From IMG/VR virus record IMGVR_UViG_3300043675_000007, positions 1 to 64,000 of that record: 64,000 bases of DNA. One strand, 5' to 3'. A program made the translations under genes and the position numbers. This document shows, piece after piece, positions 1 to 64,000 of this stretch. Numbering within the stretch: the first letter of the stretch is position 1; every line of letters starts with the position of its first letter. The stretch comes from a virus. The notes below the pieces were generated by a model. That model had not been told where the DNA came from. It ran no database searches and was given only the letters and a program-made list of their open reading frames with translations.

Positions 1-3000
1 CTGACCGGACTTCGCCAGCATCGAGGCGACCACCTGTTGCAGCGGCACGCCGCCGGCGGCGATTGCGGCGGGCAGCTTCTCCACATTGCCCTTCACCGCC
101 AGGCGCATATCCGTCTTGCCGTACAGGTCCATCACGCTCGGGCGCTTCGCGTACGTCGCGCTCGAGTAAAAGGTACCCGCGGCCTGGCCGGACAAGCCAC
201 GGGCGAAAGCGGCGCGGCCGGTTTTGGCGCTGCCACCATCCATCTCTTCCTCTTTCTTGTTGCGTCGGCTCGCATCGGAGCCGCCGGCGTTGTGTGATTC
301 ATCGAAAATCACCGCAGCGCGCCGCGCGAGGGAGTTCAAGAGGTTCATGCGGGAAGTCGCGAGGCCCTTCACCGTCTGCATCTGGTTATAGGTCGTAAAG
401 AGCATGTTGAAGTTGCCCATGCTCGATTCATCCGCCATGCGCTGGAGCATGGAGTTGTGGATGTTGCCCGCGGCGGTCTTGATTTCGCCGCCGCCATCGA
501 GGGGCACGCGCTGTGCGGCATTGGTCATCAACGGGCGGATGTCCTCCATGCCGATGTCGCGCAGATCCCGCACCATATCGGCGTAGAGATTCGGCTTCTC
601 AGTGACGAAGACGGGGATGCGCCCGTTCTTGATGGCCCAGCGAATGACGCCCGCGACCACGCGCCCTTTGCCGACGCCGGTCTGATCGCCAATGATGAAA
701 CCGGAATTCTTGCCCAACTGCTCGAGCGCCAGGCCCAGTGCATCGACCTGCTCGGCCGAGAAGTAGTGCGAAATCTGCTTGGGCGCGTAGCCCAATTCCT
801 TGGCTACATACTCATCGACGGGCCCGACGCGGGATTCCAAGGATTTGAGCGAGTCCGCGATGGAGTCGCCCATGTTGCCGGGGACGAGTGTCCCGATGGC
901 CTTTGATTTGCTGGCAGGGCGGTACGCCCGTTGCCCTACACCACCTGACCCATCAGCGATGCCCACTGCAGAAGGGAGTCCGCCGGGCTGTCCTTGTCCG
1001 CTAGCAGCGATCTCCGCGCGGCTAGGTTGTCCGTCGCCGGCGCGCTCTTCAAGTGCCGTATCGCCTTGAAGACCCCCAAGGAGTCCAGCTTCTCCCACAC
1101 GCTCGGGTTGTTCGCCACCAGCCTCGATCCCACCTCGTGCAGCGGGCAGTGGCCCACTTCCCTCACCAGGCCCGAGCGCGCGAATTCCTCCTGAAACATC
1201 ACTGAGATGTTGCGCGGGTTCGGCGAGGCCTCGACCATCGCCTGTATCCGATCCCCGAGGAAGCTTAAGTACAGCGGTCGGTCCATTGAATGACTCGCCG
1301 GGCACAGCACTGAGACCAGCAAGAGTTTGCTCGGCTGCTGGAGCGGGGAGAACGCGATTTGCGTTGACGGCGCCATAATCCTTGCCCAAGACATCAGCGA
1401 TTGCTGCGTAGCTATCGTACACCCGGGGAGGCGCGGCAGCCGGTAAATCCAGCGCGCTCTTGCCGGCGCCGTGCACCACGATTATGTCAATCGGCCAGGC
1501 CGCACCTTGCCTCGAGTACATCTCGCCGGCCACCGTGAAGTGATCGACCACGTTGTAATTGCCGTACAGGTGGTAGTAGAACTTGCGCTTGGCCGCACCG
1601 TTATAGGCATCGGAGCGAGCCTCCCGGGTGCGCGCCAGTTTGTTCACGCCGCCGACGAGAAGCACCGCGCGCCCGTCCGGCTTCATCGCTTTCAGTTGCT
1701 CGAGGACAATCGCATGATCAATTTCATTAGTTTTGACGAGGTGGCCCGCGGGGGTCTGGACACTAAATCCCTTGGATACGCCGCCTGCATCTTTCACTAC
1801 GCCAAACGGTGGGTTAGCGATGAGGACATCGACTCCATGAGCGAGGGCCTTCGATGTCGCATCTATGGATGTGACCCGAAACCCTTGAGCCTTCAAGGAC
1901 GCCGCGCGGCCCGGGTTAATCTCATTTACGGTGGCTTTTTCGGGAGCAGCGGCGATCAAGAGCATGCCATTGCCGGCGGTCGGCTCCAGGACAGTTGTCT
2001 TCGGGGTAATGCCAGCGAGGTCCGAGGCCAAGAAGGCGAGTGGCGCCGGCGTGCTGTACGCCTGCTCTTCGACGGAAGTGCTAGTTCGAGTGGAGAGGTT
2101 CGGCTGTCGCTCGTAGAGGGCAACCAACTTATCGAACGTAGCCTTCGGCTCGTCTGCTTCCGCAACAATGCCTCGCGCCTTCTCTACGATGGCGCGCTCG
2201 ACGAGTTCGTCAACCGCTTTGATAGCTGTGCCGGTGGGCTTACTCCCGGTTTCAGCCTCATAGGCCTTGCGGTAGTCGGTGAGTGGTCGGGGCTCGGCGA
2301 GCAGCTGGCCAAACTTGGTGAGGACACGCTGCGCGGTGTTGGCTGTATAGGGGTTCCCACCGACTAGTTCGGCTTTGGGATTGCGCGCCTCGTCCGCCGC
2401 CGCCTCATCCGCGTGCAGCTTCACCGCATCCTGCGCGAGCTTGATGGCCTTTTTGTCCCCAGCCTTCTGCGCATCCGCGAGGTACTCATTCAGCGTCGCA
2501 TCGTCCAAGTGATTCAGTTCGTGCACATCATCGATGGGCTGGAAGGGCTCTAGCCGTTCTGCGGCTTCGCGCGCGAGCTGCTCCGTGTGGGCTTCATTGC
2601 GTGAGCTATAGTGTGGCCGCCCGCCAAGTTCATCCGCGATTCTGTCCAGAAGCGCGTTCGGGTCGTAGTGTCCTTGCGCATCGTGTACGGAGTAACCAGC
2701 CTCATGCAGAAGTTCAGCAGCGTGATCGAATGTGATCCCATCGCGACGGAAGGCACGCTTTATGCCCGCGTGAGCCGCAGCCAAGTCCATGTCGGCACGG
2801 TCGATGCCCTGGGCCTGCGCTTCCCCGGAGCTGAGGCCCCTGGGATGGCGTGCCAAGTACTGAAGGATGGAATCCTGGCGCTCATCCGGCCCGCGCATGA
2901 CCGGCGCCTTGCGCTCGGCGGGCTCCTTCCAGGCGACCGGCTGTTCAAGATTGCCGCTATTGAGCCATTCCTTGAACTTGGCCGGGGACATCTTCGTGAT

Positions 3001-5997
3001 GGCGCCTAAGCCCTTCCAGCCATCCTGGTAGTGATCGAGGTACAGTTTGCGCGCCGCGTCCGCGCCGTTGACGCCGAGCACGACCTTGTGCTCATCGAAC
3101 GCCTTCCCATCCGGTGTCGTCTGATCGATGACGTAGGCCTGGCCATCACCATCGGACGAGCCACCGCCGTGTCCTAAGAAGACATCGACACCATCGCCGT
3201 CCGCACCTTGCGTTTTGGTGAATTCGCCGTAGGGCACACGCATCTTGCGCTTGCCCATCGAGCCATCAGGGAACTTGAAACTGCGAAATGAGCCGGCGGG
3301 GTTCTCGATGCCGATCGGCAACCCGTGCCACGAGGTGCGGGACTTGATCCGCGGCTCACCGTTCGGCGCTAGGTCTTCTTCTTTGGCGGCAGTTTGACCT
3401 TTGCCAGTTTGAACCCCTGCTTCACCAAGTGCGACGCGCGCGCCTGGAGGCTGCTCCCCGCGGGATGCACGGAGGCCTTCGGTTTCCCGTCCGGACTTTG
3501 CCGCGGCCAGGGCGCGCTCAGCTTCTTCAAGGTTGTTGCCGGTGCCATGGGATAAACCTACTCCTTTGAGTTCGACCGTTCTACCGTCGGCGTGTTTGAA
3601 CGTAAGCGTTGCCCCCGCCAGGCGCTCTTTCGCATTCGCCAGGGCAGACTCCGCTTGGGTCGCATCGTCACCTTGCACGACAAATTCATCGCCGGATATG
3701 TGATAGGCATTGCCGCCTGACTCCTCGTGTAGAGCCTGCGCCACGGACTTGAGCAGTTCATCGCCGCCCGCGTGGCCCGCGTTATCGTTCACCCACTTCA
3801 AGCTATCCACATCGACCGACACCTGCGCCGGCTTCTTCTGCGAATCCTCGTACGCGCGCCGGTTGGGGATGCCGGTGAGTTCGTGCGTGAGCAGTGCCGC
3901 CTTTGCCTGATCCGGGGTCATGTCGGTGACCCGCTGGCGCAACTCCCCTTGCGTGCGCCGCTCCGCCGGAATCGGCTGCGTGCGCTCGAGCGGCCCTTCG
4001 CCGGCGGCCGTGACGTCGTTCAGGGTGGTGGGTTTCTCCCCGGTTGTTACCGGGTTTTTATCGGGGGTAGAAACTCCCGTGCCTACGAGCTTGCGCGCGG
4101 TGGCCATCGCCTGACGAGCTTCGGTAACAGTCTCAAAACGTGAGACTGGCTCGCCCTTGACGTGCACGCTCCAACCCTCTTCCTCCGGCTCCAAGGTCAC
4201 ATCGGAGCGCTTGGTCGCGGCCGCCGCCGCGGTGTTCAGCGTCTCTTGTTTTTGGGCAAACGTTGCACCAGAAGGGCCTTGCGTTGCACCTGGAGGCTGT
4301 TTCGTCTCGGCATTTGGTGTATCCGTTCCAATTTGCCGCTGCGCTGGCTGCGCGCCGGTGGACTCATACTTGCCCGTGGTGTCATTCCACTTAAAGCCTG
4401 GATACGTGTCAGCACTAGGCGCCTTCGGGGGCGCACTGAAGTTATAGGATGCGGTGCGTACGCGGTTCAAGAGATCGTCAGCATCCAAGTTGCGCTGCAC
4501 TTTCGCGCGACCTGGCGCACCCATCGCTTCGTGAGCCGCGGCAATGGGCGCGGCGGTGATCGCGGAGACGACCCCGGTGTAGGCGATGTCCTTCAAGGCA
4601 TCGGCCAGCGTCGTGTTCTCGTGCACGATGCCGGTGTCGACCGCCTTCTGGATGGCCGCCTGCACCACACCGCCCGCACCGTTCGCCACCATTGCGCCAG
4701 CGACGCGGCCGCCCGCGGTCTTGGCGACCGCCGCGCCCACCATGCGATCGAGCATGGCCTTTCCGACCGGGGACTTGGCGAGCACGGATGAGACCGGGAC
4801 CGCGCCCACGGCATCGGAGAGTGCGTAGAAGAACCCGGCGGTGTTCGCGATTTTATCGGAGCTCGCCGCGAGGTCGTGGGCCTGCTGGCGAATGTCGCTC
4901 GTGATGGGATTCAATCCGCGCTTACCGCCGACCGGCGCGGCATCATCGAGGGCATCCGCTTTCTGGAGCAGGCGGTCGACCTGGTCATCAATCTTGTCCT
5001 TCACCTGCTCGCGCTGCGCGGGGGCAAAGAGTGCGACCGCGGTAGCGCCGCCGGCGGCCACACCGACGCCAGGACCACCGACCGCTGTTCCACCGATCGT
5101 GGCACCGAAGACGGCGGCCATCTCAGGAATGGCGAGTGCGGTGTTGAAAGCGAGTCCTTTCACCGTCCATGGGTCGAGCTTGCCGTTCAATAGGTCCGAA
5201 GGCTGCCAGACCTTCTCATCAGCCCACGCGGTGAGGCGCTTATCCTTGCCCTTCAAGACATTGTCCTGCCCATCGAGCATGGTCTGGCGCGCTTCGGCCA
5301 TGGCATCGCCCTGATTCTCGGCGGACATGCCGGCAATGAGTGTGTACTGGCTCGCGAAGACTCGCGGATCCAATCCCAGGGAAATGGCGGTCTTCTTCAC
5401 CAAGGGGTCTTTCGCCATCGCATCAAGACCTGCGGCCGGGTTTTGCGGGTCCACGTTCAGGCGTGCAGCAACCTGGGGCAGCACATTCAAGGCGGCGGTC
5501 TGCATCTCGGCGCTTTGCACTTCGGAGGCGCCGCGCGTCTCCTGGTAGCCCGCTCCAATGCGCGAGAGCTGCGCCTTCAATACGTGCGGGTATGCCTTGG
5601 CGAGAGTTTCCCAATCGGGGCCCGCGGTCGCAGCGTCGAACTTATCTCCAACAGTTTCCGCGACGGACGGCACGATGCCGGTCGTGTACTGAGTGTCCGC
5701 ATCGCCGGTGGAGGGCGCGTGACCGAAGAGCGTATCGCGCGTCGCCTCATAGAGTGAGCGCTCATGCGGCGGTGTCGGGGCCTTCTTCGGCGCGGCGATC
5801 GCATTCGCCGGTTTATCCGGGCCGACCGGCTTCCAGGCATTCGCCTTGAACTGCTCAATCGGCTGATCCTGCCCGACCGGCTGCCACCCTTCGATCGCAT
5901 TGCCTTGAGGTGCAGCGGGTGCCGCCGGTGCAGGAGTCGGCTGCGCACCTTCTGCTGCGGGAGCATCAGGCGCCGCGGCTATCCATCCGCCGCCCAT
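1..5997 (-). CDS. Giant polyvalent protein, N-terminal 1,999 residues (GGDEF-like, InPase, N6-adenine methylase, strawberry-notch helicase); runs off the left edge
   Basis: Open from an ATG at 5997 to the window edge with no stop, in frame to base 1. Order seen: Pro/Ala-rich N-terminus; Gly/Ala-rich hydrophobic stretches near residues 280-320 and 400-480, candidate membrane-active segments; a GGDEF-like domain at about 700-806 (ELTGIPNRRAYE, NDNAGHAGGDELL, SGDEF near 768); an inorganic-pyrophosphatase-like (InPase) domain at about 880-1015; a methylase with NPPFGV near 1395; a helicase with Walker A GDQTGVGKGR near 1769 and IFDESHNAGG near 1897, then YSSATYAKRPS. The methylase plus DESH-box helicase order matches DarB-like anti-restriction polyproteins that are injected with phage DNA. 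The stop of the upstream gene lies 1 bp before this start. Function as an ejected anti-defence protein is inferred from the family. Confidence 0.9.
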   Translation of the reverse strand, partial: MGGGWIAAAPDAPAAEGAQPTPAPAAPAAPQGNAIEGWQPVGQDQPIEQFKANAWKPVGPDKPANAIAAPKKAPTPPHERSLYEATRDTLFGHAPSTGDADTQYTTGIVPSVAETVGDKFDAATAGPDWETLAKAYPHVLKAQLSRIGAGYQETRGASEVQSAEMQTAALNVLPQVAARLNVDPQNPAAGLDAMAKDPLVKKTAISLGLDPRVFASQYTLIAGMSAENQGDAMAEARQTMLDGQDNVLKGKDKRLTAWADEKVWQPSDLLNGKLDPWTVKGLAFNTALAIPEMAAVFGATIGGTAVGGPGVGVAAGGATAVALFAPAQREQVKDKIDDQVDRLLQKADALDDAAPVGGKRGLNPITSDIRQQAHDLAASSDKIANTAGFFYALSDAVGAVPVSSVLAKSPVGKAMLDRMVGAAVAKTAGGRVAGAMVANGAGGVVQAAIQKAVDTGIVHENTTLADALKDIAYTGVVSAITAAPIAAAHEAMGAPGRAKVQRNLDADDLLNRVRTASYNFSAPPKAPSADTYPGFKWNDTTGKYESTGAQPAQRQIGTDTPNAETKQPPGATQGPSGATFAQKQETLNTAAAAATKRSDVTLEPEEEGWSVHVKGEPVSRFETVTEARQAMATARKLVGTGVSTPDKNPVTTGEKPTTLNDVTAAGEGPLERTQPIPAERRTQGELRQRVTDMTPDQAKAALLTHELTGIPNRRAYEDSQKKPAQVSVDVDSLKWVNDNAGHAGGDELLKSVAQALHEESGGNAYHISGDEFVVQGDDATQAESALANAKERLAGATLTFKHADGRTVELKGVGLSHGTGNNLEEAERALAAAKSGRETEGLRASRGEQPPGARVALGEAGVQTGKGQTAAKEEDLAPNGEPRIKSRTSWHGLPIGIENPAGSFRSFKFPDGSMGKRKMRVPYGEFTKTQGADGDGVDVFLGHGGGSSDGDGQAYVIDQTTPDGKAFDEHKVVLGVNGADAARKLYLDHYQDGWKGLGAITKMSPAKFKEWLNSGNLEQPVAWKEPAERKAPVMRGPDERQDSILQYLARHPRGLSSGEAQAQGIDRADMDLAAAHAGIKRAFRRDGITFDHAAELLHEAGYSVHDAQGHYDPNALLDRIADELGGRPHYSSRNEAHTEQLAREAAERLEPFQPIDDVHELNHLDDATLNEYLADAQKAGDKKAIKLAQDAVKLHADEAAADEARNPKAELVGGNPYTANTAQRVLTKFGQLLAEPRPLTDYRKAYEAETGSKPTGTAIKAVDELVERAIVEKARGIVAEADEPKATFDKLVALYERQPNLSTRTSTSVEEQAYSTPAPLAFLASDLAGITPKTTVLEPTAGNGMLLIAAAPEKATVNEINPGRAASLKAQGFRVTSIDATSKALAHGVDVLIANPPFGVVKDAGGVSKGFSVQTPAGHLVKTNEIDHAIVLEQLKAMKPDGRAVLLVGGVNKLARTREARSDAYNGAAKRKFYYHLYGNYNVVDHFTVAGEMYSRQGAAWPIDIIVVHGAGKSALDLPAAAPPRVYDSYAAIADVLGKDYGAVNANRVLPAPAAEQTLAGLSAVPGESFNGPTAVLKLPRGSDTGDGRGLAEPAQHLSDVSGGIRALGPGEGSGPLPAARGGIEAGGEQPERVGEAGLLGGLQGDTALEERAGDGQPSRAEIAASGQGQPGGLPSAVGIADGSGGVGQRAYRPASKSKAIGTLVPGNMGDSIADSLKSLESRVGPVDEYVAKELGYAPKQISHYFSAEQVDALGLALEQLGKNSGFIIGDQTGVGKGRVVAGVIRWAIKNGRIPVFVTEKPNLYADMVRDLRDIGMEDIRPLMTNAAQRVPLDGGGEIKTAAGNIHNSMLQRMADESSMGNFNMLFTTYNQMQTVKGLATSRMNLLNSLARRAAVIFDESHNAGGSDASRRNKKEEEMDGGSAKTGRAAFARGLSGQAAGTFYSSATYAKRPSVMDLYGKTDMRLAVKGNVEKLPAAIAAGGVPLQQVVASMLAKSGQ

Positions 5998-5998
5998 G

Positions 5999-7282
5999 CT
6001 ATTGCAGCGTCGTCGGCGCGCCCGCTACGCGCGTGGGCTTACCGTCTATGCCGACCGTCCATTGGCCCTTGGCGCCGAAGTCTCGGACCATGCCGGGCTT
6101 CAAGCCTGAGAGCGCGGTGGCCGGCGGGGGCTCGGACACCAGCGGAGCATTCTGCTTAGGGATGGCGTGCGCACCGTAGTTATCAAGCACGTACTGATCG
6201 GCGCCGCGCTTCGCTTTCTCGGGGTCCATGGTGGCCGTGAGCAGGGCCTTGTACACGTCCTTGTGATCCCCCGCAGGATTTCCGCTCTTGGCCTTGAAGG
6301 CCACGTGCGCCGCGGTGTCCTCATCCACGCCCAGCACTTCGCTTAAGTACTTGTGGTTCCTGATCTGCGCCGTGTCGCCCTTGTCAATGCCACTCCCGGT
6401 GGTGCGCCCGAGCACCTTGCCCTTGTACGGTTTGCCGTCGATGCCCGTCACAGGCTCGGCGTGCGTCTTGCCGTCCTCATCGCGCACCATCTGCATGACC
6501 GTGCCGTCGGGCGCGGTCGAATAGGTGGCAGGCCCCAAGCTCGAGGCCTTGGTCGTGGTGACATCGTTCGCAGCTTTGAGTGCCTGGGCGTTGTTCCTCG
6601 TCTCCGCCGAGTAGTCCAGATTCTGCTTCGATTGCGCGGCCTGCGCCTGCGCCGGCGTACCGATACCTTTCTGCTCTTCCTGACGCCCGGATTCGATCGC
6701 ATTCGCCGATTCGTCGTAGTCCTTTTGCTTCTTTGCAATCAGGTCCGCATGTGCCTTGTTGTTCGCATCGGTCTCATCCGAGAGCGTGCCCAAGGCCACC
6801 GCGCCCTGATTGGTCGACGCGCCGGCGGAGTTCTTCATCAGGTGAAGGCCGAAGGTCACGAGCGCGGCGAGCTTCTCGGTCTTGCTCTGCGGCTCATCGT
6901 CGGCCGGACGCGCGCCGATCTGCTTCTTTAGGTTGTCGTACTTATCATCGATGTCCCCGTGCTGCTTCTCCCACCAGTCCATGTAGTCGGTGCGAGATTT
7001 GGGCTTCATCGCGTTCAACAAGTCGAGCGCATTGTTCGCCTTGGCGAGCTTCTTCGGATCGTACTCGGGCGGCGTTGCAGGCCCAGTCTGAATGGTGCCC
7101 TTCTGCCCCGGCGCGCCCTGCTGGATGGCATTGGGCTGCTGTCCAGGCTGCGCAGGAGCAATCGGTGCGGGTGCCGTGGGGGTCGATCCTGGCGCACTGG
7201 GTGCGCCCTGGACGGGACCTAAGCTCGGGGTGGGCTGATCCTCGAAGGCGTCCGTGGGCGGTGCGATGCTGCCGGCTGCCAT
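5999..7282 (-). CDS. Putative internal virion / ejection protein
   Basis: 427 residues with no catalytic motif that I recognise. Residues 1-75 are Pro/Ala/Gln-rich; residues 80-250 are charged and predicted helical with many Lys, Asp and Gln residues; the C-terminus has a short beta-rich segment (QWTVGIDGKPTRV). The gene sits between another Ala/Asn-rich protein and the polyprotein, with 1-2 bp spacing on both sides, the place where podoviruses carry internal core or ejection proteins. The role is inferred from position and composition only. Confidence 0.7.
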   Translation of the reverse strand: MAAGSIAPPTDAFEDQPTPSLGPVQGAPSAPGSTPTAPAPIAPAQPGQQPNAIQQGAPGQKGTIQTGPATPPEYDPKKLAKANNALDLLNAMKPKSRTDYMDWWEKQHGDIDDKYDNLKKQIGARPADDEPQSKTEKLAALVTFGLHLMKNSAGASTNQGAVALGTLSDETDANNKAHADLIAKKQKDYDESANAIESGRQEEQKGIGTPAQAQAAQSKQNLDYSAETRNNAQALKAANDVTTTKASSLGPATYSTAPDGTVMQMVRDEDGKTHAEPVTGIDGKPYKGKVLGRTTGSGIDKGDTAQIRNHKYLSEVLGVDEDTAAHVAFKAKSGNPAGDHKDVYKALLTATMDPEKAKRGADQYVLDNYGAHAIPKQNAPLVSEPPPATALSGLKPGMVRDFGAKGQWTVGIDGKPTRVAGAPTTLQ

Positions 7283-7284
7283 GG

Positions 7285-8319
7285 CTAGCCTCCCAACGTA
7301 GAGGAAAGCCCGGAGATGCTGCTGGAATCAAACGATGGAGCGCTTGCACTGGTTGCTGCATCACTGACTGAGCCGCCGGAAGCGAAAGCGGCATCTGGCG
7401 AACTATTGCTGCTACTGGTACTGCCGCCACCGAAGAGGCCAGCGACCGTGGAGCCCAAGCCCATCAGCTGATTCGCCGTGTTGCTTTGTACGGGGGCGGT
7501 CTGCGCGGGGGATCCCTTCGCGGTGCCCACCGCACCGATCAAGCTTTGCAGCTGCTGCGCGCTCCAGCCCTGCTGGCGCATGAACTGACCGTACTGATTG
7601 GTGAGGTCCGTCTGGTTGATCGCCTGCGACACGCCGCCGGTTTTCATGAGATCGGAAATCTGCGCCGAGTTCATGTTGGTGAGGTCCTGACCTGCCGCCT
7701 CGTAGGCGTTCGAGGCATTCAATTTGGTCTGGTTGTCGGCCTGCCAGTTGGAAAACGCCGTGTCGTAGGCTTTCGCGTTGCTGTCGGCGGTCAATGTCCC
7801 AATGTTCATCGCATTGGTGGAGGCCATGTTCGACTCAGCGATGGCATTGCGGCCCCCGCCAAAGGCGCTCGAGCCCGCGGCATTCTCTTTCAATCCCGCG
7901 AGTGAGGTGAGATAGCTCTTGTTCTGATTGGCGATCGCATTGTCCGTCACCTGCTGGGTGTACGGATTCATGTAGGTTTGCGCGGTCTGCGCATTCCACG
8001 GGTTATTGGCGACTGCATCGATCTGACCGGTGGCCTTGGCGTTATCCGCCTGCGCCTGGCCGGCGTTCGCGACATTCGAAGCCTGGCTGTAGCCCTGCTG
8101 CTCGTTGCCCGACATGGGCGCGGTCAAGGTGCCGGTGTATGGGGTAAACGGCGTATTGGCGATCGTCGAGGCGTCATTGAGCATCGTGCCCTGCGCGGCA
8201 CCGATCTGCGCCGAGGTGGCGTTATTCGCCTTCGCCGTGCCCGCCGCGGCATTGTTCGACATGATCGACTCGCCCGCGCCGACCACCGCGACCCCCGCCG
8301 ATACCCATCCTGCTGGCAT
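7285..8319 (-). CDS. Putative DNA-ejection / internal virion protein, Ala/Asn/Gln-rich
   Basis: 344 residues, strikingly rich in Ala, Asn, Gln and Ser, with a short hydrophobic N-terminus (GVAVVGAGES), helical repeats such as SSAFGGGRNA, and a Ser/Gly-rich tail. Small phage proteins of this type, with a hydrophobic start, an FTPYTG-like motif and a helical body, are common next to ejection proteins. It shares the base pair at 8319 with the upstream hydroxylase-like gene and ends 2 bp before the next gene, so the three are probably co-translated. No enzyme motif is visible. Confidence 0.75.
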   Translation of the reverse strand: MPAGWVSAGVAVVGAGESIMSNNAAAGTAKANNATSAQIGAAQGTMLNDASTIANTPFTPYTGTLTAPMSGNEQQGYSQASNVANAGQAQADNAKATGQIDAVANNPWNAQTAQTYMNPYTQQVTDNAIANQNKSYLTSLAGLKENAAGSSAFGGGRNAIAESNMASTNAMNIGTLTADSNAKAYDTAFSNWQADNQTKLNASNAYEAAGQDLTNMNSAQISDLMKTGGVSQAINQTDLTNQYGQFMRQQGWSAQQLQSLIGAVGTAKGSPAQTAPVQSNTANQLMGLGSTVAGLFGGGSTSSSNSSPDAAFASGGSVSDAATSASAPSFDSSSISGLSSTLGG

Positions 8320-8996
8320 TAGTCACCGCTCCATTGGTAGTTCAGACAGACGGTGCTTTCCAGTTTCAAACAGATGATGAGCGTGATGCGCTCTTCGTCC
8401 GTCGGGTTCTCCACCCAGTGGGGTTTGGAATTATCGAAGGCGTATAGGTCCCCGGCCTTCGTCTCGAGTTTCATCGAGTCGTAGCAGAACTTCTGCCCCT
8501 CCGCGGCTTTCAGCTGCACGGCGAACTTCAGGTAGTGCTCGGCATGCCAGCCCTTATCCACATGCCGGCCGACTTTGGTGTGCGGCGGGATGCGCGTGAT
8601 GAGCACCATCCCTAGCCGCGTGGCGTAGAACCAGCGCATGAGGTCGAAGACCAGCGGTTGGATGGCGGGAAGTTTCTGATACGCACCCCACCAGACCGAT
8701 TCGTGCTCTTCGTTGAAGTCCTGGCGGCTGCCGTTCCAATTCTTCCAATCGTTGAAGCGCACGATGATGTCATCGATGCGCTGATGAGGACTGCCGGCGT
8801 AGGCCCCGCCGGTGCGGAACACATTCTCATTCCAGAGCTCCGGATGCGCCGCAAGCTCATCGAGCAACGGCTGCACCAGCACACCTCTGTGCAATAGTCG
8901 CACAGGCTCGAGCGGCGGCGGGGCGGCGGGCACCAACTTGAGCGCAGGCTTGCCCTTGCGCTTCGTCCTGGTCTTTGGTTTGACGACTGCGTTCAC
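8319..8996 (-). CDS. Aspartyl/asparaginyl beta-hydroxylase-like Fe(II)/2-oxoglutarate oxygenase
   Basis: 225 residues from a GTG at 8996. I chose this start because it overlaps the upstream TGA as GTGA and has AGAGGG just before it; an in-frame start at 9089 would overlap the sulfotransferase gene by 97 bp. The core shows KVGRHVDKGW, whose H-x-D would supply two iron ligands, and a later KPHWVENPTDEER whose His would be the third, followed by a beta strand (ITLIICLKLE). This is the cupin layout of Asp/Asn hydroxylases. The substrate is unknown; pairing with a sulfotransferase-like gene suggests a modification module for virion or host-surface molecules, which is inference. Confidence 0.75.
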   Translation of the reverse strand: MNAVVKPKTRTKRKGKPALKLVPAAPPPLEPVRLLHRGVLVQPLLDELAAHPELWNENVFRTGGAYAGSPHQRIDDIIVRFNDWKNWNGSRQDFNEEHESVWWGAYQKLPAIQPLVFDLMRWFYATRLGMVLITRIPPHTKVGRHVDKGWHAEHYLKFAVQLKAAEGQKFCYDSMKLETKAGDLYAFDNSKPHWVENPTDEERITLIICLKLESTVCLNYQWSGD

Positions 8997-9508
8997 AAAA
9001 AAGCCCTCTGTACTCGCTCGCGGAAGTCTCGAGCGCGGTCTCGTGAGACAGCGACCCGGGTAAATTCGGGGTCGATGTGCATGCGGCACAGGTGCGCATG
9101 GCGCACGCGATCATGCAGGCGGTGGGTCAGGTGCTCCCAGATGGGGGCGGCCAGCACCGTGTTGAAGAGGTGCGGGAAAGGCACGTGCATGCCATGGATC
9201 TTCTCGAGCGCGCCATCCCAGAGGCTGGACAATTTGGACAAGCCCACGCCCTCGAGGGAGCGGTTGATCTGCTCGATGGGGCGATGGACGATGATCTTGC
9301 GGGCCGGGTGGGCATTGACGAAATCGGGGAACAGGGCGAGACCTGTGCAGGAGACCCCGAGCGTGCGATCAGAATCGATGCAGTCCAAGTCTTCGGGGGC
9401 GAACTCGAGGATGGGGTCGTGCAGGCAAAGCGTGTCTGCCGTAGTGAGCCAGTTCGACATCCACGTGCTGCCCGAGCGCGGCGCAGACAACACCATGAAT
9501 TCGATCAT
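8993..9508 (-). CDS. Sulfotransferase-like P-loop protein
   Basis: 171 residues from the ATG at 9508, which has AGGGG about 7 bp upstream; an earlier in-frame ATG at 9532 lacks this. The N-terminal LSAPRSGSTWMSNWL is the 5'-phosphosulfate-binding loop of PAPS-dependent sulfotransferases, and IIVHRPIEQINRSL resembles the 3'-phosphate-binding strand and helix. It is shorter than cellular enzymes (250-300 residues), so it may be a minimal or divergent version. It is the first gene after dyad element a (9589-9603) and overlaps the hydroxylase-like gene by 4 bp. Acceptor unknown. Confidence 0.7.
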   Translation of the reverse strand: MIEFMVLSAPRSGSTWMSNWLTTADTLCLHDPILEFAPEDLDCIDSDRTLGVSCTGLALFPDFVNAHPARKIIVHRPIEQINRSLEGVGLSKLSSLWDGALEKIHGMHVPFPHLFNTVLAAPIWEHLTHRLHDRVRHAHLCRMHIDPEFTRVAVSRDRARDFRERVQRAFL

Positions 9509-9562
9509 GCACTGACCCCTTTGACATCGCACCGTAAGAACGGCGCGGGAAGGGGTTCGATA

Positions 9563-10012
9563 CTAGGGCGGGGCGGGCGCGCTTAACATGCCAGGGACTG
9601 GCAAGCTATAGGGGTTTTCGTGCGCGTCCAAGTGTGTCCAGGTAATCCCGACGACGAGCGGCATCCACATCTTGCCGGCATTCGCCTTCAAAGTGGCGAG
9701 ATCTTCGGTGCTGAAATTGGCCGAGCCGCCGGCGGGCACTGCGTTGATCTTCATGGCCAACTGGTAGGCCTTGAATTTGTCTTTCGCTTCCGGGTTGTGC
9801 CCCTGTTCGACGAAGAGAGCGGAGCGGATGAGGACGCTTCGAAGCGTAAATCCTTCCGGGTCCTCTTTGTCGGTGATGGGTTGCCCTTTCAGGTCCACGA
9901 ACGGCACATCGAGAAGGATTTTCATAGGGGCTGGGACTGTACCCGCGCGCTTGCTGGGTTTCAAGGCATCGTCGCTTAAGACACGCAGGATGCTGCGCTT
10001 AAGGTCCAGCAT
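9563..10012 (-). CDS. Unrecognised phage protein downstream of the tail fibre
   Basis: 149 residues from an ATG at 10012, 2 bp after the TAA of the fibre gene, with GGGCGG upstream; a start at 10027 is also possible. The sequence is soluble and mixed alpha/beta. The segment ALFVEQGHNPEAKDKFKAYQ resembles small regulators or chaperones of phage assembly that carry a helical centre, but I do not recognise the family. Its last codons contain dyad element a. Confidence 0.65.
   Translation of the reverse strand: MLDLKRSILRVLSDDALKPSKRAGTVPAPMKILLDVPFVDLKGQPITDKEDPEGFTLRSVLIRSALFVEQGHNPEAKDKFKAYQLAMKINAVPAGGSANFSTEDLATLKANAGKMWMPLVVGITWTHLDAHENPYSLPVPGMLSAPAPP
9589..9603. promoter_or_regulatory. 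Dyad element a: TGCCAG-GGA-CTGGCA
   Basis: Perfect 6-3-6 inverted repeat lying in the last codons of the preceding gene, 80 bp upstream of the sulfotransferase-like gene start. Flanked by TATAG. One of six copies in the window; see findings. Confidence 0.6.
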
Positions 10013-10014
10013 CG

Positions 10015-11871
10015 TTATACCGCCCATTTGGCGAAGAGGTAATTCTCAACGTTGGTAATCTCGGTGCCTGAGAGCACGCGCTGGTACATGATGATTTCAG
10101 CGATGGAATGCGCTAACAAGATACCGCCGCTGATGGTCTGATCGGCACCAATCCAGGTGAGCGGCGTGGTGCCGGCGCCGGTCGCTCCCGTGCCGCTGCC
10201 GGCGGCCGTGCGGGCTTGGCGGAAGGCGAAATTCCCGGAGGCACCGGCGTATGTCGCATTTGCTTGAAAGGCGACCCCGTTGGTCCATGTCGCGGTGGAT
10301 GAGCCGATCACTGCGGTACCAGTTTTGGTGAGCCCTACCTTAGCGACGCTCGCCGCGCTGTTCATATAGAAGGCAAGGCCGCCATTGCCATTTGACCCAA
10401 TGATGGCCATGGCCGAGGCGGTCACCGCCGTATTCGGCCGCACTACCACGAAGAAAGTCACGTTGCCTGCCGTCAGATTGATTGGGTCCTTGATGACCGG
10501 AATCGCAGGACTGACAGCTGCAATCTTTATGATGTTGAGGCCATTAAGCGGCGTCGCATCGATCGTTGACATACCCGTTACGCTTGTCGCATTCGAGGCG
10601 AGCACGCCGGTTATCCATGGGGTTGATTGCTGGAAGAGCTGAACGATGGCGCCTGAGCTGCCCAATATGTTGCTCGAAGTCCACCAGAGCACCAGATCCG
10701 CAATGGTGCCCGGGACGGCTGCGCTGGCCCCGGAGATCGTGAGTGTTGCGTTGGGCGTTGAACCACCGACTACCGCCCCAGTCACCGTCAGCGATGTTGT
10801 ACCGGCAACAGTGTGAGTGCCATCGGTGACGGTGAGGGAACTACCGGCAGATCCTGCATTGATCACCAACTGGCCGGCTGGGTTGGTCGTGAAGTTGACC
10901 GCGGTTCCGGGCGCGAGACTCGCGGCAGTCAGGACGTTATCGCCATTCCACGTGAAGGAGTTGGACGACACATTCACCGCATCGGCGATTTCGCCGATCC
11001 TGGTTACGCACAGCCAGTTCTCCCCGTCCGCGCCATCATCCGACACGGTGGAGAAGATCAGCTGCCCGGGTTCGGCGTGCATGCGCCAAGTGCCCTCGTC
11101 TGGGGTGTCATCGGTATTGCGGATGCGCCACTCAGGTTCGGCACCCGACTGCTCGAAGTTGCCGGCAAGCGTGATATCGGCGTTCGAAACGATTCCTGCG
11201 GCGAAGGTTTGCAGCAGTGGCCAGGTGTTGGCCGCCGCGAGCATCACGTACTGCGGATGATCATTCGCAACAATGGCGGGGTTCGCCACCGTGAAATGCA
11301 GGCCCTCAAGTTTGCTGTGGTCTAACTGCGTCGCATCGACCGCGATCGCGCCGCCCGAGAGTTTGATGCCACCACCAGCGGCCGGTATTGCCCAGGCGAA
11401 GGCATGGCCCGCCTCATTCCACATGACAAGTGCATTCTGGCCGGGGTCAGATAGTCCTAAGCCGGCATTCGGGTCCGGCATGGCCGTCCAGAAACCGGTG
11501 TGGAACATGATGACATCGCCCTCGACGGGAGCGGCAAAGCTCGCAGGATTGGTCTGCGCTATCTCGCCAAACTGAAGCTGCCCGAAGGCAGCGTTATTAT
11601 CCGATACCGCTATGAGCACTTGGCCGGCCAAGAGCCCTGGACCTACCGAGACTTGCGGGCCTAGCCCACCGGTGGTAGCGATCAGGACCGGCGCGGTGAC
11701 ATTGCCACCTTTGCCGCCGGCCATCTGCAGCTCCGCGATGGCAACATTCGCCTGGTTGACCGCGCTGATCGTTTGCTGGAGCGATTGGACAAGCTGATTG
11801 CCCTTCGCCATTTCCCAGTTCTGTTGGAACTGGATATCGAGGCTTCCAACGCGCGTGACTTTGGAGGCCAT
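10015..11871 (-). CDS. Tail fibre / appendage protein with C-terminal LamG-like domain
   Basis: 618 residues. Residues 1-55 are helical (QFQQNWEMAKGNQLVQSLQQ), likely a trimerising stem or virion attachment. The middle is rich in Ala, Gly, Thr and Ser with repeated beta-strand patterns (TLTISGASAAVPGTIADLVL). The C-terminal about 200 residues look like a concanavalin/LamG lectin: SIAEIIMYQRVLSGTEI then NVENYLFAKW is the typical ending of such domains. It lies in a run of fibre and hub genes. Receptor or polysaccharide binding is inferred. Confidence 0.75.
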   Translation of the reverse strand: MASKVTRVGSLDIQFQQNWEMAKGNQLVQSLQQTISAVNQANVAIAELQMAGGKGGNVTAPVLIATTGGLGPQVSVGPGLLAGQVLIAVSDNNAAFGQLQFGEIAQTNPASFAAPVEGDVIMFHTGFWTAMPDPNAGLGLSDPGQNALVMWNEAGHAFAWAIPAAGGGIKLSGGAIAVDATQLDHSKLEGLHFTVANPAIVANDHPQYVMLAAANTWPLLQTFAAGIVSNADITLAGNFEQSGAEPEWRIRNTDDTPDEGTWRMHAEPGQLIFSTVSDDGADGENWLCVTRIGEIADAVNVSSNSFTWNGDNVLTAASLAPGTAVNFTTNPAGQLVINAGSAGSSLTVTDGTHTVAGTTSLTVTGAVVGGSTPNATLTISGASAAVPGTIADLVLWWTSSNILGSSGAIVQLFQQSTPWITGVLASNATSVTGMSTIDATPLNGLNIIKIAAVSPAIPVIKDPINLTAGNVTFFVVVRPNTAVTASAMAIIGSNGNGGLAFYMNSAASVAKVGLTKTGTAVIGSSTATWTNGVAFQANATYAGASGNFAFRQARTAAGSGTGATGAGTTPLTWIGADQTISGGILLAHSIAEIIMYQRVLSGTEITNVENYLFAKWAV

Positions 11872-11874
11872 CGG

Positions 11875-14010
11875 CTATCTCTTCGCGTAGGGCGTCGCCA
11901 ACCCCTGCCAGATACCCATCCTAAAGCTACACCCGGGCGAGGGCGCGCCGGCATTGGTGAAGTTATCGAAGCGAATCACGATCTGCGAGCCGTGGGCATC
12001 GATGTCGACCTGGCCGGTCGCGAAAGTAAATGGCACGGGGCCCGCGACCACATAGGAGGCATCCTGCGGGCGGTCTTTCGTTTTCAAGTAGATATTCATC
12101 GTGCCGGTGAAGTAAGCCCAGTCGGGCAGCATCGAGAGCACGCGCAGGTGGCTGTCCGAGCCGCCGATAGCAAAGCGCGCATCCGAGCCGCCCATGGTGT
12201 ATTCGCTTTTCGCCCCGCCCGTGGTGATGTCCAATGACTCCATGAAGAAGGGGATGGCGCTCGTGCCGGCGAGCTCCACCGCATCCTTGCCCACTTCATG
12301 CTGATACAGAAACCCCGCATTCACCCCATAGGGCTTCAATCCCATCGCCGGTGCCATGCCCTTGGCGCAGGTGCGATTCCACGCGCCGTAGTACCAGACC
12401 CCGTCCTCCCAGTTGTAGGAGACGTACCGATCATTGCCGATGAAGGTCGCGGCCGCGCTGACAGCGCCAACCATGGGGAGTGACCAGGTTGCACTCGTCG
12501 CCCCCGCGGTCAATTGCACCGGACGGCTCTCCTGATCGGAGAACTGCAAGTCATAGAGGCCGGTGGCGCCACCCCACGGCGCATTAAGCGTGGCCGACAC
12601 CGCTCCTTGCGCAATGCCGGCGGTAAAGGCCACGGTGAAGGCACCGCCGATGGACTGGTAGAGCCAGGTGATTTCGGTCTTCGGCTCGAAGGTGTAGCAG
12701 ACCACACCTTCGGCCTGCGCGCGATTTAAGCTAAAGGGATTGTTTGGATCAAAGACCGTCGGCCACACATCGCAGGCGAGTAGGTTCAAGGTACCCGAGT
12801 AATTGTAGAAGTTGTCAAACCCCATGCAGTAGGCGACCCCATCGACGTCCTCCGCCGCATTGGGGCCAACAATCGCCATCTGGCCGGCCGGGACAAAGTC
12901 ATAGATGTCCGTGCCACCAACGAAGACCATGCGGTACAGCGTGGTGTCGGTCCAAATGAGGTTCTGCCCCTTGGTCTTGCACCCCGTAACGATCCTCGAG
13001 CCGGCCGTGAGCTGGTAGTCGCCGGCGGTATTCACCGCAGTGGGAAACCAATCGGTGATGTCATCAAGTGAGCACCAGCGCACGAGCATTGCATCGAAGT
13101 TCGAAGTCACATCGGTGCATCCCAATGCGATGACCACGCGCTGCGCGGCATCGACGATTACTCGCTGTACCCCCTGCGGCGCATTGATGATGATCTGCGC
13201 GCGGGTATTCGGACCTGACACACGCTCCCAGATGTAAATCTCGCCGTCGGACTCCGAGGCGATCAAATCCTGTCCAAAGTTATCGAGTGACCAATTGCGC
13301 ATGCGCGCAAAGACCCCGGTGCCGGCCGCGCGTGGCGTGCCATAGGTCCCGGTCCCATAGGTGCCGGTGCCATAGCCGAGCAATTGCCCGTTCGCGCCCA
13401 AGCCTGTGTAAATCTCATAGGCGATGGAGAAGTTGCCCCCGCCGGTGGCTCCGCTTGTCGCGGCGGACGCGGCGGTGATGTTGTAGGTATTCGGGTCGAG
13501 CACCGTCACCTCAAAACTGCCCGACAGCGTCAGGCCGCCGACGGCCGTGGCACCTGAGAGGTCGACGAAGTCCCCAGTATTTGCTTTGTGCCCCACATCG
13601 GTGATGAGCACGATCTTCGAGGCGTTCGTGGTCGTGATCGCATTCGTGACGTTCGAAGTCGCGCGAATCGGGGTGATGTCGTACAGCACCCCGTTGTTGA
13701 CCACATAGAGTTTTAAGTGCGTGCCGATCGCTATCCAGAATTGCCCGTCGATCGAGGCCCAGTCCTTCAATCCTCGAGCGATGCCGGCATAGGTGGCTGC
13801 TGCGCCTGCGGCAGGGTCAACGAGGGCCTGGAATTGCCAGCCGCCTTGCATCTCGGCCAACAGCTTATGCCAGCGGACCCAGGTTGAATCCTTCCAGCGG
13901 TCCCAGTTCATATAGTTGAGGCGCGTCTTCGCCCCGCGGCCCGTGGTGTTGGTGAGCACACCAGGGCCTAAGGGAATGGAGACGTACTGCGCTTTGCGCG
14001 GGCCTGCCAT
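11875..14010 (-). CDS. Tail-hub / nozzle-like structural protein (P22 gp10-like organisation)
   Basis: 711 residues. It opens with VSIPLGPGVLTNTTGRGAKT and contains a long run of beta repeats (GQFWIAIGTHLKLYVV, YGTGTYGTGTYGTPR, DNFGQDLIASESDGEIYIW) typical of podovirus tail stabilisation or nozzle proteins that form a beta-propeller ring. Around residues 470-525 a separate about 50-residue beta module is inserted (GLYDLQFSDQESRPV), also found in two other proteins here. The C-terminus has FATGQVDIDAHGSQIVIRFD. Position next to the fibres and adaptor agrees. The exact family name is uncertain. Confidence 0.7.
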   Translation of the reverse strand: MAGPRKAQYVSIPLGPGVLTNTTGRGAKTRLNYMNWDRWKDSTWVRWHKLLAEMQGGWQFQALVDPAAGAAATYAGIARGLKDWASIDGQFWIAIGTHLKLYVVNNGVLYDITPIRATSNVTNAITTTNASKIVLITDVGHKANTGDFVDLSGATAVGGLTLSGSFEVTVLDPNTYNITAASAATSGATGGGNFSIAYEIYTGLGANGQLLGYGTGTYGTGTYGTPRAAGTGVFARMRNWSLDNFGQDLIASESDGEIYIWERVSGPNTRAQIIINAPQGVQRVIVDAAQRVVIALGCTDVTSNFDAMLVRWCSLDDITDWFPTAVNTAGDYQLTAGSRIVTGCKTKGQNLIWTDTTLYRMVFVGGTDIYDFVPAGQMAIVGPNAAEDVDGVAYCMGFDNFYNYSGTLNLLACDVWPTVFDPNNPFSLNRAQAEGVVCYTFEPKTEITWLYQSIGGAFTVAFTAGIAQGAVSATLNAPWGGATGLYDLQFSDQESRPVQLTAGATSATWSLPMVGAVSAAATFIGNDRYVSYNWEDGVWYYGAWNRTCAKGMAPAMGLKPYGVNAGFLYQHEVGKDAVELAGTSAIPFFMESLDITTGGAKSEYTMGGSDARFAIGGSDSHLRVLSMLPDWAYFTGTMNIYLKTKDRPQDASYVVAGPVPFTFATGQVDIDAHGSQIVIRFDNFTNAGAPSPGCSFRMGIWQGLATPYAKR

Positions 14011-15668
14011 CAGCTGACGACGCCCTTGACATTGGGTCCGCTCGAACCGGAGACGAACACTGCGGTGCCGCCGGAGAGCTCGATCGCCTTGCCCGCTGCG
14101 CCGCCATTGGAGAAGGCACCGAAGTGTCCTGCGTGCGTCGTCCCAGGATTCGTGCCGTTCGCACCCACTGCACCAAAGTCGCCGCCAGGTTGCGCCGTGC
14201 CGATGCTGCCCGTGCCGTTATTGGTACCGGTGCCAGCGGCGCCGAAGGTGCCATTGGGGCCCGTCGAGGCATCGCCGCCATCCTGCGCAATGACACTGCC
14301 GCCGCCGATGAAGACGCCGCGTCCGCCGCGTCCGCCGCGACCGCCGCCTGCGCCGCCACCGCCGCCACCGCCGTTGCCAAGACCGTTGCTGCCGCCACCG
14401 CCATCGTCCGCGCCGGATGCGCCTCCTCCACCGCCGCCGCCCCAAATGAAGCCACCGGCATTGGTGATGTTGAAGGTCGATCCGGACCCAGGGCCCAAGA
14501 TGGCTTTGCCGCCGGGCTTACCCAGCGAGGCAGAGAGCACCGTGGCGCCGGAACCGGGAAAGCTCGCCACCGCCCCATCGCCGCCATCACCGCCCTTGCC
14601 GATGATGTAGCCCAAGTTGATCAGGTTGATCGTGCAGCCGGAGATAAGACCCGAGAGGTCGATCGCTGGCGTGAGGGGATTGGAAGCCTCAACGATTACG
14701 CCTTGTGCTACCAGAATGTTGATCGTCGCCGGAGCCCCCAACGTTCCAACAATGGCCTTTAAATTCCAGTCGAGGCAGTTGCTCGCGATGGTGATCGGCA
14801 GCGTGGTGCCGGAGCCTGCGTTTAAGTTTCCAGTCTGGCTCACCAGCCACTTATTGAGCGCGGCGTTGTAGAGCAGGCTGAATTTGTCCACCGCGCCTGG
14901 ACCTGTGCCGAGCACCGGGTTGACGCCGTTCTGAAACAGGAACACCGCATTCCACGTGAGCAGGCGCGAGCCCGTGCCGTCCTGAACCACGAGCAAGTCG
15001 ATCTTCATGCCATCGTGCACATTCGCGGGCGCACCCATCACGCGATTGCCGGTCAGGGTGAGGCTCTGGCTGTTGCCCAGGTTGCAGTCGATGATCGTCG
15101 TCGGCAGCTCGGTCGCATTCTGAAAGGGGAAGCTCGTCGGGATACTGATCGAGTTCAAGACGATCGTATTGGCGATGACTTCCGCACCGGTGCGGGACTG
15201 GCGCACCCAGTTGGCCGCAGGGATGCCATTCAAGGAAGTGGCGCTCGAGGCGGCCGCCACCACCGCGAAGCAGTTGGTGCCATCGCACCAGATCAGGCGA
15301 ATCTCGCCGGTCTGCACCGTCGTGGTCGACGTTGAACCCGAGTAGGTGAACTGCAGCGGCTGGCCGGTCTGATTGTTGATGAGATACATCTTCCCCGGCA
15401 CGCTCGAGGGCACGGTCACGACAACAGTCCCCAAGGGCGGCGTGCCGACAAAGAGCAAGGAGAAAAACCTTGAGGTCGACGCGGCGCCTGGCGATAAAGC
15501 GGGCAGGGAGAAAGTCGTCGCACTGCCGATGTTGATCGCGGTCCAGCCGGTGATCGAGGTATCGAGCAGGTTCAGCGCATCGGAATTGAGCGTCGCTCCC
15601 CATGTGTTGTTGTACGCGCCGGTCGCTGGCAGGCGCACTTGCAGGAAAGTCGTGAATGAATCAGCCAT
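14010..15668 (-). CDS. Tail fibre protein with glycine-rich C-terminal domain
   Basis: 552 residues. The N-terminus (FLQVRLPATGAYNNTWGATL) is a common fibre/virion-attachment start; the middle is beta-rich. From about residue 355 it becomes extremely glycine-rich (GYIIGKGGDGGDG, then runs of up to eight Gly between 400 and 460), ending in a shorter GGTAVFVSGSSGP segment. Poly-glycine C-termini of this sort form polyPro-II-type bundles in some phage adhesins and receptor-binding tips. The gene shares the base at 14010 with the hub gene start. Receptor binding is inferred. Confidence 0.7.
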   Translation of the reverse strand: MADSFTTFLQVRLPATGAYNNTWGATLNSDALNLLDTSITGWTAINIGSATTFSLPALSPGAASTSRFFSLLFVGTPPLGTVVVTVPSSVPGKMYLINNQTGQPLQFTYSGSTSTTTVQTGEIRLIWCDGTNCFAVVAAASSATSLNGIPAANWVRQSRTGAEVIANTIVLNSISIPTSFPFQNATELPTTIIDCNLGNSQSLTLTGNRVMGAPANVHDGMKIDLLVVQDGTGSRLLTWNAVFLFQNGVNPVLGTGPGAVDKFSLLYNAALNKWLVSQTGNLNAGSGTTLPITIASNCLDWNLKAIVGTLGAPATINILVAQGVIVEASNPLTPAIDLSGLISGCTINLINLGYIIGKGGDGGDGAVASFPGSGATVLSASLGKPGGKAILGPGSGSTFNITNAGGFIWGGGGGGGASGADDGGGGSNGLGNGGGGGGGAGGGRGGRGGRGVFIGGGSVIAQDGGDASTGPNGTFGAAGTGTNNGTGSIGTAQPGGDFGAVGANGTNPGTTHAGHFGAFSNGGAAGKAIELSGGTAVFVSGSSGPNVKGVVS

Positions 15669-15682
15669 GTGTTACCCCAATT

Positions 15683-16552
15683 TCAAGCCGGTGGACCAGC
15701 CGGCTGCGGCACGGAGGCCACGGGCTGGAGCGGACTGTAGACACCGGCTCGGGCGGCAATCGCGATTTCCCCTCGAGCAGAAGGCAGGAGCTCTTGCTGG
15801 TACTTGGTCTTCATATCAGCGTACCGATCGTCAGCTTTTAAGAACTGTTCCGACTCCATCAAGCAGGCGGCAAAGAGCACATCGCCCAAGTTATCCCCAA
15901 AATAGGTGTTCTGAGCGACGACGATCGATTGCGGCCTTTGGATGTAGCGGCGCTTGATAAAGGACGTGTTGGCATCCGCGGCCGGCGCAGTTATCCACTG
16001 ACTTGTCCCCTGATCTGCGAAGTAGTACGGCTTGCCGGGCGCGGCCGCTTGGTAGTTCTGAATGAACTCCCAGGAGCGTTTGACCATGAGCTTTGGGACA
16101 CCGTTATAGATGCTCCAGAGGTTGCGCTCGGCCACGAACAGCGGATTGATGACGGCATTGGCGGTCGCCCCATTGGCCATCGGTAGCGGCCAGGTCGCTG
16201 TCATTTGCGTGTTGGTGAGGGTGACCGCCTGGATCTCATTGTCCGAGAAGGTGACGACGTACACCCCGGTCGTGCCGGTGAACGCGGCGCTAAGCGTCGC
16301 ACTGACGGCCGCCGGCGGTACGGGTGCAGTGAAGCTGATCGGCTGGCTGCCGTTCGGTTTCGCGATCGTGTTCTGTCCGGGCGTGACGGCCACCTGATCG
16401 GTCACATCGAATATCTCCAGGTCCATGTCACGGATCAGGCGCAGCTCTCCCATAAAGATCATGCGATTGATGTTAGTCAGGTACAGACCGCTCGATTTGA
16501 GTGGCCAGTCCTGCATCGCCTGGAATAACTGCTTGTAGCTGAAGCCTTGCAT
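15683..16552 (-). CDS. Phage adaptor (head-tail connector) protein with inserted beta module
   Basis: 289 residues from an ATG at 16552 that overlaps the upstream TAA as TAATG and has GAGGTCC before it. The body (MGELRLIRDMDLEIFDVTDQ, LGDVLFAACLMESEQFLKAD) matches the podovirus adaptor family, whose members join portal to tail. Between residues about 85 and 135 the beta module (GVYVVTFSDNEIQAVTL) interrupts the family fold. C-terminal residues are Pro-rich. A second adaptor-like gene lies at 19600-20322, which is unusual and may mean one is a tail tubular component. Confidence 0.7.
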   Translation of the reverse strand: MQGFSYKQLFQAMQDWPLKSSGLYLTNINRMIFMGELRLIRDMDLEIFDVTDQVAVTPGQNTIAKPNGSQPISFTAPVPPAAVSATLSAAFTGTTGVYVVTFSDNEIQAVTLTNTQMTATWPLPMANGATANAVINPLFVAERNLWSIYNGVPKLMVKRSWEFIQNYQAAAPGKPYYFADQGTSQWITAPAADANTSFIKRRYIQRPQSIVVAQNTYFGDNLGDVLFAACLMESEQFLKADDRYADMKTKYQQELLPSARGEIAIAARAGVYSPLQPVASVPQPAGPPA

Positions 16553-17469
16553 TAGACGGGACCTCGGACCCATGACTGGCGAACGGTGAGGGTGAGGGCG
16601 TGCGTGCTGTCCTTTGGAATCGGGTTATTGAGCCCGACCTGAATTTGCCCCATGGCCCCATTCGTCTGACCGCACGTGCAAAGAAGCGATGAGATGCCGC
16701 TGAAGTTGGCCGATGCACCGCCCCAGACCGAGCTTCGATCGATATGCAGGCTCCCAGGCGTGTAGGCGACGTCCGAGCCAGAGTCCTCGACCGCGGAAGT
16801 GCCTGTGGGTGCGCTCGTGAGCGCCCCAATCGCTCCGTGGAAGGCCGTTATCTGAGCACCGCCTGCGATATCGCCTAATTGCGCTGGCGCCCAGTTACCG
16901 GCGCCGGCGTTCGCTGCGCGTACGGTGTAGTTATAGCTCACGCCACCTAATGTCACAGAGCCGGTGGTATCGGCAAGCGGCGGATAGATGCGAAATTCGT
17001 AGAAAACAGTGAGCGATTCGCCTGCAGTCACTGCCACGGTGGTCGGATTGCCGTTGCCATCCTTGATGAGGGCGCGGCTAAATAGTGCCGTGGGCGATAA
17101 GCCCACCCCCACCTCGGCAAGCACGCCGGTCGCGACCCCTACCGGGTAAAAGTAGGTGTTGATGCGACTGCCGTAGTAAGGACTCACGCCAAGCACGGAT
17201 GAGGTGCTCCCGATGATATCGGTGCTCGAGGCGATGAGTGCGGCGAGCTGCGTATCAGTATTCGCTGGCGCTGTGTTTCCACTACCGACACTGCACCCAG
17301 ACAGCCACGTCGCCGTCGTGCCGATCTGATCCAAACCCCCGTTGGTGATGAGGTTTTCAAACCAATCGGCAAGAACTCGCTCGGTGGTGCCGTCGGCGGC
17401 GGTGGCCACGAGCTTGAAGAAACCGGCGACTCGCAGTTTGACGTCTATCTGCATGGGTGGGGCTCTCAT
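16552..17469 (-). CDS. Unrecognised beta-rich virion protein
   Basis: 305 residues from an ATG at 17469 that overlaps the upstream stop as ATGA. It begins MQIDVKLRVAGFFKLVATA after a short leader and continues as alternating beta strands and Gly/Ser/Thr loops (WFENLITNGGLDQIGTTATW, LTVFYEFRIYPPLADTTGSV). Proteins starting this way are often neck or fibre-linked structural proteins; I do not recognise a specific family. The surrounding genes are tail fibre, lectin and adaptor proteins. Confidence 0.65.
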   Translation of the reverse strand: MRAPPMQIDVKLRVAGFFKLVATAADGTTERVLADWFENLITNGGLDQIGTTATWLSGCSVGSGNTAPANTDTQLAALIASSTDIIGSTSSVLGVSPYYGSRINTYFYPVGVATGVLAEVGVGLSPTALFSRALIKDGNGNPTTVAVTAGESLTVFYEFRIYPPLADTTGSVTLGGVSYNYTVRAANAGAGNWAPAQLGDIAGGAQITAFHGAIGALTSAPTGTSAVEDSGSDVAYTPGSLHIDRSSVWGGASANFSGISSLLCTCGQTNGAMGQIQVGLNNPIPKDSTHALTLTVRQSWVRGPV

Positions 17470-18323
17470 GAGTTGGGGAAGGGGCCGATGGGGGTGTAAT
17501 TGGAGGTGTAACGGGCTTCTTTGCTCACACGCCACTCATCGAACTTGTTACCAACCTGGCTGTTGGTAAAGAAGCCCGCGCCAATCTTCAAGAAGCCGCC
17601 CGGCCACTTGATCTTGTTGTGATCGACCACACCGGCGAAGGCTTGGCCAACGCCATTTAAGAATAAGAAGAACTGGCCGGCCGAACGTACGAGCGCCACT
17701 GCCGCCCAAGTGTTATTCGCGATCGGAACTGCGGTGGCGCCCGCTGCAATGGTATCGGTCAGCACGATCTGGGCTTGAAGTTCGCCGCCGAGACTCGACG
17801 TCGTGTAAAGCATCAGGCCGCCATCGAGGTATCCGCTGCCGGAACCGATCTCAAAGAGCACCTGACTGGCCAGCGACTGTTGAACATTGATCCAGCCCTC
17901 GATGGTGAAATCCGTGTCACTCAAATCAAGCACCCCGCCTGCGTTACAGGGGGTTTGGACATTATCGGTGTTGGTGCCGATAAGTAGCGCGCCGGTACCA
18001 AATTCAGGGGCGGAAGTGGTCACCGCCGCCGTGCCGTGCGCGGTCACGGGCAGGTTATTCGATGAGGAATCCGGAAACGCGGTCGAGCCGTTCGTGCCGT
18101 CCATGTGCAGCAACAGCAGAACGTTGGCAAAGTCCGGGTCGATTGCCGTCAAGGTGCCACCGAGGAAATCGTTGCCGGTCTGGATGTCCTCGACGCTGTT
18201 GCCGGTCGGCGGCGAGAAAGCGCTGGTGTTACCACCCAAAAAGTCAGCACCCGCCTGCACGCTCGATAGGCCATTCACCTTCGGGAAGGTGATCGAGACG
18301 ATATTGGAATTGGCGCTACCCAT
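17466..18323 (-). CDS. LamG/concanavalin-like lectin-domain tail protein
   Basis: 285 residues from an ATG at 18323 (8 bp overlap with the upstream stop). Two N-terminal near-repeats (VQAGADFLGGNTSAFSP and IQTGNDFLGGTLTAIDP) precede a LamG-type domain: LLLHMDGTNGSTAFPDSS, DFTIEGWINVQQSLASQVLF, and DEWRVSKEARYTSNYTPIGP at the end, all classic landmarks. Likely a carbohydrate-binding virion appendage. Ligand unknown. Confidence 0.8.
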   Translation of the reverse strand: MGSANSNIVSITFPKVNGLSSVQAGADFLGGNTSAFSPPTGNSVEDIQTGNDFLGGTLTAIDPDFANVLLLLHMDGTNGSTAFPDSSSNNLPVTAHGTAAVTTSAPEFGTGALLIGTNTDNVQTPCNAGGVLDLSDTDFTIEGWINVQQSLASQVLFEIGSGSGYLDGGLMLYTTSSLGGELQAQIVLTDTIAAGATAVPIANNTWAAVALVRSAGQFFLFLNGVGQAFAGVVDHNKIKWPGGFLKIGAGFFTNSQVGNKFDEWRVSKEARYTSNYTPIGPFPNS

Positions 18324-18858
18324 AGGTGTCGAAGAAGACCGCGTCATAGCCGGTCACTTGGTAGAACCAAGGGCCAAAGCCAGGGGGGGTGTCGGTGTAC
18401 GTTCTCGTCTCAATCGATAGCGCGCCAAATTCATCCGCCGTGTTCGCAAGGTTCGCCAACTGCGTCCAGACGAGGCCGTCGGGCGAGCGATTGACGAGGT
18501 AGCCGGCGGTCACCTGCGCGCCGCCGCTTCGGATTGGCCCATCTACATAGTTGCCGGTGTAGATATCTCCACTCACATCGCCATTGAAGCCAGACCAGGT
18601 GAGGGCAACGCTCACACCGACCACATTGGCCACGAGCACAGGCGGAGATATAAACACCGTGTCGACCGCTGGCTTGAACAGGGCCAGGGGGTCAGAGACC
18701 ACGGCCAAGCGCTCTTGCGGCTGCGGCGGGTCGTAGCAGCCCTGACATACCCGAATGTTCGGATAGTAGCCATCCATCACGAGTTCTTTGAGCAAATACC
18801 GCAGGCCGCAGCGCTGGCACAAACCCCAAGCGATAGAACCACGCGCGTACATCGGCAT
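18316..18858 (-). CDS. Virion-associated protein with N-terminal zinc ribbon and FN3-like domain
   Basis: 180 residues. The N-terminus has two CxxC knuckles (GLCQRCGLRYLL and RVCQGCYDPP) spaced about 26 residues, a zinc ribbon. Residues 70-180 look like a fibronectin type III-like sandwich (VSVALTWSGFNG, GYLVNRSPDGLVWTQLAN, WFYQVTGYDAVFF). Small zinc-ribbon plus beta-sandwich proteins occur in phage tail clusters. Role unproven. Confidence 0.7.
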   Translation of the reverse strand: MPMYARGSIAWGLCQRCGLRYLLKELVMDGYYPNIRVCQGCYDPPQPQERLAVVSDPLALFKPAVDTVFISPPVLVANVVGVSVALTWSGFNGDVSGDIYTGNYVDGPIRSGGAQVTAGYLVNRSPDGLVWTQLANLANTADEFGALSIETRTYTDTPPGFGPWFYQVTGYDAVFFDTYG

Positions 18859-18919
18859 CAGGATTTCTCCTGACTAGATCGGGCGTGGCCTATCGCTTGT
18901 GGCTTCAACGGACATCCTT

Positions 18920-19114
18920 CTACTTCGAACCGATACCTGGGAACTTCGCGTGCACCTTGCGCTTGATCACCGCCTGCTCGGCCGGGCTCGCGTAATGCGC
19001 CATCGAGAGAGCCGCCCGACCATGATTCTCGTCATTGAGCGGGTAACGACCGCCGGGCAAGGCAAACTCCTGGCTCGGCAGTTCCTTGCGCCGCTCGGTC
19101 GTGAGGCGCGTCAC
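18920..19114 (-). CDS. Small conserved phage structural-region protein
   Basis: 64 residues from a GTG at 19114 overlapping the upstream TGA as GTGA. The pattern LPSQEFALPGGRYPLND, AALSMAHYASPAEQ, IKRKVHAKFP is a common small phage protein found beside virion genes. The helical end is basic. No function known. Confidence 0.7.
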   Translation of the reverse strand: MTRLTTERRKELPSQEFALPGGRYPLNDENHGRAALSMAHYASPAEQAVIKRKVHAKFPGIGSK

Positions 19115-19545
19115 GCCGGCACACCTAAGAAGGCCTTCTGCTCCGCGGTGAGTTTCAGTGCGATCGCCCGGGCCGGGGTCATCTTGATCGCGGCCACGTC
19201 CGCCGCGGACAAGCCGTTGGTCAATTGATCGTGGGTCAAGCCCAGCGCAGCCGCTTGGATGGGGCTGAAATTCAGCGCCTTGATGGCCACTGCGGGGTGC
19301 TGGCTGCCATTCGGCAGAGGGGAGCGTGCAGGCGGCGCCGGCGTCAGCGGTGCATCTCCGGTGCGGGCGCTCTCGACCGTGGCACCTGACAGGATCAGGT
19401 CACGCACCTTGAGCAAGTCCCACACGCCATCGACGGCGGAATAGGTTTCGGTCAACGCCACATCCTTGCCGGCGACGTAGTCGTACATCAGCTTCGAGTC
19501 TGGATTCCAGCCGAATCGTGGTTTGGGATTGATCAGGTTAGACAT
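19111..19545 (-). CDS. Unrecognised small virion-region protein
   Basis: 144 residues. The start at 19545 is chosen for its strong AAGGAG six bases upstream; a longer frame to 19599 has no such signal. It has a Tyr/Asp-rich N-terminus (NPDSKLMYDYVAGKDVALTE), a Pro-rich linker near residue 75 and a helical C-terminus with Ala repeats (LTHDQLTNGLSAADVAAIKM). Likely structural or assembly-related by location. Confidence 0.65.
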   Translation of the reverse strand: MSNLINPKPRFGWNPDSKLMYDYVAGKDVALTETYSAVDGVWDLLKVRDLILSGATVESARTGDAPLTPAPPARSPLPNGSQHPAVAIKALNFSPIQAAALGLTHDQLTNGLSAADVAAIKMTPARAIALKLTAEQKAFLGVPA

Positions 19546-19599
19546 AAGAAGCTCCTTCGGAAGTAGATGGGCAAACTCAAGTAGCCAAAGTGCCGCCAT

Positions 19600-20322
19600 T
19601 TACCAGCGGCCGCGCCTGCGGCGAAAAATTGAGAAGCGCACATCGCCCCAGTCGCGGTTCGCATCGAGCGCGAGCGCGAGCTGTCCGCCGGTGTTGCGCG
19701 GGTTCGGGTCCGAGCCCCGGTAGTAGTTTTGCAGCACCTCGTATCGGCCCGCGTTGAACTTCATCGCGAGCTTTGCCGCCATCCCCGCGTGCAAGGCCTC
19801 GAGCATCTCGGGGCGGGTCTGCAGCTGCCCCGATAGGTCATCTGAGGGCTGCGAGGTGTTCATCATCGCCCAGTAGAAAATCTGATCCGTATTGTTCTCA
19901 GGGCTGCGCCACATGGTGAGCACGCACTGGTTGTACTGCCGGTCGATCAAATAGCGATCGGGGCGGCCCAGCTGGCTCTTGTCCGGAATCTCCAAGTACT
20001 CATCGCGAGACATCGGATTGATTGGTGTATCGCGCCCGTCGCGCCGCAAGATCGCATCCTGCACGGTGAGCACCCCCACGGGCAGCGTGACGGTCGGGCC
20101 GGTGATCACATTGGTGGTGAGGCTTTGCTGAAGGAACTGATAGGTGCGGATGCCAAGACCCAACCACTCGGAGTTGAGCATGAGGAAGAGGCTGCGCAGG
20201 AACGATTCGATGTGATCGTTCCCGATCGCCTTCGCAGCCACGCCGGCGCGCTCGAAGCACTCGCTGGAGATGGTCGCAAGATCCGGCGAGTAGTAAGCGA
20301 TGTTGCCGGTGATGCCGGGCAT
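19600..20322 (-). CDS. Phage adaptor / head-tail joining protein
   Basis: 240 residues. Typical adaptor landmarks: CFERAGVAAKAIGNDH, LFLMLNSEWLGLGIRTYQFL, PVGVLTVQDAILRRDGRDTP, SQLGRPDRYLIDRQYNQCVL, then GMAAKLAMKFNAGRYEVLQN. The family forms the ring beneath the portal in podoviruses. It ends in an unusually Arg-rich tail (RRRRGRW). The next upstream gene lies 4 bp away, suggesting one operon with the capsid genes. Confidence 0.8.
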   Translation of the reverse strand: MPGITGNIAYYSPDLATISSECFERAGVAAKAIGNDHIESFLRSLFLMLNSEWLGLGIRTYQFLQQSLTTNVITGPTVTLPVGVLTVQDAILRRDGRDTPINPMSRDEYLEIPDKSQLGRPDRYLIDRQYNQCVLTMWRSPENNTDQIFYWAMMNTSQPSDDLSGQLQTRPEMLEALHAGMAAKLAMKFNAGRYEVLQNYYRGSDPNPRNTGGQLALALDANRDWGDVRFSIFRRRRGRW

Positions 20323-20326
20323 GGCC

Positions 20327-20890
20327 TTACGCTCGCGCCAGGCCCTGAACTACCTCGAGCGTGATGCTGCCGGCCGTCAGTGCCGTGACGTGGAGGCGCA
20401 CCGCCATGCAAGGCGTCGTCAAGGATGCTGATTGGCGGGTCGTCGCTGCGGTCAAGGCGGCTTGCAGTGGAAAGACGCGAAGCGCGATCGCTTCGGTGTA
20501 CGGCGTACCGATCAGCGCGCCCGTGTTGCCCACCGCGTAGGTGAGGCTCGTCGGGGTCGGCGTGGAGACCACCGTCTGATCGCCATCGAGGTTCGGATCT
20601 CCACTGTTGAAGACCTTCACCGCATCGTTGGCGAGAAGGCCATGCGGATTGGCAAAGACGATGGTTGCAACAGCGGCTACGCGGATGAGCGAGAGCAGGT
20701 TGTTGCGAGTCGTCTTGCCCTGATTCGGATTATCCGGCGTGTACTCAACAGAGTATGTCGCCGCGGCGCTTGCATCCTCGGAGAGTGATGCGAAGAGGCC
20801 TAGGTTGAAATTGGTCTGGACATAGTCCACGGGCAACCACGGGGAGACGCCGGGTGCGCCCGTGATGGTGGCTTTGATGGGTGATCGCAT
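20327..20890 (-). CDS. Unrecognised virion-region protein
   Basis: 187 residues, mostly beta strands with Thr/Ala-rich turns (VSPWLPVDYVQTNFNLGLFA, LRVFPLQAALTAATTRQSAS). Its location between capsid-proximal genes and the adaptor suggests a head completion or decoration protein, but there is no diagnostic motif. Small spacing (about 10 bp) on both sides. Confidence 0.65.
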   Translation of the reverse strand: MRSPIKATITGAPGVSPWLPVDYVQTNFNLGLFASLSEDASAAATYSVEYTPDNPNQGKTTRNNLLSLIRVAAVATIVFANPHGLLANDAVKVFNSGDPNLDGDQTVVSTPTPTSLTYAVGNTGALIGTPYTEAIALRVFPLQAALTAATTRQSASLTTPCMAVRLHVTALTAGSITLEVVQGLARA

Positions 20891-20900
20891 CGAATTCTCC

Positions 20901-21218
20901 TTACCGGCGCATCAGCGGCTGCCCTGCCGGCATGCCCGTGGTGGCCATAGCCGGGGCTTGCGGGGCAGCGGGTGCTGGCATCGGCCCAGCGGTCGGGCGC
21001 GGCGCAATCACAGGGGCGGTGACCGGCGTGCCGCCAGACATGATCTGCGGCTGTGGCCCTGACGGGTTGTAGATGGGCGCGCCTTGCTGGCCCATGGTGG
21101 GTTGCGGCCGAGTCGGGACCTGAGGTAACACCGGACTTGTCATCGGCCGCTGCACCTGGGGCTGCTGGCGCATGCCAGGGCCCATCTGCATATCGTCTCT
21201 GATGCTGCGTGATGCCAT
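20901..21218 (-). CDS. Pro/Gln/Met-rich low-complexity small protein
   Basis: 105 residues, almost entirely Pro, Gln, Met, Gly and Ala, with no predicted fold. Internal repeats such as APRPTAGPMPAPAAPQAP. The ATG at 21218 lies 5 bp after the stop of the preceding gene. Disordered linkers like this are found among phage virion proteins, but the role here is unknown. Confidence 0.6.
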   Translation of the reverse strand: MASRSIRDDMQMGPGMRQQPQVQRPMTSPVLPQVPTRPQPTMGQQGAPIYNPSGPQPQIMSGGTPVTAPVIAPRPTAGPMPAPAAPQAPAMATTGMPAGQPLMRR

Positions 21219-21223
21219 CGCTT

Positions 21224-22132
21224 TTAAGCCGGTGTCACGCCAAAGAGCGTCACCTGCGTGGAAGCATCGACCGGCTTGATGAGCGCCGAGTAGAAGCTCG
21301 AGCCGTTCAAAGCGGCGGTGGCCGTCACCGTGCCGCGCACATCTCCGGTGGTGGAGGTAGCCGGGCTCGTGACATCCGCCTTAACAAAAGTCGGCACATC
21401 GGCCAAGTCATTGAAGGCACCTGCGAAGAAATCACCCGACTGGGTGCGAAATGGCAGACCCAACACGTTGCCGGTTCCCACCGTGGCCGCGGTCACCGTG
21501 GCATTGAAGCTGAACGAGAGGACGGTCGAGAAGGCCTTCTTACCGGTGAAAGCCACCCCTGATGGGCTCGCTTCGGTTTGTGGCTGGCCATATATGTCGA
21601 GGCCGACGACCGTCAGGATGGCCGTACCGGTCCAGGCGGCAATGACGTTGCGCGCCACATCGAGAACACCGCCCACCGCGCCATTGATGAGGCCATTCAC
21701 GCCGCTGGTGACACCTTGCGAGAGCGCGATCGCATTCGCGGTGCCCAAGACCGGGGGCTGGCCGCCGACGGTGATGGTTGCCGTGACGCCATTGACCAGG
21801 CCCGCGCTGGTGCCATAGCCGCCGCCGGTCTGCGGAAAGCTTGCCGGGAGGAAGGGACACGTGGTCGCCCCGTTGGTGAAGATGCCATTTAGGACTTCGC
21901 CATCGGAGAAGGTGATCGGATAGATGCCGGATGCGCCGGCCCAGTTGGCAGACAGGGTGCCGGAGACCGCGCCAGCGGCGAGGGTTCCGGTGAAGGCCGC
22001 AGCACGATTGCCTACCGGCTTGAATCGGTAAAACTCGTGGACTTCACCACCGGGCTTGCCGGCCTGGTAATTGCCGAGCGCGGCGCGTCCGAAGAAAAGC
22101 TGATTCGCTCGAGACAGTAATTGGCGTGACAT
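21224..22132 (-). CDS. Beta-rich structural protein with the shared module
   Basis: 302 residues. N-terminus SRQLLSRANQLFFGRAALGN is a basic helix. Residues about 47-105 hold the dispersed beta module (AVSGTLSANWAGASGIYPIT then FSDGEV). The rest is Val/Thr/Ala/Gly-rich, with a Gly/Ala-rich stretch at 130-170 and a beta-rich end. It follows the capsid gene by about 90 bp, so it is probably a capsid-associated or decoration protein; unconfirmed. Confidence 0.65.
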   Translation of the reverse strand: MSRQLLSRANQLFFGRAALGNYQAGKPGGEVHEFYRFKPVGNRAAAFTGTLAAGAVSGTLSANWAGASGIYPITFSDGEVLNGIFTNGATTCPFLPASFPQTGGGYGTSAGLVNGVTATITVGGQPPVLGTANAIALSQGVTSGVNGLINGAVGGVLDVARNVIAAWTGTAILTVVGLDIYGQPQTEASPSGVAFTGKKAFSTVLSFSFNATVTAATVGTGNVLGLPFRTQSGDFFAGAFNDLADVPTFVKADVTSPATSTTGDVRGTVTATAALNGSSFYSALIKPVDASTQVTLFGVTPA

Positions 22133-22174
22133 TGAAAGCTCCTAAGCAGCCTGGGTAGGCATCGGTGTCAACGG

Positions 22175-22202
22175 AGGGGGTTGCCTCTTCGGCTCACCCC
22201 CT
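22175..22202 (-). terminator. Hairpin between capsid gene and the next gene (attenuator-like)
   Basis: Inverted repeat AGGGGGT ... ACCCCCT enclosing an inner GCC/GGC pair and a TCTTC-type loop, in the 87-bp gap after the capsid gene. No U tract follows on the minus strand, so full termination is doubtful; it may reduce read-through or protect the capsid mRNA. Confidence 0.4.
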
Positions 22203-22219
22203 GGACAGTGGTCGAGGTA

Positions 22220-23125
22220 TTAATTTCCAGAGGCGGCGGCACCTCGAGGATTCGTCCAGCCCTGGCTGTAGCGCTCGCTGATCTTGTAGCGCAGGTTGCC
22301 CGTCTCGAAGTCTCCCTCGAGGCCCTTCTTCAGGGAGCGGCGGTTAAATGCCCGCAGGCCATCCGGCACATCCGTGATCAAGAACCACTGCGTGGGGTTG
22401 AACAGATACCGATTGACGGAGAAGCCGTCGCGGATCGTGCCCAACTTGAACAGCGCATTGATGTTGTTATCGCCGGTGTCCGGCTGATACGGCGTCATCA
22501 GCAGACGTGCTGCGACGAATTGCAGTTCGGTCGGGATGACGAGCTTCTTGATCATCGCGCGCACCGGAATCTGCCGCTCATCCGTCCACTCAGCAATCTG
22601 GATGCTGATCTGCTCCAAGGCCGCTTCCGACAATTGCGCGGATGTAGCGAGCATGTTGGACAGGACCCCTCCGCCGCCAAGTGGGTGCGCGGTGGAGAAA
22701 AGTGGGACTTGATCGCCGCCCGGATTGGTGGCCGAGAAACCGAAGTTCAGGATATTGGTGCGGTTCAATTCCTTCGAGTACTTCATCGAGCGGCCCATCG
22801 CGCGAGCGATCTGGCTGCCCATGGTCAGGTACAAGTTGTCTTCGACCGCTTCCTCGGTGATGGCGACAGCCTTGACGATCGTGGCGTGCTGGTAGCGCGA
22901 CACGAAGGTTTCGAACATATCGTCGTACTCGACCGCACTGCCTTCGGGCTTGGTCTGCCCGGGGCCGGTGCCAGCCATCATCACGTCCTCTTCGTATGCC
23001 TTCTCGGAGGGGCTCTCGACGAAGATATCCGGCCAGAGGTCCGGATACTCCGTGTAGGCCAGGCCGACAACGGCATTCAAACCAAGCTGCAGTTGCTTGC
23101 GTTCGTCTGTTCTTAAGATGGTCAT
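22220..23125 (-). CDS. Major capsid protein (Mu gpT-like, HK97 fold family)
   Basis: 301 residues. Landmarks: VVGLAYTEYPDLWPDIFVES, SRYQHATIVKAVAITEEAVE, KKLVIPTELQFVAARLLMT, TQWFLITDVPDGLRAFNRR and ERYSQGWTNPRG, all matching the Mu-like gpT capsid family. No separate protease domain is visible in this gene or nearby. It follows the decoration-like gene and scaffold in the expected order. Blocks similar to two of its regions recur in a Tat-signal protein at 34096-34482. Confidence 0.9.
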   Translation of the reverse strand: MTILRTDERKQLQLGLNAVVGLAYTEYPDLWPDIFVESPSEKAYEEDVMMAGTGPGQTKPEGSAVEYDDMFETFVSRYQHATIVKAVAITEEAVEDNLYLTMGSQIARAMGRSMKYSKELNRTNILNFGFSATNPGGDQVPLFSTAHPLGGGGVLSNMLATSAQLSEAALEQISIQIAEWTDERQIPVRAMIKKLVIPTELQFVAARLLMTPYQPDTGDNNINALFKLGTIRDGFSVNRYLFNPTQWFLITDVPDGLRAFNRRSLKKGLEGDFETGNLRYKISERYSQGWTNPRGAAASGN

Positions 23126-23137
23126 GGTGCTGCGCTC

Positions 23138-23740
23138 CTAGTACACAACGCCGTAGCCAGCGACCGCATTCTTGTAATGCAGGAAGATCGAGACTATGGC
23201 TCGGGCGAACTGCCCGTAATTGTTGTTGGTCAGGAGTCGCAGTGACTGAACCTGCAACTGTTGATTGACGGCCGAGGCCGACAGGGTGGTCTGGTCGATC
23301 ATGTCGGCGCTTTGCCCCAAGGGGTTACCGACACCGATCACCACGTTGGCGGTGTTGCCGATGTTGGTGGCCAGGAGCCCTGAGCCCGACACCTGTGCAT
23401 CGAACAGCAGTTCCGGGTCATCGAACACGGAGGCTTCCGGTACCGATCCTGTCTGTACCGTCTGGCCCGACGTCCATTTGGGTAAGAACTGGGTGGTGCC
23501 GGTCGAGTCGACGAAGTTCACACCGTGGAAGGTGCCGATCGAGGGGTTCGCGCCGGCCGCGACCACATCGATGTTGTTGCCCGTGCCAGTGGGCTTGACG
23601 AGGGAGCCGCGGAAGATGTTGGAAGCCAACGCTCCCGCGATCGCATAGTCGGCCGAATTACTCGGCCGCATCACGCCCCCCGCGGAATGCTTCACTGGCG
23701 TGAAGCCCGACGGGGCGTTGATGTTTGCAGGGTTTGCCAT
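23138..23740 (-). CDS. Capsid-associated (decoration/stabilisation-like) protein
   Basis: 200 residues. N-terminus MANPANINAPSGFTPVKHSA followed by strands and a flexible Gly/Thr-rich middle (LVKPTGTGNNIDVVAAGANP). This layout is common for head proteins encoded immediately upstream of the major capsid gene. The spacing to the capsid start is 12 bp. No enzyme motif. Confidence 0.7.
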   Translation of the reverse strand: MANPANINAPSGFTPVKHSAGGVMRPSNSADYAIAGALASNIFRGSLVKPTGTGNNIDVVAAGANPSIGTFHGVNFVDSTGTTQFLPKWTSGQTVQTGSVPEASVFDDPELLFDAQVSGSGLLATNIGNTANVVIGVGNPLGQSADMIDQTTLSASAVNQQLQVQSLRLLTNNNYGQFARAIVSIFLHYKNAVAGYGVVY

Positions 23741-23769
23741 GTTTTGGTCCTTTCGGGGGGATTGAAGGT

Positions 23770-24429
23770 TTAATCAGCCTCAGCCGCTTCCGTCCGGGCT
23801 GGTTTGCGTGCGCGCATCCGTGCGAAATCAACGCTTACCTCGTTGCGATCCTCGACCAACGGCATCTGCGGGGTGGCCTCTGCCAGTCCCGGCTTTCTGC
23901 GCGTCACGGCCTTGGTGGCCACGTCGCGATTCTTGTTGTAGTACTGGTCTCGCTGCGCCTTCATATGCTCGGGCATCTTCATCAGCACAGTGGTCTCATC
24001 ACCGATCACATCACCGTGCTTCGCCAAGCGGCCAGTGAAGGACTCCGTGGGCAAATCTTCCTCGTCGATCTCTTCGGGCTTGACGAACATCCAGCCTTCG
24101 CGCAAGGAGGCGAGCAGGTTGGCATCGTCCCCGTGGCGGCGGCGGTGGCGGGCAACCCAGCAGAGCACATAACCCGGAGGGTCGGGGAAGGAGGGCAGGG
24201 AGTAGGCACGGCGCCAATTGCGCTGGTCATCCCGGTCAACGGCGGTCGCGGCGCTCGCATCCTGTTTCAAGGAGCGGCCTTGCGTGCGATCGACACCATG
24301 GACGTTGTTGGTCTTGGCGCGCTTCTGCGCCCGCTGCTTGGCGATCGCTGGGGCTTTCGCCGCTCGAGAGATGGCCTGCGCCTTAAGTTCCGTGGCGGAC
24401 GGGCCGCCGATTTCGATAGTGCTGCTCAT
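23770..24429 (-). CDS. Conserved capsid-cluster protein of unknown function
   Basis: 219 residues, basic. It carries PPGYVLCWVARHRRRHGDDA and REGWMFVKPEEIDEEDLP, a pattern seen in many phages next to capsid and scaffold genes. Helical ends, many Arg and Lys residues. Shares ATGA overlap with the scaffold gene stop, so it is translationally coupled. Possibly a head-assembly factor; not shown. Confidence 0.7.
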   Translation of the reverse strand: MSSTIEIGGPSATELKAQAISRAAKAPAIAKQRAQKRAKTNNVHGVDRTQGRSLKQDASAATAVDRDDQRNWRRAYSLPSFPDPPGYVLCWVARHRRRHGDDANLLASLREGWMFVKPEEIDEEDLPTESFTGRLAKHGDVIGDETTVLMKMPEHMKAQRDQYYNKNRDVATKAVTRRKPGLAEATPQMPLVEDRNEVSVDFARMRARKPARTEAAEAD

Positions 24430-25475
24430 CGGGATGATTGCTCCATGGAGACGGCTTCGCGAAGGAATTGGATGACGTCCCGATCGTTGTCGGGGCTCAT
24501 GCCCACACTGCGCATGGTCTTGATTTCTTCCGTGGTCAAGGTGCGCCGATTGCCTTGGGCGATGCGCCCGTTACCGGCGCCGCGGTCAGTGACGCGCATC
24601 GCGGGAGCTCGACCCCGCTCGTTTCGCGTGTCGCGATCGCGCCCCTCGTCATCGTCATCATCGTCACCCTCGCCAGGGCCATCATCGATCTCGTTGCCGC
24701 GCGCCTGCTTGCCCTTGCCCGTCATTACGGGCAGATCAGGGAACTTGGCTTTCAGTAGCTTCGCCACTTCCTTGAAGGTCTCGTCGGAATTGGCATCGAA
24801 CCCATCCTCGTTCAGGAGTTTGAGGAAAATGGTCGACGCGGCCGCCTTCTCAATCTCGTGCTCGGGGTCTTCCCACCAATCCTCATTCGCGAGGATGAAA
24901 CGGCTTCCGGCAGGGGTCGGGCCCTTCACCGGCGCCGCCTGGCGCGGCTGTTGGGTGCCGCCGCCTGGCTGATCCCCGCCGGCGTCGCGCCGTACCTGGG
25001 TGCCGGTCAATTTCGCGTGATACTCCCCATCCGCCTTGATCATCTTCGCCGTGATCTTGGCCACGGCCGCGGAGTCGCCTTTCTCATTGGCTTCGGTGAG
25101 TTCCGCCTCGAGCGCGGCCATCGCCTTCTCGTGGGCGTCCTTCAAGGCACTCGCCCCCCCACGCTCTACATCGACGCCACCTTCGTACTGCTTGCGCAGG
25201 TCCGCGATCTCGCGCTGGTGTTGCGCCTGGCTGTCGGCGAGCTTCTGGTCAAACTGTTTGGTTAAGGAGCGCTGCATGCGCGTCATGCGCTTGAACAGTT
25301 CCTCTTCGGTCTTGGAGCGTTTGCCGCCGCGAGCGCGGTCATCATCGTCCCGTACCTGAGAAGCAATGTCGGAGCGTGGTGCCCGGCGTGCCACCGCTTT
25401 ACCGGCGTCCGCCTCGCTTAAGTCGACACTGATTTCCCTCTCAGGAGCTGATCGCGCCTGGCTTTCGTTGGCCAT
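24426..25475 (-). CDS. Scaffold-like protein
   Basis: 349 residues, highly charged. N-terminal disordered region, then a coiled coil from about residue 55 to 170 (EEELFKRMTRMQRSLTKQFD and EKAMAALEAELTEANEKGD), a Gly/Pro linker, and an acidic run (DDDDDDEGRDRDTRN) before a basic C-terminus. These are typical of phage scaffolding proteins, and it lies upstream of the capsid cluster. It is the first gene after dyad element b, about 60 bp away. Confidence 0.7.
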   Translation of the reverse strand: MANESQARSAPEREISVDLSEADAGKAVARRAPRSDIASQVRDDDDRARGGKRSKTEEELFKRMTRMQRSLTKQFDQKLADSQAQHQREIADLRKQYEGGVDVERGGASALKDAHEKAMAALEAELTEANEKGDSAAVAKITAKMIKADGEYHAKLTGTQVRRDAGGDQPGGGTQQPRQAAPVKGPTPAGSRFILANEDWWEDPEHEIEKAAASTIFLKLLNEDGFDANSDETFKEVAKLLKAKFPDLPVMTGKGKQARGNEIDDGPGEGDDDDDDEGRDRDTRNERGRAPAMRVTDRGAGNGRIAQGNRRTLTTEEIKTMRSVGMSPDNDRDVIQFLREAVSMEQSSR

Positions 25476-25534
25476 TGAAGATACCTCGGTGGATTGACCC
25501 CCGAGAATCTATGCGTGTTGGAACTGCTTAAACA

Positions 25535-25549
25535 TGCCAGCAACTGGCA
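25535..25549. promoter_or_regulatory. Dyad element b: TGCCAG-CAA-CTGGCA
   Basis: Perfect 6-3-6 inverted repeat in the 87-bp gap upstream of the scaffold gene (start 25475). Minus strand reads GCCAGTTGCTGGCATGTTT. One of six related sites. Confidence 0.65.
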
Positions 25550-25562
25550 AACGAGGCGGCTT

Positions 25563-26063
25563 TTACGGGGCTACTTGCTCTGTGCCGATGGTGAAGCCGG
25601 CGGTGGCCACAATCAAAAGCGCCGCATTGGGCGTGATCTCGTGCGCGGGGATGGGCAGCGGGAAGGGCACGACCTTGATGTGCTGCAGGGCATTGATGGC
25701 GAGCGCCGAGCAGTCGTACGTGCCGCTCTTGTGCATCATCCGATCGATGATCATGCCGACGATGTCGCGCTCCGCATAGGCATCGCCGATCTTAGCGCGC
25801 AGGTTCGCTTCCCAATCTTCGTACTCCCCTTCAGTCACCTCGAGGGTGGCGCGGCGCTTCTTGATCCAGGCTTCGCTTTCGGGGTGGCGGATGTGGATGC
25901 CGCTGGGGACGCCGCAGAGCACATCATCGCGGGCATCGAGGTAGCGCCCGTCCTTGAGCACGCTCGCGCAGTGGGAGTAGCCCTTTGGCCCCTGGCCGAA
26001 CCAGGAGATCAGGCTCGAAGAGCGATCCGGTCCCATCAGGAAGTCGATGGCGAGTTGAGCCAT
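25563..26063 (-). CDS. Permuted papain-like (NlpC/P60 or YiiX type) protein
   Basis: 166 residues from an ATG at 26063 with GGAGG nine bases upstream. GYSHCASVL gives the His block and YDCSALAINAL the later Cys block, so the catalytic residues appear in permuted order, as in YiiX/YebB-type papain-fold amidases. SNTVWLS-like structural repeats are absent. It may process peptidoglycan or lipids during infection, or be a virion protein; no signal peptide is seen. It follows the frameshifted gene. Confidence 0.65.
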   Translation of the reverse strand: MAQLAIDFLMGPDRSSSLISWFGQGPKGYSHCASVLKDGRYLDARDDVLCGVPSGIHIRHPESEAWIKKRRATLEVTEGEYEDWEANLRAKIGDAYAERDIVGMIIDRMMHKSGTYDCSALAINALQHIKVVPFPLPIPAHEITPNAALLIVATAGFTIGTEQVAP

Positions 26064-26065
26064 TG

Positions 26066-26370
26066 TCAGCCTCCGTGTCCGATCTGCTTCTCGAGCGCCT
26101 CGGTCTTCGCTGCCTGCCCTTTCTGGTAGGGCATCCACTCCGCGTAAACGTAGGTGGTCGAAAGCGCTGCTGGTGGTTTCTCTGAAACAAAGGCACGTTC
26201 TGGAGCGCGAAAGGCTTGCCGGTGTGATCCAAACCTCCGACATTGAGATACCAGTTGCCGCGGCCCGGATAGGATTCCCAGCACCAGGCCACGGTCGCCG
26301 CTTCCGGATGACCCCAGTTCGGGTCGCGGTTGCGGATCCAGACCACTCGCCCGACGGTTGGTTCGATCAT
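26066..26370 (-). pseudogene. Frameshifted small phage gene (two frames needed)
   Basis: An ATG at 26370 (ATGA overlap with the GroES-like stop) opens a frame reading VGRVVWIRNRDPNWGHPEAA and GNWYLNVGGLDHTGKPFAL, then loses sense near 26185. A second frame then reads PPAALSTTYVYAEWMPYQKG and ends EKQIGHGG before a TGA at 26066. The two halves look like one protein split by a single-base shift at about CCTTTGTTTCAG. No slippery heptamer is visible, so a real inactivating mutation or an assembly error is more likely than programmed frameshifting. Confidence 0.6.
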
Positions 26371-26819
26371 ACGTAGAACTTCCAGGCGTTCGGATCGCTC
26401 GTCTCGCCGAGCAAGTCCGTGACCTTCATCACGATGATGCGCTGGTTGGTCTTGCGCAGGTAGAGCGACATACCGGTGTGCAGCTGGTAGAGCACGTGCA
26501 GGCCGATCAGCTGCTGCGGGGTCTGGACGCTCGGAAGGAAGTTGCAGAGCTCGATGCCACTCGTGGTCCTGCCCTCCATGCACGCAGGTCCCACCTTCAA
26601 CACGCGCCCGCACGTCACCTGAAAGGCATCCGCTTCTTGGGAGATGGCCGCGAGCACGATGCCGCCCTCGGTCTCTTCCTTCGACTCGATGGGCTCAACC
26701 ACGATGTTCCACAGGCCGGGGTTGAACGGGAAGCCCTCCTTGAGCAGGTCGGGCTTGACCACCTTGGCCCGCAGCGCTTCGCGCGCCGCCCGGTCGATCA
26801 TCAACGTATCGGTGGCCAC
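26367..26819 (-). CDS. GroES-like co-chaperonin
   Basis: 150 residues from a GTG at 26819 directly after the upstream TAA; an ATG at 26798 is possible. PGLWNIVVEPIESKEETEGG and CGRVLKVGPAC match the start and middle strands of Cpn10; LHTGMSLYLRKTNQRIIVMK matches the end. A mobile-loop-like insert with IVLAAISQEADAFQ follows the first strand. Phage GroES-like proteins replace host GroES to fold capsid proteins. Neighbours here are capsid-region genes. The stop overlaps the next gene as ATGA. Confidence 0.75.
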   Translation of the reverse strand: MATDTLMIDRAAREALRAKVVKPDLLKEGFPFNPGLWNIVVEPIESKEETEGGIVLAAISQEADAFQVTCGRVLKVGPACMEGRTTSGIELCNFLPSVQTPQQLIGLHVLYQLHTGMSLYLRKTNQRIIVMKVTDLLGETSDPNAWKFYV

Positions 26820-26820
26820 C

Positions 26821-27048
26821 TTACTTGCGTGGCCCTGGCTTCGCGTCTGCTGCATCCTCATCTCCACTGTTGATTGACTTGATCTGATCGCTGATCTTCT
26901 CGATGGTCCACTCGTAGGCCCTGCACTGGCCGACATAGCGGTGGTACTCGTCGTGATCCTTGATGCCCCCGGCAATCTTTTCTTTCAGTTCCTCGCGCTT
27001 GAGGTGGAGCATCTGGCGAAGGCTCGATAGGTATTCATAGCCCTCCAT
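26821..27048 (-). CDS. Small coiled-coil protein
   Basis: 75 residues from an ATG at 27048 overlapping the upstream TGA as TGATG. A charged helix (YLSSLRQMLHLKREELKEKI) is followed by CRAYEWTIEKISDQIKS, then an acidic tail. No known family; co-transcribed with the GroES-like gene. Confidence 0.6.
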   Translation of the reverse strand: MEGYEYLSSLRQMLHLKREELKEKIAGGIKDHDEYHRYVGQCRAYEWTIEKISDQIKSINSGDEDAADAKPGPRK

Positions 27049-27557
27049 CAGCCCAACTTCCCGGGGAGCTCGGCCGAGACGTTCTTGACGCTCTCGCTCA
27101 ACTTCACCCAAAAGGCGGTTGGCAAACTCGGTGAGGTTCCCAAGCGCAAACGGACCTTGTGGCGCGGTTTTTTGCCTCCCAGCAGCTTTCTAACCTGCTC
27201 CACCGTGAATTCTGGACGTTTGCGCCACCATAGATACCCAATCTCGCAAGTGCCGTTAAGTTCGGCGTGCACGGCATCGACAATGGTCTGGGCGCGGCTC
27301 TGCACGTCCTCGACGCTGTCCCCGATCATGCCGAAGTTGTAATAGACCACCCGTTGAACTAAGCGCACTGCGCCGGGGGAGTGACCGGGCTCAATCTCGG
27401 CGTTGTCGTTCGCAAACCAATCGAGCGGGATCTCGAAGTATGACTGCGGTGGCCCCTCGAGCTCGTACACGTGCGGCTCGGTGCGCAGATCCACGTTGGG
27501 CAGCATGGCGGCGAGGTTCGCCGTGTTGATTTCCAGCGTCTCACCTTTCTCAGACAT
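27048..27557 (-). CDS. Unrecognised phage protein
   Basis: 169 residues from an ATG at 27557 (8 bp overlap with the previous stop). It has a mixed alpha/beta composition with a clear Trp/Tyr-rich middle (YFEIPLDWFANDNAEIEPGH, VVYYNFGMIGDS) and a basic stretch (GGKKPRHKVRLRLG) before the C-terminus. I do not recognise the family. Confidence 0.6.
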   Translation of the reverse strand: MSEKGETLEINTANLAAMLPNVDLRTEPHVYELEGPPQSYFEIPLDWFANDNAEIEPGHSPGAVRLVQRVVYYNFGMIGDSVEDVQSRAQTIVDAVHAELNGTCEIGYLWWRKRPEFTVEQVRKLLGGKKPRHKVRLRLGTSPSLPTAFWVKLSESVKNVSAELPGKLG

Positions 27558-28068
27558 GTTTGCTGCCGGCCGGTGGTGAGCGCCATGAAGCTGCCTCGAG
27601 GCATGCGGCGCGATCGCCGATGGCGTACCGACGGTCAAAGTCCCCCACCTGCCAATAGTGATACCAGGCGTAGCTCGCATTGCTCGGCCGATCGAACCGG
27701 CCGCAATAGCGCTGGCTGCCATCCTTGCCAGCGTCGTAGCCCAACAGGAATTCGCGCGAGACGCGGTGCCGGTCAGACTCTTGGCTGCGGAAAGCAGCTT
27801 CGAAGGCCTTGAACTGCTTGAGCAGCGAGACGGCCGTCTGGTCGATCACCTTGCCGCCATCGTCCACCCGCACCAGGTCGTGGATGTCCGGACGCAGGCC
27901 TGCGGTGTACGCCTTGTAGTACTCGAGCCAGTTGGCCACCTCTTCCTTGCTCGGCACCCAGCGCGGCGGGGGCGGCGCCGGGACGATGTTCGCGTTGATC
28001 GCAAGCACGGGGAGCGCAGTCGCCGCGGCCAGGCTCATCGTCATTTGAATGAACTGACGGCGATTCAT
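27550..28068 (-). CDS. Tat-signal-bearing protein of unknown function
   Basis: 172 residues. The N-terminus NRRQFIQMTMSLAAATALPV has the twin-arginine motif and a hydrophobic core ending near ALA, so folded export is expected. The body (WLEYYKAYTAGLRPDIHDLV, SYAWYHYWQVGDFDRRYAIG) is soluble and aromatic-rich. I chose the ATG at 28068 that overlaps the upstream TGA as TGATG; a GTG at 28071 is possible. A second Tat-signal gene occurs at 34096-34482. Confidence 0.65.
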   Translation of the reverse strand: MNRRQFIQMTMSLAAATALPVLAINANIVPAPPPPRWVPSKEEVANWLEYYKAYTAGLRPDIHDLVRVDDGGKVIDQTAVSLLKQFKAFEAAFRSQESDRHRVSREFLLGYDAGKDGSQRYCGRFDRPSNASYAWYHYWQVGDFDRRYAIGDRAACLEAASWRSPPAGSKHV

Positions 28069-28217
28069 CACGAGGGCTTCACCTTGTCCGGCAGTGTGGA
28101 AAGATCACGCTCCTTGTCCGCAGCCGCATAGTCCTCGCCTACTTTCTGCGGGATGCCGACCTTGGCCGCGAACTCAGGATTGTGTTTGACCGCCTCCATC
28201 AAGCGGTGCTGTTTCAT
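28068..28217 (-). CDS. Very small phage protein
   Basis: 49 residues, from an ATG at 28217. MEAVKHNPEFAAKVGIPQKV then VGEDYAAADKERD is a pattern known in many phages among short virion-region genes. The stop overlaps the next start. Too short for the usual length cut. Confidence 0.6.
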   Translation of the reverse strand: MKQHRLMEAVKHNPEFAAKVGIPQKVGEDYAAADKERDLSTLPDKVKPS

Positions 28218-28218
28218 G

Positions 28219-28476
28219 CTACGGCTTGGCATTGGGAATGCCTCCCGCTACATCCTCACCTTCGCCCGGGCCCTCACCGGTGCGCCGCGTGCCTGGCGCT
28301 TGATTACCGATCTCTACGCCGGCGCCGGTGTTCGCACTCGCCTCGTCGTTTGAGAGCGGGTCGCGGTGGCCGACGGTGGGCCAGCGCCCCTCTTCCTGAT
28401 CCTGATCGTCGTGACTGATAAGCGGGCCCAGCGTCGATGACTTGATCGGCGGCCGTTCTTTGTGACTTCGTCCCAT
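28219..28476 (-). CDS. Small hydrophilic protein
   Basis: 85 residues, charged and predicted disordered (SHDDQDQEEGRWPTVGHRD). First gene after dyad element c (28513-28527, 37 bp away). No known family. Confidence 0.5.
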   Translation of the reverse strand: MGRSHKERPPIKSSTLGPLISHDDQDQEEGRWPTVGHRDPLSNDEASANTGAGVEIGNQAPGTRRTGEGPGEGEDVAGGIPNAKP

Positions 28477-28512
28477 AAAGGTGCGGCTCCCGGTTGTAGG
28501 AGCCGCACTATA

Positions 28513-28527
28513 TGTCAGCGACTGGCA
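28513..28527. promoter_or_regulatory. Dyad element c: TGTCAG-CGA-CTGGCA
   Basis: One mismatch in the left arm of the 6-3-6 dyad. It lies between two minus-strand genes, with TATAT next to it (minus strand CTGACATATAGTGCGGC). Related to sites a, b, d, e and f. Confidence 0.55.
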
Positions 28528-28533
28528 AGCACG

Positions 28534-29022
28534 CTAGATGGTGTGGTGAGCCTTAGTCTCGCGCTCACCGTGGCCCATCGTGTTCTTGTGTGCCACTTCG
28601 CGCTCGCGGCCGATCGCCGCTTTTTCATTCGCTTCGCGCTCCGGCTCCATCGCCTCCTTACGATTCGCCCCTGCACTTGCGTTATCGGCAAAGCCTTCCG
28701 CGCTCGCGGTACTGACACCGCCGCCCTCACCCATCACGTGATCGGCATCGACATGCACGTGCTTGATGCCGCGGCCGCCGGACACTTCCTCGCGATCGCG
28801 CCCCATGTCGCTCTTCTGTTCGGACTGCGCTTTGCCTTCGGCCGCTTTCGCACGCGAGGGTGAGCGGGCCATCGAGGCGCCTTGCGTGTCCTCACCGCCG
28901 ATCTTCTCGTCGTGCTCGCGGCTATCGTGCCCGGTCGCATGCTTTTCCTCTTCCTTGCGGGCGGCCCCTGGCGAGCGTGCGACGCCGGCGCCTGTCATCT
29001 TGCGTTCATCGCTGCGGTTCAT
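28534..29022 (-). CDS. Hydrophilic, predicted disordered protein
   Basis: 162 residues rich in Glu, Lys, Arg, His and Gly, with no hydrophobic core. Repeats of type EREANEKAAIGREREVAHK near the end. Such proteins beside portal genes may be assembly or DNA-packaging helpers, but nothing specific can be said. Confidence 0.6.
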   Translation of the reverse strand: MNRSDERKMTGAGVARSPGAARKEEEKHATGHDSREHDEKIGGEDTQGASMARSPSRAKAAEGKAQSEQKSDMGRDREEVSGGRGIKHVHVDADHVMGEGGGVSTASAEGFADNASAGANRKEAMEPEREANEKAAIGREREVAHKNTMGHGERETKAHHTI

Positions 29023-29288
29023 GTGTCATCTCCTGCTTCACCTGCGGATGCGCCCGGGCCCGCGGAGGGACCTGCGCCTGGGGGTGCCATTGCCATGGCG
29101 TTGTCTTGCGGCTGCGGGGGCGCGGCCATCTGCGGGGGTTGCGGTCCGCCGCCTGCAGCGCTCATCGGCTGGCCTTCAGCACGATTGGGCATGGCGTGCA
29201 TGCGATTCAATCGGTGATGCGGTGTTCCCGGATCCGCACCGTGCGTCTCGCGGTGGGCTTTCTTCCCGTGTCTAGTCTTTGCGGTCAT
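29019..29288 (-). CDS. Pro/Ala/Met-rich small protein
   Basis: 89 residues with a basic N-terminus (TAKTRHGKKAHRETHGADPG) and a Pro/Ala/Gly-rich second half. The TGA at 29019 overlaps the downstream ATG at 29022 as ATGA. No predicted fold. Confidence 0.55.
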   Translation of the reverse strand: MTAKTRHGKKAHRETHGADPGTPHHRLNRMHAMPNRAEGQPMSAAGGGPQPPQMAAPPQPQDNAMAMAPPGAGPSAGPGASAGEAGDDT

Positions 29289-29583
29289 GTGTGTTCCCGG
29301 CGCGGATGTGCTCGCGCAGTAGTGTCGCCAAAAGGATCAGATTCTCAACCGCCGCGGTCTCGGACTCTGGCGTTTGGCCGTGGAAATAGAAGTCGGCATC
29401 ATCGAACCACTTTGAAGCGGATTGCAGGGAGTAGCGCACCTTAATCACATCGAGCGGGTTGGTGCACAGCATGATGGCACGGCCTTCCCCGTCCTTAGCG
29501 TTCGCAACGGCGATCGCAGCCGCCTCGAGCTCCGGGTTGTGCGTGATGTGGGGAACTGGTCTTGCTTTCACGGTGCTACTCAT
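29272..29583 (-). CDS. Small phage protein, unknown function
   Basis: 103 residues from an ATG at 29583 with AGGAGATGG upstream (overlap with previous stop). HNPELEAAAIAVANAKDGE and ETAAVENLILLATLLREHIR form helices. Downstream genes are disordered proteins. No known family. Confidence 0.6.
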   Translation of the reverse strand: MSSTVKARPVPHITHNPELEAAAIAVANAKDGEGRAIMLCTNPLDVIKVRYSLQSASKWFDDADFYFHGQTPESETAAVENLILLATLLREHIRAGNTHDRKD

Positions 29584-29800
29584 TCGCCATCTCCTGCTCG
29601 AGGGCCTGTTCTCGGTAGAACGATTGATTCTGGCCGCCAGCATAGAGGCGTGCCAACACCGCGGCAACGCCGGAGAAGCCCATACCAAGTTCATCGGATG
29701 CGGCCGCGAAGTGCCGCGGGGAGATATCAGACGTGCCGGCCTTGAGCTTGGAGCGAAGAAACCCGCGCGCTGCGCGCACCTGCGGCGCCGGCATGCTCAT
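29576..29800 (-). CDS. Small helical protein following the portal
   Basis: 74 residues from ATG at 29800, ATGA overlap with the portal stop. MPAPQVRAARGFLRSKLKAG and DELGMGFSGVAAVLARLYAG are helices. The protein at 32673 has a similar MPAPQLRKLARARF stretch, which may be a shared short segment. Confidence 0.6.
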   Translation of the reverse strand: MSMPAPQVRAARGFLRSKLKAGTSDISPRHFAAASDELGMGFSGVAAVLARLYAGGQNQSFYREQALEQEMANE

Positions 29801-32562
29801 TTGACCGAGCCTCCCATATGAGAATCGGCGTGCGCTTCCTCGATCGCAGCGAGCTTGTCCGCCTGGTCCATGGACTGCTGGTGCGTCTGATCCGACTGCT
29901 CCATCCCCGCGGCGTGGCTCTCGGCACCCTGTTCAAGGGAAGCGCCGTGCGCTTCGCTTCCCTGTTCGAGCGACTGGTCATGGGCTTCCTCGCCCTGCTC
30001 CAGCTGCTGGCCGTGCGCCTCGTCCCCGTGCTCGATCTGTTGCTCGTGGGTATCGTCCTTGTGCGCGAGCTCGAGTTGGTGCGCCTCGTGATCCTGCCGC
30101 AGGCCGTGCTCGTGCTCCTGCTCGCCTTGGACCAAGTCGGCAACATGGCTTCGCTCCCCGTGCTTGAGCTTCTGCTCCGCCGCGGCCGCATCGCGCATGT
30201 TCTTCGCAGCGCCGGTGTTGTTGAGGCGCGCCTCTTGGAAGTCGAGTGCCTGGTCTTTGCGCTTCTCTTCATTATCGAACGCTTCCTGCAGCCTGCGCTC
30301 CTTCGCCTGGAATTCCTGTTCGGTGGCATCGAGACGCGCATGCGCCTCGGCCTGGATCATTTGGATCTTCGCATCGGACTCAGCCTTCTTCGCAGCCGCT
30401 GCGGCATCCGGGGTGCCGGGCTTCGGGGCTGGGTGGGGCAGCTGCGCGATGATGCCGGCGACGCGCGCGGTGATGGTCTGCTCGGTGTGCGGGTCCAATC
30501 CCACCGGCTCTCCATCCTGGTCAAACTTCGGTTGGATGCCCGCCGCGGCCATGATCTGCTTCAAATAGCTCTTGGCCATGTGATCGCGGATGTGGGCCAT
30601 CATCGCCGGCTGGATGACGTTGCTGAACACCTGGGGCGGGAATAACGCCTGTGCCCGACCGATCGCATCTTGGTGGATGGCCATGTGTGCCGCATCGTCC
30701 TGGTATGGGTACACGCGCACCGGCAGGCCCGCGAAGATGTTGGAATTCTCCGAGACCGCGTCCAAGTACTGCGGGGTCTTGGCTTTCGGTCCAATCGCAT
30801 CGACGTTCGGCACCTTCAAGGCCACCAACATGCGCCGGTGGGCTTCCGCCCGATGCTCCGGCGGATACAGGTCCGGGGCTTTCTCCTGGAGCTCGAGCAC
30901 GGCCTGGGCGCGCATTACGCGCTGGGTATCGCTCGCCACCCCGGGATCGGTGACACAGATGACATCGACGCCCGGGGCGAAGTCGGACTTGAGTAGGAAT
31001 TGCTCTTCGTCGCCGATCTTGTAGTCGTAGCGCTCCGGCATGAAGTCTTCGATGAGCTCGCAGAGCATGGCGAGCTCTTGAGACATCGAGACGTGCAACC
31101 GTTTGTGAATCGCGCTGATCGGCTTTTGCGCCTGCTCGATCAGGGCGATAGTCGTGCCGACGGGGCCTGTGTTGTTCCCATCCCCTACCGCGCTGTCGGT
31201 GGTGCCGGCAAAGCGCTGGCCGCTCGTGACCAAGATATTGAGCAGCTGGAAGAGCGCGGGGCTCGGTTCCTTGAACGGCGGCGTGTAGAAGCTCTTGGCA
31301 AGGTCCTCCCCGGTGCTGTCGCATTGCTTCCATACGCCATGCTCGAGGCGAAATTCGCCCGCGATCTTCGCTTCCTTGCTGACAAAGCCGCCTTGAAAGT
31401 TCGCGGCAAGCGCCGAATCCAAGAGCGCATTGACCGCGCCAGAGGCGGCAAGACCGAGTGAGCCGATGACGTGGGGGTATCCCCATCCGTAGAAGCCCAG
31501 CCCGGGGAGGAACTGATGGTGCGCGAACCAGATGCGCTTTTTGCGCTCTTTATTGTCCGACTTGCGCCAGTTGCGCCGGACCATGAGCACCTGCTCGTTC
31601 GCCGCATCGATGATGACGATGTAGGGGCGCAGGCCCGTGTCGCCATCCTTGAGCTCGGCGCCGGCACCCTTCGCGTCCGCATCAATTTCCAAGTCGATGT
31701 GGTACTCGAGCATCGGGTAGAGGCGGTCTTTCTCGTGGTACGTCGGCTGGCGCAGGTCCGATTGATCGGAGGCCGGCGCGTGCATCGCGAGGCCTTGCGC
31801 AGGCTGCGGCAGGTAGATATCGAGGAACATGCCAATCAGCATGGCCCGGTCGATATCCTCGCCCGTCATGGTGAACTTCCAGGCGTAGCGCGGCATGCTC
31901 TTGAGATCCGTGCCGGCATACGGGGCGATGAAGTTGGTCGCCTGCACGTAGCGCAGCACCGGCAGGCCGGTGGTGAAGTCCTGGCTTGCGCGCCGAAAGG
32001 CACTGCCGCCCATCGGCAGGTACATGCACATCTTGTCGGTGTCGTTGAAATAGCCGTCATCGACATCGGTCAGGTAGTGGTTCAAGAAGGTGCGTACGCG
32101 CTTGGCGCGCGCCATCTTTGATTGTGTCTGGGTGCCCAAGACCTTGGTCTCGGCCGGCCCTTGCGGCGGGAAGAGCTCCACGATCGCATTGGCTTGGAAG
32201 CGCACCGTCGCCTCCATGAGCATCGGGTGGGTCACATCGTGCCCGTCCTCCTGCTCATCATCACCGCCGGGCGGCGTGTCCTTGAGCCCCAGCATGGCCA
32301 TCGCACACTTTTCCCGGTCCTCCCAGTCCTTGCGGCTGGTGATATCGACTTCGGAGAACTCCTTCAAGCGCATGGCGAGCAGTTTTCGATCGCTGCTGTT
32401 CATGTCCTCGGCTAGGTTTTCATCGAAGTCCCCGCTCTTTGGGATGCGGGCCGTGACGATGCCCGGGCCCTCGACCGAGACGCTCCCGTCCTGGCCGCGG
32501 ATGACTTTGCTATCGCCGAAGGCACTCACCCCTGGTTTGCTATCCGGGGTGGTGGTCGCCAT
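29797..32562 (-). CDS. Portal protein (P22-type, with C-terminal hendecad repeat tail)
   Basis: 921 residues. Core motifs of the large podovirus portal family include RKDWEDREKCAMAMLGLKD, RAKRVRTFLNHYLTDVDDGY, MYLPMGGSAFRRASQDF, GSLGLAASGAVNALLDSALA and NNTGPVGTTIALIEQAQKPI. From about residue 680 the chain is a long Ala/Glu/Lys/Gln helix, and residues 825-901 hold seven 11-residue repeats of the type xEAHxxxLExG (see repeat feature). P22-type portals have a long C-terminal helical barrel that sits in the capsid. The ATG at 32562 follows dyad element d by about 79 bp. Confidence 0.9.
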   Translation of the reverse strand: MATTTPDSKPGVSAFGDSKVIRGQDGSVSVEGPGIVTARIPKSGDFDENLAEDMNSSDRKLLAMRLKEFSEVDITSRKDWEDREKCAMAMLGLKDTPPGGDDEQEDGHDVTHPMLMEATVRFQANAIVELFPPQGPAETKVLGTQTQSKMARAKRVRTFLNHYLTDVDDGYFNDTDKMCMYLPMGGSAFRRASQDFTTGLPVLRYVQATNFIAPYAGTDLKSMPRYAWKFTMTGEDIDRAMLIGMFLDIYLPQPAQGLAMHAPASDQSDLRQPTYHEKDRLYPMLEYHIDLEIDADAKGAGAELKDGDTGLRPYIVIIDAANEQVLMVRRNWRKSDNKERKKRIWFAHHQFLPGLGFYGWGYPHVIGSLGLAASGAVNALLDSALAANFQGGFVSKEAKIAGEFRLEHGVWKQCDSTGEDLAKSFYTPPFKEPSPALFQLLNILVTSGQRFAGTTDSAVGDGNNTGPVGTTIALIEQAQKPISAIHKRLHVSMSQELAMLCELIEDFMPERYDYKIGDEEQFLLKSDFAPGVDVICVTDPGVASDTQRVMRAQAVLELQEKAPDLYPPEHRAEAHRRMLVALKVPNVDAIGPKAKTPQYLDAVSENSNIFAGLPVRVYPYQDDAAHMAIHQDAIGRAQALFPPQVFSNVIQPAMMAHIRDHMAKSYLKQIMAAAGIQPKFDQDGEPVGLDPHTEQTITARVAGIIAQLPHPAPKPGTPDAAAAAKKAESDAKIQMIQAEAHARLDATEQEFQAKERRLQEAFDNEEKRKDQALDFQEARLNNTGAAKNMRDAAAAEQKLKHGERSHVADLVQGEQEHEHGLRQDHEAHQLELAHKDDTHEQQIEHGDEAHGQQLEQGEEAHDQSLEQGSEAHGASLEQGAESHAAGMEQSDQTHQQSMDQADKLAAIEEAHADSHMGGSVK
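29860..30090 (-). repeat. Seven tandem 33-bp units encoding 11-residue EAH repeats in the portal tail
   Basis: Units such as DEAHGQQLEQG, EEAHDQSLEQG, SEAHGASLEQG and AESHAAGMEQS repeat exactly every 11 residues with His invariant at position 4. This is a hendecad, the period of a left-handed coiled coil, with a histidine in every unit. Confidence 0.85.
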
Positions 32563-32640
32563 TGATTCGTAGGCCAGGGGGGCGCGCTCCGTGAGGAATA
32601 GGGCGCCAAGGAGCGTACAGCGGCAGGAATTGGGCTTACA

Positions 32641-32655
32641 TGCCAGCGGCTGGCA
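32641..32655. promoter_or_regulatory. Dyad element d: TGCCAG-CGG-CTGGCA
   Basis: Perfect 6-3-6 inverted repeat 79 bp upstream of the portal start, followed by TGCCCTATATG on the plus strand. One of six related sites. Confidence 0.65.
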
Positions 32656-32672
32656 AGTGCCCTATATGTCGT

Positions 32673-33116
32673 TCAATTGCCGGGCATATGCCGTCCAGTT
32701 AGCGTTTGCGTGCTGGGAGCGGCCTGCCGTGGTGCTGGGTCGTCCATGATGATCGCGGTCCCGCGGTAGCCGGAAAGCCCGGTGCGGGCAGCATAGTGTG
32801 GCCACGACTCGGCGTACACGTTGCTGCACCACTGCCCATGACGGCGTTGGTAGCGAGCGCGGCGGATGCGCTTGCCTTCCATGCGCGCCTCGAAGCGGGC
32901 TCGGGCAAGTTTGCGCAGCTGCGGCGCCGGCATGTCGCAATCGTAGTCGAGCAGGTCAATCTCGGGGCAGTACTGACCGGTGGATCTGTGCGTGGTGCGC
33001 ACCGTCAGAAGATTGCCGATGCTCGCGTTGTCGACGAGCTCGTTGTAGTGCGCAAGTAAATCGCGCCCGGCGCGGCTGGCGGCGGCCTGCGCCAGAATCT
33101 TGCGCGCCGTTATCAC
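32673..33116 (-). CDS. Unrecognised basic protein
   Basis: 147 residues from a GTG at 33116 (GTGA overlap with the upstream stop); an in-frame GTG at 33131 exists. It begins ITARKILAQAAASRAGRDLL and contains DMPAPQLRKLARARFEARME and IRRARYQRRHGQWCSNVYAE. The high Arg content suggests nucleic-acid contact, but no motif is diagnostic. Confidence 0.6.
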   Translation of the reverse strand: MITARKILAQAAASRAGRDLLAHYNELVDNASIGNLLTVRTTHRSTGQYCPEIDLLDYDCDMPAPQLRKLARARFEARMEGKRIRRARYQRRHGQWCSNVYAESWPHYAARTGLSGYRGTAIIMDDPAPRQAAPSTQTLTGRHMPGN

Positions 33117-33889
33117 GCGGCCAGGCGCCACTGCCGATCATCGGCGGCAGGGGTCTTAAAAAGCGCCGAGGTCGAGAAGTGGATGTCCTTGATGTAGTAG
33201 TAGTTGCCGAGCGCGTTCTGTGGCATTGAGCCCCACGTCATGTTGTCCTGCAGGTTGAATTTCAACGCCTGCGTGCCCACGGGGAGGTTATAGCCACCGA
33301 CACCGAGCGGTACCTTATAGGTCGCCCAGACATTCGGCTGCGGCGCGGGGCCGAATGATTCCACCGACTTGGTCAGGCCGCCGCCGGCAATGGTCGTATC
33401 GCCAGAGCCCTCAAAGCCGCTTACCCAAGTCTGCCCGGCCCGCGTCGGCATGAGCACAAAGACCAAGTACTTGAACCCCGTGGTGTTGAACACCAGCAGG
33501 CTGTTGGGCGGATTCTGGCAGAACGGCTGAAACCCTCCGCCGCCGGCATGGCCATCGGTCCCCATCGGGGTCGTGGCCAAGATCTTCATTGCTAAGGCAC
33601 CATCCGGGGCGGTCTGGCTATCGATTTCCTGCGACCCGCCATAGTTGAAGTTGCCGGTCCAGGTGCTCTTGCCGCTCAAGACCACCTGTGAGTTGCACGA
33701 AGACCCCAACGTGGGCGGCGGTATGACAGGCGGGGCGACGACGGGTACCGGCACCACTGTGCTCTGGCCAGCGACGGCGATCGTCACCTGGGTGGGTGTG
33801 ACGGTAACGGTAAGCGGGATATTGACGGTGGTAGCTGTGACGGCCGCCGCGGCCATCAGACCGGCGATCAAGAGTGCGATGCGTTTCAT
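33113..33889 (-). CDS. Secreted beta-sandwich protein, possibly carbohydrate-binding
   Basis: 258 residues from an ATG at 33889. MKRIALLIAGLMAAAAVTA is a clear Sec signal peptide, followed by Thr/Val/Pro strands (TQVTIAVAGQSTVVPVPVV). The C-terminal 180 residues look like a galactose-binding or CBM-like sandwich (LSGKSTWTGNFNYGGSQEID, WATYKVPLGVGGYNLPVGTQ, GNYYYIKDIHFSTSALF). It sits near a GH71-like gene, so a shared role in polysaccharide contact is possible. Confidence 0.6.
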   Translation of the reverse strand: MKRIALLIAGLMAAAAVTATTVNIPLTVTVTPTQVTIAVAGQSTVVPVPVVAPPVIPPPTLGSSCNSQVVLSGKSTWTGNFNYGGSQEIDSQTAPDGALAMKILATTPMGTDGHAGGGGFQPFCQNPPNSLLVFNTTGFKYLVFVLMPTRAGQTWVSGFEGSGDTTIAGGGLTKSVESFGPAPQPNVWATYKVPLGVGGYNLPVGTQALKFNLQDNMTWGSMPQNALGNYYYIKDIHFSTSALFKTPAADDRQWRLAA

Positions 33890-33936
33890 GGATGTAAGCC
33901 TTCTAAAGGTGAATAGGGGGAAGTGTCGGGTCAGTC

Positions 33937-34083
33937 TTATCTGCCGACAAAGAAAATGATGAGCAGGATGAGCAGCAGCAGGCCGCCGCCGCCATAGCCG
34001 TAATGGCCCCACCCGCCCCAGTAGCCGCCGCCGAAAGCACCAAATGCCAAGAGCACCAACAGGATCAGCAGGATCGGGTTCAT
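33937..34083 (-). CDS. Small glycine-rich membrane protein (DUF3309-like)
   Basis: 48 residues with two hydrophobic segments around a Gly/Trp/Tyr-rich loop: NPILLILLVLLAFGAFGGGY and a second LLLLILLIIFFVGR. GGAG-type ribosome binding site (GGAGAAAGTCC) precedes the ATG. Similar tiny membrane proteins occur in bacteria and phages; it could be a holin-like or stress protein. Confidence 0.6.
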   Translation of the reverse strand: MNPILLILLVLLAFGAFGGGYWGGWGHYGYGGGGLLLLILLIIFFVGR

Positions 34084-34095
34084 GGACTTTCTCCG

Positions 34096-34482
34096 TTAGT
34101 CAACTGGGAACAGTCTCCACATGAACCGCTCGAAGAGCGTCGGTTTGTGCGTGAGCACGTACTGCGCCGTGTGGGCGAGGCGCGGGGGAATGATCAATTT
34201 GGTTGGCCGCACGGTGAACGCTTCATTGTCGCGCAGCTGGTTGAGCATGTCCTCGAGGGACTTCTCGTTGAGCGGCGCATCCGTGCCCGCGGTGTTGCGG
34301 TAGAAGCGCTTGAGGCCGTCCGGCTGATCGGTCTTGATGTACCAGGCAGTGTCGCTGACGAAGTAGTCTGCCACCTCGACTTCGATGTCCTCACGACGCG
34401 GCAGCCGCAGGGTAGATCCCGCCAGCGCGGTGATCGCTGGCAGGGCGGCGAGCATCCCAAGAAACTTGCGCCGGCTGACCAT
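34096..34482 (-). CDS. Tat-signal protein built from capsid-like blocks in re-ordered order
   Basis: 128 residues. MVSRRKFLGMLAALPAITAL is a strong twin-arginine signal. The mature part contains YFVSDTAWYIKTDQPDGLK and then TKLIIPPRLAHTAQYVLTH. In the major capsid protein similar blocks occur as KKLVIPTELQFVAARLLMT followed by TQWFLITDVPDGLRAFNRR, i.e. the order is reversed here. It may be a domesticated or decoy capsid fragment; biological role unknown. About 20 bp from the glucanase-like gene. Confidence 0.65.
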   Translation of the reverse strand: MVSRRKFLGMLAALPAITALAGSTLRLPRREDIEVEVADYFVSDTAWYIKTDQPDGLKRFYRNTAGTDAPLNEKSLEDMLNQLRDNEAFTVRPTKLIIPPRLAHTAQYVLTHKPTLFERFMWRLFPVD

Positions 34483-34500
34483 GGGCGCGGATCTTACCCC

Positions 34501-35859
34501 TTAATTGCTGTGCGAGCCGCTCCAGTAGGTAAGGTCCGTCACTTTCGCGGGTGAACCGCCCGGTCCGTAGATTTGCACTGGGCCCTTGAACTCGAACACA
34601 TCGGAGCCGTCGCGCTGAACCTTAAATTGCGGAAAGCCCGGCGCCATTGGCGCCACGAATGAGGTGATGCCAGCCGGCGCGCCCGTAGCGTTCCCGTTGA
34701 TCATGAGCGTTGCCGGCGCGGTCAAAAACGCAAGAAGCTCGATGTTGGCGGTCTCGATGCCCGGGGGCACGATCTTGAAGGGCAGCAGTTGGTTCGCATG
34801 CGCGGCGGTCGAGAGCATCGGCTTGTAGCACCAGTACGCGACGTCCTGGGTGATGCGCGGCTGCACGCCGGTGACAAACCAGGTGATGTAATAACCGAGC
34901 AGGTCATAGAAGCCGGTGCCGATATTGGGGTTAAGCGTCGCATCGGTGCACGGCGAGACTTGACCGGACTCGGAGTAATCGTTCCACGTGACCAGTTGGA
35001 TCATCTGGCACATGGGCGCATTGATCGCCGCAAGGAAGCCGGCGCGCAAAGACCCCGTGTTGCCCGCCTCCCAGAAGCATTGAGCGTCGGGGCGAAACTG
35101 CTGCGGCAGCACGGGCATCATAAAGGAGGGCGGGCACGATTTGGCCGCGTCGGGCGTTGCCGTCCCCCACCCACCTACGCCGTGAGCGATGGCCGCGTAG
35201 GGGTCTGAGGCCGGTTCGCCCAACAGCACTGGGACAAAGGCGACATCGATATCCTGGGCATTGAGGCCGGCAATGACCTGCTGCCACCAGGTGAGCGGCA
35301 TGCGAGTCGCATTGAACGCCGTAAAGAGCATGCGCCCATCGGGGAGGCGCGCGACGTTCGGTTGGGTCGAGCACGCCGCGAGCACCGAGACCGCCTGCGC
35401 GACGGTGAGGCCTGCGCCCAAAGAACTCATATCGAGCATCGGCACGACCCAGAAGCGCAGGTCCGCAGCTAGGGCGGCCTTGAACAGCCACGCGAGATGC
35501 CCGTTAGGATTTAGCTGCCCGGTCGGTAAGATCGCATCGGCCAAGGAGAGGACATCGAACTCGAATCCCGTAACACCTCGAGCAATCGCCCTGGTGACTT
35601 CCAGCTGCAGGTTCGCGATTTCGTAACCCGGGGTCGCCGCGCCGATGGCCACGGGCGGCGGCCGCTGGCGTAGGAACCCGCCGTAGGGTGCGTGCTTGCC
35701 GCTCTCCCCGCCCACGGTGAGGAACTGCGTCTCGTAGTAGTCGGTCAAGGACGGCGCATTGTCGATCGAGAGCGGGAAGGGGCAGAAGTAATGCGCGACG
35801 ACGCGCTTCGGCGAGTTGAAGAACACGTCCGCAGGGGGCATGACGAAGGGTAATTTCAT
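34501..35859 (-). CDS. Glycoside hydrolase family 71-like (alpha-1,3-glucanase) protein
   Basis: 452 residues with no signal peptide. VAHYFCPFPLSIDN at the start, VTGFEFDVLSLADAI, LRFWVVPMLDMSSLG, and IQLVTWNDYSESGQVSP match GH71 layout, where the N-terminal strand HYF and a later WNDY are hallmarks. The C-terminal part is beta-rich (VFEFKGPVQIYGPGG). Substrate would be an alpha-glucan of host surface or capsule; inference. A phage depolymerase or virion-bound enzyme is plausible. Confidence 0.6.
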   Translation of the reverse strand: MKLPFVMPPADVFFNSPKRVVAHYFCPFPLSIDNAPSLTDYYETQFLTVGGESGKHAPYGGFLRQRPPPVAIGAATPGYEIANLQLEVTRAIARGVTGFEFDVLSLADAILPTGQLNPNGHLAWLFKAALAADLRFWVVPMLDMSSLGAGLTVAQAVSVLAACSTQPNVARLPDGRMLFTAFNATRMPLTWWQQVIAGLNAQDIDVAFVPVLLGEPASDPYAAIAHGVGGWGTATPDAAKSCPPSFMMPVLPQQFRPDAQCFWEAGNTGSLRAGFLAAINAPMCQMIQLVTWNDYSESGQVSPCTDATLNPNIGTGFYDLLGYYITWFVTGVQPRITQDVAYWCYKPMLSTAAHANQLLPFKIVPPGIETANIELLAFLTAPATLMINGNATGAPAGITSFVAPMAPGFPQFKVQRDGSDVFEFKGPVQIYGPGGSPAKVTDLTYWSGSHSN

Positions 35860-36116
35860 TTAGTTTCCTTGGGTGATGGGCGCAGCCCGAAACGGAGCGT
35901 CACGACGAGGGAGGTGGGCCCATTGGTCGTACCGAGCAGAACCACCCCGGGGAAGCGCGTTGTGATCTTCTCGGTATAGCGCGTCTGTTTCTGCTTGTCT
36001 TTGCGCTCGAGCATCACGCCGACCCGGTTGCCGGCTTTGGCGGCATTCCCGATCGCATCGATGCGCTTGTCTTCCTCGAGCCTGTGCAGGTCGAAGATGG
36101 CTTTGGGTACGCTCAC
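35856..36116 (-). CDS. Small basic protein
   Basis: 86 residues from a GTG at 36116 that overlaps the upstream TGA. It ends TSLVVTLRFGLRPSPKETK and has a charged helix (HRLEEDKRIDAIGNAAKAGN). No family recognised. Confidence 0.55.
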   Translation of the reverse strand: MSVPKAIFDLHRLEEDKRIDAIGNAAKAGNRVGVMLERKDKQKQTRYTEKITTRFPGVVLLGTTNGPTSLVVTLRFGLRPSPKETK

Positions 36117-36262
36117 AAAATGGGGGCCGGGTACGTAGAGTCTCTCCCGTCAGGGATCACGAAGTCCGAGCGTTGCTTTCCAGGTGAAGACCAATCTGCG
36201 CGGCTCGAATGAATCGCTCCCGTTCCGATGGACGGTACCCAAACTACGGAGGGCCCCCTCAC
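36113..36262 (-). CDS. Very small protein with coupled ends
   Basis: 49 residues from a GTG at 36262 overlapping the upstream TGA, with its own TGA overlapping the next GTG. Sequence includes VVWVPSIGTGAIHSSRADW. A longer frame starting at 36568 is less likely because it would overlap two genes. Confidence 0.45.
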   Translation of the reverse strand: MRGPSVVWVPSIGTGAIHSSRADWSSPGKQRSDFVIPDGRDSTYPAPIL

Positions 36263-36534
36263 GTTGTAATTCCTGTCATTGACTTCGAGCTTATGCGATT
36301 GCGCGAGTACCAGTAAAGAGGATGCACGCGCGCACCCTGCGGAATCTGCGTCGCCGGCCAGCGCAGGCAGCCTAAGTGCTTGCGATACGGTCGGTTCCTG
36401 TTCTGACGAATCGTCTGCACCAGGTACGCGGATCCTGCCGGCGTTTGAAGGTAATCGCCTGATTGCAGGTCGCGGCAGCCGTCGTAGTAGAGCTTGCACG
36501 GTGTATAGGGCTGGCGCTTCACGCCTTCCAGCAA
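36259..36534 (-). CDS. Small phage protein, SH3-like or related
   Basis: 91 residues. LQSGDYLQTPAGSAYLVQTI and GARVHPLYWYSRNR follow a pattern seen in short phage proteins that bind membrane or nucleic acid with an SH3-like fold; not proven. Starts 16 bp inside the DUF6527-like gene end. Confidence 0.6.
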   Translation of the reverse strand: MLEGVKRQPYTPCKLYYDGCRDLQSGDYLQTPAGSAYLVQTIRQNRNRPYRKHLGCLRWPATQIPQGARVHPLYWYSRNRISSKSMTGITT

Positions 36535-36833
36535 TCAGGGGCGAGCGGCGCGCCATCCGCGTGTGCAATGTATACGCCCGCGGTCAGGTTGAAATGGATG
36601 CCGCAGGGCACGTGGCGCTTGAGTGAGGGGGTGATGGTCGGGGCCTGCAAGTTGCCGTCCCAGGTCCAGAATACTTCCCGATTCGTGCGCCGATTCTCGC
36701 CCACCTTCTCCAAGCACACGATGTCCGGATACTGGCAGCCGCACGGGCAGTTGCACTGGAAGTACCACCCGGAATTAACGGGGCCTTCGAATATCTTCCA
36801 AAACCCAGGCTGTGTGCTCGGTAGCTGCTGCAT
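36519..36833 (-). CDS. DUF6527-like protein
   Basis: 104 residues from an ATG at 36833, 1 bp after the ATPase stop. CNCPCGCQYPDIVCLE supplies a metal-binding knot, then WTWDGNLQAPTITPSL and CGIHFNLTAGVYIAHAD. This order is typical of DUF6527, a small zinc-binding family common in phages. Function unknown. Confidence 0.75.
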   Translation of the reverse strand: MQQLPSTQPGFWKIFEGPVNSGWYFQCNCPCGCQYPDIVCLEKVGENRRTNREVFWTWDGNLQAPTITPSLKRHVPCGIHFNLTAGVYIAHADGAPLAPDCWKA

Positions 36834-36834
36834 T

Positions 36835-38676
36835 TTAGAAAAGATCCTCACTGGCGATGATGGCCGAGCCCGGGCCGACTATAAGCCCCAGGGCGCGCAG
36901 GCGTCCAAGGGTGTTGTCGACGTGGCGGCTGGTGGGGTCGTAGCCGGTTGCCACAGCAAGATCATCGCGCGTGACCGGGTTCGGCCACTTGTGTATCAGG
37001 AAGGTCAAGAATCCGGCCTCCGCCTTGCCAGATTTTGCCAGCCACGCCTCGCGCAATCCTGCACCGGTGGGCATGAGTGTCCGCGTGCCCAGTGCAACCA
37101 GGCCTGGCCCCGTAATCTGGATGTTGGTCCCAGGTCCCTCGACGTAGCCGGCGCCGCGCAGGCGTCCCAGGGTGTTATCCACGTGGCGGCTCGTCGTTGA
37201 GTACAGCGAGAAGCGGGCCAATTGATCGCGGGTCGTCACCCTGTTCTGCCGTTGCGCGAGCACATTCAAGAACGTGCGCTCCGCGGCTCCGAGCACATTT
37301 ATCTCCACCTTCTCGAGCGAGTCCTTCGATAGGCGCGTCTTGCGCACCGGCTTGCCTGCGGGGTGCGCCGCGCTGTTGAGCGCTACCCCATCCCCGACCT
37401 GCGGGTTCATCAGCACCTCCGTGCCGAGCAACTTCATCGAGATTTCCCTCTGCGCCTCAATCGATGGATAGAGAAGGGACACGGCCAGCGCGCTCTTGAC
37501 GTGGGCACGTGACCTATCCACCTGGGCGTCCATCGTCATCTCAAATGCCCCGATGGTCTCATCGAGCAATGCTCGTTCCCGGTCGACCGCTATGGCTTCG
37601 CACGCCTTCCAGCCTTCCTGGTGCCCGCGTTTGTACGAACCATAGGCCATCGCGTTGTGATCAACGGGGCACTGGTGCACAACCGTGGGCATCGGCTGGG
37701 GGCCAAGCCGATGCTGTTGCTCTATCCTGGTAATTGAACCCTCGAGCTCCGAAATCCTCTTGCGCAGCAGGGCCGGGTCATTGGCTTCCGCCTCGGCGAC
37801 CGCCTCCCCGATGATGCTGCGCAAGGCCTCGACGTCCACCGGCGCGGTCTTGACCACTTGGGCGAGGTCATCGTCTTTATCCGGCGTCTTTGAATTATCG
37901 AAGGTCTTCGCCTTCGGGAATTCCATCAGCGTGAAGAGGTTCGCCTCGCCCGAACACACCCAGCCGGTGCCGGTTTTGAGTTTCGGCATGGAATCGGTGA
38001 TCTGCTCGCGCAGCGCCTTATCCTTGACGTTGGCCTTCATCCATTTGACGACCGGCTCCTGATCAGCGGGCTGCGTCATACGGTGCACGATGACCGTCTC
38101 GCAGCTACCGAGTACCGCATTGTGCAGCGCCTGGACGCGCTGATCGAGCACGATGAGCCTGATCCCCTTCGACCGGCCGCCGGTCGCCACCGCCTTGGCG
38201 TAGTGGATGCTCATGTTCTCCTTGCCGAAGCCGGCGCGCTCTTTGGGGGCAAATTCGTGCGCTTCCTCGATGACGAGGTAGAGCACGCCGCGGATCTTCA
38301 TCATCAGGCGCGGGATGAAGTCCACAAAGAAATGCTGCGCCCCACCCGGGGGGAATTGGGCCATATCGAGTATGGAGAGGCGCAGCGAACCGTTGGCGAC
38401 CACGTCCGCAATGGCTTTGCCGGACGTGTGATGTAGGGGTACATGTCCATGCGGCCCCCCCAGAATCGTGAAAGGCAGGCCGGCGCGCTTACCGTCCGCG
38501 CTCGAGGTCAAGCCCCACCAGTCAGACTTCACCGGATCGATGATGCAGACGCGGTATTCCTCCGCGACCACCTGCTCAACGCACACCTTCCCGGTCGTGG
38601 TCTTGCCGGATCCGGTCTTTCCTAAGATGCCGATGTGTTGGGCAAGGATGGCATCGGGAACGTGGAACTGGCTCAC
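36835..38676 (-). CDS. HerA/FtsK-like ATPase with duplicated C-terminal winged helices
   Basis: 613 residues from a GTG at 38676. Walker A LGKTGSGKTTTGKV near residue 20, Walker B LYLVIEEAHEFAPK near 135, then QALHNAVLGSCETVIVHRMT as in HerA-like translocases. Residues 290-330 are a coiled coil. Two repeats near 475-535 and 552-608 contain exactly the same TSRHVDNTLGRLR core and look like winged-helix DNA-binding domains. It may pump or remodel DNA, or act as a defence/anti-defence ATPase. GTGA overlap with the upstream stop. Confidence 0.75.
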   Translation of the reverse strand: MSQFHVPDAILAQHIGILGKTGSGKTTTGKVCVEQVVAEEYRVCIIDPVKSDWWGLTSSADGKRAGLPFTILGGPHGHVPLHHTSGKAIADVVANGSLRLSILDMAQFPPGGAQHFFVDFIPRLMMKIRGVLYLVIEEAHEFAPKERAGFGKENMSIHYAKAVATGGRSKGIRLIVLDQRVQALHNAVLGSCETVIVHRMTQPADQEPVVKWMKANVKDKALREQITDSMPKLKTGTGWVCSGEANLFTLMEFPKAKTFDNSKTPDKDDDLAQVVKTAPVDVEALRSIIGEAVAEAEANDPALLRKRISELEGSITRIEQQHRLGPQPMPTVVHQCPVDHNAMAYGSYKRGHQEGWKACEAIAVDRERALLDETIGAFEMTMDAQVDRSRAHVKSALAVSLLYPSIEAQREISMKLLGTEVLMNPQVGDGVALNSAAHPAGKPVRKTRLSKDSLEKVEINVLGAAERTFLNVLAQRQNRVTTRDQLARFSLYSTTSRHVDNTLGRLRGAGYVEGPGTNIQITGPGLVALGTRTLMPTGAGLREAWLAKSGKAEAGFLTFLIHKWPNPVTRDDLAVATGYDPTSRHVDNTLGRLRALGLIVGPGSAIIASEDLF

Positions 38677-39068
38677 GTGCGAACGCCCCCGCAGTTGCAG
38701 GTCGGTGGCACACCGGCCGCCAAGCCAAGATTATTGTTTTCGTCGCATTCGCGCGTATGCGTCCAGGACGGCCGCTTGCCGCGGCACACGGTGCAAAAAT
38801 CGTGACCGCCGCGCGCTTCCCACCACGCTTTGATCTCCGCCTCATTCCTTGCATAGGTGAGGTTATGCACAAGGCGATCCCCGGCCTCGACCAAGGCTTC
38901 GAAGCGCAGACTCGGCACCGGGTCATCCTCGGCCAGCAGATTGCCCTCGAAGTCCCAGTACTGCGTGACAACGCGGATGGGGTCATTGTCGGCCGATTTT
39001 CCGGTCCCGCGGCGCGATAGGTCGGTGCGGATGACCTGGACCACGCGGGCCGTATCTAAAGTGTTCAT
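38673..39068 (-). CDS. Small phage protein with CxxC motifs
   Basis: 131 residues from an ATG at 39068 (ATGA overlap). IRVVTQYWDFEGNLLAED is a common phage pattern; FCTVCRGKRPSWTHTRECD and PTCNCGG give a possible zinc site at the C-terminus. No enzymatic motif. Confidence 0.65.
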   Translation of the reverse strand: MNTLDTARVVQVIRTDLSRRGTGKSADNDPIRVVTQYWDFEGNLLAEDDPVPSLRFEALVEAGDRLVHNLTYARNEAEIKAWWEARGGHDFCTVCRGKRPSWTHTRECDENNNLGLAAGVPPTCNCGGVRT

Positions 39069-39502
39069 CGCAGTTTCTCCACCAGATCCTTCGTCTTCTG
39101 CACCGCTGCCAGGCATTCATCGACCAAGTCCGCGGCGGGCCGAAGCCCCGGATCTCTGTCCTCGAGGGTGGCGGCCAGTCGCTCCACCAATTCGCCGCGC
39201 GGCTCCTTATGGCGCAGGTCCGCATCGTTCATCTTCCCATCGAGATTGAAATGATAGATTTGCAGCAGCACCGCTAAGTGGCGCGGGATCGGTGCCAATG
39301 GGGTATTCAGCCGGGTGCGCAGCAGGCAGCGGATGATGAGGCGCATGTCGAGCTCGAGGATCGTCATGCGCGCAGCGTCATAGCTCGGAAAACAGGTGCG
39401 AAAGTTCACTTCGTAGCAGGTGGGGCAGGGCACCCCGCTCATGGTGCAGTCGGCGCACTTCATCCCCTGCGATGCACTTGCGTGGCAGGCTAGCTGGCTC
39501 AT
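39065..39502 (-). CDS. Small Cys-rich protein
   Basis: 145 residues. N-terminus LACHASASQGMKCADCTMSG and PCPTCYEVNFRTCFPSYD carry repeated cysteines, then a helical region (LELDMRLIIRCLLRTRLN) and an acidic helix. Probably a zinc-bound small phage protein; role unknown. Confidence 0.6.
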   Translation of the reverse strand: MSQLACHASASQGMKCADCTMSGVPCPTCYEVNFRTCFPSYDAARMTILELDMRLIIRCLLRTRLNTPLAPIPRHLAVLLQIYHFNLDGKMNDADLRHKEPRGELVERLAATLEDRDPGLRPAADLVDECLAAVQKTKDLVEKLR

Positions 39503-39882
39503 TCGAGGTTCACCGAGCGCATGCCGGGCTTCTCCCGCGCGATCGCCGCCGTGAGCTCGTCCCGATCGGCATCCGTCTCGAAGTAGAGCACCAGCGCGCG
39601 CTTGCCGATCAGTTCCGGGGTGGCTTCCAAGGCCTCGACGTCCAGGCGCGCACCCGGTGGCGCACTCACCACCGCCCCGATGCGGCTGATCGCGGTGACG
39701 AAACGTTCCTTGACCGCTGAGGTGCAGTTGGGATCCGCGAGCGCGGCCGCTTGCAGCGTGAGCAAGTCGCGCTGGGTGTGCTGGAGCGTCGCGATGCAGT
39801 CCTCCATCCGGTGTTTGAAGTGACCCATGTAGCCGCGCAGGCGCGCGACCTGGGCTTGGAGTTCTTCGGGCGTGCGGGTCAT
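39499..39882 (-). CDS. Coiled-coil protein, unknown function
   Basis: 127 residues: helical start (LQAQVARLRGYMGHFKHRME) followed by a beta-alpha segment (GKRALVLYFETDADRDELTA). No known family. ATGA overlap downstream. Confidence 0.6.
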   Translation of the reverse strand: MTRTPEELQAQVARLRGYMGHFKHRMEDCIATLQHTQRDLLTLQAAALADPNCTSAVKERFVTAISRIGAVVSAPPGARLDVEALEATPELIGKRALVLYFETDADRDELTAAIAREKPGMRSVNLE

Positions 39883-39892
39883 ATCGGCATCC

Positions 39893-40120
39893 TCATTGGG
39901 TTAAGCGGCGGTGAATCCAAGCGTTGAACCAGCGGCGAAGTGCGTAGCTGCGTGCAATGGAAACGGCGGTGTAGTAAACCCCTATAAGCAGATTCTGGCG
40001 CAGCGAAATGTGCCAGCCAAATAGGGGGAAGATCAGAGAATTGGCCGCGAGGGAGATGCAATAGCCAATCATCACGTTGGTCAAGGCCTCGATGAAGCTG
40101 CTCACCCGCGTTTGTCTCAT
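39893..40120 (-). CDS. DUF7220-like small membrane protein
   Basis: 75 residues: SSFIEALTNVMIGYCISLAA, FPLFGWHISLRQNLLIGVYY, TAVSIARSYALRRWF. Two transmembrane helices. Typical of the small phage membrane family DUF7220. Its ATG overlaps the methyltransferase TGA. Confidence 0.75.
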   Translation of the reverse strand: MRQTRVSSFIEALTNVMIGYCISLAANSLIFPLFGWHISLRQNLLIGVYYTAVSIARSYALRRWFNAWIHRRLTQ

Positions 40121-41241
40121 ATCGGCATTCCTGTGGTCGTGCGGCGCTCACGGCCGAGATTCACGTAATCGGGATTAAGCTCGCAGCCGATGAAGGAGCG
40201 GCCCAAGTCCGTTGCGACCTTGGCCACCGTTCCCGCCCCCATAAAGGGGTCAAAGATCACCGCCCCTTTCCTGGAGCCCGCGAGGATGCAGCGGGCGACG
40301 AGTTCTTCCGGGAAGGTCGCGAAGTGCGCCCCCTCGAACGGCTGGGTGGGCACGCGCCACACGGTGCGCGCGTTGCGCTCATCGACGAGTTCGGTCACCG
40401 CGGCGGAGAAACTCTCGTTCTGCTTCACCTGCGGGAACTTGCGGCCGTGCTTGCCCTTGGCCATCGCGTGCTCGAGCGGTTTATGACTTCCTGGCCCATC
40501 CTGCCAGCCGGCAACGCGCTTGATCGCCTTTGGGTTCACCCCTTGAGCGGCCCATCCTTCGTGCGGCTTCTGGCCGGGAGGCGCATAGCCAGAATGGGCG
40601 CGGCGCGCGCGTGCGTGGGAGTCTGGGCTCGATCGCTCTTTGATCGCCTGGGCGTCGTAGTGGTAAATCTCGCTCTTCGCGAGTAGAAACACGTACTCGT
40701 GCGCCTTGGTCGGACGGTCCAGCACGGATTCCGGCATGGGATTGGGTTTGTGCCAGATGATGTCGGAACGCAGATACCAGCCGTCTTCTTGAAGCGCGAA
40801 GGCAATGCGCCATGGCATGCCGACCATGTCTTTGGGCTTGAAGAGAATCTGCCGCCGGCGGTTCGGCCCGCCGCTCGTCGGCATGGTCTTTTTCATCCTC
40901 GAGGCGCGGCGAAATTCTTCTTGGTTGCGCTTGCCGTTGATCGTGAAGTTATACTCCACTGATCCATTAGGCCGCGGAGTGTAATAGCTGTCCCCGTAGT
41001 TAAGCCACAGCACCCCATCGTCGGTGAGCAGTTCGCGCACCAGCCGGAAGACATGCCGCATTCTTGCGACGTGGCGCACCCAGGTTCGCTCCAGGCCGAA
41101 AGCCCCTGCCACCCCATAGTCTCGCAAGCCCCAGTACGGCGGGCTCGTCACAACGCAATCTACCTTGACCCCATCGGCGATCATCCGGCGCATGAGGATG
41201 CGGCAATCCCCCTCGTGGGTGCGGTTGAGCCAGTCAACCAC
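40117..41241 (-). CDS. DNA methyltransferase (N4-cytosine/N6-adenine type)
   Basis: 374 residues from a GTG at 41241, chosen because it retains the needed HEGDCRI motif and overlaps the upstream stop by 8 bp; frames from farther upstream overlap the ASCH-like gene. Motif IV is TSPPYWGLRDYG, motif I-like DPFMGAGTVAKVATDLGRSF comes near the C-terminus, giving the beta class order (IV before I). This is a stand-alone methyltransferase in addition to the methylase in the polyprotein, probably masking host restriction sites. Confidence 0.9.
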   Translation of the reverse strand: MVDWLNRTHEGDCRILMRRMIADGVKVDCVVTSPPYWGLRDYGVAGAFGLERTWVRHVARMRHVFRLVRELLTDDGVLWLNYGDSYYTPRPNGSVEYNFTINGKRNQEEFRRASRMKKTMPTSGGPNRRRQILFKPKDMVGMPWRIAFALQEDGWYLRSDIIWHKPNPMPESVLDRPTKAHEYVFLLAKSEIYHYDAQAIKERSSPDSHARARRAHSGYAPPGQKPHEGWAAQGVNPKAIKRVAGWQDGPGSHKPLEHAMAKGKHGRKFPQVKQNESFSAAVTELVDERNARTVWRVPTQPFEGAHFATFPEELVARCILAGSRKGAVIFDPFMGAGTVAKVATDLGRSFIGCELNPDYVNLGRERRTTTGMPI

Positions 41242-41800
41242 GGGCTTCAACAGTAAAGCTGACGACCCAGACCCAGGGATTCGATTTCCACGGCGCACGC
41301 TTGCCATTGATGCGGTCCCATAGTTCGGCGTACCAGGAAACCGCGTTGATGTGCTTGGCATCTGCGCCTGCCCACCCTTCTGCGGCCGCGTCGGCGTGCG
41401 TGATTTCACAAAGCTGCTCGCAGCGAATCTCGGTAACGGCGAGCGTGATGCGGGAGGCGCTGCGGGGCATGTGAATCGACGGCTTCCAGCGCGTTGCGCG
41501 CCATACGTACCGATCCTGGTCAGCCCTATAACTGATCTGACCGTCAACTTGCGCCCATGTCTCGCGCACCCAAAGCCGATCGCCTGGCACGCCATATGGG
41601 CAGCGGATTTCATCATCATCGGTGTCTGGGTAATCGGGGCCGTTCTCAATCGCGATACCGCCCCTCGTAGTCGCGAAATAGCTATAACCCGTCCAGCCTG
41701 GGTGCTTGAGAGGTCGGCCAATCACGCGCCGCGTCTGCGTCTTACGCGGCTCGAGGATGGCGCGGACCATCGGTGTGGAAAACAGAATTGGCCTATCCAT
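41234..41800 (-). CDS. ASCH-domain-like phage protein
   Basis: 188 residues from an ATG at 41800. DRPILFSTPMVRAILEPRKT, TRRVIGRP, CPYGVPGDRLWVRETWAQVD and AWKSNP-type end define the phage ASCH-like family. It may bind RNA or modified nucleotides; sometimes annotated as morphogenetic. Overlaps its neighbours by 8 bp on each side. Confidence 0.7.
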   Translation of the reverse strand: MDRPILFSTPMVRAILEPRKTQTRRVIGRPLKHPGWTGYSYFATTRGGIAIENGPDYPDTDDDEIRCPYGVPGDRLWVRETWAQVDGQISYRADQDRYVWRATRWKPSIHMPRSASRITLAVTEIRCEQLCEITHADAAAEGWAGADAKHINAVSWYAELWDRINGKRAPWKSNPWVWVVSFTVEARG

Positions 41801-42116
41801 GTTCGGTTCCGGCATCAGATTGAGAGCGGCAGTTGCAGTCCTTCCCGATGCGGTAGGCGCACCAATGGGTATGCACGGAAAGTGAGCGCTCTGGATATGC
41901 CAGCCTCTCAAGCTCGGCAGCGGCCAAGTTCAAATGCAAAATTGTCTCCGGGCGATATAGCGGCTGCTCTTTAGCAACGCGGCGCACTGTCGCGATTAAC
42001 TCGCGCGTTTCAATGGTGCGAGCGATATCGGGGTCGCGTTCGGCCTCTTGCGGTGGCCACTCGCAGCCAGGGCGTCCGCAAAAGGGCGTCCTGATAGCGG
42101 GGGTGCATCTACACAT
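41793..42116 (-). CDS. Small Cys-rich protein
   Basis: 107 residues from ATG at 42116 (8 bp overlap with upstream stop). MCRCTPAIRTPFCGRPGCEW is the Cys-rich N-terminus; CAYRIGKDCNCRSQ near the end. A helical centre lies between. No family recognised. Confidence 0.6.
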   Translation of the reverse strand: MCRCTPAIRTPFCGRPGCEWPPQEAERDPDIARTIETRELIATVRRVAKEQPLYRPETILHLNLAAAELERLAYPERSLSVHTHWCAYRIGKDCNCRSQSDAGTEHG

Positions 42117-42315
42117 TGCGCTCACCTGATCCGCTGTTAGGTGGCGTCTTGATCGGGGCGCTGACTTCGCGCAATTTGAAGCCGTCATGGAACGAGTACC
42201 AGCCTTTCGCTGTAGCAAGCGCTTCTGCCTCGCTGAATCCGTGCGCGACGGCTCCCTCAGCCATCAGTCGGCCATCCCGGTATCGATCAAAGTGATAGCG
42301 GCGGTATTCACTCAT
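42109..42315 (-). CDS. Small phage protein
   Basis: 68 residues from ATG at 42315 (8 bp overlap). YHFDRYRDGRLMAEGAVAHG and EAEALATAKGWYSFHDGFKL. Appears to be a soluble accessory protein. Confidence 0.55.
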   Translation of the reverse strand: MSEYRRYHFDRYRDGRLMAEGAVAHGFSEAEALATAKGWYSFHDGFKLREVSAPIKTPPNSGSGERNV

Positions 42316-42619
42316 GTTCAGCACGTCCATCGGATTGAGATCCAAGCAGAATTGAGTCTGCATCGCCTACGTGACGATTCAGACATTCCCAGTTCGTATT
42401 GCCAATGGCCTCACGAATGGCGCGCTCGAAATGGACGAGTCCTTTTACTTCGTTGCTGAATCGGCGCAGGACTCGCTCCAATACGCCGATGCGGTTCACT
42501 AGGCGTTCAATCTTCATCCAATCCTGTGCGCACTCCGCCCCCATTTCTTCCAAAAACCGATTGCGCGCCTCGAGTTCCGCGACACGGGCTATGGCGTATT
42601 CCAGTTGGCCGGCGTTCAT
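42308..42619 (-). CDS. Coiled-coil protein
   Basis: 103 residues; YAIARVAELEARNRFLEEMG and RLVNRIGVLERVLRRFSNEV form a coiled coil. ATGA overlap upstream. No family recognised. Confidence 0.6.
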   Translation of the reverse strand: MNAGQLEYAIARVAELEARNRFLEEMGAECAQDWMKIERLVNRIGVLERVLRRFSNEVKGLVHFERAIREAIGNTNWECLNRHVGDADSILLGSQSDGRAEHE

Positions 42620-42816
42620 TTGGCTACCTCTGTTTCAGACTGTGATGGCGGCGGGATTCGAATGGGCCTACCGCAATATGGGCAGAATCTCCATTCCCTC
42701 ATGTCGTCACGAAAGAAGATCGATTTCAGACCAGGGGCAGGGCATGCCGGCGCCGCTGAAAAATAGTCGTTCTTTAGGCGCTCGTCCTCGACCCGCCGCC
42801 AGACGCAATGCTTCAT
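42616..42816 (-). CDS. Small zinc-ribbon protein
   Basis: 66 residues. FCPYCGRPIRIPPPSQSE is a half-zinc ribbon; an earlier CPAPGLKSIFFRDD precedes it. Typical of short early phage genes. Confidence 0.6.
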   Translation of the reverse strand: MKHCVWRRVEDERLKNDYFSAAPACPAPGLKSIFFRDDMREWRFCPYCGRPIRIPPPSQSETEVAK

Positions 42817-42846
42817 GGCTTAACCTCTCCATCGGCAGGTGTCACG

Positions 42847-43044
42847 TTAGTAGCTCCGGTGCTTTTGGAGCACCAGTTCTATGAAATCAGCGAGCGGCTT
42901 TTCGCCATAGCCGCAACCGGCCCGCTCCGGGTTTCTCCCGTGCATGAACTGGATGCGAGTAACCTTTTCACCATCCAAGCGAGCCCCGCCAATCTCAAAT
43001 AGCTCTCGTGCAATGATTGCGGCTAGTTCCTTGTCATTGACCAT
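42847..43044 (-). CDS. Small protein of early operon
   Basis: 65 residues, start at 43044 overlapping the upstream stop. NDKELAAIIARELFEIGGAR, ADFIELVLQKHRSY. No family recognised. Confidence 0.5.
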   Translation of the reverse strand: MVNDKELAAIIARELFEIGGARLDGEKVTRIQFMHGRNPERAGCGYGEKPLADFIELVLQKHRSY

Positions 43045-43243
43045 GCTCGGCTCCTGTTTCATTCGCTGACCAGACCTGGCAGGTCGATCCCTGGTAGTCG
43101 CCGGTGTTCTCCCCTGGATAGAAGATAGGTACCCAGAAGGGCTGGGCTGGAACCGGCGGAAGCGGAAAGCGGCATCTCCCCCAATGTGGATTCTTCGGAT
43201 ACGCCGATTTATCCCAGTGCTTGCAGGTCCCGCAGGCTTTCAT
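43034..43243 (-). CDS. Small Cys-rich protein
   Basis: 69 residues from ATG at 43243 (ATGA overlap). MKACGTCKHWDKSAYPKN with GRCRFPLPPV and STCQVW gives a CxxC...C...C zinc-type pattern common in phage early genes. Confidence 0.6.
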   Translation of the reverse strand: MKACGTCKHWDKSAYPKNPHWGRCRFPLPPVPAQPFWVPIFYPGENTGDYQGSTCQVWSANETGAEHGQ

Positions 43244-43389
43244 TGCAGGGCCTCCGCGATGAAGTGGACTAAAACCAAGACGCTCCACACAAGTAGTCCA
43301 GTGATCACCCCGCCGCGCCAGCCGGAACGCGGGTCCCACCAATGGGTCCAGGGAATGGGGGTCGTGAGCCAGCGCGAGATCCGGTTCAT
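43240..43389 (-). CDS. Small membrane protein
   Basis: 49 residues from ATG at 43389 (ATGA overlap). One TM segment: GVITGLLVWSVLVLVHFIAE after a basic/Trp-rich start. Confidence 0.55.
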   Translation of the reverse strand: MNRISRWLTTPIPWTHWWDPRSGWRGGVITGLLVWSVLVLVHFIAEALQ

Positions 43390-43652
43390 TGGAGCGTGGC
43401 TTCGTTGACCAGGCCGGCCTTCACGAAGTCGGTGCGGCACTTGCGCGTTATCTCTCCAAATCTTTCCTGGCATATCTTGATCGCCGATTCGCATTCCCCC
43501 GCCGGCGCGGTGGAGGCCACGTACTCGGACACGAGCTCGACGAGCTCGTTCGTGATGTCGGTGCATTCCTTTTTGGGGAACATTGTGATCAGCATCTTTA
43601 AGGTGGTGCTGAACATGCAGTGAAAACAGGGGCTATTCTCGTCGGCGCTCAT
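43386..43652 (-). CDS. Small Cys-containing protein
   Basis: 88 residues, FHCMFSTTLKMLITMFPKKE then ELVSEYVASTAPAGECESAI. ATGA overlap on both ends. No family recognised. Confidence 0.55.
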   Translation of the reverse strand: MSADENSPCFHCMFSTTLKMLITMFPKKECTDITNELVELVSEYVASTAPAGECESAIKICQERFGEITRKCRTDFVKAGLVNEATLQ

Positions 43653-43897
43653 GCGGGTTGCCTTTTGAAGGCCTTCGCCTGATCGAGGGTGGCGAACACG
43701 CGCACCGTGTCAGTCCGCTGCGTCCCGTTGGGCCCGTTCTTCTGGCACACACCGGCGGCGCCGGCATCGACGGTACGGCGGTAGCAGTCGGCGCCAACTT
43801 CGACGGTGCGGTGATCATCATCCTCGAGGAAGACGACGCGGCGCTGCGCGGCGACAACCATGTTGAGACCGCAGATAAAACACGGGTACTTCCTCAC
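43649..43897 (-). CDS. Small protein with N-terminal Cys pair
   Basis: 82 residues. KYPCFICGLNMVVAAQRRVV at the start and VCQKNGPN in the middle. Helical/beta mixed; unknown. Confidence 0.55.
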   Translation of the reverse strand: MRKYPCFICGLNMVVAAQRRVVFLEDDDHRTVEVGADCYRRTVDAGAAGVCQKNGPNGTQRTDTVRVFATLDQAKAFKRQPA

Positions 43898-44211
43898 ACG
43901 TGCTCCTTGAATGCCGCCCTTAACTGGCGGGCCAGGGAGGGGTGCACGACGATGATCCTCTCATTCGCGCCAAAAAGGCCGTTGCGCATCTCGAAAATGC
44001 ACGCCACCTGCGTGTAGCCGTAGCGCTTGATCCATTTCTTGCGCATCCGCTTCAAGTGCGCCGGCGTGCGCGCCTTGTGTTTTGGGTACACCTTGACCGG
44101 GTCGCCCCGCTGCACCGCCGCGTCGCTCTCGAATATCTTCACGTGTGGCACGGGCGGGAGGGCCTTCAGCCGATCGCGCATGGACAGCAGGGCTTCGACG
44201 GTGAGATTCAT
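43894..44211 (-). CDS. Small phage protein
   Basis: 105 residues. PPVPHVKIFESDAAVQRGDP, KARTPAHLKRMRKKWIKRYG is basic; LARQLRAAFKEHV ends it. Appears to be a conserved early phage protein of unknown function. Confidence 0.6.
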   Translation of the reverse strand: MNLTVEALLSMRDRLKALPPVPHVKIFESDAAVQRGDPVKVYPKHKARTPAHLKRMRKKWIKRYGYTQVACIFEMRNGLFGANERIIVVHPSLARQLRAAFKEHV

Positions 44212-44591
44212 ATGTTGACGTCGTTGTCGTGCAGATACTTGTGGATGGCGGCCGACAGGAGGGCAGTCAGGTCCTTCGCCTCCAAGCGAATTTTATGCTC
44301 CGGGTGCACCCCCTTGCGCGTGTAGATGGTGTTGCACATCTCGAAGGCGGCCTGGCGGATTTTCATGGTGTCCGCAACGATATGCAGGACGGTGGGGCGG
44401 CTCACCGGCTGGGGACCGAGTTCGCCGTCAACAGTCGTTTTCTTGAAGGCCGCGTCATTCAAACGGTTGAACCTGCTCTGGTGCCACTCGGCAAGGGCCG
44501 CATCCCGTTCCGGACTGGTTAGCTTCACCTGGTTGAGGCGCGCAGCGTGCTGCAAGTCCGACTCGCCCGGCTGTCGCTCAAATTCGCTCAT
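44208..44591 (-). CDS. Small helical protein
   Basis: 127 residues from ATG at 44591 (ATGA overlap). Helical throughout: ERDAALAEWHQSRFNRLNDA, VLHIVADTMKIRQAAFEMCN. Unknown. Confidence 0.55.
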   Translation of the reverse strand: MSEFERQPGESDLQHAARLNQVKLTSPERDAALAEWHQSRFNRLNDAAFKKTTVDGELGPQPVSRPTVLHIVADTMKIRQAAFEMCNTIYTRKGVHPEHKIRLEAKDLTALLSAAIHKYLHDNDVNI

Positions 44592-44890
44592 CCTGCGTGC
44601 TCCGCGCCCAGGTCTAATTCCCGGCAAATTTCCTGAATGAGCGCGACCACGCTTGGGCGTATGGGGTGGCGCTCGAAATCGCAGACCGGGAAGCTGTGCC
44701 CATTTTTATTGACCAGGCGCACGATCTTACCCGTGAGCACATCCTTCAGTGCATCCCTGTAGGCGTGGGTGAGCTGCAGGAGGTTCGCGCGGTCCCAGTC
44801 AATCTCGATACGCAGCATGGTGATGTCGGTCGCCGCGCCCTTGGCGAGCTCCAACGCGATATCGATGTGTTCGGCATGCTGCTCATTCAA
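44588..44890 (-). CDS. Small protein with probable TTG start
   Basis: 100 residues from a TTG at 44890 overlapping the upstream TGA (TTGA); other starts farther upstream overlap the next gene. ALKDVLTGKIVRLVNKNGHS and SVVALIQEICRELDLGAEH. Unknown function. A start at 44974 (ATG) is an alternative. Confidence 0.5.
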   Translation of the reverse strand: MNEQHAEHIDIALELAKGAATDITMLRIEIDWDRANLLQLTHAYRDALKDVLTGKIVRLVNKNGHSFPVCDFERHPIRPSVVALIQEICRELDLGAEHAG

Positions 44891-45105
44891 GTCGAGAACT
44901 TTGCCTCGAAAAACGCCAGTACCTTGGTTCGCATCGCACTGTAGGCTCCCGGTTGCCACTTTCTCTCCAGCCATGTTGTGTTCATCTCCGCGTTCATTTG
45001 AAAGCCCATGATCCCCCGGTGCTGGCTGCACGCCCAGTAGTGGACGATCGCCCATTTCCCGCAACGAGGTACTCCGCAGCGGTGCAGCCTCGGGGTCCTC
45101 GCCAT
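44887..45105 (-). CDS. Small basic Cys/His protein
   Basis: 72 residues. RLHRCGVPRCGKWAIVHYWA with CSQHRGI is a zinc-finger-like segment; basic C-terminus. TGATG overlap upstream. Confidence 0.55.
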   Translation of the reverse strand: MARTPRLHRCGVPRCGKWAIVHYWACSQHRGIMGFQMNAEMNTTWLERKWQPGAYSAMRTKVLAFFEAKFST

Positions 45106-45332
45106 CAGACCGTGAAGTAGACACGGATGTCCTGATACTCGAGGCGCTCATCGCCGCGTGCAACGACGCCGGCGGCGGTCAGGAAGCACTCGACCGGCTT
45201 GCAGCCATCGGATAGGTGCACGAAGAGCGGCATGGCGCCCTTGTCGAATTTGCAGGCGCCCTTTTTGTAAGTCTCACGGTACATCTGCTTTTCCCGCGGC
45301 GGTTTCGGCGGATTACGCACAAGAGCGCCCAT
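45105..45332 (-). CDS. Small protein downstream of SSB-like gene
   Basis: 75 residues from ATG at 45332, TAATG overlap with the SSB-like stop. GACKFDKGAMPLFVHLSDG and ERLEYQDIRVYFTV. Beta-rich, unknown. Confidence 0.55.
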   Translation of the reverse strand: MGALVRNPPKPPREKQMYRETYKKGACKFDKGAMPLFVHLSDGCKPVECFLTAAGVVARGDERLEYQDIRVYFTV

Positions 45333-46102
45333 TAGAAGGGGATGTCATCATCGAAGTCCGCATTCGGATCCCGCTGGCGTTGCGGGGGCAGCGGACCCCA
45401 ATCATCAGTCGGCGCGTGGGGACCTGCGGCCATGCGCTCGGACATGGTGGGCGGCGGCACGTGCTTGGGCGGCGCTGCTGCCGCGGGTGGGGCAACCTCG
45501 CCCGTGGCGATGTCTACGGTCTCCCATTGGCCGGTCGCCTCGTTGAACACCGGCGGCGGTGGCCTGCGCGGCACCGGAGCAGGGGTTTCCCACTGTTGGG
45601 TGACCTCATTGAACACAGGTGGAGGCGGGCGCCTGGCTGCGGCTTGAGGCGGCGGCGGCGGGGTGATCCAGGCCTGGCGCTTATCATCCCAAACAGGCTG
45701 GGGCGGCTGGCGCTGTGCGGAACCCGCGGGCGCATCTCCCCATGAACCTGAATTTGGGTCTGCACCTTGCCAGACAACCCCGGGCGACGTTTTGATGCCC
45801 ACTCCGCCCACCAGGCGCCCACCAAACTCAACATTCGGATCAAAGTAGATCTTGATCCGCTTGCCCGTCCAAAAATCTGAGTCCGGCCCGTAGGCTGCCT
45901 CCAAGATATTCACGCGCGTCTTGTTCAACTGGAGCCCTTTGGGCGTCTCGTTGAACCAGAGGAAGCACTTCACATCCTTCTGGCCACCGCCGCGCCCCAT
46001 GATTTCCTCGGTGACATCGGCAATGGTGAGCACCTGCGGGGGCTGTCCCTCAACATCGCGGGCCCGGAAGTATTTCGACTTGACCATATCCGCGGTGCGC
46101 AT
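45332..46102 (-). CDS. Single-stranded DNA-binding-like protein with acidic tip and repeats
   Basis: 256 residues. The N-terminal about 110 residues form an OB-like beta domain (SKYFRARDVEGQPPQVLTIA, CFLWFNETPKGLQLNKTRV, WTGKRIKIYFDPNVEFGG). Residues 133-200 hold three tandem near-repeats (PPPPVFNEVTQQWETPAPV and its relatives). The chain ends in DPNADFDDDIPF, the acidic tip that SSB proteins use to recruit partners. So this is probably the phage ssDNA-binding protein of replication or recombination. Coupled to the upstream zinc-finger gene by TAATG. Confidence 0.7.
   Translation of the reverse strand: MRTADMVKSKYFRARDVEGQPPQVLTIADVTEEIMGRGGGQKDVKCFLWFNETPKGLQLNKTRVNILEAAYGPDSDFWTGKRIKIYFDPNVEFGGRLVGGVGIKTSPGVVWQGADPNSGSWGDAPAGSAQRQPPQPVWDDKRQAWITPPPPPQAAARRPPPPVFNEVTQQWETPAPVPRRPPPPVFNEATGQWETVDIATGEVAPPAAAAPPKHVPPPTMSERMAAGPHAPTDDWGPLPPQRQRDPNADFDDDIPF
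45503..45706 (-). repeat. Three tandem PPxPVxxEx(7)W repeats in the SSB-like linker
   Basis: PPQPVWDDKRQAWI, PPPPVFNEVTQQWET and PPPPVFNEATGQWET repeat roughly every 22-26 residues in a Pro-rich linker between the OB-like domain and the acidic tip. Confidence 0.7.
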
Positions 46103-46491
46103 TACCAGCGCTCCCCGGATTCAGCCATGCGCAGCCAGCGCTCAGAAGCCTCGTCGCGCGCATCATCCGCCTCCTGCTTGTCCTTGAGTTTGAGTAGGGC
46201 GCGCAATTTGGGATTGCGGTTGCAGGCGGGGCGGTCGATCTGCGCGATGACGTTCTTGCCCTTGCAGGTGCGGCACTGGACGTCGTAGACCCCGGACATG
46301 TAATCCTCGCGGAAATCCTCACCGAGCTCGTCCATCTCGGAGGCTGTGATGCCGTTGCCGTCAATCGAGGGGTTGACCGTCTTACCCGTGCCATTGCAGG
46401 TGTAGCAGACTTCGTTTTTGGCGGGGAAGAGGACGGTTTCTTCTTCACCGTCCTCGGTATATCGGACCCAAGAAATGGTCACGTTGCTCAT
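46102..46491 (-). CDS. DnaJ-zinc-finger-like small protein
   Basis: 129 residues from ATG at 46491. VCYTCNGTGKTVNPS and VQCRTCKGKN give two CxxCxGxG-type motifs, as in the DnaJ zinc finger. Helical C-terminus. Common in phage early clusters. ATGA overlap upstream. Confidence 0.7.
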   Translation of the reverse strand: MSNVTISWVRYTEDGEEETVLFPAKNEVCYTCNGTGKTVNPSIDGNGITASEMDELGEDFREDYMSGVYDVQCRTCKGKNVIAQIDRPACNRNPKLRALLKLKDKQEADDARDEASERWLRMAESGERW

Positions 46492-46835
46492 CGGTACTCC
46501 TTGTTTGGGTTGCTCCACGATAAAATCAGATTCACAAAAACTTGCGGGACGCGGCGCGGCTGTGGGCGGCCGTGCATCCAGTCAAGCGCCTGCGCACGCT
46601 TCTGCATGAGCAGCCGATCGTAGTACCAGCGGGAGGGCTTGGACCAGGCATCGGGGAAGAAGGGCCGCAGCTTGTCCTCAACCTCGAGCGGGTCTTTGCA
46701 GGCGCGCACGAGTGAGCCGTACAACAGCCACTTTAAGCTCCACGCCTTGCGGTATTCGGCATTCGCGATCTGGAAGTAGCGAACGCGACCTTGGACCTTC
46801 AAGTCCTCCCAGGTCGGCTCCGGCGATGTGGGCAC
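46488..46835 (-). CDS. Small phage protein, unknown function
   Basis: 115 residues. VRYFQIANAEYRKAWSLKWL, PLEVEDKLRPFFPDAWSKPS and RRVPQVFVNLILSWSNP. Helical. No family recognised. Confidence 0.6.
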   Translation of the reverse strand: MPTSPEPTWEDLKVQGRVRYFQIANAEYRKAWSLKWLLYGSLVRACKDPLEVEDKLRPFFPDAWSKPSRWYYDRLLMQKRAQALDWMHGRPQPRRVPQVFVNLILSWSNPNKEYR

Positions 46836-46836
46836 C

Positions 46837-47025
46837 TTACTGCTCCGGCGTGGCGGGAGCAGCCGGCGCGGCTTCGACCGGGTGGTTCTCCATCTCCCCT
46901 AACAACGGCACCAGCGCTTTGGCGGCTGCCTTGGAGATGCTCGATTTGGGCGCATTGGTGCGCTGAATCAGTTGAAGACAGCGGATCGCCCGCAGTAATC
47001 GCTCGGCATTTTTTTGTTCTGTCAC
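46837..47025 (-). CDS. First gene of the early minus-strand operon, unknown
   Basis: 62 residues from a GTG at 47025; an ATG at 47082 is possible but would include the inverted repeat at 47073-47102 in the coding region. TEQKNAERLLRAIRCLQLIQ then a Pro/Ala-rich tail. Helical. Unknown. Confidence 0.5.
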   Translation of the reverse strand: MTEQKNAERLLRAIRCLQLIQRTNAPKSSISKAAAKALVPLLGEMENHPVEAAPAAPATPEQ

Positions 47026-47072
47026 GGTCTCACGTCTCAGGTGGATAGTCTTGGAGGGGGCGGCTGCATCCC

Positions 47073-47102
47073 GTTGAACCACACAAGCGTGAGGGGTTCA
47101 AC
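47073..47102. promoter_or_regulatory. Inverted repeat GTTGAACC-N14-GGTTCAAC (possible operator)
   Basis: Eight-base arms around a 14-base spacer, lying just downstream of the minus-strand promoter and upstream of the first early gene. Position fits an operator, possibly for the DUF3653/DUF3693 proteins. Confidence 0.45.
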
Positions 47103-47112
47103 AGTCGCGGCG

Positions 47113-47142
47113 AGTATGTGGCCACTCACGTTTACCTGTCAA
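47113..47142 (-). promoter_or_regulatory. Sigma70-type promoter for the early minus-strand operon
   Basis: -35 TTGACA (47137-47142), spacer 18, -10 CATACT (47113-47118). Points leftward into the cluster of small genes at 47-36 kb. Confidence 0.55.
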
Positions 47143-47147
47143 TGCGA

Positions 47148-47468
47148 CTAGAAGCTCAGTTGGCGCGGAATCGCAAGCTCTTCCTCAAGAGCCTGCGAGC
47201 GCTCGCGGTGGTACTTTCCCGCGAGCACCATCCCGGGGGTGAAGCGATCGCCTTGCGGTGAGACCAGTTCTCCATGGCGCAGATGCCAACCCGCCCATAC
47301 CTCGCTAATCCCGCCAAGCTCGTGTTCCCAGAGTGAACGAATGAGCGCCAGCGCTCCCGCGGGTGCACTTCCTTGTCGTTTCCAGCGACGTGCCGTGTCT
47401 GGGTGTACTTGGCACACCCTGGCGATCACATCGACCGGAACGCCATACAGCGGCGATTCCGTGAGCAT
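47148..47468 (-). CDS. DUF3653-like DNA-binding protein
   Basis: 106 residues. VIARVCQVHPDTARRWKRQG is a helix-turn-helix; LRHGELVSPQGDRFTPGMV and GWHLRHG are the DUF3653 C-terminal landmarks. DUF3653 proteins occur in phages and prophages, often with DUF3693. Likely a transcription factor in this lysis/early switch region. The gene follows the DUF3693-like one by 10 bp. Confidence 0.75.
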   Translation of the reverse strand: MLTESPLYGVPVDVIARVCQVHPDTARRWKRQGSAPAGALALIRSLWEHELGGISEVWAGWHLRHGELVSPQGDRFTPGMVLAGKYHRERSQALEEELAIPRQLSF

Positions 47469-47478
47469 GGCGTCACTA

Positions 47479-48033
47479 TCAAGTGTTCACATCGAAAGTG
47501 CACGCGGACTCAACGGATCTGTGCGGCCCGTGGTATTGCAGTGCAAAGACGGGTTTCCGGTGCCTGCAAATCATCAACCGCCGTCTGGTGCCGCGTCTGA
47601 ATTTACGGCGTAATAGACGTCGTCTTCGCGACTTACCATAATATACATTCTCACGAACTTGAGAGTACTCGTCGGCGTGAGCGGGAGGTGCGTCGAATGC
47701 CGCTAATCCTAGGGCCGCGACGAGAAAGACGACCGCCGCCCGATCCCGAAAGGCGTCGGCAATTTGTCGCCACACACGACCCGTATCTCCAAAGCGATCG
47801 GCATCCTTCAAACGCTCCGCGTTGACACAGGCAATCACATAGGCGCGGGGCATTTTCAAAAGGTCCGCGACCTTAATGGCCCAGTTATCGCTCATGACCG
47901 TGCCGTTTCGCCACTGGGAAGTTAGCTGCTGCTTCGCACCCAGGAGCTTCGCGACGCGGTAGTCGGACGCGCCGTCGTGTCGGGCGCTGAGCAGGTTCAA
48001 AAGCTCAAGAGTTGTCATTGTCTTGGTGGACAT
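47479..48033 (-). CDS. DUF3693-like membrane-anchored HTH protein with unusual Arg-rich tail
   Basis: 184 residues. N-terminal HTH: DGASDYRVAKLLGAKQQLTS and QWRNGTVMSDNWAIKVADLL, MPRAYVIACVNAERLKDADR; a single TM (AAVVFLVAALGLAAFDAPPA) follows near residue 110. DUF3693 has this HTH-TM plan. The C-terminus after ENVYYGKS is atypically basic (RRRRLLRRKFRRGTRRR), suggesting a lost stop or frameshift. It is divergent from the plus-strand region and likely regulates it. Confidence 0.7.
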   Translation of the reverse strand: MSTKTMTTLELLNLLSARHDGASDYRVAKLLGAKQQLTSQWRNGTVMSDNWAIKVADLLKMPRAYVIACVNAERLKDADRFGDTGRVWRQIADAFRDRAAVVFLVAALGLAAFDAPPAHADEYSQVRENVYYGKSRRRRLLRRKFRRGTRRRLMICRHRKPVFALQYHGPHRSVESACTFDVNT

Positions 48034-48065
48034 AGTCCTAACCTCTGCAAAGGTGTTGGGGCTTC

Positions 48066-48094
48066 ACCCTACACCCAGGATTAGCGACGATCAA
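48066..48094 (-). promoter_or_regulatory. Candidate minus-strand promoter of the DUF3693-like gene
   Basis: -35 TTGATC (48089-48094), 17-base spacer, -10 TAGGGT (48066-48071). Reads into the gene starting at 48033. Confidence 0.4.
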
Positions 48095-48134
48095 GCCACA
48101 CGGGTCGATTGTGCAACACCACTCGTGTGATGAG

Positions 48135-48163
48135 TTGACACACAACAGATGCCTGTGTAGTTT
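48135..48163 (+). promoter_or_regulatory. Candidate plus-strand promoter for the early-right operon
   Basis: -35 TTGACA (48135-48140), 17-base spacer, -10 TAGTTT (48158-48163). Reads into the long leader before the DUF5131 gene, divergently from the DUF3693 promoter. Confidence 0.45.
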
Positions 48164-48362
48164 CGCCCCGTGGTCGCAGCAACCCTCGCTCCGCATCTGA
48201 CTAGTCCTCAGGCGCTTGGGTTAAAGGCTGCAACCATGGGTTGCTGCGACCGATTTTGCGGCGTTTGCAGACGCTAGGACTCAAACCATGGATGACCGAG
48301 GAATTGTGACTTCGCGCCGGAATGACAGAGGCGCGGAGTGAGGTAGATGGGAAGAAAAACAA

Positions 48363-48383
48363 ATGCCCGCACGAGGCGGGCAT
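48363..48383 (-). terminator. Rho-independent terminator on the minus strand
   Basis: Stem ATGCCCGC/GCGGGCAT (8 bp) with a five-base loop, followed on the minus strand by TTTGTTTTTC. No convincing minus-strand gene ends here, so it may stop antisense transcription or end a small RNA. Confidence 0.6.
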
Positions 48384-48638
48384 CGGTTGCGAAGTTACTA
48401 GCTTCGACTACCAAGACTGTGTTCGCGCACGGCTTCGGCACCCTGCATTCTACAGGTTGCCCACCGCTTGCTCCACTCAGTTTTGACATAGTCAAGCCCT
48501 TCTCAACCTTGGGGTGCGTGGACGGGATTTCTACGTCAGCGCGCACCCCGAGACCGACTACTGGGGGCCCTATCCAGTCGGCGCGCAGCGTAATGCACGG
48601 GAGCGCGAAAGTAGGCCAGGTAAGGAGGTATGCCTGGA

Positions 48639-48731
48639 ATGAAGCGTGCAGCGGGCGGCGCCGTCATGGCCGATTCCGACGAGCCTCAGTGCTTTTTGCA
48701 TTGGGCTCGTCCGTGCAAGCCCACCATCTGA
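48639..48731 (+). CDS. Possible 30-residue leader peptide
   Basis: ATG at 48639 preceded by a perfect AAGGAGG (48622-48628). Encodes KRAAGGAVMADSDEPQCFLH and more, ending at a TGA at 48731. Very strong ribosome binding site but short, so this may be a translated leader upstream of DUF5131. Confidence 0.4.
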   Translation: MKRAAGGAVMADSDEPQCFLHWARPCKPTI

Positions 48732-48800
48732 CCGACAGGGAAAACCAGACCGCAATCCGACCCCCGAATGGGGTCAGAAGCTCAAAAGGAAAACAAGAAC

Positions 48801-49703
48801 ATGGCACGGAACACCGCAATCGAATGGGCAGATCACACTTTCAATCCCTGGTGGGGATGCACGAAGGTTTCCCCTGGCTGTGATCATTGCTATGCGGAAA
48901 AACATTCCAAACGATTCGCTCCCGGTCTTTGGGGCGATGATGCAAAGCGGCGCGTGTTCAATGAGGCGCATTGGGAGGAACTGCTGGTCTTGGACCGCAA
49001 AGCCGCAAAGGACGGTACCAGGCCACGGGTCTTCTGCGCCTCCATGGCCGATGTCTTCGACAATCACCCGGGCGTCACCGGCTACCGCAACCATCTGTGG
49101 CAGTACATCGAGAACACCCCGAATCTTGACTGGCTGCTGCTGACCAAGCGCATCGGCAACGTCAGGAAGATGTACCCGCCCTCGTGGCTCAAAGCACCGC
49201 CACGCAATGTGTGGCTCGGGATCTCCGTCGTGAATCAGGTCGAAGCGGATCGGGATATCCCGAAGCTGCTCGAGACGCCCGCGCACATCCGCTTCCTATC
49301 CTGCGAGCCGCTGCTGGGCGAGATTGATCTGCGTCCCTTCAAACGTGGGCTGTGTCCGACCTGCGCCGGCGATGGGCAAATCCTCGCTCAAGACTGGAAT
49401 CCGCCGCGCATGACCCCGAGCCCTCATCCCTCGCCCGACCCTGAAATGGAGGAGTGCAACGAGTGCCGCGGCACGGGCGAGTGGCCCGATAATCCGGGCC
49501 TGGACTGGGTGATCTGCGGCGGGGAGTCAGGAAGCCACGCGCGCTACATGGACTATGACTGGGCCTTTCGCATTGCATCCGCCTGTCAGGAGATGGGCGT
49601 TGCCTTTTTCATGAAGCAGGGGTCCGCGAAGAATTGGCCGCACTTCAAGCGCTTCGAGTCTTTCCCTGTGATGTTGCAGATCCGCGAGTGGCCCACCAAA
49701 TGA
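48801..49703 (+). CDS. DUF5131 (phage Gp37/Gp68-like) protein
   Basis: 300 residues from ATG at 48801 with AAAGGA upstream. WWGCTKVSPGCDHCYAEKHS supplies the three Cys of a radical-SAM-like cluster; FCASMADVFDNHPGV, LDWLLLTKRIGNV, FLSCEPLLGEIDL and WVICGGESG are typical landmarks of this phage family. A DnaJ-like insertion (CPTCAGDGQ and CNECRGTGEW) is present near residues 185-230. Function unknown; possibly nucleic-acid modification. Confidence 0.85.
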   Translation: MARNTAIEWADHTFNPWWGCTKVSPGCDHCYAEKHSKRFAPGLWGDDAKRRVFNEAHWEELLVLDRKAAKDGTRPRVFCASMADVFDNHPGVTGYRNHLWQYIENTPNLDWLLLTKRIGNVRKMYPPSWLKAPPRNVWLGISVVNQVEADRDIPKLLETPAHIRFLSCEPLLGEIDLRPFKRGLCPTCAGDGQILAQDWNPPRMTPSPHPSPDPEMEECNECRGTGEWPDNPGLDWVICGGESGSHARYMDYDWAFRIASACQEMGVAFFMKQGSAKNWPHFKRFESFPVMLQIREWPTK

Positions 49704-50032
49704 AAAAAGGCACTTTAACCTTCCCAGTGGCCGCGTCTGACCTGTATCAGGTCGGGGACTACTTAAACGTCTGTCTCACCAATCGCGGCTGGAAAGTCGT
49801 GCAGATCACGCTGTGCGAGGGCTGCCGCATCGAGTTCGTAGTGGTGCCCTGGTATGCACGCCTGTGGCGCTGGATTGTTTCATTTTTCAACCAAGGAGAT
49901 GGCCATGTTGATACTGACCCGCCGAGTAGGCGAGATGATAAAGATCGGACTGAACGTCGAAGTGACGGTGATGGCCGTCAATGGCAACCAGGTGCGCATC
50001 GGGGTGAAGGCGCCAAAGACGACCATTGTTGA
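49700..50032 (+). CDS. Small protein with a 128-bp overlap into csrA
   Basis: 110 residues from ATG at 49700 overlapping the DUF5131 stop (ATGA). The first 70 residues ([40 protein letters not shown]) look like a small membrane-anchored protein. The last 40 residues are out-of-frame csrA sequence, polar and low quality, so the original stop has probably been lost. Confidence 0.5.
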
Positions 50033-50084
50033 CCGCGAAGAGATTGCCGTGCGCCGGCGCGAGAATCCGGTCTTCGTTCGATGA
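49905..50084 (+). CDS. csrA: Phage-encoded CsrA/RsmA carbon-storage regulator
   Basis: 59 residues from ATG at 49905, preceded by AAGGAG at 49893-49898; an ATG at 49899 is too close to that site. [20 protein letters not shown] begins as CsrA does; [19 protein letters not shown] and [10 protein letters not shown] follow. CsrA dimers bind GGA-containing RNA hairpins and block translation. The gene lies in the plus-strand early operon. A phage copy could reprogramme host metabolism or virulence, or regulate phage mRNAs. Essential residues (R44-type in VDREE, L4-type) appear conserved. Confidence 0.9.
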
Positions 50085-50296
50085 GCACATTTGACGGGAA
50101 GGATACCTGGGCGGTGGTGCGCGAGCTCCTGGCCCAGCGTGACATGCTCAATACCGCCATGCGCGCGATCCTGGCGGATGACCAGAGCTACATGCAAATC
50201 TTCGCGCAGGACTACGGGATGCAAACCGATTTGGACCCCATCCGCAAGACCGACATCATCAAGCACGCGGTCGCACGAATCGACCAATGGAGATAG
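50081..50296 (+). CDS. Small helical protein
   Basis: 71 residues, ATGA overlap with csr[21 protein letters not shown] and [14 protein letters not shown]. Unknown. Confidence 0.6.
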
Positions 50297-50300
50297 CAGC

Positions 50301-50663
50301 GTGAACAGATACTCGAAGCAGGACGACGATACGGCGGAGATCAAGCTGGCCAAGATCAGGGAGCGGATCCGCAAAACAAACTTCCCCGACCCGTACGCAC
50401 CGCTCCAGTGGCGAAAAGACTCCGACACCCGCCTCGTAAGCCACTGCGGAAGGTTCGCGATCGAAAAACACGGCGAAGGTGACGCGGTTCGCTACACCGC
50501 GAAATTGCAGCCGCATTCGGTCTTGGGTGTCCGCCTGTTCACAGCGGAGAGCGCGAAGGAGGTGTGCAATCGGCACGCCTCCCCGCTCCCCCTCGAGCCG
50601 CCGAAGGAGCCTCGGCAACAGGAGTTGGTCACCGATCGGGACCCCGGGAGTGATGACGAATGA
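50301..50663 (+). CDS. Small phage protein
   Basis: 120 residues from GTG at 50301, ribosome binding site GGAG at 50289. KLAKIRERIRKTNFPDPYAP, KHGEGDAVRYTAKLQPHSV. Unknown. Confidence 0.6.
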   Translation: MNRYSKQDDDTAEIKLAKIRERIRKTNFPDPYAPLQWRKDSDTRLVSHCGRFAIEKHGEGDAVRYTAKLQPHSVLGVRLFTAESAKEVCNRHASPLPLEPPKEPRQQELVTDRDPGSDDE

Positions 50664-50848
50664 CGCTACACGAGCGTTTGGAACAGATAGCGAAAGACTT
50701 ACGTGGGCTGGCTAGCGAGATGATCGCCGGCGGGGAGTCCGACAGCGCCATCGCCCTGCTCCAGGCCGAGCGCGCCGTTGCTCACGCCAACGATGTGATG
50801 GCAGACAATTTTGACACGCAGGTCACTGTCCTGCTCGACGACTCATGA
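50660..50848 (+). CDS. Small helical protein
   Basis: 62 residues, ATGA overlap with previous gene. LEQIAKDLRGLASEMIAGGE, AERAVAHANDVMADNF. Unknown. Confidence 0.6.
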   Translation: MTLHERLEQIAKDLRGLASEMIAGGESDSAIALLQAERAVAHANDVMADNFDTQVTVLLDDS

Positions 50849-50982
50849 ACGAGGATCAAATGCTGCGCTGGGTTGTGCGTCATCGGCTACGCACCCTGCG
50901 CAGCTGCATGCGGATCATCACCGCGAAAGCCGCATTTCGCCGCTTCGCGCTTCGCTATCTGGAGCGCTCATGCCGTTCGTGA
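50845..50982 (+). CDS. Very small basic protein
   Basis: 45 residues from ATG at 50845 (ATGA overlap). LRWVVRHRLRTLRSCMRIIT and FRRFALRYLERS are strongly basic helices. Overlaps the next gene by 13 bp. Confidence 0.5.
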   Translation: MNEDQMLRWVVRHRLRTLRSCMRIITAKAAFRRFALRYLERSCRS

Positions 50983-51230
50983 GACTCCCCGGCGGCCAGG
51001 TCGCCCACGTGCGCATGAGTAAGCCGCGCCGGCGCCGCTGCAAGGTGTGCGGCCATGCGACCGATGAGCGCTTCTTGAGGGAGTGCGATTTCACCCTGCC
51101 GAATGGCAAGACCTGTGATCTTCTGATGTGCGACAAGTGCGCATTCCAGGTCAAACCTAATTTCGACCTATGTCCGGAGCACAGCCCGGAGAGGGTCTTC
51201 CAAGCCCAACCACCCAAGGAGTCAGCATGA
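50970..51230 (+). CDS. Small zinc-binding protein
   Basis: 86 residues from ATG at 50970. RCKVCGHATDERFL, LMCDKCAFQVKPNFDLCPEH form zinc ligands. Early phage gene of unknown function. Confidence 0.65.
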   Translation: MPFVRLPGGQVAHVRMSKPRRRRCKVCGHATDERFLRECDFTLPNGKTCDLLMCDKCAFQVKPNFDLCPEHSPERVFQAQPPKESA

Positions 51231-51841
51231 AACTCATCGTCTATGACTGCGAGATTTTAAACGCCATCCCCGACAGCATCACCAAGCTCGCGCCGCTGCC
51301 CGGCATCAATTATTGCAAGGGCTGGGGGGATCATGCCGGCATGGGTATCGCCGTGATCTGTGCCTATGTCTGGGGCGAGGGCTATCGGGTGTTCCTCGGG
51401 GACAACATGGCGGAGTTCCACCAGCTCGCGCTCTCCAAGTCATCCATCATGGTTGGCTTCAATAACCGCGCTTTCGATGACAAGTTGCTCAGGGCCAATC
51501 TCCCGGTTGATCTTCCAGAGGATCGCTCCTGGGATCTGTTGCGCGAGGTGCGCCGCGCGAAGGGCCGGAATCCAGATGCACCCGGGAGCAGCACTGGGGG
51601 GCTGGATGGATTGGCGCGCGCTAACTTCCTCGAGGGGAAGAAAAGCACCGCCAATGCACCGATCGATTGGCAGCAGGGAGCCCGCGGCAAGGTGATCGAT
51701 CAGTGCCTCACCGATGTAATACTCACCAAGAAGCTCGTGGAGCTCGCGCTCGATTATCGGCTGCGCGATACCGAGACGGGGCGCAAGCTCAACGTGAACA
51801 TTGACCTGCTCAAGGCCGGTGTCGACCTGGTAGAAGCATGA
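51227..51841 (+). CDS. DnaQ-like 3'-5' exonuclease (RNase H fold)
   Basis: 204 residues from ATG at 51227 (AAGGAG upstream). VYDCEILNAIPD gives the first Asp/Glu pair, VGFNNRAFDDKLLRAN the second Asp, and QCLTDVILTKKLVELAL the third. This is the DEDD pattern. It probably trims nucleic acids in phage replication or host-DNA degradation. Confidence 0.75.
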   Translation: MKLIVYDCEILNAIPDSITKLAPLPGINYCKGWGDHAGMGIAVICAYVWGEGYRVFLGDNMAEFHQLALSKSSIMVGFNNRAFDDKLLRANLPVDLPEDRSWDLLREVRRAKGRNPDAPGSSTGGLDGLARANFLEGKKSTANAPIDWQQGARGKVIDQCLTDVILTKKLVELALDYRLRDTETGRKLNVNIDLLKAGVDLVEA

Positions 51842-52260
51842 GCTCGGTGGTTCGCTTCTATCTCGGCGCCATGCCATTTGCTGAGTACGTGACGGATGGC
51901 TTGCCGCTGCGCGGAGAATACGTGAGGTTCGCGCCAGATGGGCCCGCATACCTGATCGAAGCCATCGTGTGCCATTACGACAAACGCGGCTCTATACCCC
52001 GCGCCGATGTCGCCCTGTCGGAACAGAATCCGGGCGGCATCCAGCCTTTCCCACAAATCACCAGGGCGCCGAAGCAATTCGTGCCCATCGAATCGATCGA
52101 GCCACCACCAGAGGAAATTCAACATGCAGAAGCTGTCAATAACAAAAAGGGCCGGCAACATCGGGGGGTCGATCGTCAATCGAACCCAGATGCACGGGAA
52201 GAAGGAAAAGGTGCCGGCGATATCGCTCCCGGTGCTGGGGATCATCCTCACCGAGGATGA
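51838..52260 (+). CDS. Small phage protein with a 137-bp overlap into the next gene
   Basis: 140 residues from ATG at 51838 (ATGA overlap with the exonuclease stop). PFAEYVTDGLPLRGEYVRFA, DKRGSIPRADVALSEQNPGG look real. After about residue 95 the frame runs out of register inside the next gene with low-complexity Glu/Gly/Arg, suggesting a lost stop or a degenerate end. Confidence 0.5.
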   Translation: MSSVVRFYLGAMPFAEYVTDGLPLRGEYVRFAPDGPAYLIEAIVCHYDKRGSIPRADVALSEQNPGGIQPFPQITRAPKQFVPIESIEPPPEEIQHAEAVNNKKGRQHRGVDRQSNPDAREEGKGAGDIAPGAGDHPHRG

Positions 52261-52795
52261 GTTCTGCGCGATCATGCAGGACCCGAGCGCCTACAGCTGC
52301 TACTTCACGAACGAGCGCTCAAGGGTGTGGGAGCCGCGCTTCCCAGGGATCGAGCCCATCACGCTCTCGGACAAGTTCGAAGGGGCGCGCGCAACCATCA
52401 AAATTGAGGACTCGGTTGAGCCCTTGGTTCTGAAACCGGCGACGATCGGCGGTATCGTGATCGTGTGCATGGGCGCACAGCCGATCATGAAGTGCATGGT
52501 ATCGGGCGTGCCGGACGTGCATTTGCAGACCCTCACCTTTCTTAACAAGCGTTGCACGGTCTCAATCCTGAATGGCGCGCTGGATCGCAGCGAGAATCAG
52601 AACGACTTGGTGCTCGAGGGCGGCGGCCCGACGATCCATCCCCCTGAAAATGACGACGATGACGGGGATGGTCCTACCGGGGCGCAAGTTGACCAGGACG
52701 AGGCGGAGGCGACCGCATCAGCCATGGGCCGGCAGATTGGCAACAGCGATCTTAAAGCCGCTGCGAAGAAGAAACGCGCTGCGAAGGCGCGGTAG
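52124..52795 (+). CDS. Conserved phage protein of early-right operon
   Basis: 223 residues from ATG at 52124 with GAGGAA upstream. Beta-rich: KVPAISLPVLGIILTEDEFC, LVLKPATIGGIVIVCMGAQ, VSGVPDVHLQTLTFLNKR, then an acidic DDDDGDGPTGAQVDQDEAEA and a basic KKKRAAKAR end. Function not recognised. Last gene before the convergent terminator. Confidence 0.65.
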   Translation: MQKLSITKRAGNIGGSIVNRTQMHGKKEKVPAISLPVLGIILTEDEFCAIMQDPSAYSCYFTNERSRVWEPRFPGIEPITLSDKFEGARATIKIEDSVEPLVLKPATIGGIVIVCMGAQPIMKCMVSGVPDVHLQTLTFLNKRCTVSILNGALDRSENQNDLVLEGGGPTIHPPENDDDDGDGPTGAQVDQDEAEATASAMGRQIGNSDLKAAAKKKRAAKAR

Positions 52796-52806
52796 TCCCA
52801 AAAGAA

Positions 52807-52839
52807 AAAGGCCCGGGGAGTTCAAAGTCCCGGGCCTTT
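52807..52839. terminator. Convergent bidirectional terminator
   Basis: AAAGGCCCGGG (52807-52817) pairs with CCCGGGCCTTT (52829-52839), an 11-bp stem with an 11-base loop. The minus strand continues with TTTTCTTTT and the plus strand has a short pyrimidine run. It lies between the convergent plus operon and the minus gene at 52905-53426. Confidence 0.75.
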
Positions 52840-52904
52840 CTCAAATCATCCTTGATGGCATCGTCGAACAACGTCTGGCGTGAGGCCAGACTACCGGCTT
52901 TGCC

Positions 52905-53426
52905 TTACTGCGTAAAGGTTCCGACCAAGGTACCGGCAGAAGGCGCGGCGAGCGGTGGCGGGGGAGCCGCAGCGGCCACGACGTCGTTGGACGGTGCACC
53001 GGCAGTACCGGCCGTGTCCGTGACGAAGAAGGTGTAATCATCGCCCACCGCCGCGTTCGTATCCGCGAACAGCAGGTCGGAGGGCTGCAGGCCGGCGCCC
53101 GGGGAAGCGGCATTGTTGACTTGGAGGACCTGGAGCGCAGATCCGCCGGCCGGGACCTTCTGGAAGGTGATCGAGGCGATGGCGGCGGCCACCAAGGCCG
53201 AGCCGTCGACGCGGGTGGTTGGCGGGGTCGCCGAAAGAGCCATTTGTGACATGTTGGAGTCTCCTGAAAGGGTGAATATGCCGGTCAGCGTGCCGGCCGC
53301 TGGTGCTGCTTCGTGGTGGTGGTGGGGGTGCAGGAGCTTCTTAATCTCATGCACCACGTTGCGCTCGAGGCGCTCGAAGAGTCTCTCCAACACACGGATA
53401 AATTCGCGTTCATTCATGCCGGGCAA
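52905..53426 (-). CDS. Virion-type small protein, probable fusion of two related units
   Basis: 173 residues. The first part (NEREFIRVLERLFERLERNV, then HPHHHHEAAPAAGTLTGIFT) joins in frame to an internal ATG at 53252 with an excellent AGGAG (8 bp spacing); that shorter product is 115 residues and ends PSAGTLVGTFTQ. Both ends carry the same AGTLxGxFT motif, so an upstream unit that once ended after GIFT may have lost its stop. Beta-sandwich-like body (VPAGGSALQVLQVNNAASPG, VGDDYTFFVTDTAG) suits a virion surface protein. Confidence 0.55.
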   Translation of the reverse strand: MPGMNEREFIRVLERLFERLERNVVHEIKKLLHPHHHHEAAPAAGTLTGIFTLSGDSNMSQMALSATPPTTRVDGSALVAAAIASITFQKVPAGGSALQVLQVNNAASPGAGLQPSDLLFADTNAAVGDDYTFFVTDTAGTAGAPSNDVVAAAAPPPPLAAPSAGTLVGTFTQ

Positions 53427-53499
53427 ACTGTACTTTGTTCCGCGAGGCTGCGCACCTATTTCCTATCAACTAGTCGGTTGCTGGTAGGTCTTAGTCTGA

Positions 53500-53514
53500 T
53501 GCCAGTGATTGGCA
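53500..53514. promoter_or_regulatory. Dyad element e: TGCCAG-TGA-TTGGCA
   Basis: One mismatch in the right arm. 74 bp upstream of the minus gene at 53426 and 23 bp before the plus-strand ATG at 53537. Related to sites a-d and f. Confidence 0.5.
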
Positions 53515-53536
53515 AGTTGCAGTACTATCCCGCCCC

Positions 53537-53770
53537 ATGAGCCGCCTCACCGACTATCGCTTCGAGCTGCAGCACAATGGCTATGTGCTCGGGCATGTGT
53601 GCGCGGGGGGCACGGAGATTTCCGAGGCCTGCAACGATGAGGCGATCTACTGGTTCGGGCTGCGCGCCCTCACCCGCGTGACCGCGCGAGCGCGGGCCTT
53701 AAGCGTACCGTTTGCGGGGAGCGCGCTTCCACGCCCACGGGGAAATTTCGTCCCGCTCATCGTCCGGTAG
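53537..53770 (+). CDS. Possible small plus-strand protein overlapping the 3' end of terL
   Basis: 77 residues: DYRFELQHNGYVLGHVCAGG and EACNDEAIYWFGLRALTRVT look protein-like, but there is no clear ribosome binding site, and the last third is antisense to terL. Could instead be an incidental ORF. Confidence 0.35.
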   Translation: MSRLTDYRFELQHNGYVLGHVCAGGTEISEACNDEAIYWFGLRALTRVTARARALSVPFAGSALPRPRGNFVPLIVR

Positions 53771-55369
53771 CTGCAAGTCGTGGTAGCGGCGCATGTACAT
53801 CCAGGCCATGACCAAGGTTGAGACGTAATCGTCATGATCACCATTTGGGAACTTCGAGGCTTCTTCGATGACCTTGTACGCGAAGGGGCGCGGCGGGTAG
53901 AAGATGCACCCCTTCTCGAGCATAAGGCTGGCGGGGTGGGCTCGCGCGATGAGATCGCCCTGCTTGCCCGGCTTGCCACTGGAGCCTGCGAGGGTGACCG
54001 CTTTGATGGGCAATCGCTTGCGGCGCAGCTCCTGAATGAGAGAGTGACCCGAGGATTTCTTTTCCACCAAGATCCAGTCCGGTGCGAACTCGTTATTGGC
54101 CTCGATGGCAGCGGTCCGCAGGTCCGGATACGCCAGGCGCTCCTGCATCGCATCGAGCAGCATGGCGCACACGCGCCGCTGGCCGGCCACGGGACGCTTT
54201 AGCTCCTTATCCCAGTGCATCTCCTGGTGATCGAATAGGCCCCAGGTCGTGCGCGCCGAGTAGTCGTCCTCTTCCTCTTCCTCAAAGGCGGTATCCCAGA
54301 CCTGAATGATTTCGGAAAACCGGGGCATGGGACGTTCGGTATTGGGCGACATGCGCCATTCCGGCTGTATCCACGGGCGCCACCACTTGCGCTTCAAGAT
54401 CAATCCGCCCTCACCCGTGGGCGCCTGGTTTTGCTGTGCCTGCCAGCCGCGCTCGGACATGTTGGCCTTCTCGTGGTTGACCGTCTTGGCGCTCATGCGC
54501 TTTGGGTCAAGTACCTCGAGCTCCAACTTTCGCGGGTCGGTGAAGATTGGGCCGTCATCCAACAACGGGCCGTCCCCCTTATTCTTGAAGGTGATGCAGC
54601 GGGATCCGGGGTTGAACTCCTGCGGGATGATCAAGTGGCACCAGCGCTTGCCCTCGCGCTCGAGCACGTGGCCGAAGATGTCCATGTCGTGCGTGCGCTG
54701 CCCGACGTAGACTTTCTTCGCCGTGTCCGGATTATTGACGCGCGAGCGCCAGGCGTTGTCGTGCCAGGCAAGGGCGGAGTGGCGTACCGCGTCCGATTCG
54801 ATCTTCTTCGCATCGTGCGGGTCATCGAGGATCTGCGTCGTGCCGCCGACGCCGGTAATGCGCCCCTGCAAAGAGGCGGTCATGCGGTAGCCGCCCTTGC
54901 GGTTGCGGTACATGCCGACCTGGTTCTCATCATCAAAAAGCTCAATCTCGCCGGGCCACTGGCGCTGATACCACTCGGAGGTGATCAAGCGGCGCGAGAG
55001 AATCGCGGCATCATTGGCGAGCACCTGGTCAACGCCGGCGGTTAGGAACTGCTCGCCCGGGATGTGCAGCCAATGCCACGCGGGCCACAGCACCGAGACG
55101 ATCATCGTCTTTGACATGCGCGGCGGGATGTTCACCATCAGGAAGCGAATCTCGCCCAAGGACACGTAGGCCAAGTGGTCGCAAAAGGCGTCCATGTGCC
55201 AGTTCCAAATCGGCGCCTCGGGTAGTAACTGCGTCCAGGCGCGTTTGCAGAAGGTGGCGAGTGAGCGGCGTGCGGAGGCGGCCGCGAGCTCGGTGAACGA
55301 GGTGCGCAGCGCTTGGGGCGTAAGCTTGGGTGCGGGCTTTAGCTGATCGCCCGTCAAGAGGTTGTACAT
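53699..55369 (-). CDS. Terminase large subunit
   Basis: 556 residues. NIPPRMSKTMIVSVLWPAWH is the Walker A region (divergent, PPRMSKT) and GGTTQILDDPHDA Walker B. VWDTAFEEEEEDDYSA starts the nuclease domain; EKKSSGHSLIQELRRKRLPI and PNGDHDDYVSTLVMAWMYM complete the acidic cluster. It converts ATP hydrolysis into DNA packaging through the portal and cuts the concatemer. ATG at 55369 has a GGAAGG site upstream. Confidence 0.9.
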   Translation of the reverse strand: MYNLLTGDQLKPAPKLTPQALRTSFTELAAASARRSLATFCKRAWTQLLPEAPIWNWHMDAFCDHLAYVSLGEIRFLMVNIPPRMSKTMIVSVLWPAWHWLHIPGEQFLTAGVDQVLANDAAILSRRLITSEWYQRQWPGEIELFDDENQVGMYRNRKGGYRMTASLQGRITGVGGTTQILDDPHDAKKIESDAVRHSALAWHDNAWRSRVNNPDTAKKVYVGQRTHDMDIFGHVLEREGKRWCHLIIPQEFNPGSRCITFKNKGDGPLLDDGPIFTDPRKLELEVLDPKRMSAKTVNHEKANMSERGWQAQQNQAPTGEGGLILKRKWWRPWIQPEWRMSPNTERPMPRFSEIIQVWDTAFEEEEEDDYSARTTWGLFDHQEMHWDKELKRPVAGQRRVCAMLLDAMQERLAYPDLRTAAIEANNEFAPDWILVEKKSSGHSLIQELRRKRLPIKAVTLAGSSGKPGKQGDLIARAHPASLMLEKGCIFYPPRPFAYKVIEEASKFPNGDHDDYVSTLVMAWMYMRRYHDLQLPDDERDEISPWAWKRAPRKRYA

Positions 55370-55399
55370 CTCAGGCCTTCCCGCCTGGCGGTTTTTTAT

Positions 55400-55633
55400 T
55401 TAGGCCACGTGGATGCGGATCCGCACACCGGCGTCTTTCGCCAAACGAAAGAGCCACCCAATGGAGAATTGATCGTGCCTGGCACTGCGCAACCTAGAAA
55501 GCCTGGTAAAGCCGACATTGGCGTGGTCGGCCGCTTCCTCGAGCGTGCGAAAGCGTGCGCGGAGGTCCTGATCGATTACCTGCATGATGGCGAGCTTGAA
55601 TTTCGCCTCATCCGATAATTCGGCTTCTTCCAA
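55400..55633 (-). CDS. Small XRE/HigA-like HTH protein
   Basis: 77 residues. FRTLEEAADHANVGFTRLSR contains an HTH, and FSIGWLFRLAKDAGVRIRIH is the typical ending of HigA-type XRE proteins. Placed between terS-proximal and terL genes; could regulate late genes or be an antitoxin-like element. No partner toxin nearby. Confidence 0.6.
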   Translation of the reverse strand: MEEAELSDEAKFKLAIMQVIDQDLRARFRTLEEAADHANVGFTRLSRLRSARHDQFSIGWLFRLAKDAGVRIRIHVA

Positions 55634-55638
55634 CGCGG

Positions 55639-55971
55639 CTACTCGTTATCGCCGCTGCCGGCCGCCTTATCGACCGTGTCCATGATTTGCTGCTCGCGCA
55701 TCCGTCCGCCGATGCCGGAAACACTGGTCGATTGCGAGGGGGCGGCTTTGGCGGCGGCCGCCGGCGCCGGATCAGAGGCGGAAGCGGGCCCGAAGGCCGA
55801 TTGGGTGGGAGGGGAGACGGTGCGGCGTGGGCCCTGGCGATTGCCGTCCGAGTCGCGCGCATCTCCTTCGGAGGGCACCGCGTGCTGCGGTCCGCGGTTC
55901 ACGACGTTCTGCATGCCGGGCTTGTGCGCCGGCGTCGACATCTCTTTGGCGTAATCCGTTGTGTCTGACAT
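55639..55971 (-). CDS. Ala/Pro/Ser-rich disordered protein
   Basis: 110 residues, predicted disordered (PSEGDARDSDGNRQGPRRTV). First gene downstream of dyad element f (66 bp). Function unknown. Confidence 0.55.
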   Translation of the reverse strand: MSDTTDYAKEMSTPAHKPGMQNVVNRGPQHAVPSEGDARDSDGNRQGPRRTVSPPTQSAFGPASASDPAPAAAAKAAPSQSTSVSGIGGRMREQQIMDTVDKAAGSGDNE

Positions 55972-56031
55972 AGCGACTCCCTGGCTTGTAAGGGCTGCAA
56001 ATATGTCACATGCGCGCGTGTAGTCAATGTC

Positions 56032-56853
56032 CTACTTGCCAGTCTCCGGCATCAAGACCCCGCCGGGTACCTTGGTGGCTTCCTCGTATTCCTCTTTCGT
56101 GAAGCCCAACTGCTGCGCAAACTCAGGTCCGACGAGTGGCATCAGGTCTTGCGTGAGGGCGAGAATCTTGGAGGTGGGGACATCATCTAAGTGCAAATGC
56201 GCATGCAGGTGGCGGTGCTGGTGGTTCTCCCAGATGATCTTTTCCAAGAACATGCCGAGTTGCCGGCCCATGCTGGAAAGATACTGATGCTGCTCGCGCG
56301 GATCCGGTAGACGGTATTGCAGCACCCCGCCGACGGAACCGGTGACATGCACGGTGGCCAGCTGCTCGCGGGTGAGCTCGTGGATGGGTTTCCAGCGCGT
56401 GGCGTGCACCGGCTTGCCTTCCCAGGTGAGCACTTCCTCGCTCTCCACTTCCGCGCCGCTCTTCGCATCCTTCTTTCGCACCGTGCGGGTCATCGGCGTC
56501 TCTGAGCGCTCGATAAAGTCCTGCGGGTTGAAGAGCGCCTTGCGTGCCATCGTTTGCAGCACATCGGCCTGTTCGACATCGAGGCTCTTGGCCACTTCCC
56601 GGCTCTTAGCCTCCCGCAAGGGGCGTAGGTACTCCGCAAAGCGCTCGAGCTTGGCTAGGGCCCGGGTGCCGGCTTTGCGCCCGCCCTTGAAGCCTGCCTC
56701 CTTGTACGCGCGCGGGGTATCGAAGTGTTCGAGCCAGCGGGCGCAGAAGACCTTGTCCGATTCTCTGATCGGGAAGTGGTGGGAGGATAGGGGGCGCTTG
56801 ACGGCTTTCTTTTTTACCGGGGCGCTGTTTTTCGCTCGGCCTTTTCCCGCCAC
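56032..56853 (-). CDS. Terminase small subunit
   Basis: 273 residues. DKVFCARWLEHFDTPRAYKE and AGFKGGRKAGTRALAKLERF form the DNA-binding HTH of TerS; EQADVLQTMARKALFNPQDF follows, as in Terminase_2-type proteins. The C-terminus is Glu-rich. Basic N-terminus (KGRAKNSAPVKKKAVKRP). It recognises pac DNA and modulates TerL. The gene is separated from terL by two small genes. Confidence 0.75.
   Translation of the reverse strand: MAGKGRAKNSAPVKKKAVKRPLSSHHFPIRESDKVFCARWLEHFDTPRAYKEAGFKGGRKAGTRALAKLERFAEYLRPLREAKSREVAKSLDVEQADVLQTMARKALFNPQDFIERSETPMTRTVRKKDAKSGAEVESEEVLTWEGKPVHATRWKPIHELTREQLATVHVTGSVGGVLQYRLPDPREQHQYLSSMGRQLGMFLEKIIWENHQHRHLHAHLHLDDVPTSKILALTQDLMPLVGPEFAQQLGFTKEEYEEATKVPGGVLMPETGK
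56037..56051. promoter_or_regulatory. Dyad element f (imperfect): TGCCAG-TCT-CCGGCA
   Basis: Lies over the last codons of terS. One arm mismatch; orientation of the flanks is opposite to elements a-e, which would not matter for a dyad. 66 bp upstream of the gene at 55971. Weakest of the six. Confidence 0.35.
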
Positions 56854-57062
56854 GCTTTACTCCTCGCTTGCACCGTGTAGCCGTGGGCGGTGGGCACGAA
56901 CACCACCGTGCCGTAGTCCACCAGTTCGATCCCCTTGATCTCGAGGGCCATGCGCAACGAATCCTCCACACTGTACGCGGTCGCCATGCAGCGCCGGCCC
57001 TGTGCCGCGTTCAACTTGACGTCGAGTTCCTCGAGAAAGAGTAGGTCCATCACCAGTCTCAC
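56814..57062 (-). CDS. Small protein overlapping terS start
   Basis: 82 residues from a GTG at 57062 (GTGA overlap). LFLEELDVKLNAAQGRR, MALEIKGIELVDYGTVVFVP. Overlaps terS by 40 bp. Unknown. Confidence 0.5.
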   Translation of the reverse strand: MRLVMDLLFLEELDVKLNAAQGRRCMATAYSVEDSLRMALEIKGIELVDYGTVVFVPTAHGYTVQARSKAWREKAERKTAPR

Positions 57063-57175
57063 TTGCTACATGCCCATGGTTTGATTGCCATCCAGACAGA
57101 ACTGACTGCGCTCATCGTAATCACGAAGAAGGTCAACAGCAGCGCGAGGATCAGGGCGTCGCGTATGACTTTCAT
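57059..57175 (-). CDS. Very small membrane protein
   Basis: 38 residues: IRDALILALLLTFFVITMSA is one TM helix, then VWMAIKPWACSK. ATGA/GTGA overlaps on both ends. Could be a small holin-like or regulatory protein. Confidence 0.55.
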   Translation of the reverse strand: MKVIRDALILALLLTFFVITMSAVSSVWMAIKPWACSK

Positions 57176-57924
57176 GAGCGCAGCTTTTTGACTTTCTTCA
57201 CGAGCTGGATCTTGATGCCGTACAGGTGCTCGGCCATCTTGATCTTATTTTTCGACTCCCGGGTGTGGAAGCCCTTGGTGTCGATGTAGCGAACCACCCA
57301 TAGCCGCTCACCAGTCAGGCGCTCGACGTCCAAGCCGAATTCGGTATAGGTCACGAAGTCCACCCGCAGGATGACCCCGCCCGGCAGATGTATCGGCACC
57401 TGGCGCAGGTAGTAGCTTATTTCGTTGGCCTTGCGCAGGAATTCAAGCTGGCTGTAGTAGTCCGCCTCGAGGATGGAGTCGAACCGGATGCCATCGCGCA
57501 CGCGCTTGGTGTTCTTGTACTTGCCGTTGCGCGCCGCGGCCGCGCTGGCATCCAGGTTCTTCAGGAACTTGTTGTCGATCGACCGAACGTGCGCCGGCGT
57601 GGTGAGCGGGTTATTCGGCCGCTGCGGGTTAGCGATCGCCCTCACCTTCCTGCTCGAAGGCGCGGCGCGAATGTGGGCCTCCGTCGCGCTCATCACGCGC
57701 TTGGCCTTGCGCTTCTTCGCCGGCTCCATGCGCCGCTTGGTTTCCTTGACCGCGGAACGCGCGGCGAGCTCCGCCGGCGTCGCCGGGACAGGGTCCCCGT
57801 TCATGTCGACTGCGTTGCCGGTGCTGTTGGCGATGACCTGTAGCGTCGCCTTGGGCAATCCTCGGCCGCTGTTCTTCTTGAAGTTGGTGAGGTCCTCTTC
57901 GGACCAGCGCAGACCTGCGGTCAT
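57172..57924 (-). CDS. DUF1064-type nuclease with N-terminal basic region
   Basis: 250 residues. FDSILEADYYSQLEFLRKAN, YLRQVPIHLPGGVILRVDFV and VVRYIDTKGFHTRESKNKIK contain the E...D...K-type residues of the PD-(D/E)xK fold found in DUF1064 phage proteins, often resolvase-like. The N-terminal half is Lys/Arg-rich. A role in DNA recombination, packaging or degradation is inferred. Confidence 0.75.
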   Translation of the reverse strand: MTAGLRWSEEDLTNFKKNSGRGLPKATLQVIANSTGNAVDMNGDPVPATPAELAARSAVKETKRRMEPAKKRKAKRVMSATEAHIRAAPSSRKVRAIANPQRPNNPLTTPAHVRSIDNKFLKNLDASAAAARNGKYKNTKRVRDGIRFDSILEADYYSQLEFLRKANEISYYLRQVPIHLPGGVILRVDFVTYTEFGLDVERLTGERLWVVRYIDTKGFHTRESKNKIKMAEHLYGIKIQLVKKVKKLRS

Positions 57925-58187
57925 GAATCTACCCTCCTGAGCTCTTTGGGGATTTTGTGGCCGTAGCGATCCTGGAGGATGCGCCGCGTGGTCATGGTCA
58001 AGTCGCGCCGGCAGTAGTCGTCCGCGACTTTAAGCCACTCGGTGATCAAATGGGGGTCAAGAGGCTTTGCACAGCGGGCCCGATCGGCCGCGATCAGACG
58101 GAGGGCGAGCTTGTCCCCTTCTTGGGCGAGCCTGACGATGTGGCGCGCATTCACGCGCTGCCATTCGTGTGTCTGCGTGAAGTTCAC
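57921..58187 (-). CDS. Small protein of the terminase/lysis region
   Basis: 88 residues from GTG at 58187 (GTGA overlap). HEWQRVNARHIVRLAQEGDK, CRRDLTMTTRRILQDRYGHK. Helical. Unknown. Confidence 0.55.
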   Translation of the reverse strand: MNFTQTHEWQRVNARHIVRLAQEGDKLALRLIAADRARCAKPLDPHLITEWLKVADDYCRRDLTMTTRRILQDRYGHKIPKELRRVDS

Positions 58188-58375
58188 GCAGATGGCCGCG
58201 GCGGCTCGATTCCCCTGAGTTTGCGGATCACATCCGCTATGACCTTGTCGCGGTCTCTCAGGTTGTGGCCTGGGTTGATGACGAGATTACCGAGCGGGTG
58301 CAGGGTGTTCTGATTGCTGCACGCGGCCTGGTGAAACCCACCCTCGGCCACGTGACAGCACTGACACTTGTACAT
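58184..58375 (-). CDS. Small Cys-rich protein
   Basis: 63 residues from ATG at 58375. MYKCQCCHVAEGGFHQAACS is a zinc-binding start. Helical end. A longer frame upstream is low quality. Confidence 0.5.
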   Translation of the reverse strand: MYKCQCCHVAEGGFHQAACSNQNTLHPLGNLVINPGHNLRDRDKVIADVIRKLRGIEPPRPSA

Positions 58376-58386
58376 CCGCCGACTCT

Positions 58387-58572
58387 TTACCCGCCGGCGG
58401 CGGCGATGTCGGCATCCAACTGAGAATGCGCGATACCGTATTGGGCGAGCACCGCCTGGATGTCCGATTGCGAGACGGCGCCGCCGCTCGAGGCCTTCTG
58501 AAACAGGGCCATCACTTCGGGGGCGGCCTGGAGTAAGCCGGAGAGCAAGGCGAGAATCATGGCGGGGGTCAT
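58387..58572 (-). CDS. Small phage protein with hydrophobic N-terminus
   Basis: 61 residues. TPAMILALLSGLLQAAPEVM is a hydrophobic helix; SDIQAVLAQYGIAHSQLDAD follows. ATGA overlap with lipoprotein gene stop. Part of the lysis neighbourhood. Confidence 0.55.
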   Translation of the reverse strand: MTPAMILALLSGLLQAAPEVMALFQKASSGGAVSQSDIQAVLAQYGIAHSQLDADIAAAGG

Positions 58573-59030
58573 GTTTGCACCGTGGGGGGAGAGAGTTTAG
58601 CCGTGCACGCGGCAAATGTCGTTGGGGTCAAGGGCTTCGCGGTAAGACACGCCGATATTACTGCGACACTCCCCAGTGCGCTTGCGAGGTTCGCATTGGC
58701 GGTGGCCGTGTTGCCCAGCTGCGCGGCAGAATTCGCGGCATCGAGCACGATCTTGATGCTATCGGCTACCCCTTCCACCTTTCTGGCTTGAGCGGCGTTG
58801 ATCGCGCCCGCCTTTAGCGCCGTATCGGTTGCCGTCAGGACCAACGTATCCGCGGTAACCGCGCCGGTGTAGAGCGCTTCGAAGCTTTGCAGGGCGGTAG
58901 GCGGCGTCCCCGTCGTCGGTGTTGACTGGCATCCGCTAAGTCCCCCGAGTATCGCTGCCGACAGGGTTAATAGCAGCAGCAGGATCAGCATTGGGTGCAG
59001 GCGCGGGCTTAAGAGTGGCGATAGGTGCAT
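58569..59030 (-). CDS. Lipoprotein of the lysis cassette (possible outer spanin)
   Basis: 153 residues from an ATG at 59030 with GGAG six bases upstream. LILLLLLTLSAAILGGLSGC ends in a lipobox, so the mature protein is a lipid-anchored outer-membrane protein. The rest is a long Ala/Thr/Leu helix (LKAGAINAAQARKVEGVAD). Location after endolysin and holin-like genes suits an o-spanin, but it is longer than typical Rz1 proteins. Uncertain. Confidence 0.6.
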   Translation of the reverse strand: MHLSPLLSPRLHPMLILLLLLTLSAAILGGLSGCQSTPTTGTPPTALQSFEALYTGAVTADTLVLTATDTALKAGAINAAQARKVEGVADSIKIVLDAANSAAQLGNTATANANLASALGSVAVISACLTAKPLTPTTFAACTAKLSPPTVQT

Positions 59031-59382
59031 TGGCATCTCCAGTGGGTGAAGTGGGCCGAGCGATGGACGGCACGGTGCCGGCCGGTGCATTGACTGGTGA
59101 GGTAACGGTGGTCTTCGAACCATCGGGCGCGGTGTGGGACTGCGTCACCATGTTGGATGAGTCCGGGATGCCGTTCGTGCGCTGGCGCTGAAACCAGAAG
59201 TAAATGATGATGAGGCACGCGCCGGTCAGCCAGTTCATCGTGCTCGAGAAGTCTTTGGTTTGATCGGCGCTGAACTTGGCATAGCCGAGCTCGTAGCCGC
59301 CGATGATGAGGAAGGTGCCGAGGATAAAGAGCACCGAGAGCCCGATCTGCGCCCACGCCATCATTTTGTCGGTCGGGTTCAT
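58936..59382 (-). CDS. Holin-like membrane protein
   Basis: 148 residues. Two TM segments: IGLSVLFILGTFLIIGGYEL and WLTGACLIIIYFWFQ, then a basic hinge and a Pro/Ala/Asn-rich disordered tail. Immediately after the lysozyme gene. Class II holin topology, but a pinholin or antiholin is possible. Confidence 0.6.
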   Translation of the reverse strand: MNPTDKMMAWAQIGLSVLFILGTFLIIGGYELGYAKFSADQTKDFSSTMNWLTGACLIIIYFWFQRQRTNGIPDSSNMVTQSHTAPDGSKTTVTSPVNAPAGTVPSIARPTSPTGDANAPIATLKPAPAPNADPAAAINPVGSDTRGT

Positions 59383-59870
59383 GTCGCCATCCCTATGTCA
59401 GTTGGCCATTGGCCTGTGAGGATTTCTTGCTCGATCCGGTTCGCACGCACCGCATGGACTTCTGAGAGCCATACGGTGTTGCTCTTGATTTCTGACATAG
59501 CGGCAGGATAGTCCTTTGCTCCCATGTAGGACAGGAATTTGGGCCAGCCTAGGAGGCCGTTAACTCCTAAATTGAAGGTGAGGTCCGCGAGTGCGACCTG
59601 GCGCACTTCATCCTGCGTGCTGTACCAAGGGTAGGCTGCGAGCGCGGCGCGCGCCTTGTTGATGCGGTTCGTCTCGAGAAAATCGAGTTCCACCTTGTCG
59701 AACGGCACCATGAGATTGATCCCGATGCCGACGGAGATGTTGCCCTTGAGGCTCATTCCTTTCAGGAACGGCTTACCCGTCGCATCATCGTAAATCACGG
59801 CGCTGTTGCCTTCTTCGACGGCAAGTTCCGCCTCGAGGTGAACGTCTAAGTCATCCGGCGGTGTCGACAT
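59379..59870 (-). CDS. T4-type lysozyme (GH24) endolysin
   Basis: 163 residues without signal peptide. AVEEGNSAVIYDDATGKP contains the catalytic Glu and Asp of the family; GNISVGIGINLMVPF corresponds to the T-I-G-I-G-H block, where Thr is replaced by Ser and His by Ile/Asn. VALADLTFNLGVNGLLGWPK and AVRANRIEQEILTGQW are family motifs. Cleaves host peptidoglycan; the Thr to Ser change might alter activity. Confidence 0.75.
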   Translation of the reverse strand: MSTPPDDLDVHLEAELAVEEGNSAVIYDDATGKPFLKGMSLKGNISVGIGINLMVPFDKVELDFLETNRINKARAALAAYPWYSTQDEVRQVALADLTFNLGVNGLLGWPKFLSYMGAKDYPAAMSEIKSNTVWLSEVHAVRANRIEQEILTGQWPTDIGMAT

Positions 59871-60111
59871 CTTTTGCCCTCCCTTCTTCTAGCCCGCGGG
59901 CGTGCCCCTCGGCATCGCCCTGGGCAAGTTTCGCGCTACTCAGTTCTTTGACCAGGCCGTTGGTGGCTTTATGGATCTCTTCGACCTTGACCACAGTGGC
60001 GTCGACCTTTCTGCCATTGCGCAGGGAGACGAGTACCCCTGCGATACTGCCGATCGCGGCGAGCAGCGCGGCGAGGGAGGTAATGATCGAGGCTACTTCC
60101 GGCGTGGTCAT
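59851..60111 (-). CDS. Small membrane-anchored coiled-coil protein (spanin- or holin-like)
   Basis: 86 residues. VASIITSLAALLAAIGSIAG is the TM helix; TNGLVKELSSAKLAQGDAEG forms a coil. ATGA overlap upstream, 20 bp overlap downstream with the lysozyme. An inner-membrane spanin or holin is possible. Confidence 0.55.
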   Translation of the reverse strand: MTTPEVASIITSLAALLAAIGSIAGVLVSLRNGRKVDATVVKVEEIHKATNGLVKELSSAKLAQGDAEGHARGLEEGRAKDVDTAG

Positions 60112-60479
60112 CGGTCGGTGCTCCGGGTGCGGTCTTGGGGTGAGCGATAGGGGAAAGCATCGATGCGGTCATGGATGCGCTCCAGGCCATTGGCCATACC
60201 ATCTTCGATGCGTTCGAGTCCTTTTTGCGTGTTGTCCTCGATGCGATCGAGCCGGCGCGTGTTCTCCACGTGCTGGGCCACCTGCGCTTGCGCAATCGTG
60301 CGCCGTTCTTCGGCAATTTTCTCCATCTGCTTTTCAAGGTCATCGTGTGTCACGTAATTCACGCGCTCCTTCTCAAGCGCGGCCACCTTGCCCCACCACA
60401 CGGCGCCAATCGCGGTCAGCAGGGCGCCGAAGGCCGTTATGAGGTAATTGAATAAAGTCTGGGACGGTGGGCTATCCAT
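60108..60479 (-). CDS. Membrane/coiled-coil protein of the lysis cassette
   Basis: 123 residues from ATG at 60479, 1 bp after the polyprotein stop. TLFNYLITAFGALLTAIGAV is a TM helix; EKQMEKIAEERRTIAQAQVA and RLDRIEDNTQKGLERIEDGM form a coiled coil. i-spanin-like topology, though also common in other lysis proteins. Confidence 0.55.
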   Translation of the reverse strand: MDSPPSQTLFNYLITAFGALLTAIGAVWWGKVAALEKERVNYVTHDDLEKQMEKIAEERRTIAQAQVAQHVENTRRLDRIEDNTQKGLERIEDGMANGLERIHDRIDAFPYRSPQDRTRSTDR

Positions 60480-60480
60480 G

Positions 60481-63400
60481 TCAGGCAAATGCCTCCAATG
60501 ATTCTGAAACGCGGGGGCGCGGCCGCTCGGGCATCGACTCCCACAGTTGGGCGAAAGCCGGATACCCTGCGGCCCTCAAAGCCGCGACCGCGTCAGGCTT
60601 ACTCTTCCCCTGCACCAAGCCGCTGATCTTGTCGGCCGCCTCCGCAGCCTTGGCCTTGTCGGTCTTGATCTCTCCCTGCGTCTCCTTCAAGTGCGTCTTC
60701 GCCTTGATGATTTCCTCGCGCAGCTTCTCGGCGCCCTTGACATCGTTGCCCTGCATCGCCTGTTTGTAACGGCGGTTGAGGCCCCGCAGGTAGCTTTGCT
60801 CTTCCTCGCGGTGCTGATACCGCTCCATCTGTTCGGGCGACGTCACACGCGCCGGCGCCGGGGTCAACCCGAAATAGGGGGCCGCGGCGAGCGCCTTGCC
60901 GCGCGCATCCATCGCACCGGCGCCTACGAACTGCTTGGTGCCTTGAATTGAGAAGGGCACCACCTCGCGCCCAGCGTATGCCGCGCTTTCCTTGAGCTGC
61001 GTCCAGAAGTCCTGATCAGAGGTGCGGATGGCATTGCCGTAGAAGTCCTCGTTCGCATAGATCGCGTGGATGATCCCGAAGACCGGATTCGCCTTGTTGA
61101 TCAGCGTGGTCATCGGCTGGGTGCCGTACTCGTACAGATCCTTGGTATAGGCAGGCAGCGACATGCGCTCCGGCGTGCCGTACTTGGTTTGGCGCCCGGT
61201 CGGCGGAAAGAAGTAGTCCTTGGTGTCCTTCGGATTCTTGCCGGTGAAGAGGCGCGTGAGCATGGCGCCGATGATCATGGTCACGGCGAGCAAGCCGATG
61301 GTGTAGGGGATCTTGTGCCCGACCTTATCGGCAATGCGGTTGAGCAGGCCCTTCGCACGTATGTACTCGAGGCGCTCCGGCGCATCGTTCACCAGGCCCG
61401 CTTCCGGCAGCTCGGGCGGGGCGCCGCGGGCGAGGTAGTCCAGGAGCTTCACCACATCGACGGGCGCACCGCCCAACTCGCGCACGGTGCCTAAGTTCCA
61501 ACCCACCGCGCGCACCGCCATGTGGTTCACTTCCTTGAACGTGCGATTCCAGAAAAGATTGTCGTACACCATCTCGCCCAAGCGATTGTCGACCGAGTCC
61601 CAAATCTTCTGCATCGCATTGGCGAAGTCGATCGGGTTCTCATCCGGATTGCGCCGGATGTGATCGCGGGCAAGGTCCGAGAACACGCCCAGTTTCTGCA
61701 AGGGGACGATGTGCTCCATGATGATCGAGGTCGATGCGCGCACGGTGCGCCCGGCTACCTCGAGGGGGACCTGCAGCGCGGGAATTGAGGACTCATGCCA
61801 CATCTGTTCAAGATCGCGCCACAGCCGCGTCGCGTACTCGCGCGGAAAACTCGCCAAGGCCTTGCCGGTGTCGGCGACCTTGCTCTGAGACTGGGTCATG
61901 ATCTGGCGGATCTCGGAGGCGAGTCCTGCAAACCCCACGCCTTTGAACGGGGATTGGCCCTGGCCGGCCATGTAGTAGGTGTCCATTTTTACCCGGCCGC
62001 CGGCGGCGGTGAGGCCCTCGATGATCTTCTGCATCAAAGGATCGGCCGCCCCAACGTTGGTATAGGCCTTGCGCAGTGCCATGCCGCGCTTCAAGTTCAT
62101 GCCGGCGCCGCCGAGGAAGGTTGAGGCCTCGAGCCACGCGCGCACCGCTCCGATCGGCTCCCCGTGCAACAGCCGCTCAACGCCCAAGGCCGCCTTGGAG
62201 ACGACCGCATCTAAGGTGGTGAAGCCTAAATGGAAAGCCGAGAAACCCAACTGGAGCGGGGTAACCACGTTGGTGAGCGATCGGAACAGCTGCGCGGGAA
62301 TAAAGTTGCGCAGGGCTGATTCGCCCAGGTGGTTATTAATGATTCTCCCAGCATCGGCCGGCATGATGTAGTAGCCGCGGATGACGAAACCCTGCTCGTG
62401 CTCACTCCACTGGAGCACACGCCCCACCGCATCCTTGATCTTTACCCACCCCTCCGGCATGCGCTTCTGCGCGGGGAGGAACTTCGCGAGGCCTTCCTCC
62501 TTCAATCGCTGCACGAGCTTGGTGCCGGTGATGAAGCGCTCCATTTCCCGCACCTTGGCAAATGCCAGGACGAGGGGGTTGGTGCTCACGGGGATCAAGC
62601 CCTTTTCGATGCCTTCTTCGGTCGTCGGGATCGTGCGCTGCTTTAGGAAACTCGCGGGGCCTTTGAGCGGCCGGCTGCCGAAGATCGATGCGAATATCTT
62701 TTTCGCGCCGTTCGGATCCTTCCAGATGTGCGGGAAGTAGTTCTCGATGAAGCTCTCGAGCGCCCCCACGCCAAGATCCTGCACGCGGGTGCGGGTGTCA
62801 TCGAGCAGATTGCGAATCGCGGTAGCCGCGCTGTCGTGCTCGGGCAGGGGCTGCGGATCGCCGGCCTCCATCGCATAGATGAAGTTTAGGCGGTCATCGT
62901 GCTTGAGCAGGTCGAAGGCCTTGGCGTACTTCTCAAGGTTCGAGAGCGCCTCTTCGGACTTGTGCGCGAGCTGGCCCAACTCATCGCGGGTGAGATTGGC
63001 CGTGGCCTTGGCGAGGTCCGAGACTCCGGAGGGGTCCAGGATGCGCCGGAATGACATCGTGATTTCATTGCCCGGGATGGCCTGCACCGCTTTGCGTCCA
63101 AGATCATAGGCGGCGGGGATCACGCCGCGCCTTGGGCCCGGTGCCGCGCTCTTCGGCCGGCGCTTCAAGAACATCGGTTGCCCAAGCATCAGGGAGTCGC
63201 GCATCGCCTGCGTGATCTTCACCATATGTACGGGCAGCGTTTCAGCGCCATTCACCGCCTCGAGGGCAGCCTTGGCGGTTGCGAAATCCCGCTTGGTGTC
63301 GTCGGGCATGTAAGCCCACCACTTGCCATTCTCGAGCAACACGCCGTAGCCACCGTCGGACGGCCGCACGGTGAAATTCATCCCGGGATTCTGGGCGGCA

Positions 63401-64000
63401 TGGTCCCTGGCCACGGATTCGACTCTATCCATGGACACGTTGTGTGATTGCGGGAAGCTATCGGCGCTGTGCGCGAGGACATCAAACGCTTGACTGCCGA
63501 CGCCACCGACTCCGCCGGGCTCAACGCTCGAGCCGAAGCGCTTGACGATCGCCTGCACCTTCTTCGGCAGGATGTCATCGTAGAAGCCGCGCATGCCGTG
63601 GCCGCCGACTTTGAGATCTTTGCCAACCAGCGGGACCAGATCGCCTTCCTCGCCCTTGGAGATTGCCTTCTGCGCCGCGTCCTTACCGATCCACGTGGCT
63701 AGCTTCTCATCGGTGAGGCCGTATTCCTCGCGGATGGTCTTGCCGTCTTTCTTCGCGACGAAATCATACGTACCGTTTTTGAGGTTCTTGCGCACGTTGA
63801 TGAGGTCCGCCACGTGCGACATGTTGTAGCGCTCGGCGTTGGTGTCGCCGGTGTCCCAGGAAAGGGCGTCATACCCATGTTCCGCGGCGTAGCGCAGCAT
63901 CCGCTTCATCGCGAGCTCCGGCCAACTCGTCTTGAAGGGGGCATTGGGCACGCCTTCCGACTGCCGTGCATAGAGTTCGGCGTACTCAGAGCGGAAGGTG
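60481..64000 (-). CDS. Giant polyprotein, C-terminal about 1,173 residues (LPD-type), enters from the right edge
   Basis: No start inside the window; the frame runs open to base 64000 with ARQSEGVPNAPFKTSWPELA near the edge. SWPELAMKRMLRYAAEHGYD and then ADLINVRKNLKNGTYDFVA match the large polyvalent-protein-associated domains. A long Ala/Leu-rich helical body follows; one TM (IPYTIGLLAVTMIIGAMLTR); and a coiled-coil C-terminus (EEEQSYLRGLNRRYKQAMQG, KTHLKETQGEIKTDKAKAAE). It is probably the C-terminus of the same gene as 1-5997 if the genome is circular. Gene stops 1 bp before the lysis genes. Confidence 0.8.
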   Translation of the reverse strand, partial: TFRSEYAELYARQSEGVPNAPFKTSWPELAMKRMLRYAAEHGYDALSWDTGDTNAERYNMSHVADLINVRKNLKNGTYDFVAKKDGKTIREEYGLTDEKLATWIGKDAAQKAISKGEEGDLVPLVGKDLKVGGHGMRGFYDDILPKKVQAIVKRFGSSVEPGGVGGVGSQAFDVLAHSADSFPQSHNVSMDRVESVARDHAAQNPGMNFTVRPSDGGYGVLLENGKWWAYMPDDTKRDFATAKAALEAVNGAETLPVHMVKITQAMRDSLMLGQPMFLKRRPKSAAPGPRRGVIPAAYDLGRKAVQAIPGNEITMSFRRILDPSGVSDLAKATANLTRDELGQLAHKSEEALSNLEKYAKAFDLLKHDDRLNFIYAMEAGDPQPLPEHDSAATAIRNLLDDTRTRVQDLGVGALESFIENYFPHIWKDPNGAKKIFASIFGSRPLKGPASFLKQRTIPTTEEGIEKGLIPVSTNPLVLAFAKVREMERFITGTKLVQRLKEEGLAKFLPAQKRMPEGWVKIKDAVGRVLQWSEHEQGFVIRGYYIMPADAGRIINNHLGESALRNFIPAQLFRSLTNVVTPLQLGFSAFHLGFTTLDAVVSKAALGVERLLHGEPIGAVRAWLEASTFLGGAGMNLKRGMALRKAYTNVGAADPLMQKIIEGLTAAGGRVKMDTYYMAGQGQSPFKGVGFAGLASEIRQIMTQSQSKVADTGKALASFPREYATRLWRDLEQMWHESSIPALQVPLEVAGRTVRASTSIIMEHIVPLQKLGVFSDLARDHIRRNPDENPIDFANAMQKIWDSVDNRLGEMVYDNLFWNRTFKEVNHMAVRAVGWNLGTVRELGGAPVDVVKLLDYLARGAPPELPEAGLVNDAPERLEYIRAKGLLNRIADKVGHKIPYTIGLLAVTMIIGAMLTRLFTGKNPKDTKDYFFPPTGRQTKYGTPERMSLPAYTKDLYEYGTQPMTTLINKANPVFGIIHAIYANEDFYGNAIRTSDQDFWTQLKESAAYAGREVVPFSIQGTKQFVGAGAMDARGKALAAAPYFGLTPAPARVTSPEQMERYQHREEEQSYLRGLNRRYKQAMQGNDVKGAEKLREEIIKAKTHLKETQGEIKTDKAKAAEAADKISGLVQGKSKPDAVAALRAAGYPAFAQLWESMPERPRPRVSESLEAFA

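Follow-up and report, generated by a model that had tools for sequence, protein, structure and literature searches.

A phage-type GGDEF domain with conserved catalytic residues in a giant polyvalent protein

The polyvalent gene and its neighbours

The window, that is, the whole stretch of 64,000 nucleotides analysed here (positions 1 to 64,000 of the 68,555-bp viral record IMGVR_UViG_3300043675_000007), opens inside a giant gene on the minus strand. Positions 1..5997 encode the N-terminal 1,999 amino acids of a polyvalent protein of 4,594 aa, whose frame is open at the window start and crosses the start of the record; its C-terminal part lies at 60481..63951 (minus), in a frame that continues to position 68553 of the record. 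Window positions 1-287 overlap the far end of the record (68269-68555) by 287 bp, with 98.6% identity and no amino-acid differences, despite the catalogue giving no end repeats for this record. Because of this overlap and of the reading frame running on, the phage genome is probably circular or terminally redundant, with the polyvalent gene spanning the join, and we take the protein to have 4,594 aa.

Besides the GGDEF domain described below (residues ~695-848; 3454..3915, minus), Pfam searches identified an InPase domain (PF18823, residues 885-1013; 2959..3345, minus) and the N-terminal part of a Strawberry-notch helicase (AAA_34, residues 1762-1998; 4..714, minus), whose C-terminal half, Helicase_C_4, was found beyond the record start. 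Between them, matches to PHROGs phrog_9133 and phrog_6263 delimit an adenine-methylase-like region (residues ~1303-1449; 1651..2091, minus). The GGDEF, InPase, methylase-like and helicase regions are thus joined in one polypeptide, which is encoded among late or virion genes, close to an ejection protein (phrog_4287) and a structural protein (phrog_3287). An earlier note on this DNA had called it a polyprotein; having no known cleavage, it is better described as a polyvalent protein in the sense of Iyer et al. 2017 (PMC5512222). The C-terminal half (record 62001-68555, minus) also contains an HExxH motif, AHEYVTH, which recalls the zincin-type peptidases found in other polyvalent proteins, although the Pfam search had no hit in the region of this motif.

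The gene directly upstream (5999..7282, minus) is also conserved upstream of the nearest relatives, and is preceded by a DNA ejection protein homologue (phrog_4287, E 1e-12; 7285..8319, minus), two genes upstream of the polyvalent gene; a virion structural or stabilization protein (phrog_3287; 11875..14010, minus) is encoded further upstream. In eight relatives, too, the giant ORF has a homologue of the phrog_4287-like ejection protein upstream of it. When 111 upstream genes of relatives were tallied, the annotated families included endolysins as well as internal virion and DNA ejection proteins, the latter two being among the commonest. It is this gene order, here and in relatives, that supports the packaging and ejection of the polyvalent protein, which the earlier note had presented as injected; a search of the literature for virion proteomics of any polyvalent member found none.

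Two further ORFs of this region, both on the minus strand, deserve mention. A 256-aa protein (8319-9089) is conserved upstream of six relatives; it carries a weak PHROG label of endonuclease V and resembles, by eye, an aspartyl-hydroxylase-like double-stranded beta-helix protein. A 179-aa ORF among the virion genes (8993-9532), starting MIEFMVLSAPRSGSTWMSNWL, begins in a way that resembles the P-loop of sulfotransferase-type or related proteins.

Fold and catalytic residues of the GGDEF domain

The Pfam GGDEF profile (PF00990) matches residues 707-835 of the giant ORF with a score of 41.1 bits (cut-off 23.8), and this is the sole GGDEF match of the 68,555-bp record, so that a chance event can be dismissed. 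An AlphaFold2 model, for which the input was the window domain plus 70 phage relatives, reached a mean pLDDT of 96.2 and a pTM of 0.90. The fold comparison proposed in the earlier note revealed the alpha/beta palm in this model: VIA-align gave a Z of 16.0 to both DgcR and DgcB, with an rmsd of 1.8 over 137 residues for DgcR, and the best Foldseek match in the PDB was DgcB with c-di-GMP (E 1.7e-8, TM 0.71). Among viral models, the best matches were a protein of 1,143 aa (TM 0.92) and the GGDEF protein of Bordetella phage CN1. The proposal of a diguanylate-cyclase-like domain is thus borne out by profile match, predicted fold and structure comparison.

The landmark motifs lie where they had previously been placed in the ORF at 1..5997 (minus), at residues 706-717, 737-749 and 765-772. 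The first, ELTGIPNRRAYE (3847..3882, minus), holds the turn motif LTGIPNRR and stands before the domain core. It is followed by VDVDSLKWVND (3784..3816, minus), with D729, the first metal Asp, kept as claimed, and N737, the guanine-contact Asn; residues 737-749 read NDNAGHAGGDELL and include D746 (3760..3762, minus), the GTP-selecting Asp at the position of PleD D344. The active-site turn, YHISGDEF (residues 765-772; 3682..3705, minus), has Ser768 in the place of the first Gly of GGDEF and His766 in that of the usual Arg, both substitutions being as first described, and the C-terminal signature of the subfamily, AAAKSGRETEGLRASRG (3457..3507, minus), includes K834. The interval 3580-3900 originally assigned to the domain holds the three motifs and ends too early: the domain reaches about residue 848 (window ~3454), so that the final helix, which carries Lys834, was omitted. 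By alignments to solved cyclases and the established PleD numbering, these residues are the equivalents of PleD D327, N335, D344, GGEEF and K442. At the place of the RxxD I-site, the window sequence reads ESGG. The first Gly of GGDEF is usual in active enzymes and the allosteric RxxD I-site is common in cyclases, neither being obligatory.

Residues D729, N737, D738, G745, G769, D770, E771 and K834 are invariant across 91 aligned sequences. The GTP-contact set is kept, as the guanine Asn N737 (91/91), the guanine Asp D746 (81/91, with N in nine) and the phosphate Lys K834 (91/91); the metal Asp, whose loss in homologues would have spoken against the domain as first described, is present in 91/91. 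Of the 91 sequences, 73 have S as the first residue of GGDEF, the others having G, K, A, H or Q. Because the search patterns, which included YHISGDEF and D-x-D..ND, overlapped these motifs, we recounted conservation in the sequences found without the pattern concerned: G769-D770-E771 are kept in all 56 sequences lacking the YHISGDE search motif, and D729 and N737 in all eight lacking the D-x-D search pattern, while K834 was outside every pattern of the second scan.

Other traits set the phage domains apart. The RxxD product-inhibition motif is absent in 89 of 90 phage relatives and present in one. The C-terminal signature K-x2-R-x3-G-x-R-x2-R, present in the window domain, occurs in 79/90 phage sequences versus 0/24 cellular cyclases. 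The segment between the LTG motif and the metal Asp is shorter in phages than in most sampled cellular cyclases, at 22-26 versus 33 residues; these are given as commonest values only, because the simple regular expressions used for the spacing statistics mis-anchor in some rows. No dimerization module was recognised N-terminal to the GGDEF domain. When the N-terminal 1,999 residues are compared with those of the two nearest relatives, conservation is highest in the GGDEF (81% and 69%), and dN/dS values are 0.14 and 0.20. This pattern fits an enzyme under purifying selection and not a decayed receptor.

Distribution and likeness to known systems

Single-sequence scanning yielded 28 viral loci and 18 loci in bacterial genome assemblies, several of the latter within phage-like giant ORFs; one alignment-based scan of IMG/VR yielded 123 viral relatives, 80 of which were kept. 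Nearly all examined viral relatives are located within ORFs of about 1,000 to 5,300 aa, and each of seven re-searched viral records contained a single GGDEF. Standalone versions were found in Yuavirus, Vojvodinavirus and a few viral contigs. Those of Yuavirus and Vojvodinavirus, of ~155 aa, are directly upstream of an anti-restriction gene (PF03230). The standalone copies belong to a non-structural gene block, upstream of terminase, so that delivery at entry would not be universal in the family.

The ORFs of 21 relatives contain, as partner domains, InPase (8), LPD22 (5), LPD38 (3), ART-PolyVal (3) and RadC (2), among others; that the partners differ between relatives suggests that the GGDEF works as an independent module. 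A coupling of GGDEF and InPase, by which a cyclase would be joined to pyrophosphate removal, was considered as a general rule and rejected, because InPase occurs in only 17/90 relatives, in some before the GGDEF and in others after it. Searches for a phage-encoded EAL or PilZ partner gave no match within this record.

In the tree, all 91 phage rows were split from 24 cellular GGDEFs with support of 100/98, in an analysis whose bootstrap was not fully settled and in which three long-branch bacterial rows fell on the phage side; we thus do not claim exclusivity to phages. The phage GGDEFs appear to form a widespread, largely phage-specific branch apart from the sampled cellular cyclases. Two loci of Crossiella (8001-8342 of each) encode proteins of 582 aa whose domain is a GGDD-type variant and sits on a very long branch.

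GGDEF domains of this kind had already been predicted in polyvalent proteins and annotated in YuA gp44, and it is the family that is now better defined. Iyer et al. 2017 (PMC5512222) predicted that GGDEFs of polyvalent proteins are delivered at entry and that their cyclic nucleotides interfere with host responses. Their example, a giant prophage protein of Acetonema longum (WP_004096050.1), likewise has a GGDEF beside a SWI2/SNF2 helicase and a methylase; however, the domain was there given one main-text paragraph and held to be 'not very widespread', whereas here one scan retrieved 123 viral contigs, the domains appear to form a branch apart from sampled cellular cyclases, and there is residue-level evidence for kept catalysis. 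YuA gp44 is annotated as a diguanylate-cyclase-domain protein and has been cited as such (PMC10333796). Together with the Vojvodinavirus proteins (Mesyanzhinovviridae), it resembles the window domain in sequence (37-40% identity), in its S/AGDEF and its C-terminal K..RE..G.RA.RG, and in its place within the phage branch, but these are free proteins of ~155 aa beside the anti-restriction gene, outside any polyvalent protein. The present analysis adds that these domains make up a definable YuA-type phage GGDEF subfamily, which is more widespread than had been described, strictly maintains its catalytic residues, has lost the I-site and links the polyvalent with the standalone forms.

Among cellular enzymes, DgcB, DgcR and PleD resemble the window domain in their palm fold (Z 15-16) and have the same residues for metal, guanine and phosphate, but the window domain has no RxxD, a shorter segment before the metal Asp, a different C-terminal end and no recognised coiled-coil or receiver partner. 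The Hypr GGDEFs, GacA-type cGAMP synthases, have the same fold and a base choice set by one position, at which they carry Ser/Thr instead of the D746 of the window domain (PMC6456294); by this rule D746 rules out Hypr/cGAMP specificity, and GTP is the expected substrate. The OptS/mCpol protein of Panoptes also has a related palm domain that makes cyclic dinucleotides in phage-host conflict (PMC12657218), but it is a bacterial defence protein in which the GGDEF motif is nearly absent, and the likeness is one of fold.

Function of the domain

The explanation that we favour, with a probability of roughly 0.6, is that the domain acts as a diguanylate-cyclase-type nucleotidyltransferase, catalytically competent, selective for GTP and free of product inhibition, within a polyvalent protein that is packaged in the phage particle. 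The packaged protein would be ejected into the host with the phage DNA, and in the cytoplasm two GGDEF domains would come together and convert GTP to c-di-GMP. Since the RxxD site is lost, the product would not act as a brake and few ejected molecules may suffice to shift host c-di-GMP, globally or locally, ahead of phage gene expression; the process affected in the host could be motility or sessility, or else its cyclic-nucleotide defences. In phage P22, each ejection protein is ejected in about 12-30 copies (PMC8402733), and by our own estimate a cyclase free of feedback and present in similar numbers could plausibly change a small c-di-GMP pool. Lysogens of Bordetella phage LK3, which is YuA-like and has a free GGDEF gene, form hyperbiofilms, with that gene as the candidate cause (PMC8471281), and phages can also raise host c-di-GMP by other means, as with the YIP peptides acting on YfiN that are cited in PMC9145820.

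Cyclase activity of the window domain is likely. With respect to Ser768, natural SGDEF cyclases include ECA3270, which is active, and MbaA, for which there is in vivo evidence of synthesis (PMC3974145, PMC8079147), whereas a Ser at the first GGDEF position abolished the activity of VCA0965 (PMC3974145). Ser768 by itself is thus no ground for denying membership or function, although SGDEF is not always tolerated. Weighing against the cyclase reading are the short segment from LTG to the metal Asp, the lack of a recognised dimerization module and the variable first GGDEF residue. Synthesis of c-di-GMP requires two facing GGDEF domains.

The last two of these traits, and the C-terminal signature common in phages and absent from the cellular cyclases sampled, would suit a GTP-using nucleotidyltransferase with a product other than c-di-GMP, such as a linear dinucleotide or GMP transferred to a host or phage molecule, in which the basic C-terminal end would stand in for the second protomer and bind the acceptor. 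We regard this as possible but not probable, because every GTP residue of canonical cyclases is kept and the predicted fold appears closest to enzymes that form c-di-GMP. It is unlikely, too, that the domain serves chiefly in counter-defence, as a virion-delivered cyclic-dinucleotide synthase of a phage-specific subfamily, with a basic C-terminal signature and no feedback site, that overwhelms or decoys immune systems sensing nucleotides within minutes of the start of infection; such a role would also account for the standalone copies beside anti-restriction genes.

The earlier note had left the choice between enzyme and decoy undecided. Degenerate GGDEFs are often receptors or regulators (reviewed in PMC3974145), and the Ser in place of the first Gly and the varying polyvalent partners would agree with a non-catalytic domain that binds GTP or c-di-GMP, whether as a decoy, as a sponge or as a switch regulating the remainder of the polyvalent protein. 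However, receptor-type GGDEFs typically lose catalytic residues or keep RxxD, whereas here the catalytic residues are near-invariant, also in sequences where the search did not select them, and RxxD is lost, which favours the enzyme and makes a mere binding role quite improbable. Finally, a structural module aiding the packing or threading of the giant protein, its fold kept for mechanical reasons only, would fit a gene placed after those for internal virion and ejection proteins, but fails to explain the invariant metal-, guanine- and phosphate-contact residues or the free copies of ~155 aa, and is very hard to credit.

If the domain is active as the cyclase that we favour, the phage particle would contain a second-messenger synthase, and host c-di-GMP could be altered before any phage gene is expressed. 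Because YuA and other cultivable Pseudomonas phages encode a free version of ~155 aa, a single small protein is enough to put the 2017 prediction directly to the test.

Follow-up and report, generated by a model that had tools for sequence, protein, structure and literature searches.

In the window, a stretch of 64,000 nucleotides from the genome of an uncultured phage (parent record, 68,555 bases), three perfect dyads of the form TGCCAG-N3-CTGGCA were found before virion operons, each followed exactly 23 bp later by a sigma70-like -10 hexamer, TAnnnT. These dyads are probably operators of a phage-encoded activator of late transcription, most likely a small HTH_37 protein whose gene adjoins that of the terminase large subunit (terL), which would act in class II fashion on a host sigma70-type RNA polymerase; the label 'late' was drawn from gene content. 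A preliminary description had proposed a phage-specific late control element comprising six dyads with no match to a sigma70 promoter. The first proposal fits the three perfect dyads, whose place and spacing are conserved in relatives, but not the other three; the second is correct in that no -35 element is recognisable, but not with respect to the -10 hexamers. The three sites are as follows.

9589..9603, minus strand: perfect dyad TGCCAG-TCC-CTGGCA, class C late promoter, before the sulfotransferase-like/ejection-protein/giant-protein operon (the 9532-gene operon)
9560..9565, minus strand: -10 hexamer TAGTAT of the 9589 dyad, spacer 23
25535..25549, minus strand: perfect dyad TGCCAG-TTG-CTGGCA, class B late promoter, before the operon of the scaffold-like gene (24426-25475) and the major head protein
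25506..25511, minus strand: -10 hexamer TAGATT of the 25535 dyad, spacer 23
32641..32655, minus strand: perfect dyad TGCCAG-CCG-CTGGCA, class A late promoter, before the portal gene (29797-32562)
32612..32617, minus strand: -10 hexamer TACGCT of the 32641 dyad, spacer 23

All six dyads were recovered where they had been reported, with perfect copies at 9589, 25535 and 32641 and one-mismatch copies at 28513, 53500 and 56037. When up to one mismatch was allowed, the six copies compared with 0.28 expected, and none of 100 shuffled sequences reached six; at up to two mismatches the excess was not clear (8 dyads versus 4.81, with 8 reached in 10 of 100 shuffles), and the last 4.5 kb of the record, beyond the window, held no further dyad at this level. 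Of 22 arms, TGCCAG alone formed three perfect 6-3-6 dyads in this genome; it also led the arms by number of sites at up to one mismatch (6; runner-up, 4). In the related phage G10, the counterpart arm TGTCAG gave two perfect dyads and four at up to one mismatch, with another arm ranking top, and in G5 the counterpart was missing among the most frequent arms listed. The distance from dyad edge to ORF start was 36-78 nt, close to the 37-86 given previously, and the 36-47 kb operon was indeed free of dyads at up to one mismatch, with one at two mismatches (37026).

The spacing to the -10 hexamer distinguishes the perfect dyads. Any perfect 6-3-6 palindrome followed by TAnnnT at 23 or 24 bp occurred in the window only at 9589, 25535 and 32641 and in G10 only at 14655 and 54824; across 22 contigs, nine of ten such matches were this dyad, those of L007 and L008 being identical. 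Among 25 non-redundant dyads in 16 clade contigs, ten were followed on the gene strand by TAnnnT at spacer 23, compared with at most three at any other spacer from 0 to 69, at most two on the opposite strand and a maximum of five in 2000 shuffles. The half-site form CTGRCA-N23-TAnnnT likewise exceeded its shuffle mean in the window genome (3 versus 0.33), G5 (4 versus 0.28) and G10 (3 versus 0.27). The sigma70 promoter preferences of the host may differ from the pattern used to call the hexamers. With the hexamer assumed to span -12 to -7, the dyad centre, 31 bp upstream of its first base, falls at about -43, where class II activators such as Mu Mor sit; the late sites thus combine a centre within the class II range of about -41 to -44, in place of a -35 element, with a TAnnnT hexamer at strict spacing. 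A sigma54 promoter (TGGCAC-N5-TTGCA, in which a GG lies about 10 bp from a GC) was rejected by eye: the sites in G10 and others read CTGACA, which has no GG, and GC is absent at the required distance.

Orthologous sites before the portal, scaffold and 9532-gene operons were located in 11 contigs, including the following.

Class A (portal): G5, G10, L005, L006, L007/L008, L010 and L012
Class B (scaffold): G5, G10, L006, L011, L013 and L032
Class C (9532-gene): G10 (14655), and a degenerate site with spacer 24 in G5

The -10 spacing was kept at all 18 sites (23 bp in 16, 24 bp in two), so that the dyad centre lies 31 bp from the -10 hexamer in 16 of 18 and 32 bp in two of 18. The arms themselves were unequally conserved: the distal arm carried 20 mismatches in 108 positions, whereas the proximal arm, on the -10 side, was nearly invariant (1/108). 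Stems were broken at late sites of G5, L005, L012, L013 and L032; none of the G5 late sites had full dyad symmetry and L032 kept the proximal half site alone, indicating that a symmetric site is not always needed. At G10 14655 and 54824 both arms had changed together, to TGTCAG/CTGACA. The distant phage G011 carried a different 22-bp element twice, before the portal and scaffold genes, each copy 19 bp from a TAnnnT, which again places its centre about 31 bp from the -10 hexamer. In G012, which has an HTH_37 gene and a terL at 53% identity, the portal and scaffold upstream regions had no late element in common. L025 and L028, which also have HTH_37, contained no dyad of this form in the contig sequence searched; as neither gave a portal, scaffold or 9532-gene match, they do not test the late sites.

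The candidate regulator lies in the terminase locus.

55400..55633, minus strand: HTH_37/XRE protein, 77 aa, candidate dyad-binding regulator (Pfam PF13744, E 1.5e-7)
53699..55369, minus strand: terL, downstream of the HTH_37 gene (PHROG 38, E 7e-62)
56000..56027, minus strand: sigma70-like promoter, TTGACT-N16-CATATT, its -10 preceded by TGn; both gene 55639-55971 and the HTH_37 gene lie downstream

The HTH_37 gene sits between the gene of the terminase small subunit (terS) and terL, and its product scored 31.6 bits against the PF13744 cut-off of 27. It adjoined terL in 10 of 10 phages with a terL of at least 53% identity, an adjacency that could reflect shared ancestry alone. Among 69 terL loci below 53% identity, tblastn, which missed the G011 orthologue too, revealed no convincing HTH_37 (one match, in L210, E 0.023). 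The AF2 model (pLDDT 90.2) has an XRE fold; its best PDB matches were XRE proteins, followed by HipB and restriction-modification C proteins (TM up to 0.75, none with a Foldseek E below 0.001), and the nearest PDB entries by sequence were 2a6c and 2o38. The promoter at 56000..56027 has a -35 as well as a -10 hexamer, which would allow the regulator to be produced first. Promoter-like sites in the region scanned showed no overall excess (3 versus 3.0 in shuffles), and TTGACn-N16-CATATT occurred once each in G000, G5, L025 and L029, always at this place, and in none of six other records. The genome encodes no member of the sigma70_r4, Mor, Ogr or CII families, and a sub-threshold Sigma70_r3 match in terS (E 0.01, 16.4 bits versus 25.3) was taken as chance.

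We propose that a small HTH protein, most likely this one, would bind TGYCAG-N3-CTGRCA as a dimer, so that the dyad, centred at about -43, stands in for the -35 element; the bound dimer would recruit or stabilise the host sigma70-type polymerase and switch on three virion operons (portal; scaffold/head; 9532-gene/ejection/giant-protein). Where a dyad overlaps a core promoter, as at 53500 with respect to the plus-strand gene and at the terS-linked dyad of L187, the same binding would probably repress. That a different protein serves as the class II activator is a less likely alternative that still deserves consideration; it could be DUF3653 (47148-47468), the 184-aa XRE protein (47479-48033), a phage protein that went unrecognised, such as the 81-aa one of the early region (46837-47082), or a regulator of the host. 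The early operon would be a natural home for a middle or late activator, and conservation of the 81-aa protein extends to G5, G10 and L029. The model of this protein, however, consists of two helices of low confidence (pLDDT 71) with no HTH, and tblastn at E 0.01 gave neither DUF3653 nor the XRE protein in the contigs of relatives that were searched; the conserved HTH_37 protein is the better candidate. Nor is there reason to expect the site of a host factor to change, as in G10 and G011, in step with the phage's HTH_37.

The one-mismatch dyads lack the late-promoter architecture, with no -10 hexamer at 23 bp in any of the three.

28513..28527, minus strand: dyad TGCCAG-TCG-CTGACA, abutting TATAGT
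28481..28508, minus strand: G+C-rich hairpin GTGCGGCTCC...GGGAGCCGCAC, just after the 28513 dyad
53500..53514, no strand assigned: dyad after terL, between divergent starts at 53426 (minus) and 53537 (plus)
53523..53528, plus strand: -10-like TACTAT of the divergent small gene, 8 bp from the 53500 dyad
53537..53770, plus strand: conserved small divergent gene, 77 aa, its promoter overlapped by the 53500 dyad
56037..56051, no strand assigned: dyad inside the 3' end of terS (56032-56853)

The earlier statement that each dyad precedes a minus-strand cluster needs qualification at two of them. The 53500 dyad also faces the plus-strand gene, which has relatives in L025, L027, L028, L029, L187 and G10; the dyad is kept in five relatives, lies 6-10 bp upstream of the opposite-strand -10 in five of six phages, and looks like a repressor site for that gene. 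The 56037 dyad is separated from the next gene by the sigma70-like promoter; at this position no dyad was seen in G5, L025, L028 or L029, L187 has one and L027 a different one, and the window copy is probably weak or incidental. The 28513 dyad recurs in L005 and L007, and half of it in G5; no T run follows the hairpin beside it, which overlaps what is probably the ribosome-binding site of the 28476 ORF.

XRE proteins are often repressors, and all the dyads might be pure repressor operators that keep the late operons off early in infection. The 53500 class and the L187 dyad at 1416, which lies between TTGACA and its -10 region, would suit such a role. We nevertheless judge it improbable for the late operons, where all 18 sites keep the spacing of 23-24 bp, conservation is selective for the proximal arm, and the dyad leaves the -10 uncovered with no -35 recognised, as activation would predict. 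An RNA hairpin acting in processing, stability or antitermination of the operon transcripts is very improbable: five of six dyads are intergenic on the transcribed strand and the 28513 dyad adjoins a second hairpin, but the distal arm decays freely at sites that retain their distance to a DNA promoter element, and no Rfam match reached gathering scores.

The preliminary description's second suggestion, an N4-type promoter in which the dyad extrudes as a template-strand hairpin (6-bp stem, 3-base loop) read by a virion RNA polymerase, is the least credible: N4 hairpins drive early genes, whereas the window dyads precede virion genes, no virion RNA polymerase was found among the proteins searched, the hairpin is broken at several orthologous late sites through decay of the distal arm, and the proximal arm and the -10 at its fixed distance are kept. 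Besides the stem and loop geometry, the central loop base on the template (plus) strand is a purine in five of six window dyads, as is position -11 of N4 promoters (PMC4496689). Searches with the giant protein (one piece against Pfam, both pieces against PDB and PHROGs), however, gave no polymerase, its matches being to DarB-like antirestriction proteins, methylases, GGDEF proteins and strawberry-notch helicases, and the PF00940 RNA polymerase profile matched neither the genome nor its control.

Returning to the proposed HTH_37 activator, its G011 orthologue has diverged (25% identity, hhalign 96.8%); this phage differs in recognition helix as well as in promoter element, but keeps the distance to the -10. 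A broader and more tentative reading, which we hold at somewhat less than an even chance, is that this clade of uncultured phages uses the terminase-linked 77-aa protein as a one-protein switch, activating virion operons from -43 and repressing over core promoters, with operator and recognition helix having co-diverged (TGCCAG to TGTCAG to the G011 element) in what are two diverged cases. Joint divergence under fixed promoter geometry would mean that the packaging operon carries its own late-gene activator. By its portal protein the phage is distantly related (31-36% identity) to Roseobacter phage CRP-901, Pelagibacter phage HTVC023P and Caulobacter phage RW, and a limited literature search found no description of late-gene switch-on in such phages. 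The form TGYCAG-N3-CTGRCA-N23-TAnnnT gives a concrete, testable promoter definition with a named candidate activator, and natural variants differing in operator and recognition helix might be used to break the recognition code of HTH_37/XRE proteins, other known members of which are mostly seen as antitoxins and small regulators.

The dyad switch most likely belongs to a known kind, in a version that is uncharacterised. It shares with N4 promoters a short stem and three-base loop, but differs in its unconserved stem, its sigma70-like -10 at fixed distance, the virion genes served and the lack of a detected polymerase. Restriction-modification C proteins can both activate and repress. Like the HTH_37 protein, they are about 80 aa with an XRE fold, and C.Esp1396I, C.BclI and C.AhdI are among the 50 best PDB matches listed for its model (TM about 0.5-0.6). 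They control transcription of restriction-modification genes (PMC6237814). No such gene pair was seen at the HTH_37 gene, whose product matches HTH_37 (PF13744) by sequence. Lambda CI at OR2 activates PRM as an HTH dimer on a dyad at about -42, contacting sigma region 4, and represses over a core promoter; the proposed HTH dimer at a dyad near -42 would resemble it in both respects, although the 77-aa protein has no CI-type C-terminal domain. The Mor/C family (PF08765) gave no match in the window genome, its control being found in one of 14 genomes, that of Bacillus subtilis. The closest layout is nevertheless that of Mu Pm, described in PMC4390567 as a 16-bp element with inverted repeats of 5 bp, its centre at -43.5, that replaces the -35: both have an inverted repeat in a 15-16 bp element near -43, a recognisable -10, no -35 and, as proposed here, a host sigma70 polymerase. 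The arms are 6-3-6 in the window phage as against 5-6-5 in Pm as described there, and in the window phage three virion operons have the site in common.

All six copies of the dyad TGCCAG-N3-CTGGCA reported in the preliminary description (starting at 9589, 25535, 28513, 32641, 53500 and 56037) were confirmed, and their density was compared with that in shuffled sequence: with at most one mismatch, 0.28 copies were expected versus the six observed, and none of 100 shuffles reached six. The excess vanished when two mismatches were allowed, indicating that the signal resides in the near-perfect copies. TGCCAG was also the sole arm occurring three times among the 22 different arms that make perfect 6-3-6 dyads in this genome. 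The whole record comprises 68,555 bases, and no further dyad was present in its final 4.5 kb, beyond the window. The record ends share a near-identical 287-base repeat with four mismatches, explained by a terminal repeat or else by circular overlap plus strain variation.

When the sites were aligned on the dyad, many displayed a -10 hexamer, TAnnnT, starting exactly 23 bases further on along the gene strand. Ten of 25 non-redundant dyads from 16 contigs, counted irrespective of any hexamer, had TAnnnT at this spacer; in the same set, any other spacer from 0 to 69 gave at most three, the opposite strand at most two and 2,000 shuffles at most five. The 25 include four dyad matches in two related phage records, G5 (29089, 23207 and 16847) and G10 (2083), that are probably due to chance. 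Purpose-written dinucleotide shuffles were used for this count and for the per-genome counts of the half-site pattern CTGRCA-N23-TAnnnT, those of the latter accepting walks of at least 90% of the length. In the window alone, the hexamer was found at 23 in three of the six dyads (chance, 3.8e-7 at one spacer and 2.6e-5 over 70), precisely the three perfect ones (9589, 25535 and 32641), and three of five dyads in G10 carried it at the spacer pre-set by the window (chance, 3.2e-7). A search for any perfect 6-3-6 palindrome with TAnnnT at 23 or 24 bp returned ten matches in 22 contigs, nine being TGCCAG-type dyads (two identical). The half-site pattern CTGRCA-N23-TAnnnT occurred 17 times in 16 contigs: 14 at the starts of the portal, scaffold or 9532 genes, one at the site after terL (terminase large subunit) in G5 and two within terL.

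Ten related loci were retrieved via the portal protein and six, later more, via terL; the long records were G5 (65.5 kb), G10 (62.8 kb) and the more distant G011 (76.8 kb; terL 56%), and portal alignment revealed no prophage relative among genome contigs. The pre-portal dyad was perfect in contigs L006, L007 and L008, and in L005, L010, L012, G5 (L009) and G10 (L014) the gene-side half was kept and the other half altered. At two other G10 sites both arms had changed jointly (TGTCAG/CTGACA), indicating that the dyad symmetry itself is preserved there. Orthologous late sites numbered 18 in 11 contigs, with L007 and L008, identical at the late site, counted once: eight distinct loci before the portal gene (class A), seven before the scaffold-like gene (class B) and three before the following gene (class C).

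8993-9532, sulfotransferase-like gene, heading the ejection and giant-protein genes

The spacer from dyad to hexamer was 23 in 16 of these 18 sites and 24 in two. Mismatches amounted to 1 of 108 positions in the proximal arm, next to the hexamer, and 20 of 108 in the distal arm, figures that include six sites (G5 classes A and C, L005, L012, L011 and L032) located by the proximal half site before the orthologous gene, those of L011, L032 and G5 class C being chosen once the architecture was already known; the agreement of these six is weaker evidence than the full dyads of the 25-dyad count. If the hexamer is taken as -12 to -7, the dyad centre lies at about -43. Strong proximal and weak distal conservation is expected of a class II activator, because its proximal subunit touches the polymerase, and is not the pattern expected of a hairpin. 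Judged from sequence, the perfect dyads are very probably activator sites of late promoters.

CTGRCA-N22..24-TAnnnT was absent before the portal or scaffold gene in the more distant contigs L115, L116, L117, L118, L033 and L034, which were left out of the 18 sites (the scaffold gene of L033 and L034 was matched only in part); its single match there, at 20060 in L115, lies elsewhere. The dyad was not found in the G011 stretches searched, and a different common word, ACTTGAA-N3-GCAGCTAAGTAA, stands before both the portal and the scaffold gene without mismatch. These are its two occurrences in the entire G011 record, each followed by TAnnnT 19 bp on, and the word is centred, once more, about 31 bp from the -10; its inverted repeat is weak (ACTT...AAGT). 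G011 would represent an independent case.

Several HTH proteins are encoded in the window, including the following.

47148-47468, DUF3653 protein, not found in the relatives' contigs searched
47479-48033, 184-aa XRE protein, not found in the relatives' contigs searched
55400-55633, 77-aa HTH_37/XRE protein (HTH_37), between terS (terminase small subunit) and terL

HTH_37 adjoins terL in L025, L027, L028, L029, G5, G10, L187, G011 and G012, and, with the window, in ten of ten phages having a terL at least 53% identical. In G011 the protein has diverged to 25% identity (hhalign probability 96.8, E 3e-10), and G012 has HTH_37 before terL, yet no shared late word was seen before its portal and scaffold genes. 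A profile search of 11 records detected HTH_37 in G000 (the phage studied here), G005, G010, G011 and G012; G013-G018, which include several fragments, gave no match. No convincing match was obtained at 69 less similar terL loci, searched by tblastn only, and no match among named phages either by tblastn in 50,697 phage records (E 0.01) or by profile (E 1) on the terL-holding stretches of phages RW and CRP-901. Two further observations concern terminase genes.

L028 2021-3057, break of about 1.0 kb in terL at around residues 84 to 87 (matches on either side, 1761-2021 and 3057-4478), possibly an intron or other insert
36835-38676 (-), 613-aa protein with DUF87/HerA-type and terminase-like matches, additional to the true terL

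The HTH_37 model (pLDDT 90) has four helices, and its nearest folds are XRE proteins, HipB and restriction-modification C proteins (best E 0.0085). Both hexamers are present in the promoter of its gene cluster, TTGACT-N16-CATATT; a region scan for such promoters gave three sites versus 3.0 in shuffles, no excess, and TTGACn-N16-CATATT occurred once each in G000, G5, L025 and L029, always at the terS/HTH_37 place, and not in six other records searched. The recognition helix reads RLSRLR in the window and L187, RLSRMR in G5 and RLSRIR in L029, where most dyad arms have GCC/GGC, and RIWNLR in G10, none of whose dyad arms has it; this apparent co-variation is a lead, not proof. HTH_37 is a moderately likely candidate for the protein acting at the perfect dyads, and the statement as a whole, a late activator at the dyads with HTH_37 as the foremost suspect, appears likely. 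The following protein was rejected as a regulator, having a low-confidence model with two helices and no HTH.

46837-47082 (-), 81-aa early protein preceded by TTGACA-N18-CATACT and conserved in G5, G10 and L029

The dyad at 53500 is retained after terL in G5, G10, L027, L029 and L187, and in decayed form in L028. Only G5 has a -10 at 23 bp; on the opposite strand, five of the six have a -10 separated from the dyad by 6 to 10 bp, with ATG immediately after, that of L187 being a perfect TATAAT with TGn. This variable distance fits repression. In the window, the opposite-strand -10 begins a gene with relatives in L025, L027, L028, L029, L187 and G10.

53537-53770 (+), small conserved gene, antiparallel to and overlapping the terL 3' end, without PHROG match

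Of the dyad at 28513, L005 and L007 retain a copy and G5 one half; TAnnnT (TATAGT) directly abuts the dyad. A hairpin, also present in L005 and G5, follows it.

28481-28508 (-), hairpin GCGGCTCC...GGGAGCCGC, whose pairing covers the probable ribosome-binding site in front of the ORF at 28476

A transcript begun just past TATAGT would lack part of the hairpin's left half, as happens in some T4 late genes. The ORF at 28476 had no relative in the contigs searched. The dyad at 56037, inside terS and upstream of the promoter, is missing at that place in G5, L025, L028 and L029, and in L187 a dyad at the equivalent place lies between TTGACA and the -10 region.

The second possibility raised in the preliminary description, an N4-type hairpin promoter, was not supported. 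In N4, early hairpins require certain bases at loop and stem (PMC4496689), and a central loop purine is present in five of the six dyads here, but the stem is unconserved and the genes served are virion genes. The giant protein, the sole one large enough, is split into two pieces by the record ends, and its matches are to DarB-like antirestriction, methylase, GGDEF and strawberry-notch helicase proteins; no polymerase was found in it by Pfam (one piece) or by PHROGs and PDB sequence (both pieces), and a PF00940 search for a polymerase was negative, with its control silent as well.

1-5997 (-) and record 60481-68511 (-), seemingly a single giant gene of about 4,600 aa that spans the record ends

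No Mor/C, Ogr/Delta, CII or sigma70 region 4 protein was found in the genome. A CsrA-type RNA site was rejected because only one site has a GGA loop, and there on the template strand, and a sigma54 promoter was rejected on inspection. Other features of the window are listed below.

49854-50084 (+), CsrA-like protein, named by eye from sequence, also G5 15112-15366
48768-49703 (+), DUF5131 protein (E 1e-68), also in G5
34501-35859 (-), glycosyl hydrolase 71 family protein

A close parallel to an activator at the dyads is phage Mu Mor, which binds inverted repeats having their centre at -43.5 and substitutes for the -35 (PMC4390567); the dyads are centred at about -43, and no -35 is recognisable. 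The explanation favoured is a good one of a familiar type: sigma70-type late promoters that depend on an activator, with a strict geometry and without a recognisable -35, and with a candidate activator that is new.
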